Origin: Phorcus lineatus
Lineage: Eukaryota > Mollusca > Gastropoda > Trochida > Trochidae
NCBI GenBank assembly: GCA_921293015.1
Contig: OV121087.1
Span: forward strand, 5,654,501 to 5,718,500
DNA: 64,000 bases
Direction: 5' to 3'
The first letter of the stretch is position 1. Each line of letters opens with the position of its first letter. Below the pieces are notes generated by a model, which had not been told where the DNA came from, made no database searches, and saw only the letters and a program-made list of their open reading frames with translations. Positions 1-64,000 of the stretch are shown piece by piece. Made by a program: the position numbers and the translations under genes.

Positions 1-3000
1 TTTTACCTTGAATGTACTGATGGTTTCCTCTGTAGCGTTGCAAAAATGCAGAGTGCGTTAAGAAATTGCTCGTCCTTGATAAGGTAAGTGCAAGGCTTCT
101 TTAACTCTCTAGTAAGAAGCAGAGGTTTCAAGTAGATCAGTAAGATATATATACAGAAAATTGAAATTGTTACAGTATAATCAGTTTATGAAGGGTTAAT
201 GAAAATAATCCTTAGCTACATTCGAGAATAGGCATAGATTATTTTGAAAATCAATTTATCCTCTTTTCGTGATATCATAGTATTCATATACTTCTTTTAA
301 TGTTGCCACAACATGTTCCTGGGAAGAATACGAAATAGGAACTATCAATTTCAATTGCTATGGTATGGACTGCAATGAAGAAATACGCTTACATGGTAAC
401 AGTGCTTGTAAGGTTAAAATAATTTTATCAGATTATCCAAAGACATACATTCCATATGCAGGTTTCGTTTTTAAAAAAGCGAGATATAATGGACACGGGC
501 AGGGTCATTATGGTTGTTAAATACGCAGATACTTTATTTTCATGGACATGTATATGAGGTAAACAGTCTAACAATTCAATCTTTATACAATCATTTCATT
601 TCATTTTTATGATACCTACGCTTGATAATGTATAACAGTGTCACTCAAATAATGAAAAGGGCGCAAAATACTAGCGATATACGATTTAAAGTGATCAAAT
701 TAACCATGTATCATATGAAAAATGTTCATATTAAAACAGGAGGCTCAAATTCATGACGTTCGACAAACAACAATGCAGCTACAAGAGTAATGTTTGATTG
801 ATTATGCTTCTGTTGGCCAAATGCAGTTGATTATCATTAAAGATTTCCGATAGAATTTTTATAGTTTTTATGCTCAGATGGACAGAAACATTAACTGTAA
901 AAATATGCATTTAAAAAGCATCATCTAATTTGCAGAATATCAATTGCTGCTTGGTTTATTCCCTGGTGAAAAGAAACTTTTTCTACTTATGTGATAAGCT
1001 GTTTTGGTCCTGATTATTTTCAATTCTACAATCTTATTTCGGTTTACGGTAATACATTTAAAAAGCGTCCAAGAATAGGAAGAAATCTTTTCTTGATCAA
1101 TATTTCCTATTTAGTGCTAGTTGAACTTTTATACTGATTTCGAAGATTCTCAGACCATCTAGCCCAGACATATTTTGTTCTCTTCAAACAGCCCGGGTTA
1201 AGCCCACTGACTGCTATACACAATTTGCTTCAACACGACTCAGTAGGATCAATGATTATGTAATGCTGCCAGAACGCACCTAATGAGGTTAACATAATTT
1301 GATTAATTTCTCTCAGCAGACGTGATGTAACAATGTGATATGCGGAAACACAATAATAGCAGTCTTTGAAAGAGTATTAGCTTAGGCGATTCTTTTGATA
1401 CAACATATATAATGGCTCATTTAGTCTTTTGTCAAAAATAACTTGGTTTAAACATTAGATTTATAAAGATCAATTCTGTAGTTCTGAAAATCATTACACA
1501 AGAGCCTTACTTAAATTTCGCTGCAAGGAACAAAACTTTGCTTATGTTATGTGGTTGTCCTGACATCTACATCAATTAATGACTTTTTTAAAAGGACTGT
1601 AACTGTTACCATATAGAGAAATAGATATGTTGATGATGACCTAAATAACACCTAAAAACGCGAGTCTTGAAGGTATGGGAATAATGTATTTGGGGAAATC
1701 AACATTTTCTGCTCTTTAATTTGATTAAAGTCATTTTTAATCAATCGAACCGATTTACAATTTGCCATAGCAGACATTCATATTTACAACCATTTCCAAT
1801 AGTGATTAAGAAGTTGAAGATTTTGCGTTTCTTTTGGTGTTCACTATACAATATCAAAGTATAAACTATATATTCATTCATGTTTATAACATCACCGAGC
1901 ATTTGTTTAATCTGACTCGTCATCAGACATGAGGGTTGAAAAATCTAACAGGAAAGCCAAAAGCAGAATTTTTTTATCAATAGTTATTAAGTCACCAAAA
2001 TAATTTCACGCAGTTATGAAACAAATACTCCTCCAAACTGTAAATGTCTTTAAATGTTTCTTCGGCAAGTTTTTTAGTTGTTTGAATGAAATGTAACAAG
2101 GAAATATAGAACAAAGAAGTATTCTTCTTTTCCTTTTCTTTATGGCATATGTTTGCGTTGATCAAAATGTTGCTATGCCATAGATCTATGCTATAAGACT
2201 ACCTGAAAGGGTTAAAGATGAGGCCTTAGTAACGTGGTCGTGAGGATAAATCAAATGCATTCTACGTGCAGTGTGGTGGTATAGATATAGTAAGACATGC
2301 TTTAAAGAACAAATAACTTGCGTAATCAAGTGTACCACTCAAATGAGCCTCTGACATTCATCTGGGAGGCAATCTGATTCTCAAGTGGTAGGAATGCTTT
2401 AAGCTGTCCTCAAGGAAACTGAAATTGGCAATGTACTCCTATTACTGTTTTTAAAGCTCCCAAGTGATGGCTTTCAATTATAATACTGCAGAGTTTTCAT
2501 CTATCACACTACTGACACAATCTATAAACTGTTGATCCTATATTATCATGAATGTACATTTCTGCATTGAAACAAGCCAACACCCAATTCTGTCAAAACT
2601 TTCTTGAATGACCTTAAATTAATTGTGTTTTCCTACCTTACGTTTAATTTATTCAAAGTACAATTCTATTCATCTAATAACGTTTAAAACGTCGACGTTT
2701 CAAATCTTTGATATTGCTCCGGCAAGTGAAATTTGCAGAGAGTCTCTCCCATTTATCATGATTGCCTCGTAAGGGGGAAACATAAACATTTGCAGTGAAT
2801 CATCAATTTTAAGTGCCATTTTATACAATTCATTCATTTGAACGTTTGAACATGAGCTATAATCTGTTTTTTAGCCCTTCTTAATAATGTAAATAAGTTT
2901 CATTGAGAGTTTTAGATGTTATTCAGCAGATAACAGGAGTCCAGTTTGAACAAGACTAGCCTCTGACCAGCATATGATCAGTGCTACTACAGAGAAGTAG

Positions 3001-6000
3001 ATGGATTCTGCCTTTGTTTTTACATGGATGCAACATGCTTTGGTTATCAAGCAGACATAATACCCCATAGAAGTCGAGAAGGAGGTTTTTAATATTATCT
3101 AAAATCAGATTTTAGACACAGAGACATCTAGTGTTGATGTATTTGCAGTCACTCTGTATACTGAATCTAAGTGCAGATTTGCAACTGGTCACCTGCAGGC
3201 TGGGTTTCTTTGAAGGAATGTTTTCATTAGTTGAGCATCATCATCCTCACAGTGATGCCCAACATTGACGAAGAATATAAGATTTTTACAGTAAATAAAA
3301 TGTGAATTAAAAAAAAGAAGAAAGTAACAGAAATATACATCAACGTAGATACTCAAAAGAATACAAGCAATTGAATGTCATTTTTCCCTAATTATAAACT
3401 GTGTTACAAACTGGCTTATAAACTTGAAAAAAATGTCTACCGAATTATACGAGGCTGCAGTCACGTGATACTGTCCCTGAGACTTTATAATTTTCATTAC
3501 AGGTCTATATATATGTAGAATATAGCGTGCTACAGCTTAAGTTGAATAGCAGTAGTGTTCTAATGTGACAAAGTATTTAGAGGGTAATGTATCTGTCATG
3601 TTAGAGGACATTTTGTGTTTTAGTGTAATATCAGCGGTAGTGCAGAGCCTGATTTTTTATTAAAAACACAATGCTAGACGTTTCAGATTGTCTTCTTACA
3701 AAACCGATTAACATTGAAATTATCAAAAAAGAGTTTGTGTTTATTTCTTTGAGAGGCTTTTAGAATCTTTTAACAGAGATGAGGAATTTCTATCTATTTT
3801 TGTCAAGTGTTCGACGTTTTGGTGACTGTCAAGCATCAAAAATAAAACTGCTGAAATGGAGAAGTTAAAAATACATTCAAACTTGTTTTTATTCAGTCAG
3901 TAGATAGAAAGTTGGGTTAGAACATTGAGAGGGTTATACGTTTGCAATATTTGAGACAGTGTCACAATGGCACAACATTACCTATCGCTTTCTACTCATT
4001 AATCCAAATTATCTTTTGAAAGACGGGAATAATCGTATTTGTTTGGTAGATCAACGGTAACAATAGACCAAAGAATTTTTCCAATGAAGATGAAAAAAAT
4101 CTCTTGACCAAAACCTTGACATTTATACCGATACAATTCGAGGGATCTTTATCTGTAATACAAAATATTTTGAAGTGCTGCTTCAGGACATTTAGGTTGC
4201 GTCCCAATGACATAATGTATTTTGTTTCAGAGACCTTTCTGTCAGATTAATGCTCTATATATGACATGAGATAAGTAGCGTTGTTTATATCATTGAAAAC
4301 ATCGTGTACAATAAGTATTTCAAATCAATATGATATTGATAAAATAAAATTCTTTAACATATTCCGAGAGAATAATATGTGAACTAGAATATTGCTCTAG
4401 ACATGAAAGCATGTGCAGGTTTAAGATGCCTATTGTAAACAACTGTTTAATGTGTGTCATATCGATAGTCCATTCTCTCCATTAGGATATTCTTTCCTTT
4501 CCCTTCCTCTGATATTCAGTTACATAAAAGAACACTGTTTGCACGCAATAAACACTGAAAATACTTTGATGTTCATCCTGTCTGGGGGTCTCTATATTGT
4601 CTCAATCAATATATATGAGAGTTGGCATAATTAACTCCATTCCATTCGTCTTTCTTCTGAGGGTATAAAAGCATCGAGCATACATCATTTTAAAAAATTA
4701 AAAGAGAAAAATCGTTCTCATCCCTTCACAAATATTCTCTCTCTGATTTAGCACAAATACTGGAAACTACAGTAACGGTTTGAAGATGTCCATATGCTGT
4801 ATACATGTGCAACCTAATGCGTACGTATACTTTACTCTATTTCTGTAAATATGGCATGTTTTCCATCTAAGGTTTATCTCAATTAATTATACTTAAGAGT
4901 AGGAAATTTACATAGCAAACATATCCACATAGATTGCATGCTCATGGATCACCCTCTATTATAAGCTTGGTCCAACCCAAGCAGCTAATTACAGCGCATG
5001 AAGTCTACATTGACAACAAATTCCAATACCATCTCATTATATTCTTTGGGCTCCATGCTTAAAAGAGTGACACCCTCATGGAGACTTCTCGGTACCAATG
5101 GCAGAGACATTATACAGCATTAATACCGTTCAGCATGTTCAGCAATAATTGATAATTTATTTGACATATTAAAAAGAATATGAAGAAAAAACAGCATAGG
5201 TATAAATTGTAAATCAATTACAGCGTTGTTAATTTAATTTTCGTGATGTTTTCTGGCTTAGTGAATTCCATGTTTATTGATAAAGTTGTCTGTTATGTGA
5301 TTGTCTAAACTGCTTTTTAAAAATGCTTTAATATTGCAATTGCAGCTGTTGACATACATATTTACGGGCAAAGACTTTGAAAATAGTAATACGACACTCA
5401 TACAGATAACTAACGTTATGAAATTTCCAATCGAACACATTGGTCTTTTAAGTACAAGCCAATTGGTAAGTCTAATATAAATTAAAACCTTATGAGAACT
5501 TTAATCATAGTATAACGATCATCTCAGAATGCATGTAACTTCATATTTTTCACTTTATAATGAGATTTTAACACCGTTTTAAGTGTATGACAACATCGTT
5601 TTGAGATTATTTAGTTAAGAGTCTCCCTAGTTTAGCTTTCAACTAAATAAGTAAAACTGGATCTTTTATTTCCATATGCTGAATCTGATACTAATAGTTC
5701 AAATAGATTTTGACAGAACTGAAAACATACAAACTGAAAAGATGTACATTTATATTTATAGCGTCAACGATATTAGATGGTCAAAGCTAATGGTATTTTG
5801 CTCTCATTGATTTACGAATCCGTTTTTAATCTTATTTAGTGTGACTACTTTTCATTCTGTTTCAGACCATGCATTTATTTTCGGCGGACAACAATTTATA
5901 AAAAATATGATTAAATTGCATTGTTTTCAATTATTGCAATTCGTCAGTTATTTTGTCCCAACATTGTGAACCATTGTTCACAAGTCATTCACGTCATTCC

Positions 6001-9000
6001 GGCTTTTTAACGTCTTACCCCAGACCTTGATTTATTCAGTTCTCGTCTGCCAATGGTAACGTTCCACCATATGAGCGAAAAAATAATTTCTAACTTTGAG
6101 ACTCTTAACTTAATGCTCAGGCATAGGACAGATTAAACTGACACGTCATATGAACATGTGCTCTTTAGATCAATGGGTTAATCAATTTCCCCCCATCATT
6201 TCGACATATGATAATCACTCTCCGACTTCAGAGGCAAAGACGAGTGATGTGATAATGTCATAACTGTGTACAATTGGTGCAGGATATAGTGTTAGGCCGA
6301 GGACGAGCCCGCGTGTCAAACTAATGGAGACTGTGAGGACCATATTTTAATCAAAGCAAAGTCACTTCTTTGACAATGATAAGGAAGTGTCCAAAAACAT
6401 CAATTTCATTGATAAATCTACTTATTTTGCTTTCAAGCAAAACATTAGTATTATTTTTTGTTATTAATTAAATTGTTTTGACTACACAATATTGGCAGCC
6501 CTTGAATATATTATTGGTTGTTGGACATTAGTTGATAACTAAAAATCTCTGCTTAGATATTGTAATATCTAGACATTTGGGACGACATTGCAGCAAACAA
6601 GTTTTTCAAAAATTACCAGTTAAAACATTTGACTGATTGATGTCCTTAACTTGCTCTAATTGCTTTTATTGTTCAGTTTATAATATCTTTTTTTATTCAT
6701 AATATTTCAGTCTCATATTGTGGTTGTATTATTTCCTAGATGATATCTTGAAACTCACTCACTGCACAGCATAAGCAGATTTTTAATCTTTATTGCTTTT
6801 TTTCTTTGATTTAAACATATTTCTTTAAAAGAAATGATTAGGTGAAAGTAATCTTACTTAGTGAAACCCTCTCCTGATCAATCACCTTTTTCTAATGTGA
6901 CTAAATCAAGGGCGAGCGATATCCACATGGATTTTGAATGAGCGTTTCATGTATTTAAAACTGTATGAATAATCCTAATAATTGACATTTATTGGAAAGA
7001 TAATATACTAGTGTATTTCATTGGTAACTGTTAAGTATATATTTTAAAGACCACATAGTCGTAACTTTTTATCCACGCCTTTGAAGTCGCAATATATAGG
7101 CCAACAGGTAAACAAATTAATATCCCTGGATGTTTTTCAGGCTGAAAAGTTAAATTTTAGTTATTTGTAGTTTATTATAATTCAATGATATCATCTTACG
7201 GTGGGGAAATATTATGGACAAATTGTAATTGTAAATAAACTTCATACGTCAATGGCATCAAGAATAAACTAGTTTGCGAACAAATCTACACAACAACTTT
7301 TTATACTGATATCTAATTTTGAAAATCATATATCTTTCAGAATAGACTACATGATAAGACTTTGGAATGAAATCAAATATTTATTTTGACAGACACACTG
7401 ATCAATGTGATATCTTGTTGATTTTTTTATGCAGTAAGATATTTCGGGTTTGTAAAGAAAACAAAGTGAAATGTAAGTTTTATTGTTATTTGGTGATATT
7501 GGTAGCTGGACAGATGAGATAAAGCTTATTTATGATTAATCTTGTGAGCACGGTTTCTGATATAAAAAAATATGTTCAGCCTTGGCAAGTTATAAGATAC
7601 TGTTTATTATTATTTTATCACACTTATATGATAACCTCATTGTCATAATATACGTAAAAGTAGATTGGTATTTATATGTGTGTTCAGAAAAAACAAACAG
7701 ATAATCTGTTTCTGATAGAATGACCCGATTGGTTTCAAAATAGACAGTGAAGATAATATCGTGAAGTTAACATATTGGAGAAACTAATTTTTGACCAAGA
7801 CTCACTGATATACTAAACCAAGATAAATGAGAATGTAAGTGTGGAAAGATATACTCTTTGTGTGAAGGTTGAATCCCCAAGAGGTTTTATCTATCTGAGT
7901 GTCAAATATAATTTATCCAGAGCGATAATGATTTCTACTTCCTCCAATACAAGTTAACATGACATATCATTATATGACAATACCGATTTGTCAGTTACTG
8001 AAAATGCTATACTGTTTCTCAAGTTGTTTTCCCTTCCTTTGTGTATAAACAATTTAAAACCTGACTCACGCATTACTAACTTCTTTGATGAAAGTGTAAT
8101 TAGATCAGCTAAGGCAAATCTTTACTACTTGTTCTTACTTGGTATGAGAGCATTTCAGACACATTTCAGTAAATATAATTTCAATTACGAGGGAATCTTC
8201 GATTTCTGAACAAGAAAACCAGTTTCTATTTCCTTGACTGAATAATGGAAACCAACTCCTCATTAATCAATCTGATCATGATATGTCCAATGTATCGAAA
8301 TGATATATGCAACTTTGGTTGTTTACTGTTCCGTTTCATTAAAGGTTAATTTACCAACACTGCACTCAAGAAACTCCGAAATGAAGCATTCATAATTAGA
8401 AATGATAAACGGAAAATTGCTTATATCATCCATCAAAGGGGTAATCAAATTATTTACTCATGACTTAATGGTAATGCGAGTTGATTTTATTTATATAAGA
8501 AAAACGTTTTACTACTGTTTCTGATACATCTGCAATTTTTAACAACATCTTTCTACGCTATAACAGCAAGACATATCTTTCACAGGATTTCTCTCATTAC
8601 TGAAAAGTAATGCAAAATAGAAATAGAGAGAAACGAATGTCAGTAAATTGCTTCTCTCGAAACATTTTATCTTCAAAACTCAAAATTATAATGAATATCA
8701 AGCTTTAGTATTTTATTTTGAATACGCCAGGTGTCTCTGTACCTGTATCTGTAACACTATACCTTTTATTTAATATTACTTTCAAATACCATGGTGTTTT
8801 CAAACAAATTTCATTGTCTCTTCCTTTTCATCTTATAATTGATGGATATGTCATTGAAACTGGAAGCTTTAGTTCTCATAATGAATAGAAACCTCTACCT
8901 AATGCCTCCTGAGAGTTTATTTACCGAAATTATGTTTCTGAAATAAAAGCCCCATGCTGTTAAGAATACAAAAGTACACAAATGTATAGCTTGAGCTAAA

Positions 9001-11096
9001 ATAAAAAAGGAGACGAATAGTATCTAGGCATCAACTCGTTGATTTATAGCATGCTTAATCCTTTCTGTGTCTGACATACGATGAATAGTTCTGATATTAT
9101 CTCTCCTGTTGTTGGGTCGGGTCACGTGACTGCTCTGTAGTTACCAACATGATGTCGAAAACCAAGGCAAACTATGGACTACTGGCTTTTTATGATGAAT
9201 GGTGGACGTCAATATCAAACTGCTGAATATATAGATGTTACCTAGTATTATCTAGTAGTATCTATAACCGACTTATTTCCACTTTCAAGTTGGAGGTAGT
9301 TTCCTTTTAAAGCTGGGATCTAATTTCTCGTCGTCTGACATGGTGCCGGTCGCACTATGAAAAATAGGTTTTTCGCCGCTTTTGTCTATTACATGTTACA
9401 CCGATTTTCAAGGAAAGAGTTTGAGCTTTTATGTGAAGGGTTGCTGGATTTAAAAATTGCAAAAAGTGCATTTGCGTTGCATTTGCAACAGGATAATGCC
9501 AATATTTCCATATTTACTTTAAAAAAGGTAGTTTTCTCAATGAACACGTCCTGGTTGTATTTTGTTGTTGTTTCACCAGACCCAGATCCGATTAAAACTG
9601 TTCATCGGTTCATAAACTAAACATTTGCAATGTTTGAGCTAAACTATGAATGAAATTGGAAAATGGATTTCATTTAACCTTATTCAAATTTGTTTTGTTT
9701 TTGCTTTTTGTTGTTTTGGGAGGGGTGAAATAAACAAGCTTACAAAGTGAATGTCACGGTTGACTGCAAAGCATATGTTGTGAACAAGAAGACTAACTTA
9801 TTGTTGGCTTATTTTAAAGAGTTTGTAAATCAATAATCAACATGTGTTCCAATTTTAATATATCAATGTCAAATATCAAATTTAAACTATGTAACTAAAG
9901 TTGTCTCATTTGTTTTATCTGATGTAACATTGTTGTATCACACTATGTGCACTAACGACAAATACTTCTACTTATTCTTACTGGTAAGTTAACTTATGAG
10001 TAAATTATGAGTAAAATATCCTAATGTTTAATAATCACCGTTTCTAGGGAAGTTTTTACATAAATATTTATTCGATTTTCAAGCTATGAAGTCTGATAAG
10101 TCTTTAATATTTTTAGTTGAAGAAAGTATGTTAATGAATCACTTCTATAACAGACATCTAAAAGATTTGCGAATGTTCGTTTTGCCGAAATGTATAGAAT
10201 GGTAGGGTTGTCTAATAAATAACATAATCAATAAATCCAATAATATTATGTGTTAATTCAATTCAATTAATTGCTGTATGCAATGATAGTTACCAAGAAC
10301 TTTAAATAAACATACTAGAGTCAAATTCAACACATTGTCATTGTTTGAGAAAATGACTTATGCTAAACAATGTAATTTGTCAAAGAATTCCATTCGGTTG
10401 ATCGTGATGTTTTGATTTAAAGGTTAAAAGAATTGCTATATATATTGCTATAGAATTTTGTTATTTGAATTTGTGTTAGTTTGCTCAATATTCAGTTTCA
10501 AATTCTGTTTAAGCGTGGAGTTAAATGTAATTATTTTTTAAACTATTAAAATAACGTACGTTCCTTTGCTCCAAACTCTACATTAAACATCTGCCTTCCA
10601 TATACTGAAATGTTATGTCTATTTTGAACCGTCCTTTTTGTCGTACCAGAGTGTGACTTAGCATGGATTTCTTCAATAAAATCTGCCGGAGTGCGTTTGG
10701 CTCTGCAGTTCATCAACGTTTTAAAAAAGTTGAACAGTTAAAATTTATAGAATACATTGTTGAATGGTTAACAAATCTACGATTTCTACGATTGTCGAGA
10801 AATGTGTTATTTGTTAAAAAGGCTCCAGAGGTATTTAGATTTTGATAATGTATAAATCTCAATTACTTGGAATCTGCACAAAAAAGTTGTTTTTTTCACC
10901 GGTATTTAGTCCACGAGAAGAAGACCAATATAGGGGGTTTTTTTATGAACAGACACACCTGTAATAGTATTCACGATTCCTAATCGTGAGGCAGTCTTTC
11001 TGCAAGATTTCATAATTTTTGAGCTTCCGTAAATAAAAAATAATCTATAAAGGGGTGTTTGAAGAGTGGTTTTTAGAGGGAGGATGAAGTGCTTAA

Positions 11097-11100
<4 letters not shown>
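1..11100. other. Gene-poor AT-rich DNA
   Basis: I see no supported gene here. All open frames are short (87 codons at most), lack recognisable domains, and are what AT-rich non-coding DNA gives by chance. No tRNA, rRNA, long terminal repeat or tandem array was recognised. If the minus-strand Ig gene ends near 11.4 kb, this stretch is downstream of it. Confidence 0.6.
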
Positions 11101-11141
<41 letters not shown>

Positions 11142-11175
11142 ATATTATTATATATATATATATATATATAATATA
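11101..11175. repeat. (AT)n microsatellite
   Basis: About 75 bases of alternating T and A with a few TTA interruptions near the middle. It is a simple-sequence repeat. A chance open frame that crosses it on the minus strand is not a gene. Confidence 0.95.
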
Positions 11176-11408
11176 AGCAAAATTGTAGCTTCCTGTGGTC
11201 ATGCTTTTTAAAAAAATGAGAAACGTTTATGAAAAGACGAAAGGACGGAGGTGCAGACAGACGGTTGACATCAATGCCTGATGAGCTCGATAATAGAACA
11301 CACAAGAATCAGTGCTGCATTTTATTACATTACAAGTAAAACTCCTTTAAAAACTGACAGCTAGCGTCGATCATAATATTATTGACGTAGTTTGTCAGAA
11401 ACTGCTGA

Positions 11409-11540
11409 TTATAAATCGAGGCTCATGGGAGATTCGGAAATCTTCACTGCTGAACGTCCTTTCCATATGTGGAAGTCATTGGGGGATTCGACTGTAGAAA
11501 TATCCTCGCTCGAACGATTTGCATCCTCACTCTTTGATTT
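11409..11540 (-). CDS. Possible 3'-terminal coding exon of the Ig gene (weak)
   Basis: On the minus strand an open stretch ends in TAA at 11411-11409 and encodes an acidic, serine-rich tail (contains KSKSEDANRSSEDIST and ends SPMSLDL), the kind of sequence seen in cytoplasmic tails. It lies about 0.9 kb downstream of the last clear Ig exon. A TTACAG acceptor sits at 11572-11570, but read in phase 1 like the other exons it reaches a stop after five codons. The longer frame would need a poorer acceptor near 11541 (TTGAG). Either a five-codon end or this tail is possible, or neither. No membrane segment was found between 11541 and 12445. Confidence 0.2.
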   Translation of the reverse strand, partial: KSKSEDANRSSEDISTVESPNDFHIWKGRSAVKISESPMSLDL

Positions 11541-12445
11541 CTCAACGGTTTGTTAAGCGGGAGAAGGATCTGTAAGTATTGTAGATAAACAACAGCTGAA
11601 ACACTGTTTCATAATCTGGTTGAAATCATTACAAAATTTGAAACATGAAATTGAAACTTAAATTGATCTAAATTATTTGAATTAAAACTGTTAATACGGA
11701 TACATTTATAGATATGATGACTGTTTTAAAGGAAGACGGGGTCAGGTGATTGTAGCTGTGAATATTCATTCTTCAAAAGAGAAACGCCAAAGAGGATTTT
11801 AGAATGTCCGTTTCATGATTAAGTGATAGATAGATAGATAGATTCTAAACAAAATTAGCATGAACAACGGCAGTTTCTATTTCTCCTGAACTTATTAGTA
11901 AAAAGCATTTAAAGTGAAATGCACATTTTCACATATTAAAACACCCCAAATTTTTTACTTGAAATTAAAAGATTTAGGATGTCTGCGTTTCCTAGCATTT
12001 TAACTTTCATAAGGGGCACTAAATTAAGCATAACAATACCGCCCAAGATGCATGATATATGGCCCTTCATTTCAACCAATTAGAACGCCTGTTAAATGAA
12101 CTTCACCGTGCATCAACTTCCTAACAGACTGCAGACTATTCTTCAAAATACCATCGCATCACCGGAAGAGTTTGTGGATTGTTTTTAATTGACTTTATTT
12201 AAGCACTCTTTGCCCATATGACGTAAAACAGCAAATACATAACTAAAACACAAGTTATTCCCTGTGATACCCCATTGTTAAATAAAGGAAACAAAAACAC
12301 ACACAAAAGCAGCTATATCGGACAAACGTTTTATCTATTCACATGTGAACCATTAAAATTAAATGATATCATAAACATGCTGTTAGATTGAATATATTTA
12401 TCTATCAAACATTAACGTTTTGAAAGGTGTAGTGAGACAACTCAC
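11541..12445. other. Non-coding stretch downstream of the last clear Ig exon
   Basis: No open frame with domain features was seen. A short (GATA)n run lies at 11825-11843. If the gene continues to 11.4 kb this is its last intron; otherwise it is 3' flanking DNA. Confidence 0.4.
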
Positions 12446-12715
12446 AGAGAACAGTCAGTGTAGTGTTGCAGGTGGATGAGCTGTGTCTCCTGAAACCTCT
12501 ATCATCTATCATTGTGTTACGGGCTGTGCAGGTGTACACTCCATTGTCAGACACCTGCACATTCTCTATCAGCAGGTGAGGTCCCAGGAACGTTGTGGAG
12601 AGGTGCGTCCAGGTAATATTATCAGGTGCAGGCAATGCTTCCACGTCACAGGTTATATTCACAGATGTGTTAAGTAAGACATACTTGACAGTCAGGCATG
12701 TTGTCTTCACAGGAT
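12446..12715 (-). CDS. Ig-like domain exon, type B, last in the gene
   Basis: A 270-bp exon (90 codons) bounded by an AG acceptor at 12717-12716 and a GTGAGT donor at 12445-12440, phase 1 at both ends. The domain has the Ig hallmarks: a B-strand Cys in VNITCDVEA, a Trp in NITWTHL, and the F-strand motif DNGVYTC. It also carries the extra pair of cysteines typical of the B-type exons in this gene, one near the start (TTCLTV) and one near the G strand (SSTCNTT). It is the most 3' of the clear exons and a diverged relative of the array B exons. The partner ligand is unknown. Extracellular location is inferred from the domain type and from N-glycosylation sequons. Confidence 0.8.
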
Positions 12716-12928
12716 CTGGAGTATGAGTAATACTGTGTAAATAATTCATTGATATGAAATAAGGTTTTCGAAAACGAAAACAATAACAAAATCGATGAAC
12801 ATAAATGGGAGTGTTGGTGTTTCAGGAATAAATTAATTAGCGTTTGAAACGGTTTAATAGCTGTTTGGTACACCAATTTTAGTCATATAAAAAGAGAACA
12901 ACCAAAAGGATTCAAGCATTTTACTTAC

Positions 12929-13210
12929 AGAGAACGCGAAGCTCTAGCAAGTGAATGCCAAGTCCCTCGTTAACACCAGCCTCTGTGAGATTCATCCTGT
13001 TCCTCGCTTTAACTATGTAATATCCTGCATCAGATCTGTTAACGACGGAGATCAGAGGAGAAAGTGCTGATGCCTTACATGTTCCATTGTCGTTCTGTTT
13101 CTTCAATTCGTAAATATGAGGGATTGGATTCGAACCCATAGAAAGACTAATGTTAGCATAATAGCCCTCGATCACTGACTTGGTGCTTACAACTAAAGGT
13201 TGTGGGGGAT
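12929..13210 (-). CDS. Ig-like domain exon, type A (no Ig disulfide)
   Basis: A 282-bp exon (94 codons). The acceptor is TTTTTCAG ending at 13211 and the donor is GTAAGT at 12928-12923; phase 1 at both ends. It begins DPPQP and ends LELRVLC. The F-strand motif is DAGYYIV, where canonical Ig domains have Tyr-x-Cys, and the B-strand position is also not Cys (NISLSMG). It therefore resembles an Ig fold without the core disulfide. It is the same length as the array A exons and aligns with them, notably in the ISxxNRSxxGxYIVK segment and in the LGIHLLEL/LQFIRLH end. It follows a B-type exon (14015-14281), keeping the B-A alternation. Confidence 0.78.
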
Positions 13211-14014
13211 CTGAAAAATCAAACTATGTCTCAGCTATTATTTAAATGAGTTAAACAAACACTTTTCTCTTTAATCAAAGCTTAAGTGATAAACTCAAAC
13301 TGAGCCTGGATTAAACTCATCGTGTATTTCTATGAAAACGAGGATTAAAGTGATAAAGACACGTTTATTTGGTAACATTTTATTTATTCTACATCTACTC
13401 AGCAAAGGTTTGTTGAATCATGTCCAAAGTTAGTGAAAATATCACAGAAATAGGCTCGGCTCATTCAATCATCTTTCTGACGAAACCTTTTGAGGAGATG
13501 ATGAAACATCATGTTCCTATCACATGTTAAAATACAATATTTCTATTCCCACTCGAACACATTTAGCATGGATTTCTGAAATCACCGGGATCCAAATGCC
13601 AAAATTAAAATTTCCTCTGTATGAAAACGTTAACCGTTTTTGTTTTGTTTTTTGAAATTTTACCAGAATTGTGTTTTATTAATATGTTATTGCAGAATTA
13701 TGAAAATATGAAAGTTTTAATTTTTACCCAATGCCGCTTTTTGTAAAATGCCACAATTGTCTCAGACATGCAACATATGTACCATGCATGTGTAGTGTTG
13801 AACTGACCCCAGTGGGGTCTGTTAATCGTTAATGATTATTATAAAAATTTCACAAAGTAAAAGCTCTTCAAAGTAAATTATGAACAATGTATCAAACTTT
13901 TGTTCAGCAGCTGTATATGTGAAGCGGGACGACAGACACAGATTAGATATATATAGGAAAGGAGAAAGTAAAATAGGGTTAATTCACTGACTTGCCATAA
14001 ACATCATCACTTAC

Positions 14015-14281
14015 ACATCACGTTCACTCTAGTAGAACATGTACCAGTCACTAGCCTGGATTTCCCAGTCACAATTAGAGTATTACTGGCGGTACATATG
14101 TAAAAATCAGCGTCAGTCTCAGCAATGTTAACCAGCACTAGAGTTGAACTATTGGACAGACGTTCGCCGGATCTATACCACTGTACAGTGGGCAGAGGAA
14201 AGGAATCTACTTGACATCTGAGAATCACCTCCCCACCTTTCAGAACATTCTGCTCCTCTTCACAAGACACTTCAGGAGGAT
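14015..14281 (-). CDS. Ig-like domain exon, type B
   Basis: A 267-bp exon (89 codons), acceptor TTTGCAG ending at 14282, donor GTAAGT at 14014-14009, phase 1-1. It starts DPPEVSCEEE and has the Ig core Cys residues in VILRCQVDS and DADFYICTAS, with Trp in VQWYRSG. The additional cysteines (VSCEEE and TGTCSTR) match those of the array B exons. It is the first diverged B exon downstream of the array. About 730 bp of intron separate it from the type A exon downstream and 800 bp from the array upstream. The upstream intron from about 14880 still resembles the array unit. Confidence 0.8.
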
Positions 14282-15081
14282 CTGCAAACTCATAAGCATA
14301 TTTATTCTGATCCATTTGGAGAAACTTATTATTAAAGTTATATTGTCGCTGAAGTTATTTAAGATTTCATCTCTTAATTTGCGTATGCTTCATGTGAAAA
14401 AAACAAAATACATGAAGTCCTATGAAATGTAAGCTTGAGCCATATAATATGCAATCATCAGTGCTTTCTTTGACGTATGACGAAACAGTGATTATCGAAG
14501 ATAATGTTTCGAATTTCATAACACTTTGAAATTACCTTGATTCCGACATTATTTAATTGTCATTGTGAGGACTTTAAATATTTCGAATTGCCTTTTATGT
14601 AACTGTGATTTCGAAGATATAGTAACCATACGTGCGGCAAACCCAAGGGATTAACCTTTTGAAAAAATGCTTAGTTTTAATTATTTAATTCATGTTAGCT
14701 AAATACTGAAGTTATATTGTACAAGGATTTTTCGAAGTGTTCAGTGTATAAAGAATCATTTTGAAGTTTTTTCTGATCAGGAAATACATACCATTCAAAA
14801 TTGTTGTTATGTTAATTCATAATGTTGACATTTGCCGAATTTATCAACGGAAAGAAAACCTTTACTACCGGTCAGTTTACATGCACCTCCACATATTAAG
14901 ATTGACAACACAATAATTTTCAACAGTTGGGTTTACTGAAAAGGATGCAATATTTCTAAATATTTTCCTAACGTAATTTATTACTCTTTCGCAATTATTA
15001 ATTTGGAACACTACCCAACCGTGGCATTTTATCTTAAAAAAGATCAATCATTTTGTAAATGAAAAACAATAAACCACTTAC

Positions 15082-15363
15082 ATTGAACATGAAGTCGTAT
15101 GAACTGTAATCCTTCGCCATATCTTGTGCCATCATTGGTGCTTTCTAGGACATTATAGACTTTGACGATGTAGTCACCTGAGAAACTTCTGTTGATGTTA
15201 CTGATGAAAGGTGGAGAAGAGGTCTGTAAGTAATCTGTCTCATCACCTGCCTTTCTCCACCTGTACAGATGTGGAGGAGGGACCGACGCTACAGGTAAAC
15301 TCAGTCCGACATTATTTCCCTCCAGACATGACAGCGTGCCTGACATCTCGGGTTCAGGTGGTA
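15082..15363 (-). CDS. Ig-like exon A, array copy 1
   Basis: A 282-bp phase 1-1 exon (94 codons), acceptor TTCTGCAG, donor GTAAGT. It encodes VPPEPEMSG at the start and RLHVQC at the end. The Ig outline is present (YRWRKAG for the C strand, SGDYIVKVYN for the F strand), but the core cysteine positions are Leu and Val. Two other cysteines remain, in LSCLEG and VQC. It is the copy nearest the 3' end of the gene, and its downstream intron is the diverged version. Confidence 0.8.
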
Positions 15364-15614
15364 CTGCAGAATGTAATAACATTGCGCATATTGTCATTTT
15401 TATATGTAACAATTGCTGAATATCATGATGAATAAAACCAGCTGATGATAATTAAAGTTATTGTTGCCAAATACTAATTACTTTTCACCATTGCCATAAT
15501 GAAATTTAAAATTGACACTGTAACTTCATTTTTTAAACTAGAGTAGAAAGGGGAATATATTTATTAAAACATGTTTTGATGACTGTACAAAAGCAAGTTT
15601 AAATGTAGTCTCAC

Positions 15615-15938
15615 CAAGAACTGTGACCTTCATGCGACAGGTACCCGTTCCAACCACCTCCGATCCCTCAGAGCTCTGCATTGTATTATTTGCTTGGCAC
15701 AAATAACTTCCACTGTCACTTTCCTGAACCCTCTCTATAAGGTGGACAAACCTTTGAGAACCGTTGTTTGATGTGCTTGTGCTTGTGGATAGAGTTTGAT
15801 TGTTACCTCCTTTGAGTGAGAATTCATGTACCCATGTCACATTATTTGGCAGTGGTCGTGCGTCAACGAAGCACACAAGAATTAAACTTGTGTTTCGAAC
15901 AACAGTGTATTCGTCTTCACAGGATATGTTAGGTTCGT
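15615..15938 (-). CDS. Ig-like exon B, array copy 1
   Basis: A 324-bp phase 1-1 exon (108 codons), acceptor TTTCTCAG, donor GTGAGA. Core Ig cysteines lie in LILVCFVDA and SGSYLCQAN, and Trp in NVTWVHE. The extra pair is in NISCEDE and GTGTCRM. There are six N-X-S/T sequons (NIS, NTS, NVT, NQT, NGS, NNT), so the domain would be heavily glycosylated if secreted. A Thr-Ser run (STSTSTSNN) forms an extended middle loop, making it longer than the flanking B exons. Confidence 0.82.
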
Positions 15939-17475
15939 CTGAGAAATAAATGAGGTTTTGATTAAAACGTTGTTTTGTCAGTTAAAGTCATACTCTCATA
16001 TTTGCAAGTTGAATATTATTGCACATCAGGCAAATAGTTCATCACTCATCAATCTTTCCCCTGACGTTTGCAACAATTTTAAGCTCTTTGCGTGCAACCT
16101 TCAATATAGAATTTCAAAAGACTCTCCCACTCCCCATTGTTGTACGAAAATGCTTTCCAAGACTTTACAAAAGTCGGCATAAGAATCATTGAGGAGTCCT
16201 AATAACGGAGTCTCTAAAACGACTAAAAGATTAAATCTAGTCCTTCAAAAATCCTTGTATGTGAAATTTCGTAAAGCTAAGATAATTACTTATACAATGA
16301 TATAAATCACAAAACCCTTTGAGTATTGTTTCAGAACGATGTCTCACCTAGAAAACGCATTATGTTCAAGTTTAGTTGCAGTCCCTTATAGGCCGCTGCA
16401 ACCAAATTATTTGTTGTCAAATATTCATCCTTTGTCATGCCTCGGCTGATAATAATTTGCTTGCAGGTAATGAAATTTAATTATGTTATTGGGACCCCTC
16501 AATTACTCTTAGGCCTAAAACATGAAGTACACATAAAATTTGCTAGCTGAACTTTCCAGGAAAATAAGGGTCACAAAGAGCTTAGCCATTAGAACAATTT
16601 TGTCTTCAACCAAATAAACAAAATCACCAGAGAGCGGAAATCGGCTATACAGACTCTTATGCTATTGTGAAATATTATTCATAGGTTTTCCAATGCCCCT
16701 TAAATCAAGTTTTGTCTTCATCTCCCTTGCTCCAAAAACCTGAAATGTTTTGCATAGACCCTTTTGCTAATTGAGATCGTTATCTATAGATGTGTTGACA
16801 CTGTTTGCCCGTCACGTCCTTAAAACATATAAAACATATAAATCATAGACCACTGCCCCCAATGTCATCATATTCAATCACATCCAACATTGAGGTATGA
16901 ACATATACTTGAATATAGCGACCCTGACCTTATTTCAGAAGGTTAACTTTGAATGTTGATCTATTTTAAGTCTTGTTAAGTTTAATACCACTTACAACTG
17001 CATGACCAAATCTCTTCAAATTTTAAGGTCACTACAGCGCCTTTTATATAAGTAATACACAATGTTAAGAACATGTTTACTACAAAAACATAAAAACTTA
17101 AAAAATGCACCCCCTTTGTCATTATAAGCAGAAAGAGATTTTTCATTTGTTATGGCAAATATTTGTTTATTCAAAAGTTTGTTTTATACATTATACAAAG
17201 AATAATTAAACTAAAGAATCAACAGATATATTTTTCCTACATCAAATTCGTTTCCTCCCCTCCCCCCATCTTTCCCAACACAAAGATTATTAAGATTGAA
17301 AACACATTTATTTTCAACAGATGGCTTTGCTGAAAAGGTTATTCATACTAAAATGTTTATATTTTTTATTTATCACTCTTTCCTGATAATCTAAGTTGCA
17401 CACTATCCAACCTTGTCTCTTTATCGTTTGTATCATATAAGCCATTCTGCTAATGAAAAACAATAAACCACTTAC

Positions 17476-17757
17476 ATTGAACATGAAGTCGTATGAACTG
17501 TAATCCTTCGCCATATCTTGTGCCATCATTAGTGCTTTCTAGGACATTATAGACTTTGACGATGTAGTCACCTGAGAAACTTCTGTTGATGTTACTGATG
17601 AAAGGTGGAGAAGAGGTCTGTAAGTAATCTGTCTCATCACCTGCCTTTCTCCACCTGTACAGATGTGGAGGAGGGACCGACGCTACAGGTAAACTCAGTC
17701 CGACATTATTTCCCTCCAGACATGACAGCGTGCCTGACATCTCGGGTTCAGGTGGTA
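17476..17757 (-). CDS. Ig-like exon A, array copy 2
   Basis: Same splice sites and same protein as copy 1 across the exon. Its downstream intron (15939-17475) is the first full copy of the 1.54-kb array intron. Confidence 0.8.
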
Positions 17758-18008
17758 CTGCAGAATGTAATAACATTGCGCATATTGTCATTTTTATATG
17801 TAACAATTGCTGAATATCATGATGAATAAAACCAGCTGATGATAATTAAAGTTATTGTTGCCAAATACTAATTACTTTTCACCATTGCCATAATGAAATT
17901 TAAAATTGACACTGTAACTTCATTTTTTAAACTAGAGTAGAAAGGGGAATATATTTATTAAAACATGTTTTGATGACTGTACAAAAGCAAGTTTAAATGT
18001 AGTCTCAC

Positions 18009-18332
18009 CAAGAACTGTGACCTTCATGCGACAGGTACCCGTTCCAACCACCTCCGATCCCTCAGAGCTCTGCATTGTATTATTTGCTTGGCACAAATAA
18101 CTTCCACTGTCACTTTCCTGAACCCTCTCTATAAGGTGGACAAACCTTTGAGAACCGTTGTTTGATGTGCTTGTGCTTGTGGATAGAGTTTGATTGTTAC
18201 CTCCTTTGAGTGAGAATTCATGTACCCATGTCACATTATTTGGCAGTGGTCGTGCGTCAACGAAGCACACAAGAATTAAACTTGTGTTTCGAACAACAGT
18301 GTATTCGTCTTCACAGGATATGTTAGGTTCGT
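18009..18332 (-). CDS. Ig-like exon B, array copy 2
   Basis: Encodes the same protein as copy 1, including NIS at the first sequon. Copies 1 and 2 are the closest pair in the array (both also read GAGTGAGAATTC where copies 3-5 read GAGCGAG), so they probably come from the latest duplication or conversion. Confidence 0.82.
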
Positions 18333-19869
18333 CTGAGAAATAAATGAGGTTTTGATTAAAAGGTTGTTTTGTCAGTTAAAGTCATACTCTCATATTTGCA
18401 AGTTGAATATTATTGCACATCAGGCAAATAGTTCATCACTCATCAATCTTTCCCCTGACGTTTGCAACAATTTTAAGCTCTTTGCGTGCAACCTTCAATA
18501 TAGAATTTCAAAAGACTCTCCCACTCCCCATTGTTGTACGAAAATGCTTTCCAAGACTTTACAAAAGTCGGCATAAGAATCATTGAGGAGTCCTAATAAC
18601 GGAGTCTCTAAAACGACTAAAAGATTAAATCTAGTCCTTCAAAAATCCTTGTATGTGAAATTTCGTAAAGCTAAGATAATTACTTATACAATGATATAAA
18701 TCACGAAACCCTTTGAGTATTGTTTCAGAACGATGTCTCACCTAGAAAACGCATTATGTTCAAGTTTAGTTGCAGTCCCTTATAGGCCGCTGCAACCAAA
18801 TTATTTGTTGTCAAATATTCATCCTTTGTCATGCCTCGGCTGATAATAATTTGCTTGCAGGTAATGAAATTTAATTATGTTATTGGGACCCCTCAATTAC
18901 TCTTAGGCCTAAAACATGATGCACACATAAAATTTGCTAGCTGAACTTTCCAGGAAAATAAGGGTCACAAAGAGCTTAGCCATTAGAACAATTTTGTCTT
19001 CAACCAAATAAACAAAATCACCAGAGAGCGGAAATCGGCTATACAGACTCTTATGCTATTGTGAAATATTATTCATAGGTTTTCCAATGCCCCTTAAATC
19101 AAGTTTTGTCTTCATCTCCCTTGCTCCAAAAACCTGAAATGTTTTGCATAGACCCTTTTGCTAATTGAGATCGTTATCTATAGATGTGTTGACACTGTTT
19201 GCCCGTCACGTCCTTAAAACATATAAAACATATAAATCATAGACCACTGCCCCCAATGTCATCATATTCAATCACATCCAACATTGAGGTATGAACATAT
19301 ACTTGAATATAGCGACCCTGACCTTATTTCAGAAGGTTAACTTTGAATGTTGATCTATTTTAAGTCTTGTTAAGTTTAATACCACTTACAACTGCATGAC
19401 CAAATCTCTTCAAATTTTAAGGTCACTACAGCGCCTTTTATATAAGTAATACACAATGTTAAGAACATGTTTACTACAAAAACATAAAAACATAAAAAAT
19501 GCACCCCCTTTGTCATTATAAGCAGAAAGAGATTTTTCATTTGTTATGGCAAATATTTGTTTATTCAAAAGTTTGTTTTATACATTATACAAAGAATAAT
19601 TAAACTAAAGAATCAACAGATATATTTTTCCTACATCAAATTCGTTTCCTCCCCTCCCCCCATCTTTCCCAACACAAAGATTATTAAGATTGAAAACACA
19701 TTTATTTTCAACAGATGGCTTTGCTGAAAAGGTTATTCATACTAAAATGTTTATATTTTTTATTTATCACTCTTTCCTGATAATCTAAGTTGCACACTAT
19801 CCAACCTTGTCTCTTTATCGTTTGTATCATATAAGCCATTCTGCTAATGAAAAACAATAAACCACTTAC

Positions 19870-20151
19870 ATTGAACATGAAGTCGTATGAACTGTAATCC
19901 TTCGCCATATCTTGTGCCATCATTAGTGCTTTCTAGGACATTATAGACTTTGACGATGTAGTCACCTGAGAAACTTCTGTTGATGTTACTGATGAAAGGT
20001 GGAGAAGAGGTCTGTAAGTAATCTGTCTCATCACCTGCCTTTCTCCACCTGTACAGATGTGGAGGAGGGACCGACGCTACAGGTAAACTCAGTCCGACAT
20101 TATTTCCCTCCAGACATGACAGCGTGCCTGACATCTCAGGTTCAGGTGGTA
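19870..20151 (-). CDS. Ig-like exon A, array copy 3
   Basis: Encodes the same residues as copies 1 and 2, with a synonymous change near the start of the exon (TGAGATG on the coding strand where copies 1 and 2 have CGAGATG). Confidence 0.8.
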
Positions 20152-20402
20152 CTGCAGAATGTAATAACATTGCGCATATTGTCATTTTTATATGTAACAA
20201 TTGCTGAATATCATGATAAATAAAACCAGCTGATGATAATTAAAGTTATTGTTGCCAAATACTAATTACTTTTCACCATTGCCATTATGAAATTTAAAAT
20301 TGACACTGTAACTTCATTTTTTAAACTAGAGTAGAAAGGGGAATATATTTATTAAAACATGTTTTGATGATTGTACAAAAGCAAGTTTAAATGTAGTCTC
20401 AC

Positions 20403-20726
20403 CAAGAACTGTGACCTTCATGCGACAGGTACCCGTTCCAACCACCTCCGATCCCTCAGAGCTCTGCATTGTATTATTTGCTTGGCACAAATAACTTCCA
20501 CTGTCACTTTCCTGAACCCTCTCTATAAGGTGGACAAACCTTTGAGAACCGTTGTTTGATGTGCTTGTGCTTGTGGATAGAGTTTGATTGTTACCTCCTT
20601 TGAGCGAGAATTCATGTACCCATGTCACATTATTTGGTAGTGGTCGTGCGTCAACGAAGCACACAAGAATTAAACTTGTGTTTCGAACAACAGTGTATTC
20701 GTCTTCACAGGTTATGTTAGGTTCGT
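20403..20726 (-). CDS. Ig-like exon B, array copy 3
   Basis: Differs from copies 1 and 2 by NIT in place of NIS at the first sequon, which keeps the glycosylation site, and by synonymous changes in the C-strand region. All four cysteines are kept. Confidence 0.82.
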
Positions 20727-22262
20727 CTGAGAAATAAATGATGTTTTGATTAAAACGTTGTTTTGTCAGTTAAAGTCATACTCTCATATTTGCAAGTTGA
20801 ATATTATTGCACATCAGGCAAATAGTTCATCACTCATCAATCTTTCCCCTGACGTTTGCAACAATTTTAAGCTCTTTGCGTGCAACCTTCAATATAGAAT
20901 TTCAAAAGACTCTCCCACTCCCCATTGTTGTACGAAAATGCTTTCCAAGACTTTACAAAAGTCGGCATAAGAATCATTGAGGAGTCCTAATAACGGAGTC
21001 TCTAAAACGACTAAAAGATTAAATCTAGTCCTTCAAAAATCCTTGTATGTGAAATTTCGTAAAGCTAAGATATTTACTTATACAATGATATATATCACGA
21101 AACCCTTTGAGTATTGTTTCAGAACGATGTATCACCTAGAAAACGCATAATGTTCAAGTTTGGTTGCAGTCCCTTATAGGCCGCTGCAACCAAATTATTT
21201 GTTGTCAAATATTCATCCTTTGTCATGCCTCGGCTGATAATAATTTGCTTGCAGGTAATGAAATTTAATTATGTTATCGGGACCCCTCAATTACTCTTAG
21301 GCCTAAAACATGAAGTACACATAAAATTTGCTAGCTGAACTTTCCAGGAAAATAAGGGTCACAAATGGCTAAGCCATTAGAACAATTTTGTCTTCAACCA
21401 AATAAACAAAATCACCAGAGAGCGGAAATCGGCTATACAGACTCTTATGCTATTGTGAAATATTATTTATAGGTTTTCCAATGCCCCTTAAATCAAGTTT
21501 TGTCTTCATCTCCCTTGCTCCAAAAACCTGAAATGTTTTGCATAGACCCTTTTGCTAATTGAGATCGTTATCTATAGATGTGTTGACACTGTTTGCCCGT
21601 CACGTCCTTAAAACATATAAAACATATAAATCATAGACCACTGCCCCCAATGTCATCATATTCAATCACATCCAACATTGAGGTATGAACATATACTTGA
21701 ATATAGCGACCCCGACCTTATTTCAGAAGGTTAACTTTGAATGTTGATCAATTTTAAGTCTTGTTAAGTTTAATACCACTTACAACTGCATGACCAAATC
21801 TCTTCAAATTTTAAGGTCACTACAGCGCCTTTTATATAAGTAATACACAATGTTAAGAACATGTTTACTACAAAAACATAAAAACTGATAAATGCACCCC
21901 CTTTGTCATTATAAGCAGAAAGAGATTTTTCATTTGTTATGGCAAATATTTGTTTATTCAAAAGTTTGTTTTATACATTATACAAAGAATAATTAAACTA
22001 AAGAATCAACAGATATATTTTTCCTACATCAAATTCGTTTCCTCCCCTCCCCCCATCTTTCCCAACACAAAGATTATTAAGATTGAAAACACATTTATTT
22101 TCAACAGATGGCTTTGCTGAAAAGGTTATTCATACTAAAATGTTTATATTTTTTATTTATCACTCTTTCCTGATAATCTAAGTTGCACACTATCCAACCT
22201 TGTCTCTTTATCGTTTGTATCATATAAGCCATTCTGCTAATGAAAAACAATAAACCACTTAC

Positions 22263-22544
22263 ATTGAACATGAAGTCGTATGAACTGTAATCCTTCGCCA
22301 TATCTTGTGCCATCATTAGTGCTTTCTAGGACATTATAGACTTTGACGATGTAGTCACCTGAGAAACTTCTGTTGATGTTACTGATGAAAGGTGGAGAAG
22401 AGGTCTGTAAGTAATCTGTCTCATCACCTGCCTTTCTCCACCTGTACAGATGTGGAGGAGGGACCGACGCTACAGGTAAAATCAGTCCGACATTATTTCC
22501 CTCCAGACATGACAGCGTGCCTGACATCTCAGGTTCAGGTGGTA
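22263..22544 (-). CDS. Ig-like exon A, array copy 4
   Basis: One replacement is visible against copies 1-3: GLILPV in place of GLSLPV, at the position where a canonical Ig domain would have its B strand. Splice sites are unchanged. Confidence 0.8.
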
Positions 22545-22795
22545 CTGCAGAATGTAATAACATTGCGCATATTGTCATTTTTATATGTAACAATTGCTGA
22601 ATATCATGATGAATAAAACCAGCTGATGATAATTAAAGTTATTGTTGCCAAATACTAATTACTTTTCACCATTGCCATAATGAAATTTAAAATTGACACT
22701 GTAACTTCATTTTTTAAACTAGAGTAGAAAGGGGAATATATTTATTAAAACATGTTTTGATGACTGTACAAAAGCAAGTTTAAATGTAGTCTCAC

Positions 22796-23119
22796 CAAGA
22801 ACTGTGACCTTCATGCGACAGGTACCCGTTCCAACCACCTCCGATCCCTCAGAGCTCTGCATTGTATTATTTGCTTGGCACAAATAACTTCCACTGTCAC
22901 TTTCCTGAACCCTCTCTATAAGGTGGACAAACCTTTGAGAACCGTTGTTTGATGTGCTTGTGCTTGTGGATAGAGTTTGATTGTTACCTCCTTTGAGCGA
23001 GAATTCATGTACCCATGTCACATTATTTGGCAGTGGTCGTGCGTCAACGAAGCACACAAGAATTAAACTTGTGTTTCGAACAACAGTGTATTCGTCTTCA
23101 CAGGTTATGTTAGGTTCGT
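22796..23119 (-). CDS. Ig-like exon B, array copy 4
   Basis: Same protein as copy 3, with NIT at the first sequon. The acceptor tract is slightly changed (TTTTTTCTCAG) but intact. Confidence 0.82.
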
Positions 23120-24656
23120 CTGAGAAAAAAATTAAGGTTTGATTAAAAGGTTGTTTTGTCAGTTAAAGTCATACTCTCATATTTGCAAGTTGAATATTAT
23201 TGCACATCAGGCAAATAGTTCATCACCTATCAATCTTTCCCCTACCGTTTGCAACAATTTTAAGCTCTTTGCATGCAACCTTCAATATAGAATTTCAAAA
23301 GACTCTCCCACTCCCCATTGTTGTACGAAAATGTTTTCCAAGACTTTACAAAAGTCGGCCTTAGAATCATTGAGGAGTCCTAATAACGGAGTCTCTAAAA
23401 CGACTAAAAGATTAAATCTAGTCCTTCAAACAACCTTGTATGTGAAATTTCGTAAAGCTAAGATAATTACTTATACAATGATATAAATCACGAAACCCTT
23501 TGAGTATTGTTTCAGAACGATGTATCACCTAGAAAACGCATTATGTTCAAGTTTAGTTGCAGTCCCTTATAGGCCGCTGCAACCAAATTATTTGTTGTCA
23601 AATATTCATCCTTTGTCATGCCTCGGCTGATAATAATTTGCTTGCAGGTAATGAAATCTAATTATGTTATTGGGACCCCTCAATTACTCTTAGGCCTAAA
23701 ACATGAAGTACACATAAAATTTGCTAGCTGAACTTTCCAGGAAAATAAGGGTCACAAAGAGCTAAGCCATTAAAACAATTTTGTCTTCTACCAAATAAAC
23801 AAAATCACCAGAGAGCGGAAATCGGCTATACAGACTCTTATGCTATTGTGAAATATTATTTATAGGTTTTCCAATGCCCCTAAAATCAAGTTTTGTCTTC
23901 ATCTCTCTTGCTCCAAAAACCTGAAATGTTTTGCATAGACCCTTTTGCTAATTGAGATTGTTATATATAGATGTGTTGACACTGTTTGCCCGTCACGTCC
24001 TTAAAACATATAAAACATATAAATCATAGACCACTGCCCCCAATGTCATCATATTCAATCACATCCAACATTGAGGTATGAACATATACTTGAATATAGC
24101 GACCCCGACCTTATTTCAGAAGGTTAACTTTGAATGTTGATCAATTTTAAGTCTTGTTAAGTTTAATACCACTTACAACTGCATGACCAAATCTCTTCAA
24201 ATTTTAAGGTCACTACAGCGCCTTTTATATAAGTAATACACAATGTTAAGAACATGTTTACTACAAAAAACATAAAAACTGATAAATGCACCCCCTTTGT
24301 CATTATAAGCAGAAATAGATTTTTCATTTGTTATGGCAAATATTTGTTTATTCAAAAGTTTGTTTTATACATTATACAAAGAATAATTAAACTAAAGAAT
24401 CAACAGATATATTTTTCCTACATCAAATTCGTTTCCTCCCCTCCCCCCATCTTCCCCCACACAAAGATTATTAAGTTTGAAAACACATTTATTTTCAACA
24501 GTTGGCTTTGCTGAAAAGGTTATTCTTACTTAAATGTTTATATTTTTTATTTATCACTCTTTCTTGATAATCTAAGTTGCACACTATCCAACCTTGTCAC
24601 TTTATCGTTTGTATCATATAAGCCATTCTGCTAATGAAAAACAATAAACCACTTAC

Positions 24657-24938
24657 ATTGAACATGAAGTCGTATGAACTGTAATCCTTCGCCATATCTT
24701 GTGCCATCATTAGTGCTTTCTAGGACATTATAGACTTTGACGATGTAGTCACCTGAGAAACTTCTGTTGATGTTACTGATGAAAGGTGGAGAAGAGGTCT
24801 GTAAGTAATCTGTCTCATCACCTGCCTTTCTCCACCTGTACAGATGTGGAGGAGGGACCGACGCTACGGGTAAACTCAGTTCGACATTATTTCCCTCCAG
24901 ACATGACAGCGTGCCTGACATCTCGGGTTCAGGTGGTA
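24657..24938 (-). CDS. Ig-like exon A, array copy 5
   Basis: Replacement NNVELSLPV in place of NNVGLSLPV. This is the most 5' array copy in the gene and, with its B partner, the most diverged one. Open frame and splice sites are intact. Confidence 0.8.
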
Positions 24939-25189
24939 CTGCAGAATGTAATAACATTGCGCATATTGTCATTTTTATATGTAACAATTGCTGGATATCA
25001 TGATAAATAAAACCAGCTGATGATAATTAAAGTTATTGTTGCCAAATACTAATTACTTTTCACCATTGCCATATTGAAATTTAAAATTGACACTGTAACT
25101 TCATTCTTTAAACTAGAGTAGAAAGGGGGATATATTTATTAAAACATGTTTTGATGACTGTACAAAAGCAAGTTTAAATGTAGTCTCAC

Positions 25190-25513
25190 CAAGAACTGTG
25201 ACCTTCATGCGACAGGTACCCGTTCCAACCACCTCCGATCCCTCAGAGCTCTGCATTGTATTATTTGCTTGGCACAAATAACTTCCACTGTCACTTTCCT
25301 GAACCCTCTCTATAAGGTGGACAAACCTTTGAGAACCGTTGTTTGATGTGCTTGTGCTTGTGGATAGAGTTTGATTGTTACCTCCTTTGAGCGAGTATTC
25401 ATGTACCCATGTCACATTATTTGGTAGTGGTCGTGCGTCAACGAAGCACACAAGAATTAAACTTGTGTTTCGAACAACAGTGTATTCGTCTTCACAGGTT
25501 ATGTTAGGTTCGT
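25190..25513 (-). CDS. Ig-like exon B, array copy 5
   Basis: One replacement against the other copies, HEYSLK in place of HEFSLK, plus NIT at the first sequon. The acceptor is TTTTTCTCAG. The intron upstream of it (25514-35660) is the one that received the nested insertions. Confidence 0.82.
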
Positions 25514-25595
25514 CTGAGAAAAAATTAATGTTTGATTAAAACGTTGTTTTGTCAGTTAAAGTCATACTCTCATATTTGCAAGTAGAATATTATTG

Positions 25596-26424
25596 TGAAA
25601 CATTTTCAGCATCTTTGCAGACCGATTTATCACCTTGAAAACGTATAATATAGTTTGGTTGCAGTCCCTTACATGCAACTGCAACCAAATTATTTTTACC
25701 ATCACGGTTTTATCGAACAAAAAATTATTGACTTACAAACTTTGGTTGCAGAGAGAAAAAAAACGATGATATTGCAAATGTTGGAAACTTATCTGGCTGT
25801 TAGTTACATTTTAATGAAACATCGGCAACTTGTTGAAAGATACGGTCACATCTCGTTTACCTGTCTTTTTTGACATAATAGATGGAAATTTTCTACTTAG
25901 CTTGTTAAATCTAACATTTTCTACCATATAGCATGTCTTTGTAAGTATTTAAAACATTATTTGACCAAATTATTTCCAAAATCTCATTTGTCTCTACAAT
26001 GTGACCCTTAGATGAATCAAGATTTGATGTTAAATCTTAACACAATTCGCATTGGCTGTAACAGATGCCTCTGCTATAACACATAAAATCATAAACCACT
26101 GCTCCCCATGCCCTCGTATTCATTGACATTGAGGTACGAGAATATACTTGATGATAGTGACATCGACCATATTTCAGAAGGTCAACTTAGAACTTTGATC
26201 AATTTCAACTCTTATTAAGTTTTATACCACATAAAATTGCGTAACCAAACGTCTTCATATTTTAAGGTCACTGCAGCACATTTGATATGAGTAATACACT
26301 ATGTAAAGAACATGTGTCCTACAAAACATCAAAACTGGTAAACGTAACCTCTGTGCCAATATAAATGGCATTTGTTTATTCGTAAGGTTTATGTTATACA
26401 TCATACAATGACTAATTATACTAC
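25596..26424 (-). repeat. Diverged remnant of an array-type intron
   Basis: After the last near-identical base the sequence is still alignable in pieces with the 1.54-kb array intron. These include the block around the TTGCAGTCCCTTA...CTGCAACCAAATTATT motif near 25665, and 26070-26420, which matches the part running from the ATAAATCATAGACCACTGC-like motif to AATAATTAAACTA. A part in the middle is missing. The match resumes at 35608, after the inserted elements, and leads into a type A exon. No intact exon lies in this stretch. Confidence 0.7.
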
Positions 26425-26747
26425 ATTCTCTCCCAACAGAGATAACTCCGTCATAAATTCCTATACAACCTCTGTCATTTCAGCCAATGAAAACACCGAA
26501 TGCATGAATTACCTATTTGTTGTCACACAGGCCTATGCAATGATGCAGTTGAAAAATGAGGCGTATGTGTTCTGTAAAGAAGACTAAAAGTGCAAGGTGC
26601 ATATTCGAATAAAATTCTGGAAAGCTTAAGGCAATAACTTAGGCGATTTGAATTATAACTTTTGAAACGGCGTCGCTGATTGCATCAAATAAGCGTTCTA
26701 CATTTCCAGATCAAGTAACGTTCGTATTAAGACAGAGGTTGTATAGG

Positions 26748-27622
26748 TGTGCTGTAAGCGTTTATTTCGGATATTTTGGTACAGCGGTACCGAGAGTACA
26801 GTGGACATCATGTTGTAAATTGCTAAAATTGACAAAAACGAAAATTACTAATATTTCGGAATATAACACTTGTAAAATAATACCATTTAGACACGTATTT
26901 CTAGAAGAATTGAATCCCAAAATATTTTTTAAAAATTATTCACAAACCACTCCAAAGACTGTACCGACACACGTATTACCCGTTAAAATCCTCCTGCTTT
27001 GTACATCACTGACTTCTCATCCTTTATCTCTGTTGTAATTGCATTTGCTCTCCTTGTTAATTTGTTTTCTCTTTTGATTGATAACATGTACTTATATGCT
27101 CACATCCTACCACGTTGTTACCATTGCTTGAGATGGACACAAGAATCTGTGTCGAAACGTTGCATACTATGAATAAAAAAGTTATCAATATATTTCTTGT
27201 CATTAAAAATTATGTCTGAAACATATTTGAGAAACTAAAACATTTTTTCCTATCCCAAAATTTAGTAGTCTAAATGATAGTACGAGAGCTTCGTTTACAT
27301 TGTAAAAGCAAATGGCATGAAATTCCAAACAATTTATGATACAATTTACATGAAGTTTTGATGAAATATTCAAAAGTATAAAAATAGATTATTATTACAT
27401 ATTTGATAATGCACTTACACCATGGGGATCTAGAGGTTGGCATGCAATGCCTTGAAAACCAAACTTTTACACATAAAAAGTTGACGCCCTCACGCCATCA
27501 ACTGAAACCAAAACCTAAAGAACCTAGAACTTCCAGAGTGATGTGACAAGACTAATTGCGCAAAGCTGTGGATACCACTAAAAAATATAAATCTTCAAAA
27601 AACTGTCATTTGTGACAGAACA
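26748..27622 (-). repeat. BEL 3' LTR (long form, 875 bp)
   Basis: Starts TGTGCTGTAAG and ends GTGACAGAACA on the plus strand. It pairs with the right LTR along its whole length except for two blocks present only here: about 26926-27212 and about 27391-27547. The first block contains a GTGTCGAAACGTTGCATAC motif that may belong to an independent inserted element. The remaining sequence differs from the other LTR at scattered sites, so the insertion is not recent. Confidence 0.88.
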
Positions 27623-27632
27623 CTCCCCGCCT
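27623..27632 (-). promoter_or_regulatory. Probable polypurine tract of the BEL element
   Basis: Directly internal to the 3' LTR the minus strand reads AGGCGGGGAG, an all-purine tract but for one C. This is where plus-strand DNA synthesis is primed in LTR retrotransposons. Confidence 0.6.
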
Positions 27633-27956
27633 GTAATCTTGTTAAAGATATCACCAAAAAAGTTGAAAAACATTTTTAAAAACTGGAAAAACATTAACAC
27701 ATATATATGACTTTAGAAAAAACATTCACTGTTAATAATTTTCAAAATGTCAATACAAACTACACTAAAGCCTGAATTCAGAGTTCTTAAAAATATGACA
27801 TGATGTTACTAATTGAAAAAACAGCATGAATCACTCATCATTTGCTGCAAGTTTCAGCAACAAAACAAGTTCTGTAATAGGGGGAGTGAGTTTCACTCAC
27901 AATGGATTTCTCAACTTGTCCGATAGGCCAATCATTACGCACAGTGTTCTTTTCTC
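27633..27956. other. BEL 3' untranslated stretch
   Basis: About 320 bp between the polypurine tract and the end of the integrase frame. No feature was seen. Confidence 0.5.
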
Positions 27957-29602
27957 TTAAAAGAACAACATCACATTTAGGTTACTGTCAACCCACTTGC
28001 GTCTAACCTGTAGGGTAGCTAGATAGTCCCTTTTCCACCTAAACCAAAACTGTTCAGCAAGTGCTTGCACAAGCTTCCACTGAGATTGATACAAATCTGC
28101 CATGTCACAGTTTGTCACAAGACATTCCACATGATCTGGCTTGAGTGTCAGCAGGGAAGAGGGACTCAGCATACCTGGCAACTCTGGGTCCGACGAAACT
28201 GGTATTATTGGTTTCCCATTAACCATTGCACAAATTTCTGCCATAGGTATTGTGAACACATCATGGGTGAGATTTCTGTGGGACACATTTGCTAGTAAGG
28301 AGTCTAGAATTCTTCTTGCTACGCCATTCATTCTCTCCCACACACCTCCCATATGGGATGCCTGAAGTGCATTGAAGATCCAGTTAGCTTTGTTAGCTGA
28401 CAGGAATCTCTGAACTGGTTCATCCTCCACATTTATCCCATTCACATTAAGAACAACACTTGCTCCTACGAAGTTGGTGCCTCTGTCGGAACAAAATTCC
28501 TTCACATAACCTCGGATAGATATAAAGCGCAGAACAGCGTTGATAAAAAGTTGAGGTACTCAGCTATTCTATGACTTCAATATGGATGGCTCTGATGACC
28601 AGGCATGTGAATAACAAGGCCAAGCTTTTACTACTTGCCGCTCCACCTCTTGTGCGTCGATTTGTGAAGGACCATGTGCCAAAAGTGTCAACATCCACAA
28701 AGGTAAAGGGAGGACTTGGTGTTAAGCGATCCTTTGGCAAGTCTGCCATTTTCTGTTCACAGCCCTTGCCGCGCAGCTTGCAACATTTCACACACTTGAA
28801 AATCACTGAGTTTATTAGCCGCTTGCCGCCAATGATCCATAGGCCAGCGCCTCTAATAGCTCCCTCCATGAAATGACGTTCACTTTCCTTTGGCAAGTCT
28901 GCCATTTTCTGTTCACCGCCCTTGCCGAGCAGCTTGCGACATTTCACACACTTGAAAATCACTGAGTTTATTAGCCGCTTACCGCCAATGATCCATAGGT
29001 CAGCGCCTCTAATAGCTCCCTCCGTGAAATGACGTCCCTGGTGATTCACTTTCTCGTTGTACATGCGCACTTATAGATGTAATAGATGTGGTGATGCCCT
29101 GCTATGATCAGTGGATTCTTTATGCCAATTTCTATCTCTGCCTTGTTGAGACGTCCACCTATTCTGAGCATTCCGTCCTCATCTATGATAGGATTTAAGG
29201 TAGAGAGTGGGCTGTCTTTCAATAAAGGCTTCTTTAACTGAATGTGTCGTATGTCCTCACAAAAGAATTCACACTGAACTTGGCGGATGATAAATTTTTC
29301 AGCTTTGATGTAAGCTTCGGCACTCACAATGTCACTTGGAGAGATGGGATGTTTTCGATCATGTGCAATACTTTGGAGTCTTGCTATAGCACATACAAGT
29401 TTTCTAAATTTGAAAATCGCGCAAAACGCTGAGTTTCAAGTTTTGGTCGTGACTCATCAATCCGTGTGACACATGACTGCACTTTACTTGGAAATTCATA
29501 CTCTAAGTCAGGACTGTTCACTGTCTCTTTGAAGTCTTGTTTGCTCGGGAGTTGAGAGGGGCCATTTAACCATTTGCTTTCTCCAATTATGCTTGCTGGC
29601 AT
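27957..29602 (-). pseudogene. BEL integrase region, broken, with duplicated zinc domain
   Basis: The upstream piece (29384-29602) is a poorly conserved linker. Next (29046-29327) comes the N-terminal segment with DEDGMLRIGGRLNKAE, the usual start of BEL integrase. The zinc-binding part (GKRLINSVIFKCVKCRK) occurs twice in frame in 28564-29070. It is followed by the core with a first Asp in FTFVDVDTFGTW, a second in FCSDRGTNFVGA and the Glu in MGGVWERMNG, so the D,D,E triad is visible. A C-terminal segment with KLVQALAEQFWFRWKRDYL (DUF5641-like) ends near 27957. Around 28505-28570 there is a TAG stop plus a change of frame, and other frame changes fall at the piece boundaries. It is not functional. 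Confidence 0.85.
28732..29043 (-). repeat. 156-bp in-frame tandem duplication in integrase
   Basis: A segment beginning CTTTGGCAAGTCTGCC starts at 28732 and again at 28888, 156 bp (52 codons) apart. The two copies are nearly the same for about 145 bp, covering the cysteine pair of the integrase zinc domain. The open frame runs through both copies. Confidence 0.9.
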
Positions 29603-31200
29603 GAATTTGTGCCACAGTCCACAGGATTTGTACCAGTCTCAACATAGTTCCACTGTTGTGGAGAGGAAAACTTTCTGATAACTGCTACTCTAATAGCCAC
29701 ATACACTGGAAGCCTCCTGGTTTCATTAGAAATGTACCCAAGTACAATGTGACTATCTGTAAAGTACTGAACAGACGAGTGCGGTACTTCCAAACTCTCA
29801 CATACTATGTTCCCCACCTCTATTGCCAACTCAGATGCACATAGTTCAAGTCGAGGTATTGTTTGTCCGTGCAAAGGAGCAACCTTTGCTTTTCCGAGCA
29901 GAAAACCAACTTCTGAATCTTTTTCGTTCTGTCCGACAAGATATGACACAGCAGAGATTGCTTTACCAGAGGCATCTGCATACACTTGTACCTGTGTACT
30001 TGCACCTGTAAATGCTCGCTGAAAATATGGTCTCGGAACGTTCAACTGTTCCAATGCACTTAAAGAGTCTCTCCAGGTTTCCCATTCAGCTTGATAATCT
30101 GTTGGTAGAGGATCATCCCACTTAACTTTCTGATTTATCAAGGAGTACCTTCCCTTGAATTGCAACTGGCGCAACAAGTCCGATTGGATCATAAACACTG
30201 TTGATGGCTGAAAGAACGCCTCGTTTTGTGAAGGGTTTCTGTTCACCTGACCATTTGAATGTGAATTACCATTCCACAACATTCCACAATATTCCAAGGC
30301 TTCTCTGTAGTCGGAGTTTGTGGCTATCAAAGTCTAAATCTTTCTAATCTTTAGCCAAATCGAAGGATTTCATCACTTCATGATTATTTGAGATAATCTT
30401 GTGTAGGCGAATGTTACCAAAGGTCAACAAACCTTGCGGGCTCCTTTTCACAAGATCAACTGCTTCACTGGACACAAGTCCATCATCAACATAAAAGTTA
30501 CTTTTAACAAAGTCTAATACATCCTCACCAAACATGTCTTTAGCTTCTTCTGCAGTTTTGTGTAAACCATATGCCACTATGGCTGGAGATGGCCGGTTAC
30601 CAAAGATAATTTCTGTGATCTTCTCTGACTTTGAAGCAATAGAATATTTGTCGTATGTCCCCCATCACTCCCACTTGATGTTTTCGGAATTTGAGAATAA
30701 TTTCAAGAAGACTGTTTTCCCTTGTAACAACACATTACTCAATGATACACCATTGTATGTGGCAGAAGAGTCAAATACCATGCGAATCTGATCAGGTTTT
30801 TTTGGATGGTACACGCCAAACAATGGCAAATACCAGCATTCCTCGCTTTCCTTCAATGGTGGGGCCTTTTCCACATGGTTGTTATCAAATATCTTAGCCA
30901 TGAGGTCCATTACATGCTATTTCTTAACAGTGTCCTGTTTTAAACTTCTATCCAGAGTTTTTGCTCGTTGCATGGCTTGCGATCTGTTGTTTGGGAGTGC
31001 TGGTCTGCTTGACTTGAAGGAAAGTGGTGACATCCAGTTACCTTCATTTCCTTTGTACATTTCTTTGTCTATTTGAAGAAGGAATTGTTGATCTTCAATG
31101 GACACTCCTGGTTTGTCATTACCCTTGCTAAGATGGAAAATAGAATCTCTAGAATTTTCACATGTCTGCATACAACATGGATCACAGAGTTCCTTCACGT
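29587..31200 (-). pseudogene. BEL reverse transcriptase and RNase H, broken
   Basis: The N-terminal RT segment is at 30917-31200 (contains GNWMSPLSFKSSRPALPNNR) and continues at 30665-30910 with ECWYLPLFGVYHPKK and IRMVFDSSATYNG after an in-frame stop near 30915. The next piece, 30344-30577, has the active-site motif FYVDDGLVS. Between them the RT looks shortened: the part that normally carries the first catalytic Asp is not recognisable. 29587-30330 holds the connection domain (KWDDPLP) and an RNase H with VYADASGKA, PRLELCASELA and YFTDSHIVLGY. Frame changes lie near 30340 and 29600. Confidence 0.88.
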
Positions 31201-31211
31201 TGAATAAGTTT

Positions 31212-31529
31212 TTGGGGGGGGCGTGATAGCGCAGTGGTTGGCACGTTCGGCTTCGGATCAGAAGGTCGGTGGTTCGAGTCCCGCCAGGGGCTCGGCAACT
31301 TTGTCTGCAGTAGAGAACTGTTCTACATGCAGTCAGGGTTGGGTGCAATGCTACACTGAAATTCAGCGCAGTACCACCCATGGTTCGCTAGTTCCAGCCG
31401 ATTCCAGCAGGTTTCACCGCAATGCATAGCCACAATGGTGTTGCGGGCTTTCTCCCTGCAATAATACTAGCATCCATGATATAAGTGAAATAATCTTAAA
31501 AGCAGCGTTAAACACCAACTCACCTCACC
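31212..31529 (+). mobile_element. tRNA-derived SINE inserted in the BEL element
   Basis: An 11-bp target duplication, TGAATAAGTTT, is seen at 31201-31211 and 31530-31540. The head is tRNA-like: a pol III A box TAGCGCAGTGG (31227-31237), a B box GGTTCGAGTCC (31271-31281) and an anticodon-arm sequence CTTCGGATCAGAAG (31251-31264) as in tRNA-Arg(UCG). A tRNA-unrelated body follows, and the 3' end is AGCGTTAAACACCAACTCAC followed by CTCACC. It lies between the protease and RT regions of the retrotransposon, so it arrived after the BEL element. Confidence 0.88.
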
Positions 31530-31540
31530 TGAATAAGTTT

Positions 31541-32196
31541 GGCATGGTTCATCTACTGTAGGCCTACCGCTTTGTAGAAGATTTGTCTTGCTGACATTTA
31601 CAAAGTCTTGTTTGTGTACCTTACCCAATACAATTTTCTCCAATAATCACCCTGTAGTTTTTGTGCCTAGGGTGTGTTACCTGGCCAAAAATGATGATCA
31701 TATACATGGTGAGCTTTGATCATGTCCCGTCCAATGAGTAAAAGAATTTCAAATGAATCGTCTATCGGTGGAATGAGACTAACAATATCACTGAGGTGTG
31801 AGTAGTGCCTTGCCACTTCAGGAGTGGGAATTTCATCTCTCTGATTGGGTATCGAATTGCATTAGATAATTGCTGGAAGTTCAAGACTAGTACTACCATC
31901 AATTGGCTCCACAATAAAACCTGATGCTGTATAATAGGTATTTCTTCAAACTTCACATTGAACGTGTCAAAGAACTCTGTACGCGCCAAAGTAGAGTTAC
32001 TCTGGTCATCAAGCAATGCGTACATCTTAACTGTATGGTCTGGTTGCTCCTTGGGGTGTACTTTTACCAGAACCGTCTTGGCACAAGACTTTCCGCTGAA
32101 TCCATTTCCACATATCTGAGTGCACTTTATTGAAACAGGGTTATTTGGCGTACGCTTCTGAAGGGTCTGCTCTCGCTCCCCGCCATTATCTCTTGG
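31541..32196 (-). pseudogene. BEL aspartic protease region, degenerate
   Basis: The frame 31762-32025 contains MYALLDDQSNSTLA, which fits the Asp-containing active-site loop of BEL/Pao proteases. Upstream sequence to 32196 links it to the zinc-knuckle part of gag in the same frame but with stops. Downstream to 31541 only a degenerate linker is seen before the SINE. Confidence 0.7.
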
Positions 32197-34120
32197 CTAT
32201 GAATGACTTCCATTACTCGCTTGGTAGTCAATATGGAGCGCTGTAGCGTGCGTCTGAATGTTACACTGTCTACACTTCTCGGCATCATTGCACATTTTCA
32301 CTATGTGCTCACTCGATGCACAGCATTTATAGCAAATGCGATTTCTTCTCAAAATGTCTTTTCTTTCCTCATAGTCATTCATTTTGAATGCCTTACAATC
32401 ATTCAGCAAATGTTTAGTTTTGTGAGGTGGACACAAAGTTTTAGTGTCGAACAATTTGGTCTCGGCAACTTCAGTTTTTCTTGAATTTACAGAGGGGTAG
32501 GCTTGTTTAAATGTCGGTTTGTCTTGTGTGATAGGAGTACTTTGGCAAATGTCATGAGCGAAGCTTGGGTCATTTGGAACCTTACTAGCTTTAGCTAAGA
32601 ACTCAACAAATACAGAAAAAGAAGGAAATGAGATACTGTGTCTTTCTTTATAAGTCGGAGCATGACTTGTCCACTTTTCCTGTAAGGAATGGGGAAGTTT
32701 TTTAACTATCAGAATCACACCTCCTGATGAATCAAAATATGTCAAATGAATTCTGTATCTCTCACAACTCTTGAGTGACTCTATCTCATTAACTAGGTCT
32801 GATATAGTTCATAAAGTTTCTTATTGTCTTTATTTGTTAACTTTGGAAAGCGTATAAGCCAGGCTTTCAGCGATGCCTCAACCATTTCAGGAGCACCATA
32901 TCTTTCATCAAGTCTCTACCATAGTCGTTCAACAGCTACCTGAGGATAATGAGCATTTGATGTTTTAATGCTCAATGCATGTTTGCCTGATTCGTGACCT
33001 AACCATTTCACTAACAAGTCCAGCTGTTCACTTGCTGAAACAGTCATGTCTGTCATTACACTCAGGAACCCTGCCTTCCAGGTGTGGTGCGTCTCTGGTT
33101 GGTCGTTAAAGCTGTATAGCCTTGAAAAGAGTAGATCTTTCCTCAACAGGAAACGTGAAATGTCCATCACCAGATGAGAAGGTTCGTAAACATCAGCATT
33201 AGGGTTAAGTTGAAAGGTTTTAATGCCTGTGTTTTCCTGCTGATCAATAACCTGTTCAATATTATGTTGAAGCTGTGGGGAATTAGACAAGTTATGCTGT
33301 GTCTGCCTAATATCTTGTACATAGTCATTAGTCCGTTGCTGTGGATCTTCTTCTGGAAGTGACAGTTCTTGCAATTCTTCCTGGACTTCAACAGTCTGTA
33401 GGGCTTTTGCTTCAGCTACTGCTTCAGCCGTTGCCTTTTGTTGTTTTAGGAAAAGTTGATCAGCTTCTAATTGAGCAAGTTTCCTTTTTGCTACAGCTGC
33501 CGCTACTTGAGTTTCTTCAGTAATAACAGCTCTTTGTCTAAGCAGGTTTGCTTCTTTGCAAGCATAATCAACTGCGGCCTTTGCTTCTTCTGCTTTAGCA
33601 AGCTTTCTTGCCACGTACGAACTACTTTCTGAATCGTGGGATCCAGATTTTCTTGGACCAGATTTATGTGAACGGCAGGACATCTTCTCAACAATATTGT
33701 CCATGAGTTTATCAATGTCAGAAACAGCACTGTCCATCTGAATTGCATAACTACTAAACTTATCATTAAGAATGTGCAAGTCATGTGTACTTTCTTCAGT
33801 GCATGTTTTTTTAAGGAACACAGCAAAATCGTTGTAGATATTCCTAAATTTGTCAAAATTGCTTTTCAAATCTTTTTCACATTTTCTTACTGCCTGCAAA
33901 TCGTGAGCACCCGCCCTTATGTCCTCAATATTCCTTGCAACATATTGCCAAGCTGAGTCAAATTTACAATGAAAGTCACGCCTGTGTGATTCATATAAAC
34001 TTTGACCTTTCTCAGTTAATGACCTTGTTCGTTATCGTCAGCACTATCGATAACATCTTCAACCTCACCTTGTTTCTGTGGATTATCAATGTTTTGATCT
34101 AAAGATGAACTTTCCGCCAT
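32197..34120 (-). pseudogene. BEL gag, broken by frameshifts
   Basis: The probable start codon is at 34120-34118, opening MAESSSLDQN; this frame closes after about 33 codons, and homologous coding sequence continues in another frame (SLTEKGQSLYESHR) near 34022. 32916-33899 is a long open piece with a coiled-coil, Lys/Ala/Glu-rich part (VAAAVAKRKLAQLEADQ) and a capsid-like end (HHTWKAGFLSVM, EQLDLLVKWLG). 32197-32745, in a third frame, carries the zinc-binding part (CPPHKTKHLLNDC, CYKCCASSEHIVKMC and CRQCNIQTH). Gag would package the element RNA. It is non-functional as it stands. Confidence 0.85.
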
Positions 34121-35242
34121 GTTAACGTGTGTGTTTTTATAACAGTTTGAAAGCAATGTTCATTGAAGTTTCTAAGTTTATTGTTTTGACCGGTGTGGCG
34201 TTCCATATTTAGAAATATTATTTCAAATATTTGTCTCTTTCCCTCGATAGCTTTCCAAATTCCGTTGACTGCAACTATAGAAGAGGTCGTGGTCAATTTA
34301 CTGTGCTGTAAGCGTTTATTTCGGATATTTAGGTACAGTAGTGCCGAGGTTACCGTCGACATCATGTTGTAAATTGCTAAAATGGACAAAAACGAAAATT
34401 ACTTATATTCAGGAATAAAACACTTTCTTGCCACGTACGAACTACTTTCTGAATCGTGGGATCCAGATTTTCTTGGACCAGATTTATGTGAACGGCAGGA
34501 CATCTTCTCAACAATATTGTCCATGAGTTTATCAATGTCAGAAACAGCACTGTCCATCTGAATTGCATAACTACTAAACTTATCATTAAGAATGTGCAAG
34601 TCATGTGTACTTTCTTCAGTGCATGTTTTTTTAAGGAACACAGCAAAATCGTTGTAGATATTCCTAAATTTGTCAAAATTGCTTTTCAAATCTTTTTCAC
34701 ATTTTCTTACTGCCTGCAAATCGTGAGCACCCGCCCTTATGTCCTCAATATTCCTTGCAACATATTGCCAAGCTGAGTCAAATTTACAATGAAAGTCACG
34801 CCTGTGTGATTCATATAAACTTTGACCTTTCTCAGTTAATGACCTTGTTCGTTATCGTCAGCACTATCGATAACATCTTCAACCTCACCTTGTTTCTGTG
34901 GATTATCAATGTTTTGATCTAAAGATGAACTTTCCGCCATGTTAACGTGTGTGTTTTTATAACAGTTTGAAAGCAATGTTCATTGAAGTTTCTAAGTTTA
35001 TTGTTTTGACCGGTGTGGCGTTCCATATTTAGAAATATTATTTCAAATATTTGTCTCTTTCCCTCGATAGCTTTCCAAATTCCGTTGACTGCAACTATAG
35101 AAGAGGTCGTGGTCAATTTACTGTGCTGTAAGCGTTTATTTCGGATATTTAGGTACAGTAGTGCCGAGGTTACCGTCGACATCATGTTGTAAATTGCTAA
35201 AATTGACAAAAACGAAAATTACTTATATTCAGGAATAAAACA
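33603..35242 (-). repeat. 820-bp tandem duplication over the BEL 5' LTR edge, leader and gag start
   Basis: 33603-34422 and 34423-35242 are almost identical; I noticed one base difference (AATGGAC against AATTGAC, 34381 and 35201 lines). Each copy contains about 120 bp of LTR end, the leader, the gag start codon and the first part of gag. The junction shows CTT shared by both break sites. The low divergence against the LTR differences makes it much younger than the BEL insertion. Confidence 0.93.
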
Positions 35243-35560
35243 CTTGTAAAATCATACCATTAAAACACATATTTCTAGAAGAATTAAATCCCAAAATATT
35301 ACAGTCTGAAACATATTCGAGAAACTAACACATTTTTTCCTATCCCAAAATTAAGTCGTCTAAACGATATTACGAGAGCTTCGTTTACATTGTAAAAGCA
35401 CATGGCATGAATTTTCAAACAATTTATGATAAAATTTACATGACATTTTGTTGATCTATTCAAAAGTATAAAAATAGATTTAGGTAAGACTAATTGCGCA
35501 AAGCTGTGGATACCACTACAAAATATAAATTTTCAAAAAACTGTCATTTGTGACAGAACA
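35122..35560 (-). repeat. BEL 5' LTR (short form, 439 bp)
   Basis: In element direction it begins TGTTCTGTCACAAATGACAG and ends CAGCACA. It lacks the two blocks present in the other LTR. The target duplication ATAGG follows at 35561. A further 121-bp LTR fragment at 34302-34422 comes from the 820-bp duplication. I could not identify a convincing primer-binding site beside it. Confidence 0.88.
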
Positions 35561-35660
35561 ATAGGAATTAATGACGGAGCTAGCTCTTTTGAGAGAGAAT
35601 GTGTGTACTAAAGAACCAATAGATATATTCGCTGCTTCTAAGAATCTGCTTAGAACTTAC

Positions 35661-35945
35661 ACAAAATACTGAGTTTGATGAGGCGAGCTCCATGCCCAAA
35701 TTCGGGTAAGCCATGAGTAACATTCATCCAGTTCCTTAAAAATAATAAGTACTGTCCGGAATCCGACACTGTCAAATTATACAAAACCGGGGGCACTGAA
35801 CTGTTTCGTATGAGAAAGCTTCCATTATTTTTGGCAATCAGGGAGTATGTATCAGGAGGCGGGTTACAATGCCTTGAAGACCCTATTGTGATGTTGGAGC
35901 CAATAAATGTATCGTAGATATCCACTGTTATCAGAGGAGGAGGAA
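35661..35945 (-). CDS. Ig-like domain exon, type A, upstream of the array
   Basis: A 285-bp phase 1-1 exon (95 codons), acceptor TTTTCTAG ending at 35946, donor GTAAGT at 35660-35655. It opens VPPPL or IPPPL, depending on the base supplied by the previous exon. It shows the type A pattern: DSGQYLLFLRN at the F strand with Leu in place of the core Cys, and an end IKLSILC equivalent to LQFIRLHVQC. The intron downstream resembles the array intron, so this exon belongs to an old copy of the same unit. Several N-X-S/T sequons are present (NIT, NGS, NSS, NLT, NVT). Confidence 0.78.
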
Positions 35946-36653
35946 CTAGAAAATAAAAATCAAATCACGAATTCAGTACAGTGGATAAACATGAAAGAAA
36001 GAAATATGTCATCATAATAAGAAAGATAGCACGTATCAAAGGTGATTCAATATCCTCTCTTACTGACGTATTATACAGAGAAGTTATATCATTATAAGAA
36101 TTATTTTAAAGGGGCTTTTTTGAAAATTTCAGAGGATCAAAAATCTTTTTACACAACTCGGTTATCTGTAGTCGTATAAAGCAGTTTACAAGTATTGAGC
36201 AAAATACCCTAGAGGCCATTTTGTGTGAACTTCTTTTAATCATTTATGGTATGGAAATAGATTCGTCGCATTGCTTAAATGGTACGTTCGTTTTAGAGCT
36301 ACTTTTTTATTCAATAAACATCGCCTTGCATTAAGTAACTTAATTACTCGTGTTGAGGTCATTATGTGAAATACAAGGACTCGAGACCTGACTCCTGAGG
36401 CGGTCTGACCCGACAAAGGCCTCAGGTCAATCAGTCAACTGACCAATGATTTTCTTACAACTTTAATAGAGGTATAATACTAAATTTTGTTTTCACGAGA
36501 TCACTTTATTTATCTTTAATAACGTACTACTGCCCATTTCAATTACATTTTTCTGAAGTGATCAATATTGAAAAAAGACGTTGAACTATATTAATTTGAG
36601 AATAAATAGAACGCGAATTAACTAAATGGTAATTATACAAAAAGGATACATAC

Positions 36654-36884
36654 AAAATACGAGGACAATTGTGTGGCTTGTGTCAATTTGCTGTCCATTC
36701 TTGAATACTTGACACTCTAGCATTTCACCATTTTCCTCTTCGGAGAAGGCTCGGGAAAGACTGGACGTGTTGCCAATAACGACCTCTCCCAATGTCCATA
36801 TAATGTCAAATGATTGTTCTTCAGTACAGTTTACGTTTACTTCACTTTGTGGGTACACACGGAGTTGGGGTAGATCGAAGGCAA
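36654..36884 (-). CDS. Short Ig-like domain exon
   Basis: A 231-bp phase 1-1 exon (77 codons), acceptor TTGACAG ending at 36885, donor GTATGT at 36653-36648. Core cysteines are in VNVNCTEEQ and EMLECQVFKNG, and Trp in DIIWTLG. It is compact and lacks the extra cysteine pair of the B exons, so it fills a B position in the alternation without being a clear B homologue. Confidence 0.72.
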
Positions 36885-37319
36885 CTGTCAAGTAGAAGAC
36901 ATTCTAGTAGCATTGCCAAAATACAATAAACCCAAGATGTGAATAATACTGATTGACAAAGATAAGATCGTTGATCAATAGGCATAATGAATAAAGGCGT
37001 GACTTTAAGACAAGTGCTATTTGAACCTAATGGTGTTACAATCATATATCATATTTTCTTGTTTGTGCTCGAGGGAATAGTGTATCTTAGGAATTACTTA
37101 TATATGATTGATATATGTAGTACAAGTCATGTTCATATATTTATTTTACCTATTCTAGCTGAGACAGGTAGAGACATTTATTTCAATATGCTGAAGTTTT
37201 TAAAGGAAACACTTTATAAGGAAATACTTTCAGCGGTCAGACTTACTGGAAATAGACAGTAATCGCCCGATTAACAATTTTAATAACAGTTTAGGAATAA
37301 ATCCGTCTTTTATACAAAC

Positions 37320-37598
37320 CTTTATGACACATAATCCAAACATGACGAGAACTGCAGTCCTCTGTTGGATGAAAATCGGTTTGGCAGTGGAAAAGTGATG
37401 ACTCGTACCCATCACATGCGAATTTTCTCAACAATGTTTGTTCAGGTCCTTCGTCGGTTGAATAATACTTGATTGATTCACTGTCAATACAGATTGGAAA
37501 GGATATTGTATAATGATTTCCGAGTATTTTTATTCCGATTGGCTGATCTAATGAAATTCCTTTCTTGATTTTAAATGAGTACCCGCAAAGCAGCAACC
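37320..37598 (-). CDS. SRCR-like domain exon
   Basis: A 279-bp phase 1-1 exon (93 codons), acceptor TTTTTAAG ending at 37599, donor GTTTGT at 37319-37314. The C-terminal half, with FACDGYESSLFHC followed by a further Cys in TEDCSS and a final WIMC, has the spacing of the end of a scavenger receptor cysteine-rich domain, a secreted or surface ligand-binding module. The N-terminal half is weak and the exon is a little short for a whole SRCR, so part may lie on another exon. It is the most 5' exon that I can support. The signal peptide and promoter were not found upstream. Confidence 0.6.
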
Positions 37599-37930
37599 CT
37601 TAAAAATGATACTACATGTAGACTTAATGTGGCTGCATTCATGACTTCTTAATCATTCTGCCCTTAAATGTTCCTGTGCTACTCAAATTTGACAGGTGTT
37701 ATTGTTATTGTTCCCAAAGTGCGCCATTCACCCATGACTCACAGTATTTAGCTTTCGATGACACTTCCGACCTTATTTCATACGGCAGATTTCCTTAGAA
37801 TGCCGTTCCCGTTGCACTGGATCACAAAACATTTTCGTGTTACTATGATAGCATCACTATCACATTGGTCTTTCACAACTTTATGATTTAAGTTTTAAAT
37901 GTTTTTATGCTTATCAATGAATAATGTATA

Positions 37931-39446
37931 CTACTCAAAAGAAGTTAAGGGTCAAACCTTTTTTTCTACCAGGTAATTGTCTATGCACATATCAGATAAA
38001 TATAAAAAAATTATTGGCAGAAATCGTGTCACAATATATTGACGACAAAACCTGTGTACAAGACATATGTCATTTTCAAACAAAACGATTTTGAGAGTCT
38101 CCTTGGAAACCATAAACTAAAGCTCAAAACAAGGCCACACAAAACTGTTTGCATCGCCCAAACGCTGTAGGGTACGACTTTTTGGAGTTGATTATGTCCT
38201 TGCACGTGCACTATGCATTTTTACCATAAACAGTTGGGGCATTAAAAAACCTTCCATGACCGTGCTGCTCTCAGTTGGAATTTCAACATGGTGTCAGCTG
38301 AGTGAACTTGACAGAGGAAGAGCCATAGCGTGGCTTCAACAGGGTTTAACACAGAGGAATGTGGCACAGAGAATTGGTTGTGGCCTGAGTGTGATTGGGA
38401 GATTGGCAGCGTTTCCAGGCAAACAATTCAATTCAGAATCGCCCATGGTCTGGTAGGCCAAGATCCATGTCGCAACGTCAAGACCTGCATGTCATTCAAA
38501 TGGCCTTACGTCAGCGCGTTGTTCAGCTAGGTGTCTGAGAGATGAACTGCGAAATGCAGGAGGTGTTCAGTTATCGGATCAGACCATAAGACCACCTCTT
38601 CTTCAATGTCATAGGGCGGCACGTCGTGACTGGTGCACACGTCATAGAGACTGGAGATGGCGACAATGGGGGCGGGTACTCCTCACTGATGAGTCCAGAT
38701 TTGCATGACAGTTCAATGATAGCAGTCTTTGCATCTTTAGATTTGATTTATAGAAAGATTTGCTGATGTTGACGTCAGACAACGCCATCGCTTTGGAGGT
38801 GGTACGGTAATGATGTGGGCTGGAATTTCGGTACATCACAGGATTCCTTTTTTCGTCGTCCAAGGAAATTTGACTGGTTTCAGGTACAGAGACGAAATCT
38901 TACAGCCTTTTGTCATCCCAAATCTTCGGCAAATTAGAGCAGGTTCTCTTCTTCCAGATGACAATGCTAGACCGCGTAGAGCACGAGTTGTTAATGATTT
39001 TCTCACCCAAAATGGTATTGAACAAATGCTTTGGCCTGCATACTCTCCTGAATTGGCACCAATTAATCATGTTTGGGATGAGTTGGGCAGACGTGTGAGA
39101 GACAATCATAGGCAACCTGATAATCTTCAAGAATTGGTGCAATTCCTTCGGGCAGAGTGGCAGGCCATTCCCCGGATGTTTTTTTCGACGTCTGATTGAG
39201 ATCATGCCTCGTCATTGTGTCGACTGCTTACGAGCACGTGGTGGTTTCGCTCGTTATTGACAAAGATATCGAATTTGAGTTTTGTTAGACCTCTTTATGC
39301 TCCAAATGGCGAATTTTCATCATATCCTTTAGAATAGTTGTGTATAAAAAGTGCATATGCTTTAATTGTTTTGATTTACATGTTCCCTGTGTCTAATAAA
39401 ACGTCAAACAAAAATAATTGGTTGACCCATAACTTCTTTTGAGCAG
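37931..39446 (+). mobile_element. Tc1/mariner-family DNA transposon, degenerate
   Basis: Terminal inverted repeats of about 26 bp (left CTACTCAAAAGAAGTTAAGG, right the same with three or so changes) are each flanked by TA (37929-37930 and 39447-39448), the target site of this superfamily. The length of 1.5 kb is usual. It encodes one broken transposase on the plus strand. It sits upstream of the SRCR exon, in either an intron or the 5' flank of the Ig gene. Confidence 0.9.
38256..39199 (+). pseudogene. Tc1/mariner transposase, inactive
   Basis: The N-terminal helix-turn-helix region is visible as LDRGRAIAWLQQGLTQRNVA. After frame breaks come the first catalytic Asp (VLLTDESRF, near 38690), followed at once by a stop and a short disturbed stretch. 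Then an intact 3' piece from 38810 carries the second Asp in LPDDNARPRRARVV and the third-site motif YSPELAPINHVWDELG. The third catalytic residue, normally Glu in PIE, is Asn here, 35 positions after the second Asp (DD34N). It is inactive on two counts. Confidence 0.88.
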
Positions 39447-39448
39447 TA

Positions 39449-41600
39449 TAAATATCGACCTCAATCTTTAATGACACAGAGATTACTGTTTTACTGTCAA
39501 AATGACAAAACTGACGTCACAGGGGCTTGGAAAAATAACAAGATAAGTCGATGCGTTACAGAAAGTCCTCTCATCACTGTGCCTTTTTTCAAATGAAAAT
39601 TTGGGGGAGGGGGTGGCTTGAAGTGATTCTGCGGTGTCAGCAAGGTAATATAATCAATTTACAAGGAAAATACTGAACATCATAGTGTACAAGAAAAAGT
39701 ACTTCGCCCCGATACGATGAAGCTATGACCAAGCACCATGGATCTGGTATAAAGTTTCGTTATATTCAATGAATCGTATAAGAATGAAATTGATCATAAT
39801 CAAATTTGCCCTATATTCCAATAATCAATAATAGAATTGTAAGAATTGTTTGTTTGTCTAGAATTGTCCGACCCAATGCGCCTTTGAGAAATATCTCCAC
39901 TGACTTCCATTTATGAACAGTAATGCACACATTAAGTAACCAAAGCATTGTTAAATATGCCGACTTTTCTTAGATAATCGAACTTGTAATATCCTTTTAG
40001 GGTGATCTTTAAATTTGAGAATTAAGCATATAACTCAAAAACCTACCCGTCGAATTTCATGACTTTTTCCACGAGTGTTGGAGATTACTAAGGTCTATGA
40101 AAATCAATAATAAAATCGCTCAATAAGAGACACTTTCGGTCAGAAGGGAGAAAACACAATACACAAAACCTAAAAACTATTCTTTCAAGTGTATATAATT
40201 TCTTTTAAATGGTCCGATATCGGCTTCGAGCTTGACATGGCAAATGTCCATGAAGTGCGTTAGGAAGGAATACATTGCAGAAAGCTGAAGGAAAACAAAC
40301 TCTGGTGTGAAGCACTGCACACACCCTTGTTCTCTATACTTTTAGATATATATTTAAAATCCACTTCAGATCAATATTATAAATAAATTATTTTGAGAGG
40401 GATTATAGGTCATGAATCAAAAGAAGATTTTTTGGGGTGTTTATTTTTCAAAAATATTTTCCATTTCGGTTTTATTTTTTGGCAGATATACTGATAGCAA
40501 GTCAACACAAATTATGGTTTGTCAGTGACAGGTCATTGAATATATATTGCCTTGTTTTTCAAAATTTCATTTCTATCATAATTCAAAGGGCCACAATTCC
40601 TTGCCTGAATAAGCAATTTTGAAATCTGCTTACTCGTTATTTTAAGTTAAAAAAAATTTCCATGCACTGTATGATCAAAAAGCTAAAAGTTAAGCAGTTA
40701 TCGAGAAAAACGTCAAGTAAGGGTTTAAAATATGCATTTCTGCTGCCAATGAATCCATACTCCTTTCACTATGTGAGCGGTTGAAATATGATTAACATCA
40801 ATCGGTGAGATGATCAATGAAATTAGTTCAGTTTAATACCTTATTATCAAAATGATAATAGGTTAAGTTGTGGTCGGAAATTTCATTACTTCAAAGTTTA
40901 TACTTAAATAACTCCAAAACTATGACAGATAATTACGCCACGCTCCCTTGTGCATGCAGACAACATCCTTTGCAATAGAATGAAGTGACATGGCATGGTA
41001 TAATTTATATAAATTCATTCGAATTGAATATCACGTGAAAAGATGCCAATTTAATTATGTATTATTTATCATGAGTACCTCTGTTGTTAAGAGGAAACTG
41101 AAAGTCAAACATTGAATGTAGGTCAAAGAGAAGGAGAAAGTCTTGGAAGACCAAACTGCATCGACCTAATTTGATATTAATACTTTTATATTTTATCCTT
41201 TCATATATAGAGATTATTACCCGAGGAAGTGTGTCATATGACTTTTACGAAACAAGTGTGATTTTTTTTACTACACGAGCGAGAGCGATGGTTTAGTTCG
41301 GGGGATGAGTGTGGAAAGAATGACACGGTTAACAAGTTCAGATGGGTAGTTGTTAAGTTTGGTGAATACATGCCGGAGGTGGTTAAGTTCAGATTCAGGG
41401 GAGCCAAATGAAAGGTTGACAGCAAAACATCACATCAGTCACTTGTTAAAGAAGGAAGTTGGCATAGACACATGATTCACCACAGCCGTTTCAGCAACGG
41501 ATAGGTTATTTTCTTTCTTTTTACATCCATGTTTTCAATTTTATCTTTTTACTTTTTTTCTAAATACCATTTCTACTGTAACAAATATGAAAAAGGCAAT
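39449..41600. other. Non-coding stretch, no feature recognised
   Basis: Only short chance open frames. The last part (about 41270-41600) may be the 5' untranslated region of the L1-like LINE that follows, but nothing in it proves this. Confidence 0.4.
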
Positions 41601-41623
41601 TACCAATTACTACTACAACGACA

Positions 41624-41750
41624 ATGGATAGGATTAGAATAGTCTCAGCCAATTGTAGAGGGCTAGCTGAAAGAACTAAAAGACAAGAAATAATGAAAAT
41701 TTGGAAAAATGAACAAATTTTCATTTATTTGTCTTCAGTATATATTTATC
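41624..41750 (+). pseudogene. L1-like LINE ORF2, endonuclease start
   Basis: Begins MDRIRIVSANCRGLAERTKR, which is the usual opening of an apurinic-type LINE endonuclease (the N of strand 1 and the RGL turn). It runs about 40 codons and is cut by the foldback-like element. The frame resumes near 45640. No ORF1 was found upstream. Confidence 0.7.
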
Positions 41751-43195
41751 ATCCAAACTGCGGATCCGCCCAATCTTAAGATGGGACGCGTCCCAACTTT
41801 AATCATGCGAATAATATTCTTATTCATATATGACTTTTGATAATAAAACGTGTTTTAAAATGATTTAGGAATAACAATTTCGTATTTGCATAGAAAATTC
41901 AACTTTATAATCAATTACTTGACCTAGTGGCTAGAATTTATCTCTCATCGTCTACAAGCCATTGAACATTGAATGCATTGTAAACATAACTGATTTAAAC
42001 GTCCATTTGAGGAATAATTGAACAAAGTCTCACCGCATTTTGCCAAAAAATTACAATGTTCATAAAATCTTTGTTTTCTGATTTTTTTAATGTGTTATAC
42101 AACCATAAAAATTTAATCGACATAAACAGAGTGAAAATACTAATCGACTTAACAGCTAACAAACATGTTATTAACTTTGTTTAAACAATACTAGGTTTTG
42201 ATATATAGTTTGATAATATCTCTTATTACCCAAAATAAGAGGAATATTGACAGAGCTTGAGAAAAAACTAATAGATATTCGAGTTCAAAATCTATTGATA
42301 CATCGTTTCATAAAAGCTGGTAATTGACTTACCAGTTAAACAAATAAATTTACCATGCAAAATCCTTGTATGGAATGTATCCTACGACGTTATCAAACAA
42401 GGAATGGTTTCAATGGATAAGTTAATCTGACAGCGTGGCATGTTAGAGGACCTGCATTTGACACTGAGACATTCATCTCAACCACACATTAGTCATGAAT
42501 GGGCACTAATTACACAATTGGTTGGCCAAAACAACAGACGGGGGCCAGAAAAGTTCACAATTTGTAACCAGACTGTTATCTTTTCAATATATCTAGTAGT
42601 TAAGTTGACTAATTAAAATATAAGAATATTTTAAAACTTACATCGTTTTTATATAGTTGTAAGTTGAGTGTCCCAAATTTGTAATAATTAAGCATAAGTG
42701 AACAGCTAGAACCTAACCTTACCTTAATAATCATGAAATATACAAACTAACAATTCAATAGTGAAGAAACATAAAAACTAACATCATGAAGCAAAGGTAT
42801 GGTATTCTTATCAATAATATATATCTTACTTTTTCAATAAGCTACATAACAACTGTTGATAATCACAAACTTTGTTGTACAGACGTCCCAACTTGGAAAT
42901 TCTTTCAGTTTAAACAAATCATTGATTATATAACTAATCATTTTGAAACTAAGATATTCTATTCTTACAGCTGCAGAAGTTGACCCTCCCAATTTAGAAT
43001 TTCTTTCTTTATTCCAAGATGGGAAGTTCTTATGGAAGAGTAGCAGATTATTTATTACCTATTACTGAACGTTAAGAATCCTATTCATTTTACTAAAAGT
43101 AAAATATTCTAGAGTAGGGACATAAAAGCTTAGTATAGATATGTTAGTGTTTATATTTGATGAGTTTTTAGTAGAATCGTAAATAAATTTAAAGT

Positions 43196-43482
43196 GGTTT
43201 ATTCTACGTCAATGGTTATGATGTTCAAATCATATTATTTGGCAACTACTCTTTATCTGATGATATCAACCTGAACATTTTAGAATCTGTTCATGACTAT
43301 TTTACCCTTACAAAGCGCTTTTCTAGTTAAATATTTAACTGTTTTTGTTTAATTGTGTTTTGTCTATGATGATGAATGAACTTTATGCTATATATATATT
43401 TTTTGTATGGAAGAGTTATTCAGATAGGCTGTATAGCCTGTTCACCAATCCCTTTCTTTTGAAATAAATATTGTTTAAACCA
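43196..43482 (+). mobile_element. LINE 3' fragment (family with TTTAAACCA end), copy 1
   Basis: Encodes the end of an RT protein (NGYDVQIILFGNYSLSDDI, then FTLTKRFSS and stop) followed by a 3' UTR that finishes AATAAATATTGTTTAAACCA. It is 5'-truncated. Confidence 0.75.
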
Positions 43483-43742
43483 AATAAAGTCCAAGATGAC
43501 ACAACGCAATGGCGGCTATCAACTGTCAACAGGTTCATTCATTAAGAATTGAAATAATATTCATGTTGCTCATAGTAATAACATCTAGATTATATATACA
43601 AAATCTAAGTAGTGTTAGGTTTTAGTTTTGATGGTTTTTAGTCAAATCTGAAAGAAATTCCAAGTTGGAATGGTTAAAAAGGAGAGTGGGGAATCATTAA
43701 GTCTAATTATTTATAAGATTGTTGGTGATGCTTAATGATTTA

Positions 43743-44140
43743 CTGCAGTTTTACAAAATACGTCAAGCCGCCCTTGCGGTCACCATTATGAAGATGCCAT
43801 TCACTTTCTCTTTATTTGTCCAAATTTTGCTCGTTTTCGATCAGAGTGTTTCTATTACGTTAATGGTTATGATATTCAAACTGTTTTATTTGGTAATTAT
43901 TCCTCTTCTGACGAAATCAATGAAAATATTGTTAAATCTGTTCATTCATATTTTACCCTTACTAAACGTTTTTCTGTTTAATCTATAAGTATTTATCATA
44001 AAGTCTGCTAACTTCAATGATGATGAATTAAGATATGATGTATAAATGTATATATGTATGTATGGGAAAGGTATTCAGATAGGCTGCTAGCCTGTTTACC
44101 AATCCCTTTCTCTTTTCTGTAATAAATATTGTTTAAACCA
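43743..44140 (+). mobile_element. LINE 3' fragment (TTTAAACCA family), copy 2
   Basis: A longer C-terminal piece: SRPCGHHYEDAIHFLFIC then FARFRSECFYYVNGYDIQT, ending FTLTKRFSV and stop. The Cys/His arrangement before the end is typical of CR1/L2-like ORF2 tails. The 3' UTR ends with the same TTGTTTAAACCA as copy 1. Confidence 0.78.
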
Positions 44141-44727
44141 ATATTTACATTGCTTCTATAGAATACTTATTCAGTGGGAATATTATATCTTAGTTTCAAA
44201 ATGATGAGTTATTTTATATTAAATATGTAATGAAAGAAATTCCAAGTTGAGGCAAAGTCTCTTGATGAAAAAGTAAGGTATATTTTAATCGTAGAAATAT
44301 ATCTTGGCCTTAATATATCAGTTAATATATTTGTTCTCTATTGAATTGTTAGTTTGTATATTTTATGTATATTGAGGCAAGTTTAGGTCCTAGAATATCA
44401 TTTATGCAAAATATTACAAATTTGAGATACACAACTTACAACAATATATTAAATGATGTAATTTTAAAAATGCTTTATGTCTTATTTAGCTTATTTAACT
44501 CAGCTATAATATGTATTGATATGATAACAGTCTGGTTATACATTGTGAGCTTTTCTGGCATTAGCTGTTGTTTTAGCCAAACAATAGTGTAATTAGTGCC
44601 CATTCATGGCTTATTTCTGGTTGACATGAAAGTCTCAGTGTCAAATTTAGGTCCTCTAACATGCCACGCTGTCAGATTAACTTATCAACTGAGATCAGTC
44701 CTTGATGAATAACGTTGTAGAATACAT

Positions 44728-44956
44728 GGTTTAAACATATTTTTATTTCATTAAATGAAATAAGGATTGGTGAACAGGCCTTGAGGCGTTTTTGCACACC
44801 GCTCCTTAAATACAACAAAAAGAGCTGGACACAAAAACAGAAAATATAACTAATGAAAACACCATATTTGTAATTAAATGCAAATGTGAAAAAAGATTGT
44901 TGGCGATGCTTAATGATTTACTGCAGTTTAAAATCATGAAGTGCTTATGAAAGTTA
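44728..44956 (-). mobile_element. LINE 3' fragment (TTTAAACCA family), copy 3, with target duplication
   Basis: A 229-bp insertion in the right arm of the foldback-like element. The 10-bp sequence TAGAATACAT flanks it at 44718-44727 and 44957-44966, and the left arm lacks the insertion. It reads in the minus direction, ending at TTTAAACCA. Confidence 0.72.
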
Positions 44957-45639
44957 TAGAATACATTGATAATTATGCTTTACAAGGATTTTGTATGGAA
45001 TATTGCTTTTTCTGTATCAGGTTAGTTATGTTTAATTAAAAAACGATGTCAATTATACTATTTAACAAAACGGATCTCTATTAGATAGATTTCTAACTAA
45101 TATAATAGTCAATATTTATCCTATTTAATAATATAAGCAAAAGAAATTTGTACATTCGTATTGTTGCAACATTGTTAATAAATATATTATTTTAATTTTT
45201 GTATACTGTTTTCATTCTGATTATATCGATTCAATTTTTGTTGTAGTTTAACACTTTAAAAAAAGCAGAAAACAATGATTTTTTCAATATTGTATTTTTT
45301 GAATATCATACGAAACTAACTTAATTCAATCATTCATCAAATGTACGTTTAAATCAGTTTTGTAAACAATGCATTCTATGTTCACTGGCTCGTAGACGAT
45401 GAGAGATTAATACAAGCCACTAGGTCAAGTAAATGATTAGGAAGTTTAATTTTCTATGCAGGTACAAAATGTATTTACCTAAAGCATTTAAAAAAACATT
45501 TTATTATCAAAATTCATATGTACATAAGAATATTATTCGCATGATTTAATAAGCCTCGTCCGATCTTAAGATGGGACGTCCCAACTTAGGATTCCAGGTT
45601 GGGACGCGTCCCATCTTAAGATGGGACAGCATTCCAAGT

Positions 45640-46335
45640 TGGGATGATACATTTACACTTTTCAGAAAAGGGTCAAAATATGAAAATGAATGGGGTTTAT
45701 ATTGTTTGATTGCCCCTTTTAAATCCAATTCAAGACGTGTTGCTATCCTCTTCAACAATAATATTGAAATCAAAATCCATAAATCCCTTAACGATGAAAA
45801 CTGTAACTTCATAATTATAGATATATCAGTAGATGGAATGAACATTACATTAACAAACAGTTATGGTCCAAATAAGGATGAACCATCATTCTACTTTAAA
45901 TTATTTAATGATATTCTGGACTTCGAAAATGAATCTATGATAATTTGTGGAGATTGGAATTTGGTGCTTAACCCCGCTGTAGATCCTGAAAATTACAGAA
46001 ACATTAATAACCCTCAAGCTAGAAATGTTGTTTTGGAAAAAATTCAACAATTAGACTTATTCGATATATGGAGAGAACAAAACAGTGATTGTAAAAAAAT
46101 TACTTGGTGGAAAAAGAACCCCAAACAGCAAGCTAGATTTGATTTTTTCCTAATCTCTCTTGATATACATTTTATCATTTGAAACTGACATTATTCCAGA
46201 TCATTCTCCTATAAAACTTTCACAATCAAATACATTAGCGAAAGAGACAGAGGATACTGGAAATTGAATTCTTTTAGGTAGTCATTGAAGTTCTTTTGGA
46301 AAGATTTAGGACCATGGGTGTATCAGTTCAAAATA
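45640..46335 (+). pseudogene. L1-like LINE ORF2, endonuclease remainder and RT linker
   Basis: Resumes with NEWGLYCLIAPFKSNSRRVA and carries IICGDWNLVLNP (the catalytic Asp and Asn), ITWWKKNPKQQARFDFFLIS and, after a frame change, a PDHSPIK motif (the catalytic His) near 46200 and RDRGYWKLNSF. The last recognisable part, FFWKDLGPWVYQFK near 46290-46325, is the lead into the RT domain, where the tandem-repeat element interrupts it. Confidence 0.82.
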
Positions 46336-46337
46336 GA

Positions 46338-48295
46338 GCCATGGGCTCTGTAGCTCATCAGACTTTTGATAGAAATAGGTGTTTGGGTTTAGACCATGGG
46401 GTCATGGGCAGTGTAGAAAAGATAGCCTGTCCAAGTTATTCACAACAAATAAAAAAGGCCCATTGCCCATTTGGGGTCAAGGGGTCACCGAACCTAAAAT
46501 TCAGAATCCCCATTGTCCAAGGAGTCTACACACAACTATTAAGCTATCAAGACCTTTTGGAACTGGAGAAGAAGATGAAAGTAGGATTTTCAGGTTTTGA
46601 ACCCTGTGACCCCATTTGGGGTCAAGTGGTCACTAAACCTACAATTTAGAATCCCCGTTGGCCAAGGAGTCTTCACACACCTTTTCAGCTCTGTAGACCT
46701 TTTGGAACTGGAGAAGAAGATGAAAAACAGGTTTTTAAGGTTTTGACCCCTGTTACCCCATTTGGGGTCAAGTGGTCACCAAACCTACAATTTAGAATCC
46801 CTGTTGGCAAAGGAGTCTACACACATGTTTTCAGCTCTCTAGACATTTTGGAACTGGAGAAGAAGATGAAAATAGAATTTTCAGGTTTTGACCCCTGTGA
46901 CCCCATTTGGGGTGAAGTGGTCACCAAACCTACAATTTAGAATCCCCGTTGGCCAAGGAGTCTTCACACACCTTTTCAGCTCTCTAGACCTTTTGGAACT
47001 GGAGAAGAAGATGAAAATAGGTTTTTCAGGTTTTGACTCCTGTGACCCCATTTGGGGTCAAGGGGTCACCAAACCTACAATTTAGAATCCCCGTTGGCCA
47101 AGGAGTCTTCACACACCTTTTCAGCTCTCTAGACCTTTTGGAACTGGAGAAGAAGATGAAAATAGGTTTTTCAGGTTTTGACCCCTGTGACCCCATTTGG
47201 GGTCAAGTGGTCACCAAACCTACAATTTAGAATCCCCGTTGGCCAAGGAGTCTACATACACCTTTTCAGCTCTCTAGACCTTTTGGAACTATGGAAAAAG
47301 ATGAAATTAGGTTTTTTAGGTTTTGACCCCTGTGACCCCATTTGGGGTCAAGTGGTCACCAAACCTACAATTTAGAATCCCCGTTGGCCAAGGAGTCTTC
47401 ACACACCTTTTCAGCTCTGTAGACCTTTTGGAACTGGAGAAGAAGATGAAAAACAGGTTTTTAAGGTTTTGACCCCTGTTACCCCATTTGGGGTCAAGTG
47501 GTCACCAAACCTACAATTTAGAATCCCTGTTGGCCAAGGAGTCTACACACACCTTTTCAGCTCTGTAGACCTTTTGGAACTGGAGAAGAAGATGAAAATA
47601 GGTTTTTCAGGTTTTGACCCCTGTGACCCCATTTGGGGTTAAGTGGTCACCAAACCTACAATTTAGAATCCCCGTTGGCCAAGGAGTCTTCACACACCTT
47701 TTCAGCTCTCTAGACCTTTTGGAACTGGAGAAGAAGATGAAAATAGGTTTTTCAGGTTTTGACCCCTGTGACCCCATTTGGGGTCAAGTGGTCACCAAAC
47801 CTACAATTTAGAATCCCCGTTGGCCAAGGAGTCTTCACACACCTTTTCAGCTCTCTAGACCTTTTGGAACTGGAGAAGAAGATGAAAATAGGTTTTTCAG
47901 GTTTTGACCCCTGTGACCCCATTTCGGGTCAAGTGGTCACCAAACCTACAATTTAGAATCCCCGTTGGCCAAGGAGTCTACACACACCTTTTCAGCTCTG
48001 TAGACCTTTTGGAACTGGAGAAGAAGATGAAAATAGGTTTTTCAGGTTTTGACCCCTGTGACCCCATTTGGGGTCATGGGGTCACGAAATCTACAATTTA
48101 GAATCCCCATTTGCCAAGGAGTATGCACATAAAATTTCAGCTCTCTAGAGTCATTGGTTCTGGAGAAGAAGTCGAAAGAGTGAAAAGTTTACGGATGGAC
48201 GGATGGACGGACGGACGGATGGACGGATGGACGGACGACGGACGCCATGCCATGCCATAAGCCCATCGGGTCTTTCAGACCTGATGAGCTAATAA
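46338..48295. mobile_element. Element with internal 145-bp tandem repeats, inserted in the LINE RT
   Basis: The edges carry complementary motifs, TAGCTCATCAGAC near 46344 and CAGACCTGATGAGCTAA at the right end, the latter preceded by a small GGTCT/AGACC hairpin. Between them are a unique head, the 145-bp array, a (GGAC/GGAT)n tract at 48191-48240 and a CCATGCCATAAGCCCATCGG tail. LINE coding sequence flanks it on both sides. From memory it resembles molluscan non-autonomous elements with internal tandem repeats. The class and exact ends are not proven. Confidence 0.65.
46484..48170. repeat. 145-bp tandem repeat array, about 11.6 copies
   Basis: The GTCACCAAACC landmark recurs at 46484, 46629, 46775, 46920, 47065, 47210, 47355, 47501, 47646, 47791, 47936 and 48081, that is every 145 or 146 bp. 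A distinctive variant (AAACAGGTTTTTAAGG, and 146 bp long) appears in the monomers starting at 46629 and 47355, 726 bp apart, indicating duplication of a five-monomer block. The 65-codon open frames that recur here are a by-product of the period. Confidence 0.95.
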
Positions 48296-49672
48296 ATAAA
48301 TATTTGCAAACAATGAATTAAGTATCACAATGAACAGAGGAATTATTACATGTCTGCCTAAACAAAATAGAGACAGAAAACATTTTTTAAATTGGCGCCC
48401 CAATCTCACTATTGAACTTTCTATACAAAATTATTAGCACATACATTGCAAACAAGATTAAATCAACACTAGAAACAATAAGTCATTAAAATCAAACAGG
48501 ATTCATACCTGGAAGATGCATGTGTGAAAATATTAGACTTCTCAGGTCCTTTGCTATTGACTGGTTTTGAAAAGGCATTTGATACCATCTCTAAACAATT
48601 CATAATTGGTGTAATGAAAGCATTTGGATTTGGGCCCAATAGTTTAAAACTGATTCAAATTCAGGTAATAATACAGCAGCTGTGATTCAAAATGGTCATA
48701 TTTCATCCTTTTTCGAACAGGAAAGAGGTTGTAGACAGGGGTATCCAGTCTCACCTTACCTTTTATTCTTGCTGTTGAAATACTAGGTATTATGATAAGG
48801 TCAAATCCTGATATAAAAGACATAACCGTCAATGGCAATGGAAAAAAACTTGGGCAATATGCTGACGATACTCAACTCTATCTTGATGGTTCTGAAAAAA
48901 GCCTAAAAGCTGCAGTACAAACGCTTAACAACTTATATGAAATGTCAGGACTGAAAATGAACATAAATAAAACAAAAGCTATATGGATAGGTTCAATGAC
49001 AGGTAGTAAAATCACGTAAGTCAATGACAATAATCTTGACTTGCACAGTGTGGACTTTGAAATTTTAGGAATAAGTTTAAACCCTTCTTTGAAAGACTTG
49101 TGGGTAATCAACACAAGAAAACGATTAGATTGCGTCAACAGATTACTAGCTAATTGGCGAAGGAGAACTTCACACGTATTGGGAAAATAACAGTGATTAA
49201 ATCTTTAGTTATTTCAACTCTTGTTCATATATTTTTAGCACTTCCAAACCCTCCTAAAACTTTCATTGATGAACTTAAGAAAATATTATATATGTTCCTG
49301 TGGAATAACAAGAAAGATAAGATCAAAAGATCTAACATCACCAGAACATATGAGGAAGGTTGGCTCAGAATGATTGATATAGAATGTTTTATCAATGCTC
49401 TATCATCATTGAAGTGTTATATGAAAAAACAATTAGCCTTTAATAATATTTTTCCCTTATGTAAACTCCTTTTACTTGGTTCCAACGCTGCAGATTGTTT
49501 ATCTGATACAGATAATCCTTACTGGAGAGATGTTTTATTTGCTTGGAAAATACTTTATAAAAAACATGCTGTTGAAAATGATGACTTTGAGAAAATTTTG
49601 GTCAAGCCACTTTGGATGAATCAATACTTTAAAAAACCATACATCATGAATAACTGGTTTGAACAGGGTTAA
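48285..49672 (+). pseudogene. L1-like LINE ORF2, reverse transcriptase and C-terminal part
   Basis: Recognisable RT blocks in order: MNRGIITCLPKQNRDRKHF, LNWRP, HQNQTGFIPGRCMCENIRLL-like text, a GFEKAFDT motif, ERGCRQGYPVSPYLF and the active site QYADDTQLYLDGS near 48860. After a stop at 49018 come LGISLNPS and, in another frame, the open C-terminal piece 49154-49672 with IGKITVIKSLVIS and LYMFLWNNKKDKIKR, as in L1/Tx1-type elements. There are several frame changes. The element is dead. No poly(A) tail was recognised. Confidence 0.85.
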
Positions 49673-52600
49673 CACTTCACCAAAGACAAAAGATAAAAAA
49701 AATGAAACTGAAAACAGAAATATGACATAAGAGGTACATGTTTATATTACTAACATTTGTTAAATAACATTCCCAAGAGCTGGAAAAAACATTAGAGAGA
49801 ACTAATTACAATTTAACTCAACAAACTGTTAATCATGTCCATCAAAATAATATATCCGATTGTAAAGGTTCAAAGGTTTTTTATGACAAGTTGATTTAAA
49901 AGGATACTATCCAAAAAGTGTTACACTGGAGAAAATAGAGTAGTTTAATGAGGTTTCATGAGAAGGAAATGCCGAATTTCAGCTACAGTATACGAGAGGA
50001 AACTGGCAGTTTCCTATAATTTCATGCAGAGTATACGCCTAGTTTCCAAACGAAGGATACTCTTGGAAATTATATTAAACTATATGAAACTAGAGGAAAT
50101 TATTGAAAATTCTTAAAAACATTCTTTACTTCAACAAAAACAATATGCAAAAGGTATTTACAACTTCAAAGATATGTAGTTTGACGTTAATATCTACAGT
50201 TTGAATGGCATTGTCAAACATTTTCATCACAATTACTGGTGCAAGTATGACAAAAGAACAATATTCAAAGGTTAAATGTAGAACAACAGAAGTCTTAACT
50301 TTGGAAAATTTTAGATAACGTAGTTAATCTGACTCCATACTATCTTAAGCATTGATGTTGCAGATTAAACGAAATATGATTATTGACTTGACAATTTGCT
50401 CGATAACCTAAAATGTTCATTACAAATCAAAATGTGTATATAAAATATATTTCAAGTCGGCAGAGTTATATATTATTTTGGATTTATTATACAATTAGAT
50501 CTTCAAAAAAACGTCTTATCAAATGTTTTATCAACTGTAGTTAAATCACTGACATGAGCGTCAAAATAAGTATTTAGACAGCTATATTTGACATGACTTG
50601 CAAAAACTGTTTCATCAGTCAGTCCAATTGTTAACTAAAGTATAAATATTGGATACAAAACCATGTGTTGATTCCGCTTAACATAACATTATGATGATTG
50701 AAAAGTTGCAACTTGTTTATGTATGATCATTGAATATACAACTATTACAGTCACAACATGTTTACAAAAAGGAATATGTAGAAGGTAAAAAAATTATGAT
50801 AATAAATTGAAACTAATATGCACTAATAACACGTAATATAATATTCTTCCTTAATACTAATCAAATATGACTTTTCATTGCCTGCATTTTTCTTTGGGAA
50901 TAATCTTTCAAAGTAGCCTTTCTTACACACATTATATCTGACAATATACAAACTACATGCAAATTGAATAAAGACATTTGTTGTGTATCACTTTAATTCA
51001 ATACCAGTTTTTGAATTTTGCACCAAGTGATTCTCTTACTTAATTACCAGCAATTACAGTGGGAGCAATGATGTGTATTTGTGGTCGTTATGTATATCAG
51101 GGTGTGTATTATGATAAAGTGACACGACTACCCTGCTATTTATATGCAAGGGTCTTCTTTTGATGCAGATACGCATTCGTGTATCATGCCATCGTAAATA
51201 TTGTGACGTATTTAATATAATGAACATGAAAGTTTGAACCTGATTCTCTATTTTACAGATCAAGTACAAATAAGTATTATCTATTCGCCATTGGATTTCG
51301 GTATATCACCGATTGTATAGATGGTATAATAGCTCAGAAATTATTCTCAAGACGTCTAGTTTCTGTTTACTTTTTGGTATGGGAGTTGTATGGGACGTAA
51401 TTATGTCCTAAGACATGTTTACATAATACTTATTCTAAACTGTGTTGAACTGTATACAAAAACTTATACTTAGATACATTCTAGTTTATGTCGGTATTTG
51501 GTAATGGCGTAATTATTAGTTTTTATACATTTGATATAAGTAGTTCCCATTAAACGATTGGTGTATGTAATGGATACCGTTTACAATTTATATTCTGATA
51601 TATATATATAATACACGACTTGTAACTTTGTTCAAATAACACTGAGTATTCACAGAATGTTTTGTAAATTATCTAGTCAGAAAAAATTTTGCCTACTGAT
51701 GCTGCCAGTATGCAAGGGGCAGTTGTTGGGGTAAGTCACGGTCAATTAATTTACAAATATGAAAAGGAAGGCGAATGAAGGAGGTCAAACATGATCTTTG
51801 AATGACATTTAGCACGTTAGTCAAAACAAGCCGAGGAAAAATTACCAAGTGCCAATATGTATAACTGTATCTGAATTATACTGCCAATATGTATAACTGT
51901 ATCACGACGTTGTCCAAAACCTATCAATATTTATATACAATGCTATGACTCATAGAGATTCATTGTTACGTCAATAATATATTGACAAATGTTTATCATG
52001 CTTATTAACTTATTTATTGTTCATTACCTGTGACTATTTATATCTAATGCACATATGTATCGCTCTGTGACTACTGAAATGTAGACTGGGACTATGGACT
52101 CCACTACAAATGAATAAAGAAAGATAACTGTATCTGAATAATACTATCAGATTCATTACTACATTCGTTTGGTGGATGAAAAGAGTGAATGGGTTGGTGT
52201 ATAACGTGTTTTGAACAATATTTCAATTATCAAAAGACGCGGATGACAAGCATCCATCCAAAAGAGAGTTGACTGATCAGGGAGAACGGAAAGGATAAGG
52301 GAAAGAGGGAAATAGAGACATAGTGAGAGATAGACAGTAGGTTTTCCCCACCGGGCCTAAACCACGAGCATGTTAACTTCGGCTGACATAGACAGACAGA
52401 CAGAAATAGTTTATCAAAAAGTTTTAAGTGTCAGAAGTCAATTAGGCACATTGATAAAACATTATATAATATAACGTAAGTCTGTTAACAACCAGCCAAA
52501 ATTTGGCGTATGACACACATATATACTGTATAGAAGTTCTAGATAAATAGATAATAAAAAGCAGAATATATGCGATGATTTAAAATACAAGGTGAGAAAA

Positions 52601-54250
52601 AGTTAAGATGTAAATGGGATTTTAAGTAAAAGACTTTAGCCTTAAAAACATAGTTTTAACAGTTATTTATTCATAAGTTTTAATTTTGCATAGCATGGCA
52701 TAACTCTCGGTGTCTGACGCACGCAAACCATCACACTATGAGGTTGAGTCAAATGGTCGCGGAATGATTAATAATAATGTAAAGATACACAAAACAACTA
52801 AAAATAACCAAACAAATATAATAATAATATAATAATAAGACCAAACACATTTTACAGTATATTTTGCAACCTCGAGATACATGTAGCTATCATAAACGTA
52901 TTTTTAGTCAGTAATGTGTCAAGACACAGTATATCCTTTGTTTTATATAGAGTTTAATATATGGTAACTATGTACATATATTTATTTTCTGTTCCAAAGA
53001 TATTAGATTCAGTACATAATAGCGTATCATCCGAAAGCGTCTTGCAATTTTCCTTACAAAAATTCAGTTTAAGCCTTCAAATATTTGTTGCGATTCAAAC
53101 ATACCAAAATACTCAGTCTTCGCTGGCCAATTGGTCATAAAAAGGACGCTCAAATGCAAAATGTAGACTGATCAAGAAAATGCGTATCAAAAGTTAAGTA
53201 ATATAACAGATAACATTATATTAAGATGAATATTAAAATGTTTTTGTTATTAACAGTCACTGCATCGATATTACTCCTGCATTACAAATCAAGCATACAC
53301 TATTTACACTGTTTTAAAATCAAAAAAATATTTCAATAATTTCGTTTACTAATAACCTTTTCTGCTTTCAGCGAATAGAATAGCCCATACAATATACATA
53401 ACAAGCTTAGTATGTTTAGCAATTCGTTATTTTATTAACAACATTCCTTTCGGAGGTCAATTTATTAGACATAGAACCACAAGAACATCATACTTGAACC
53501 AAAACAGTTAAATTGAAATGTCCATAACATATTTATTTGTTATTTGTTAACCTCAATCGACGATGATGACGCTTCTCCCGAACACAGTGTTTAGAACAAT
53601 ATATCCACAGACGATAGGTTTGTAAAATTAACAAATTGTTTACTAACGTATATCAATTCTTTTTAAAATTTAGTGAAATGAGGGAGTTATTATTTTCCTG
53701 AGTCACCTTCGGATTATTAAATGATATCAAATGTATGAAAACTTTCATTAAAAATACTTAAACTCTACGATGTGCTAACAGTAAACTAAGTTTGGATAAT
53801 TGAACAACAGATTTCATAACATTTTCAAAGATATTTTGTATTTCTTTTAATAAGTCATCATTCCTTTTTCCTTCCGCTGTCGCATCCCATGGTAATTGGT
53901 GACTGTCGGTCATTCATAAAGGTTTCATCACATGTGAAAGGGTCTTATATATATAATCTAATATTACAGCTTACCTTTTCGTTGAGATCTTACCGAGAAG
54001 CTTTCCAGGTCTCTGTTTGAACTGTGAGAAAGCTGGTGCACATTTATGCTCCATGTTAATTAACAGTTCGTTAACTAGTCTAGCCGACAATCAAGGATGT
54101 CTCTCTGATCTCAACTTGACAATAAACTTGTTGGGCAGGATGCGGGTGCGTGTGAGAGGGAGTCACCAATAGAAGTGACAGGCGCTAAGCAGATGTGCAA
54201 AAAATTAACGAGATTAAAATCAGAAGTTAAATATACAAAAAGCTATCTTT
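49673..54250. other. Non-coding stretch, no feature recognised
   Basis: AT-rich sequence with only chance open frames. A short direct repeat (CCAATATGTATAACTGTATC twice, near 51852 and 51884) and a purine-rich run near 52260-52330 are the only patterns that I noticed. Confidence 0.5.
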
Positions 54251-54810
54251 TGGTTTAAACATATTTTTATTTCCACAAATGAAACAAAGATTGGCGAACA
54301 AGCTAAAATAGCTTATTTGAACGCCGCTCTTTTACATGATACATAAAGCTGGAACAAACACAAGAAAATATAAAACATCAAAAGCAAAGAAACAATGTGT
54401 AATGTTGTTACGTAAAAGGATTTGAAATGTTGCCTGGTATATGCCTAGTATTGAAATCTGCTGCAGCCTCCGCACGAAACAAAGTAAAGTTAAGATAGTT
54501 ATAGATAATTGCAGAATGTTAAGAAAATCTTTTACTCGTGTTGATAAAATGGTGTAATGATTCAAGAATATTGTTATTTTCCAGGATAGTCAGATTACCG
54601 TTGCCGTATAAAACTGTCATTATGTCAAATCCATGAATATAAAAATACATATTGATTCTTAAGTGTTGATATTTCCGACAAATAAACAAATAGTGAATCG
54701 CGTCTTCATAATAATAATCTGAGCTAATGTGAGCGCGGTAAAATGTTCCGATCAGATAGCTTCTTGCTATCTTTTCCCCACCATAGTATGCCAATGATTT
54801 CATTAAAAAT
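54251..54810 (-). mobile_element. LINE 3' fragment (TTTAAACCA family), copy 4
   Basis: In minus direction it encodes SDYYYEDAIHYLFICRKYQ, then YFYIHGFDIMTVLYGN and HHFINTSKRFS, homologous to copies 1 and 2, and ends with the family terminus TTTAAACCA at 54251. The open frame spans 54519-54803. Confidence 0.75.
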
Positions 54811-55384
54811 GAAGAACGTTATGAGAATGAAAGTATTAATTAGTCTTTATACTGTACCACCTTAAGAAACTGATTTTACCAAGTCACTCTAGGAATCAAT
54901 ATTGAATAATCGTGAATATTAAAAAGGTAGCTTATTTCAATGATTAGGTTCATCCAAACATTAATGCATCGGGTAATTACATTACATTGTTTCGTCCATA
55001 CAATTCAAACATAAGAAATGAAGTTTACATTTATTAAGAATGTTCAATTGTCTCTTGTATCGGACTTGCATCAAATTAAAACTTATTGCACGCAAATAAT
55101 TCACTTCGTTGAATACATAGGATTTTTTCCTTGCTATCTGATTATATTTATTCCAATGATATATGTATTGAATACATAACTGGAAAGGTATTAATATAAC
55201 ACTTCTATTTCAATCGATAGATAAATTTGCATCAAATCATATCAGAGATCATTCTAAGGCAACAATATTAGCATGCTTGCTTGAGTTAAGAGTTTCAAAA
55301 TATCAGGCAGTATTTTTTCTTTTAGTAATAATAATGATTAAAGTCAATCGGAAAGCGACAGTTCTTACAGACAACAAAGGTTTA
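54811..55384. other. Non-coding stretch
   Basis: No feature recognised. Confidence 0.5.
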
Positions 55385-56600
55385 ACCTCACTGTGCCCCC
55401 TGACTCAGTTTCAGGGGGTAATGCAGCCCTCCGTAGTTAACTAGGTAACAATGAAGTGATTAACAGGGGATTATAAACTTGGGATAACTTCTTGAATTTT
55501 ATTACAGTACAGTATCTTCTTGAATTTTATTACAGTACAGTATATATCAATTATTTAACACACAAGTTAAGAATATATCATATGATACGTATGCATTTTC
55601 ATATAGATATGACATTATTGTTTGACACTAAATAAGATGCACAGTCAGTTTCATGTACAGTTGTATTTCTGGACAATTTGCAAAGATACTAGTGGTGTAA
55701 CGATTCATCGATAATATCGATGTTTGCATCGTATACTACGCGTTACGAGTGCATCGATAGAAAACATGTTTAGACAATATATCAGGATATTTATATCGTG
55801 AGGGTCAACGATACATCGATGTATCGGCATAAGAGACAATATATCCCGATACTGTTAACATAATTTGTTTTAAACAAATAACTATAAAAGCTAAAAAGGT
55901 TTTTTTTCACTTTGTTTCAGAGATTCAGAGTGATTAGAACATAAAAAGAAACATAATATATATGATATTTCTGATATATTATATGCAATTTCACAGTCTC
56001 TCTAAGTTTTTTAAAATTTCCCTTCATGTAATATCCATGACAGGTTGGTATCTAAGAAACAACATTACTGTTTTATGTCCTATCTATAGTTATTTCATAA
56101 ACTGTAAGAGAATCGGGATACGTATTGTATCGCAACCACTGTATCGTGATGATAATCGTTCCTTGGCAATAATTTCATGATATATTGTCTCGCTCATTAA
56201 ATCTTCAATCGGGATATATCGTCTCCCCACTAAGGCCACGATACACAGGTCTTAAAGATACCATCTCCAAAGTAGGTATCAGCAGCGGAGAGGTGACGCA
56301 GGTTCTCAACAGTAGAGAAGAAAAATAGCCTCTGATCTTCGTGCAACAGGAAGTTGGTAGAGTTGGTAGTTTTTGGATATCTTTTTTTACGGGAATGTTA
56401 GAGGCCTGGACTCTGTAGACGATGGGCATATATCACCCGAAATATGATGATCACTTAAATGATATCACCTCACTCAAATCAAAATTAAACATAGTTCAGT
56501 ATAAACTTCTTCAAATCATGCCCCCACAGTTAATCTCTTGTCATAACATTCCCCCTCTTGGTCCCTTATCATAACATATAGCCAGGGGGCACAGTGAGGT
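55385..56600. mobile_element. 1.2-kb inverted-repeat element
   Basis: ACCTCACTGTGCCCCCTG at 55385-55402 is repeated as a perfect inverted copy at 56583-56600. No transposase frame lies between them, and the family is unknown. A second inverted-repeat element (55689-56233) is nested inside. A 28-bp direct repeat, containing GAATTTTATTACAGTACAG, occupies 55488-55543 as two copies. Confidence 0.5.
55689..56233. mobile_element. hAT-like non-autonomous element (MITE)
   Basis: The left end CTAGTGGTGTAACGATTCAT and the right end, read inverted, TTAGTGGGGAGACGATATAT are similar over about 15 bases. The body is rich in ATCGAT/ATATCG palindromic motifs. The TAGxGGTGTAACGAT type of end is one I associate with hAT MITEs. 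An 8-bp target duplication could not be found, so the call is tentative. Confidence 0.4.
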
Positions 56601-56959
56601 ACCCCCGACAACAAGTCCTACCTTCATTCAGACATTGAGGCGCCAAGGTAATTAGTTTACGACAATTGACTTTTTCGGTGCTTTATGGTCACCTCATCAA
56701 AGGAGATATGCCAATCTGTATGCATCTCAACCTGTTTAGTGCCAGAGCCCATCACCACTGCCGATTTATATAATCGGCGCTATTCATTTTGCTTTACCAA
56801 GAGATCGGAAATATTCGGTGAAATTTTGATTATTTACATCCCTTTCGTTATTTAACTCCTTTTCTAAATTTACTTTCCCATTTACATAAAGATTAACATA
56901 AGAACGTCAAAATTACCTCATGGTGTAAGCAGTTAAGAAATGACACAGATTATTCGATT

Positions 56960-57110
56960 TGGTTTAAACATTTATTGTTTCATAAATTGAACAGAAAACA
57001 ACGTCTTTGTAATCAAATGCAAGTGCGATATCAAAAGTATCATAAAGTTGTTTGGAATGCCTAATGACTGGCTGATGCTTAAAGTTAATTGATATAAGTG
57101 CTTTGGAACG
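56960..57110 (-). mobile_element. LINE 3' fragment (TTTAAACCA family), copy 5
   Basis: Ends at TGGTTTAAAC and shares the 3' UTR text TTGTAAT(C/T)AAATGCAA with copy 3. Only non-coding sequence is present. The 5' limit is uncertain. Confidence 0.55.
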
Positions 57111-57539
57111 ATGTAAGTAATAATGTGATTACAAATTTAATGAAAACGGTTACTTTTACTTATTAACTGGTGTAAAAAGTTTATTCTTTGTAAATAGTAA
57201 CTGCAAATTGAATTATTTATTCAAAATTACAACATATTCTGCGAAAAACAATAAATAAATTATCAAATTTAAAATTCCACTATGTTATCCACAGTGTGTT
57301 CCTTTTTTCTAAAAGGGTGGGGAATATGGAAAGGTTGTTTGGTTGAAGTTTCACGTCTGCTTCCACCATTGGGTGATGTCGCCGACGTGGGGCCTATGCC
57401 TTAGTTATTTGCAATGGATGGGGGAATAAGATTTAGAATAGGTCATAGACACCCAAATAAAGTTAATAAAAGATCTAAAGTGGTAAAAAAAAACATAATT
57501 TTGAATTTTGAATAGAGTGAAGGGTTGGGGGTGAAGGTT

Positions 57540-57572
57540 GGGGGGAGGGGGGGGGGGGGGGGGGGAGGGGGG
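57540..57572. repeat. Poly-G tract
   Basis: Thirty-three bases, all G but for two A. The longest run is 19 G at 57547-57565. It could form a quadruplex; it could also be a site of assembly error. Confidence 0.9.
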
Positions 57573-57789
57573 TAAAGATAAATTGGAATTAGATTTGTTG
57601 AGATGGCGTCATACCTGAAAGAGATAGAAAGATATGGTGTATGGGGAATATCATTTTATTTTATTACTATTAAAATTTAAGTAATATTTGATAAAATTTA
57701 AGAATGGTATTTGTAATGGAGTTTTTAATTGTTATAACATGAAGTTGTTGTTGAATAGTTGTGATGAAATTGTATTTATAGTTAATTGT

Positions 57790-58471
57790 AATTATTTATT
57801 TATTTATGTTTGATATTTAAGTTTATTGATAAGTGGATGAATGGAGTAATACTTATCTTTTTTGTTTGATATGCTTAGTCCGTTATCCTCTGTTGTTTCC
57901 ATCGTTGTGGTCTTCGCAATGTGCGTTTTTCTTTCTAGTAGGCCATCTGAGTGGTCATGCCATACACTTAAGGTACAATCCCTGTCCTCCCCACTAAACC
58001 AGGTTCAGAACCAGGCAGTGAGGGTTATGGGGTTTGGTGCCGTAACAATTACCAGTTACAATTAAGTGAAGCGCCGGGGGTAGTCACACCGTGCACTTTT
58101 AATGAAGTTTTAACCAGTCTGCCCTTTGCCCAAGTCCTACCAGTTATCCCAAACGGGTGTGATCAATGGTATTTGAGGTGATTGGTGGAAATCTCCCGTT
58201 GGGAGCCTACGTGCCAGTTTGTATAGGCTTGCGCGAGAGGTCCCGTAGTGTATCTCGTGAACCCATCTCACCCCCAGCTCTGGTCGCAGGTCGCCATGAC
58301 CACACTTACCAGGAGAAGGAGGTTTCAGAGATCAGTCTCGCTAACGTAGGTCCTTCTGGGAGCTTTTACCTGGGGGGTGGTTGTTACGGTTAGGTGATTG
58401 TTTAATTGGGTATGAGAATATGGGATGGGTAGGTGGTTAGGAGTTTGGGTGTAAGGCGAGGTGGTTATTAA
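57790..58471 (-). other. Probable 3' untranslated region of the I/Nimb-type LINE
   Basis: This stretch follows the ORF2 stop, is richer in GC than the surroundings and has no minus-strand coding frame. An (ATAA)-like run in minus direction near 57795-57810 may be the element tail. The end is inferred and could be further left. Confidence 0.45.
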
Positions 58472-61400
58472 TTATAATGTTTTATATAACTTAGTTTGTA
58501 GTAGGAATATTGAAAGGTACTGGTAATTTTTGGTATTGGCTAACAGTTCTTGTGGGGTGTTAGCGCTTACATTTTTCAGGAGTTGTCCCCTGTGTTTTTG
58601 GTATTTGTCACATTGAAACAGAATGTGATGTATGGTGTCTTTGAAATTACATTGTGGACATAGATTATTTGGTGCTCTCCCTATTTTGTGGAGATAAACC
58701 CCGTTACAAACATTGTTAAGTCTTAGTCTAGTTAAGGCTACATCAACCCTTCTAAAGTTGTGAAAGTTTTTAACTTTTTTCAGTTTTGTGGGTTGAACTT
58801 GATAGTACTGGGTATGTCCCCAGTTGTTTTTAAAGTTATTGTTGTATTCGTCCGTAGTTTTTGCTTTAACAATGCTTTTAATTTCCCTTTTAGTAAATGG
58901 CATGTTTACCTTATTACTGTGGGTTAGACCTGCTTTTGCTGCTCGGTCGGCTCTTTCATTGCCAATTAGGCCAATATGGGATGGCACCCATATCAATTTA
59001 ACATTATTGTTATCCTTAATTAGATAATTGTACCCGTGATAAATTTGATGTAGAAGTTCATGACTATTGTTTTCTGTTTTGCTTTGTAAAGCTTGCAGTG
59101 AGCTGAGTGAATCTGTAAATATAGCTATATTTCTGTTTTTGTAACCTTTGCTCAGATTGAGTGCTTGTCGAATAGCTACAAGTTCAGCTGTGAAGATAGA
59201 TGTTTTGTCTGGTAATTTAAGTGATATATCTCCATCACCTGTGTGAGTGAAGGCTATCCCAGACCCTACTCTTCCTTTTTCGTCTTTAGAACCGTCAGTA
59301 AAGATTTGAAGGTAATCAGTTTGATTGTAGTTTTCCTCAATGTAGGCTTGAGTGTTACTGAGGTCGTTAGGTTTGGGATTGTTTTTATCTATATAGTCTT
59401 TTAATTTGATATCTACCTGGATATCGGGTAGGTCTGGAGGTTTTAAAATATGATTGGTATATGGGTCAGAGGTAATATCTAATGTATCAAGTTCATATTT
59501 GTCTATATGTTTTTTAATGGTAACACCAAATGGTGTTGGTATTTTTTTTACTCTGTTTGACATTATTTGCTTTTCTCGTGTGATAATATTTTGTATACAT
59601 GGTTTATGTTGTGATCTTACAATATAGTTTGTTATATTATCTTCCCAATCTTTTTCTAGCGGTAGTTCCCCTAGTTCATGTCTGACTAGTTCCATTGATG
59701 TGCCGCTTAGGCATCCTGATATGTATCGGTAGGCTTGATTTTGTATGGTTTTTAGTTTTTGTATGTTGGTTTGACTGGTGTCACACCAAGCTTCTGCTCC
59801 ATAGTGCAGTTTGGATTTAATCAGAGATTTATATAGGATGAGTAACATTTCCTTGCTGCTGCCCCACCTAGTGTGAGACAGCATTCGTAATATATTAAGA
59901 TCTTTTTTGCATCTTTGTGTTAATTCATTAATATGTTGATTCCATGTTAGATATTCATCAAAAGTTATGCCTAAGAACTTGACATATTTAACCTGATCTA
60001 AAAGTTCTTCATTAATGTATAATCTCAGTGGTCTGCAGTCGGCTTTAGGTGTTGGCCGAAAGAGAATTGATACAGTTTTGCTTGTGGATAATTGGAATCC
60101 CCAATTTTGAGTCCAATCATTAACTTTGATTAAGGCTTTTTGTAATATTTCTGCTGCTACATGCTGGTGTTTATGACTGACCCAGAGGGCTCCGTCGGCA
60201 GCGAATTGTGAGGTGTCCACTTGTTTGGGTAGTTTGTGAAATAGATCATCTATCATAATATTGAACAAGGTTGGTGATATAATACTTCCTTGCGGGGTTC
60301 CATTTTCTAGGTTATAGTTGTCTGATATTTGGTCATCTGCTTTAAGGCGAAAAGTTCTGTCTGACATAAAGTCATTTATAAAGTTTAACATTTCCCCTTG
60401 TATGCCTTTTTCTTTAACTTTGTGTATCAAACCTGTTTTCCAGACCATATCAAATGCTTTACTAAAGTCTAGGAAGACTGCTGTAGTGAATTTATTATTT
60501 TGTTGAGCTTGTCTGATGGAGTGTTGTAATCTAACAATATGGTCAGTGGTGCTATAGGATTTTCTATATCCTGATTGATTTTGTGTTATCAATTTGTTGG
60601 TTTCTAGGTAATGTTTTAATCTTTTTGCTGCCATAGCTTCAAGTGTTTTACATAGATTAGATGTTAAGGAGACTGGTCTATATGAATCGGATTTGGTAGG
60701 GTCTTTTCCTTGTTTGTGTAATGGTATGATAAGACTTTCTTTCCAGTCTGTTGGTAGTTTACCGTCTTTCCATAACTTATTGTAGAAATCTAATAACTTT
60801 TGTTTACATTTATAAGGAAGATGTTTAAACATTGTGTAACTGGTTTGATCAATACCAGATGCTGTTCCCTTTTTATTATTTACAATATTGTTGAGTTCTG
60901 ATATTGTGAATGGCTTGTCAAGTCTGGCTTGTTTTTGTCCTTCGGACAGGGTTGTGTATTCTTTACTTTATCTTGAAAAGCAGTTTTGTAATTATTGGTT
61001 GAACTTGCTTGTGAGAATTGTTTGCATAAATTGTCGATTTTTTCCTGTTTATTTTTGCTGTTGTTGATACTTGGAATATGCGATTTAGTGTTTTTACCTC
61101 TAAAGACGTTAATCTTCTTCCAGACATGCCTTGAGTTAGATTTAATATCAAATGTGCTACACATTTTTTTCCATGATTGGAATTTTGCCTTACTTATTAA
61201 AGTTTTAACCTTATTTCTAGTTGCTGCCGCTTGTTGTATTAACTTCTTATCCATTTTAGCTTTTTTCCTAAGCGGTTTTCTTTCTTTTCTTGCTTGCATT
61301 ATTTCTTCATTCCACCATGGTACAGGTATATGCTTGTGAGTTATTTTGGTTGGAATGGCTATGTTAGCAGCATTTATGATTACCTCGGTGATCTTTTTGT

Positions 61401-62217
61401 TGTATATGTTAACATCTTCGTCTTTTACATCATCGTTTAAGTTTTGCTCACAAATATTTTGAAATATTTCCCAATTTGCTTTGTTAAAATTCCAGCTGTT
61501 ATGGATATTGTTATTGTGTGTGTGCTGTGTATTGTCATTTTTTAATGTGGTGAATAGTGGGAAGTGATCGCTTCCCCAACTGTCGTCATGAACATATAAA
61601 CTAGCATCATTAACTAGATCCGGTGTAATAATGCTAAGATCTATTGTCGTATATATACCTTGTGTTAGCCTGTGAAAAGTAGGTTCGCCATTGTTGAGAA
61701 CAATAAGTTTGTTATCCTCTAACCATTTTTGTATGACTGTACCTCTCGTATCGGTTCTATCGTCTGCCTCCCAGGTACGATTGTGCGCATTAAAATCGCC
61801 TCCCAGATAGGCTGAATTGGCGAGATAGGGTTGTAATTTGTTGAGTAATTCAACTGTTATTTTTGTGCTCTGAGGTAAATAGACATTGATAACATTTGTT
61901 GGTTTATTACCATAAATGTTTATTGTTACGCCATTAGTTTCTATGCCTTCAATGTTTATGTCTAAGGGTTTGTAATCAATACCATGTTTTACGGCAATTA
62001 TTAGTCCACCTTGTGGGGTTTTTCTTATATCCGTATAACGATCCTTTCTTAGTATGTTATATCCTGGGATTTTATAATCCCTTCTTTTAGATAATTTTGT
62101 TTCCTGTAGAAGGATTACACTTGGTTCTATTAATTTGTTTTGTATCAATACCTTGAGTTCAGCACCATTGGTGCCCAGCCCATTTACGTTTTGTTGGAGT
62201 ACTGTAAAGTTTGCCAT
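58472..62217 (-). pseudogene. I/Nimb-type LINE ORF2: endonuclease, reverse transcriptase, RNase H
   Basis: The start is at 62217 (MANFTVLQQNVNGLG). The endonuclease has LLQETKL, LGGDFNAHNRTW and GSDHFPLF, so its catalytic residues look intact. A single frame change near 60965 separates it from the RT part (open to 58472), whose first complete motifs are GIDQTSYTMF and SGYRKSYSTTDHIV. RT motif A is FLDFSKAFD. The active-site motif reads QFAADGALW where FADD is expected, so the first Asp of the pair is Ala. RNase H has FTDGSKDE, FTAELVAI, FTDSLSSL and WVPSHIGLIGNERAD, all key residues present. A Cys/His end (CPQCNFKDTIHHILFQC) closes the protein. Length and order fit RNase H-bearing LINEs; Nimb is my best guess. 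Confidence 0.88.
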
Positions 62218-62262
62218 TATGTTCAGAGAAAACTAGGATTAGGTTTGTTGTGAGTTGTATTT

Positions 62263-63799
62263 CTAGAATCTTGGGCAGTTTCTTCTGGGGTAATCGCCCT
62301 GTGTTCTGTTTCTATAGGTGGGAGTAGGTATGTTTTGGTATATGCTTTCAAAGAAAGTTTCCCAGGTGTCGGTATAGAAGCCGTATTTTGTGCCTTGTGC
62401 ATATATCCTAGTCATTTTGGAGTGATGTTCCTTTTCACTGTGTGCTGGATGTGAGTTGATAATCACTTGTGTTATGAACTCTATAAATTTGTTTAAAGAA
62501 AATGCTGTGGCATTTTGTATTGCGCTTGTTACTGATTTCCTGTCTTCTAATTTGTTTCTTAAATCATCTCTGCTTGCTTGTGACTGTGATTTGCGGTGGT
62601 CAGGTTTTTGTGTTTGCAATTGCTTGCTTTTGTTAGCGACTTTCTTACTTGTTTTGGTTCTGGCATTATCCTGTTTGTTCCTTTTAGAAGGTGTTTTGTT
62701 TGTCTCCATGTGGTGGGTGTTGTTTTGGTGTTTCTTACTGGAAGTACATGTTAGTATTCTTTGGCTCTCTTCCAATGCAGTTTCTAGTTGTTCCTCAACT
62801 ATGTGTATTCTGCTTTGGTTAGGAGTGCCGGATGCAGCCATGTCAGCATATGTTGATTTGTTGGGGTTTGATTTGTGATTTGGCGAGGAAGATCTATTTG
62901 GGCGAAAGGTGACACTAAGATTCTTATTGCTTTGTTGGTTGATTGTTCTATCTGTGTGTGTGTTCTTCTGAAAAAAGTGTTTATTTAGCCTTTGTACTTC
63001 GGCCTGTCTTGTGGGACATTTGTTTGAGAGTGGGCTGTGTCCTAGTGTATCACAGTTGATGCAATAGAATTTCTTGTGGCATTTGTCTGAGTTGTGTTTT
63101 CTTTCACAACATTTACTGCATCGTTCTTGGTTGGAGCACTTATGTTTTGTATGCCCTATTTCAAAGCATCTTCTGCAAATTGTTGGCTGTTTCAAGTAGG
63201 GTTCTACTCTAACTTTGGGATATCCGCCAAAGATTATGTTTCTTGGTAGATTTTTTGTGTCGAATGTAATGATTACAGAGGGCGTGTTTCTGTCCTGGTT
63301 TTTGATTCTTTGTACTGTAATGATATTAATATTGTAGTTGTATTTGTTTGCTACTTCTCTAGCTTCTTCTAGATCTTCATCAGTAAGGTCCTGATCTATT
63401 TTTATAACCCCTTTGGATTGTGTTTCCCAGTAGGGTGTGGCGAATTTTATTGGTGTCTGCCCTATGGTAGTTTGTGATTTTATTATTTCCATGTATTGTG
63501 TTTCTGCTGTGACTAGGAAGCCTTTGCCACACCTTTTAATGTAGGATGGTGGCATTCCATTTTTTTGTAGTTGTCTTACTATGTTTTGCGTAGAGTATGA
63601 TTCTGAAAGTATTTTGTTGTCGGTGGCTAGCATGAGCTTTTGGATAGTATGTGTTTTTCGTTTGCTGTGGTCCGTTTTGTTTGGGGTTGTTGTTTTTGTT
63701 TTTTTTAGCCTGATTTGCTCCGTTTGATTCTTGAGAGATATTTGATTCTAAGTCATCTGTGTTATCTCTAGCCCTTTTTTTGCTAGATACAGTTTCCAT
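62263..63799 (-). pseudogene. I/Nimb-type LINE ORF1, gag-like zinc-knuckle protein
   Basis: The start codon is at 63799-63797, opening METVSSKKRARDNTDD. The first frame closes at 63536, and the long frame (to 62263) takes over. The two join if one base is skipped in an A8 run (T8 at 63699-63706 on the plus strand). The protein has a basic, Asn-rich N-terminus, an RNA-binding-like middle (GYPKVRVEPYLKQP) and then zinc knuckles: CRRCFEIGHTKHKC, CSKCCERKHNSDKC and CINCDTLGHSPLSNKC. The C-terminus is Lys/Gln/Ser-rich. It would bind element RNA. ORF2 begins 45 bp after its end. Confidence 0.85.
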
Positions 63800-64000
63800 G
63801 GGTTAAGGAAAGGAAGAAGTATGTAGTTTATATTTCATTTAAAAGTAGATGCCAGTAAGAAAAATCGACAGAGAAGCATATAATCCAAATCTTTATAGCA
63901 ACAACCTGAGAAAGATGTTTGTAAAACTGTCCCGGTATTTAACATTTCCTGTTGTTTGACGATGAAGATTTGAGGATTAAGGTTAACGAGCCCACTCATG
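63800..64000 (-). other. 5' flank or 5' UTR of the LINE, runs off the window
   Basis: Two hundred bases upstream of ORF1. The 5' end of the element is not visible in the window. Confidence 0.4.

What the first reader, a model, noticed from the sequence alone, without database searches (positions are those of the whole stretch)
12446..37598. Ig gene built from alternating A and B modules, all exons phase 1-1, with five near-identical pairs
Read from the sequence: 15 Ig-like exons whose order on the minus strand is (B-like)-A-[B-A]x5-B-A-B, following an SRCR-like exon. The five central pairs are almost identical while the flanking pairs have diverged strongly. Symmetric phase 1 exons mean that unit copy number can change freely, 202 residues at a time. 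This is the layout expected for a surface protein whose reach or valency varies between individuals. I do not recognise the gene as a described family.
Basis: partly seen in the sequence, partly recalled or inferred. Interest (0 to 1): 0.82.

Follow-up and report, generated by a model that had tools for sequence, protein, structure and literature searches.

The report
Receptor gene with repeating Ig-module array
This animal gene appears to build a long, probably surface-bound protein from scavenger-receptor domains followed by strictly alternating immunoglobulin modules of two types, and one module pair has recently multiplied to five near-identical copies, so the protein's length may still be changing.

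Summary
The minus strand carries 15 Ig-like exons, all phase 1-1 with AG/GT ends, and five A-B pairs form a 2,394-bp array (14894-25595). The SRCR-like exon is the second half of a split SRCR domain and probably starts at 37480, not 37598. The first Ig-like exon (X) is a separate domain, not a B module.

In the window's own assembly (958 Mb) the gene continues upstream: ten SRCR domains by motif, each in two exons, some in a second near-identical array (520-bp unit). B modules were found in three genes only: this one (7 B-A pairs) and two facing paralogues on another contig (10 and 8 pairs). Alternation is strict in all three. All 23 complete A modules have four cysteines; the 25 B modules have none or one. 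Both paralogues have a transmembrane exon after the last A; I found none here within 42 kb. Paralogue modules show dN/dS 0.13-0.41 (18 of 20; two saturated).

Best reading: a small SRCR(-LDLa)-Ig receptor family whose phase-1 modules gain and lose copies by unequal exchange. Two protein searches found no close relative. Variation between individuals, expression, ligand and species are untested.

The parts
37320..37480 (-). SRCR domain, 3'-half exon (phase 2-1); its likely 5'-half exon lies about 39 kb upstream, outside the window (C12:5731374)
   Evidence: Pfam SRCR E 6.1e-5, below cut-off, for the half alone; 6.6e-17 when joined to the upstream half, using the longer reading of this exon; exon start set by comparison with related half exons
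36654..36884 (-). X exon: short Ig-like domain, phase 1-1, found just before the first B module in all three genes
   Evidence: splice sites; 25-26% identical exons in both paralogues, E 1.6e-8 and 5.8e-6; weak Ig_2 hit below cut-off
35661..35945 (-). B-type module b0 (diverged)
14894..25595 (-). recent tandem array: five A-B exon pairs plus introns, unit 2394 bp
25190..25513 (-). A1 module exon
24657..24938 (-). B1 module exon
22796..23119 (-). A2 module exon
22263..22544 (-). B2 module exon
20403..20726 (-). A3 module exon
19870..20151 (-). B3 module exon
18009..18332 (-). A4 module exon
17476..17757 (-). B4 module exon
15615..15938 (-). A5 module exon
15082..15363 (-). B5 module exon
14410..14469 (-). 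decayed 3' end of an older B exon (pseudo-exon)
   Evidence: 80% identity over 60 bp to the B5 exon 3' end; weak B-HMM hit E 0.075
14015..14281 (-). A-type module a6 (diverged)
12929..13210 (-). B-type module b6 (diverged)
12446..12715 (-). A-type module a7 (diverged); last Ig module found
25597..26423 (-). remains of an older copy of the B-to-A intron, in two pieces 73-81% identical to the intron of the array units
26748..35560 (.). decayed BEL/Pao-type LTR retrotransposon inserted in the intron between b0 and A1 (coding direction minus)
   Evidence: Pao peptidase PF05380 E 6.9e-28; direct repeats at both ends, about 90-97% identical in pieces

Best explanation
The window holds the 3' part of a large receptor gene of an SRCR(-LDLa)-X-[B-A]n family. 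The extracellular part is a set of SRCR domains, a short X domain, then a rod of strictly alternating Ig modules: A, with four conserved cysteines, and B, which keeps the tyrosine-corner motif but lacks the B- and F-strand cysteines (shown by sequence). In the two paralogues the rod is followed by a transmembrane helix, so the family is most likely type I membrane receptors. Every Ig module is one phase 1-1 exon. Unequal crossing-over or gene conversion between homologous introns can therefore add or remove whole pairs without breaking the frame (shown: array, differing pair numbers; suggested: exchange between units; inferred: crossing-over as the process). The five-unit array is the latest round; the diverged modules and the pseudo-exon are remains of earlier ones. 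Function (inferred): the SRCR head binds a microbial or self ligand, and the B-A rod, rich in N-glycosylation sequons, sets its distance from the membrane and offers repeated faces. Pair number then tunes reach or valency.
For: Exon anatomy; 51 sequons in 1,547 residues. Array: exons 9 variable sites of 606 against 57 variable columns (2 of them gaps) of 1,788 intron bases, Fisher p 0.03; 4 nonsynonymous changes against 5 synonymous plus 57 intronic, p 0.004. 24 four-gamete conflicts between units, 9 outside the diverged 3' flank, 2 of those within the exons and the A-B intron. Two own-genome searches with single B modules returned the same 25 places: 7 in this gene, 10 + 8 in two C17 genes. 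Strict B-A alternation in all three genes; phase-1 AG and GT candidates at both ends in 49 of 50 modules, in a script that looked for phase 1 only. 23 of 25 A modules with 4 Cys (the other two are 45-residue fragments), 25 of 25 B modules with 0-1 Cys in the matched stretch. dN/dS 0.13-0.41 in 18 of 20 comparisons, 2 saturated. SRCR and LDLa exons upstream; Pfam confirms the three joined SRCR and two LDLa sequences tried. Ten SRCR 5' and ten 3' half exons alternate in this gene, by motif, with a 520-bp SRCR array. Transmembrane exon in both paralogues.
Against: No transcript evidence. No transmembrane exon for this gene in 42 kb downstream, by similarity or hydrophobicity scan. That the SRCR half exon in the window joins one 39 kb upstream is inferred from phase and order only. 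No LDLa exon was seen in the fetched part of this gene, and its 5' end was not reached. The B model is poor (pLDDT 48). Selection tests within the array rest on nine exon sites and ignore relatedness; recurrent mutation could give a few four-gamete conflicts. One g2 B module lacks a donor, and some g1 modules have no clear g2 partner. Homologues outside this genome were only generic Ig hits. No signal-peptide exon was identified.
Confidence: 0.72

Rival explanations
1. The five pairs are alternatives: a Dscam-like cluster from which splicing picks one pair per transcript, so the array gives choice rather than length.
For: Tandem duplicated Ig exons with separate introns; arthropod Dscam clusters are built from tandem exon copies (recalled, not tested).
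Against: The five copies encode almost the same protein (4 nonsynonymous sites in 606 nt), so choosing gives almost no diversity. Every Ig exon is symmetric, so constitutive splicing keeps frame. Paralogue modules stay under dN/dS 0.13-0.41 where measurable.
Confidence: 0.08
2. The array is a neutral by-product of unequal crossing-over: pair number drifts and has no functional meaning.
For: Homogenised introns and conflicting sites fit ordinary concerted evolution. A second array exists in the SRCR part, and paralogue g1 has a recent internal duplication, 94-99.8% identical in pieces. Exchange therefore seems common wherever modules lie in tandem.
Against: Amino-acid changes inside the array are about four-fold rarer per site than synonymous ones (small counts). 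This speaks for selection on module sequence but says nothing on pair number.
Confidence: 0.4
3. The gene in the window is a decaying or secreted member that has lost its membrane anchor and 3' end.
For: No transmembrane exon within 42 kb. Reading through the a7 donor adds 13 residues and a stop, with an AATAAA at 12194-12199. A large transposon sits in one intron.
Against: All 16 exons are open with AG/GT ends, and the array shows fewer amino-acid changes than expected.
Confidence: 0.25
4. Part of the array is an assembly artefact: false duplication of nearly identical units.
For: U3 and U4 differ at only 12 of 2,394 sites, within what allelic difference could be. The A4 and A5 exons and the A-B introns of units 2, 4 and 5 are identical in DNA. 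An 820-bp repeat nearby is 99.9% identical.
Against: U1 differs from U2-U4 by 54-56 sites and U2 from U3/U4 by 20-23. No two-unit period is seen, as haplotype stacking would give. Diverged modules and paralogues show the same alternation.
Confidence: 0.1

Closest known systems
SRCR superfamily, multi-SRCR receptors with other domains (survey PMC10855680: abstract and passages read)
   Same: Tandem SRCR domains, LDL-A as a common partner, Ig_3 listed for zebrafish, SRCR number varying from two to six in a sponge tandem cluster, proposed immune recognition role.
   Different: The passages I read describe no long alternating B-A Ig rod.
CEACAM / PSG family of mammals (PMC7893922, PMC10440875: passages read)
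   Same: Duplicated pairs of A and B Ig exons (A1,B1,A2,B2). A B1 exon has a corrupted splice acceptor in most human PSG genes, comparable to the pseudo-exon here. The B profile's best PDB hit is carcinoembryonic antigen 1e07, E 5.5e-9.
   Different: There the protein starts with an IgV N domain, and CEA's matching domains keep the strand cysteines (visible in the alignment). Here B modules lack them, SRCR domains precede, and alternation reaches 10 pairs. The resemblance is of layout; descent is not shown.
Hemicentin-like Ig proteins, e.g. P0020 of Haliotis asinina
   Same: Long Ig rods with a similar A-type F-G segment (CTASNT...G...GTA), seen by eye in P0020; the better protein-database hits are of this generic kind.
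   Different: No B-type module above 12.5 bits in any of 86 retrieved Ig proteins. P0020 is 25% identical and has a CUB, not an SRCR, among its precomputed domains.
Class 1-1 modular proteins such as titin or twitchin (PMC8001218: passages read)
   Same: Symmetric phase-1 Ig exons, the usual class for metazoan exon shuffling.
   Different: Probably extracellular, with two module kinds in strict alternation and a recent array.

Membership tests
Immunoglobulin superfamily | Ig domains recognised by family profiles | tested here: met
   A exons: Ig_3 E 3.1e-11 to 1.7e-14, above cut-off. B exons: below cut-off or no Ig hit singly, but the B profile hits Ig chains in the PDB, best E 5.5e-9.
Immunoglobulin superfamily | canonical intersheet disulfide (B- and F-strand cysteines) | tested here: inconclusive
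   Cysteines present in A modules; the pair is absent in all 25 B modules. Bonds themselves not testable.
SRCR superfamily | SRCR domain | tested here: met
   Pfam SRCR E 6.6e-17 (window half joined to upstream half) and 1.1e-30 for an upstream array domain; the window half alone is below cut-off and weak against the PDB (best E 0.035).
SRCR superfamily | group A layout: one SRCR domain in two exons (definition recalled) | tested here: met
   Half exons alternate 10 + 10 in this gene, by motif; a phase-2 junction candidate in 7 of 7 5' halves and 8 of 8 3' halves examined.
CEACAM/PSG | paired A and B Ig exons in tandem | tested here: met
   Strict alternation in three genes.
CEACAM/PSG | N-terminal IgV-like domain | tested here: inconclusive
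   In the stretches held, X and SRCR exons precede the Ig rod, but the 5' end of this gene was not reached.
Dscam-type alternative cluster | mutually exclusive splicing of diverse copies | not testable with these tools
   No RNA; copies nearly identical.
VIgL (FREP/CREP/GREP) | Ig plus fibrinogen or lectin domain | not tested
   Not searched for specifically.
Type I membrane receptor | single transmembrane helix after the ectodomain | tested here: inconclusive
   Homologous hydrophobic exon in both paralogues; not found for this gene.

The most novel reading that the evidence does not exclude
An invertebrate receptor family in which both the binding head (SRCR array, 520-bp unit) and the stalk (B-A Ig array, 2,394-bp unit) are exon VNTRs. 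Individuals would carry proteins of different reach and valency: a length-based form of receptor polymorphism, built on a rod that alternates four-cysteine and cysteine-poor Ig modules.
Probability: 0.3. Interest if true: 0.7.

Novelty: new variant of a known kind. Interest (0 to 1): 0.52.

Why it matters
Invertebrate receptor diversity is usually sought in gene number, splicing or point variation. Here whole exons can be added or removed in frame in two places of one gene, so genotyping two arrays in a population would test directly whether receptor length varies and is selected. The constant alternation of four-cysteine and cysteine-poor Ig modules across 25 pairs (five of them near-identical copies) also makes the B-A pair a clear unit for structural work.

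Tried and rejected
Rejected: X as a B module (no hit to either module HMM). SRCR exon starting at 37598 (related half exons point to 37480). Transmembrane candidates in the C12 3' flank: 19 phase-1 candidates at hydrophobicity 2.0 or more, none resembling the paralogues' exon by eye. Two-unit haplotype stacking as the origin of the array.

Led nowhere: species identification by the LINE ORF (best named invertebrate hits Haliotis, 38%). Structure of the B module (pLDDT 48). Structural search of the A model (not accepted). Rfam (no match at gathering score). NCBIfam (no hit for 8 exons). A literature search for Hydractinia-type Ig proteins listed two papers that I did not open.

Literature basis: nine searches. 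Passages seen in PMC7893922, PMC10440875, PMC8001218, PMC9334734 and PMC10855680 (abstract and outline). Other papers were seen only as listings.

Full report
Observation. The minus strand of 12446-37598 holds 15 Ig-like exons and one SRCR-like exon. Every Ig-like exon begins after AG, ends before GT, has a length divisible by three and is phase 1-1. The order is X - b0 - [A-B]x5 - a6 - b6 - a7. The array runs from 14894 to 25595 with a 2,393-2,394 bp unit. Stop-free frames of these lengths are rare to absent in the surrounding introns.

Module types. The three A-type exons tested match Ig_3 and related Pfam families above cut-off; the three B-type exons tested do not. A profile of the B exons finds Ig proteins in the PDB, first carcinoembryonic antigen (E 5.5e-9), so B is an Ig domain by sequence, although its fold could not be modelled well (pLDDT 48; A: 84). 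A has four conserved cysteines; B lacks the pair on strands B and F but keeps an S/D-x-G-x-Y-like motif.

Array history. Full units U1-U4 differ by 12 to 56 sites of about 2,394; U1, at the 5' end of the array in gene order, is the most different of these four. In the 1,127-base core that all five share, unit 5 differs from the others by 52-66 sites, because its last 188 bases lie at the diverged edge of the array. There are 24 four-gamete conflicts; 15 involve sites in that edge, 9 do not, and 2 of the 9 (A exon or A-B intron against B exon) lie away from both flanks. This suggests exchange between units; recurrent mutation could give a few such conflicts. Exons vary at 9 of 606 sites, introns at 57 of 1,788 columns (two of them gaps; the long intron is compared in four units only): p 0.03. 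Nonsynonymous changes are 4 against 5 synonymous (p 0.034); against synonymous plus intron changes p is 0.004. Counts are small and the tests ignore relatedness. Older rounds are visible as pieces of a B-to-A intron 73-81% identical to the array's and as a decayed B exon end between B5 and a6 (80% over 60 bp). A BEL/Pao element with terminal repeats about 90-97% identical in pieces lies in the intron between b0 and A1.

The gene outside the window. The window is C12:5654501-5718500 of a 957.8-Mb assembly with 74 contigs. Upstream on the same strand lie SRCR half exons, found by motif, that alternate 5' half - 3' half through ten domains, the last 3' half being the one in the window. The window's half begins at 37480 in phase 2, judged from its relatives: a phase-2 candidate exists in 7 of 7 5' halves and 8 of 8 3' halves examined. 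Joined to the half exon about 39 kb upstream it matches Pfam SRCR at E 6.6e-17 (the joined form used the longer 92-residue reading of the window half). About 3.8 SRCR units form a second tandem array with a 520-bp period (5738092-5740062, 94.7% at one-unit offset); the outermost 3' half has a different N-terminal edge. No LDLa exon was seen in the fetched part of this gene, and its N-terminus was not reached.

The family. Two searches of the whole assembly with single B modules each returned the same 25 places: 7 here and 18 on contig C17 (the tool scores only its best candidates, here 30 of 30 and 41 of 41). The C17 places form two genes that face each other: g1 (plus strand) with 10 B-A pairs and g2 (minus strand) with 8. 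Alternation is strict in all three genes. A script that looked for phase-1 sites only found an AG and a GT at both ends of 49 of 50 modules; a few picks are weak or clearly inner sites, and one g2 B module, which looks degenerate, has no donor. Of 25 A modules 23 have exactly four cysteines; the other two are 45-residue fragments of an A module split by a long insertion. All 25 B modules have none or one in the matched stretch. Both C17 genes have an X exon before the first B, and SRCR and LDLa exons upstream (Pfam for examples). Eighteen of 20 g1 modules compared with their best g2 match gave dN/dS 0.13-0.41 and two were saturated; some g1 modules have no clear positional partner in g2. g1 also has a recent internal duplication (94% over 1,015 bp and 99.8% over 592 bp).

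Membrane anchor. Directly after the last A module, g1 and g2 carry a homologous exon with a strong hydrophobic helix followed by basic residues. A search of the assembly with it found only those two at E 1 or better, and a hydrophobicity scan of 42 kb below a7 gave 19 phase-1 candidates, none convincing. The gene in the window may have a diverged or distant anchor, may be secreted, or may have lost its 3' end. Reading through the a7 donor adds 13 residues and a stop, with AATAAA at 12194-12199.

Comparison. Class 1-1 exons are the rule for shuffled animal modules (PMC8001218, passages). Duplicated A and B Ig exon pairs, and loss of a B exon by a corrupted acceptor, are known in primate PSG genes (PMC7893922, passages). 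A 29-species survey lists LDL-A, and for zebrafish Ig_3, among domains found with SRCR (PMC10855680, abstract and passages). I found no description of a four-cysteine/cysteine-poor B-A rod behind SRCR domains in nine searches of the library. Two protein-database searches with the gene gave only generic Ig hits at 21-33% identity, and none of the 86 retrieved proteins scored above 12.5 bits with the B profile. The protein search needs exact short words and limits length, so relatives may have been missed.

Mechanism and limits. Shown: module anatomy, strict alternation, array, transmembrane exon in the paralogues, low dN/dS between paralogues. Suggested: exchange between units and constraint within the array. 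Inferred: one transcript from SRCR to a7, unequal crossing-over as the process, a recognition role for the SRCR head, and reach or valency as the meaning of pair number. Variation between individuals, expression and species were not testable here.

Noticed in passing
46466-48171: Tandem array of a 145-bp unit, 11.8 copies, 93% matches, between LINE-like fragments (endonuclease-like ORF at 45571-46179, below cut-off; reverse-transcriptase-like frames near 48.7-49.7 kb by eye).
   Followed up: no
58475-63633: LINE with endonuclease, reverse transcriptase and RNase H in long open frames plus an upstream frame without a Pfam hit; closest protein 62% identical, from a source without a name.
   Followed up: partly
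33603-35245: 820-bp tandem duplication, 99.9% identical, inside the BEL/Pao element: very recent or an assembly error.
   Followed up: no
38121-39199 (+): Transposase remnant with a DDE_3 domain, E 4.5e-11, probably Tc1/mariner-like (by eye).
   Followed up: no
L017 5423-7159 (+) and L018 418-1749 (-): In both C17 paralogues one A module is split by a several-hundred-residue insertion within one open frame; the 45-residue A fragment after it is 98% identical between the genes with dN/dS 0.13.
   Followed up: partly
L044 and the adjoining end of L015, C12:5738092-5740062: Second exon array of the same gene: SRCR two-exon units, 520-bp period, with near-identical SRCR peptides.
   Followed up: partly
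C17:2454821-2513337 (L016, L017, L037-L040, L018): The two C17 paralogues face each other tail to tail about 32 kb apart, with differing numbers of SRCR, LDLa and B-A modules.
   Followed up: partly
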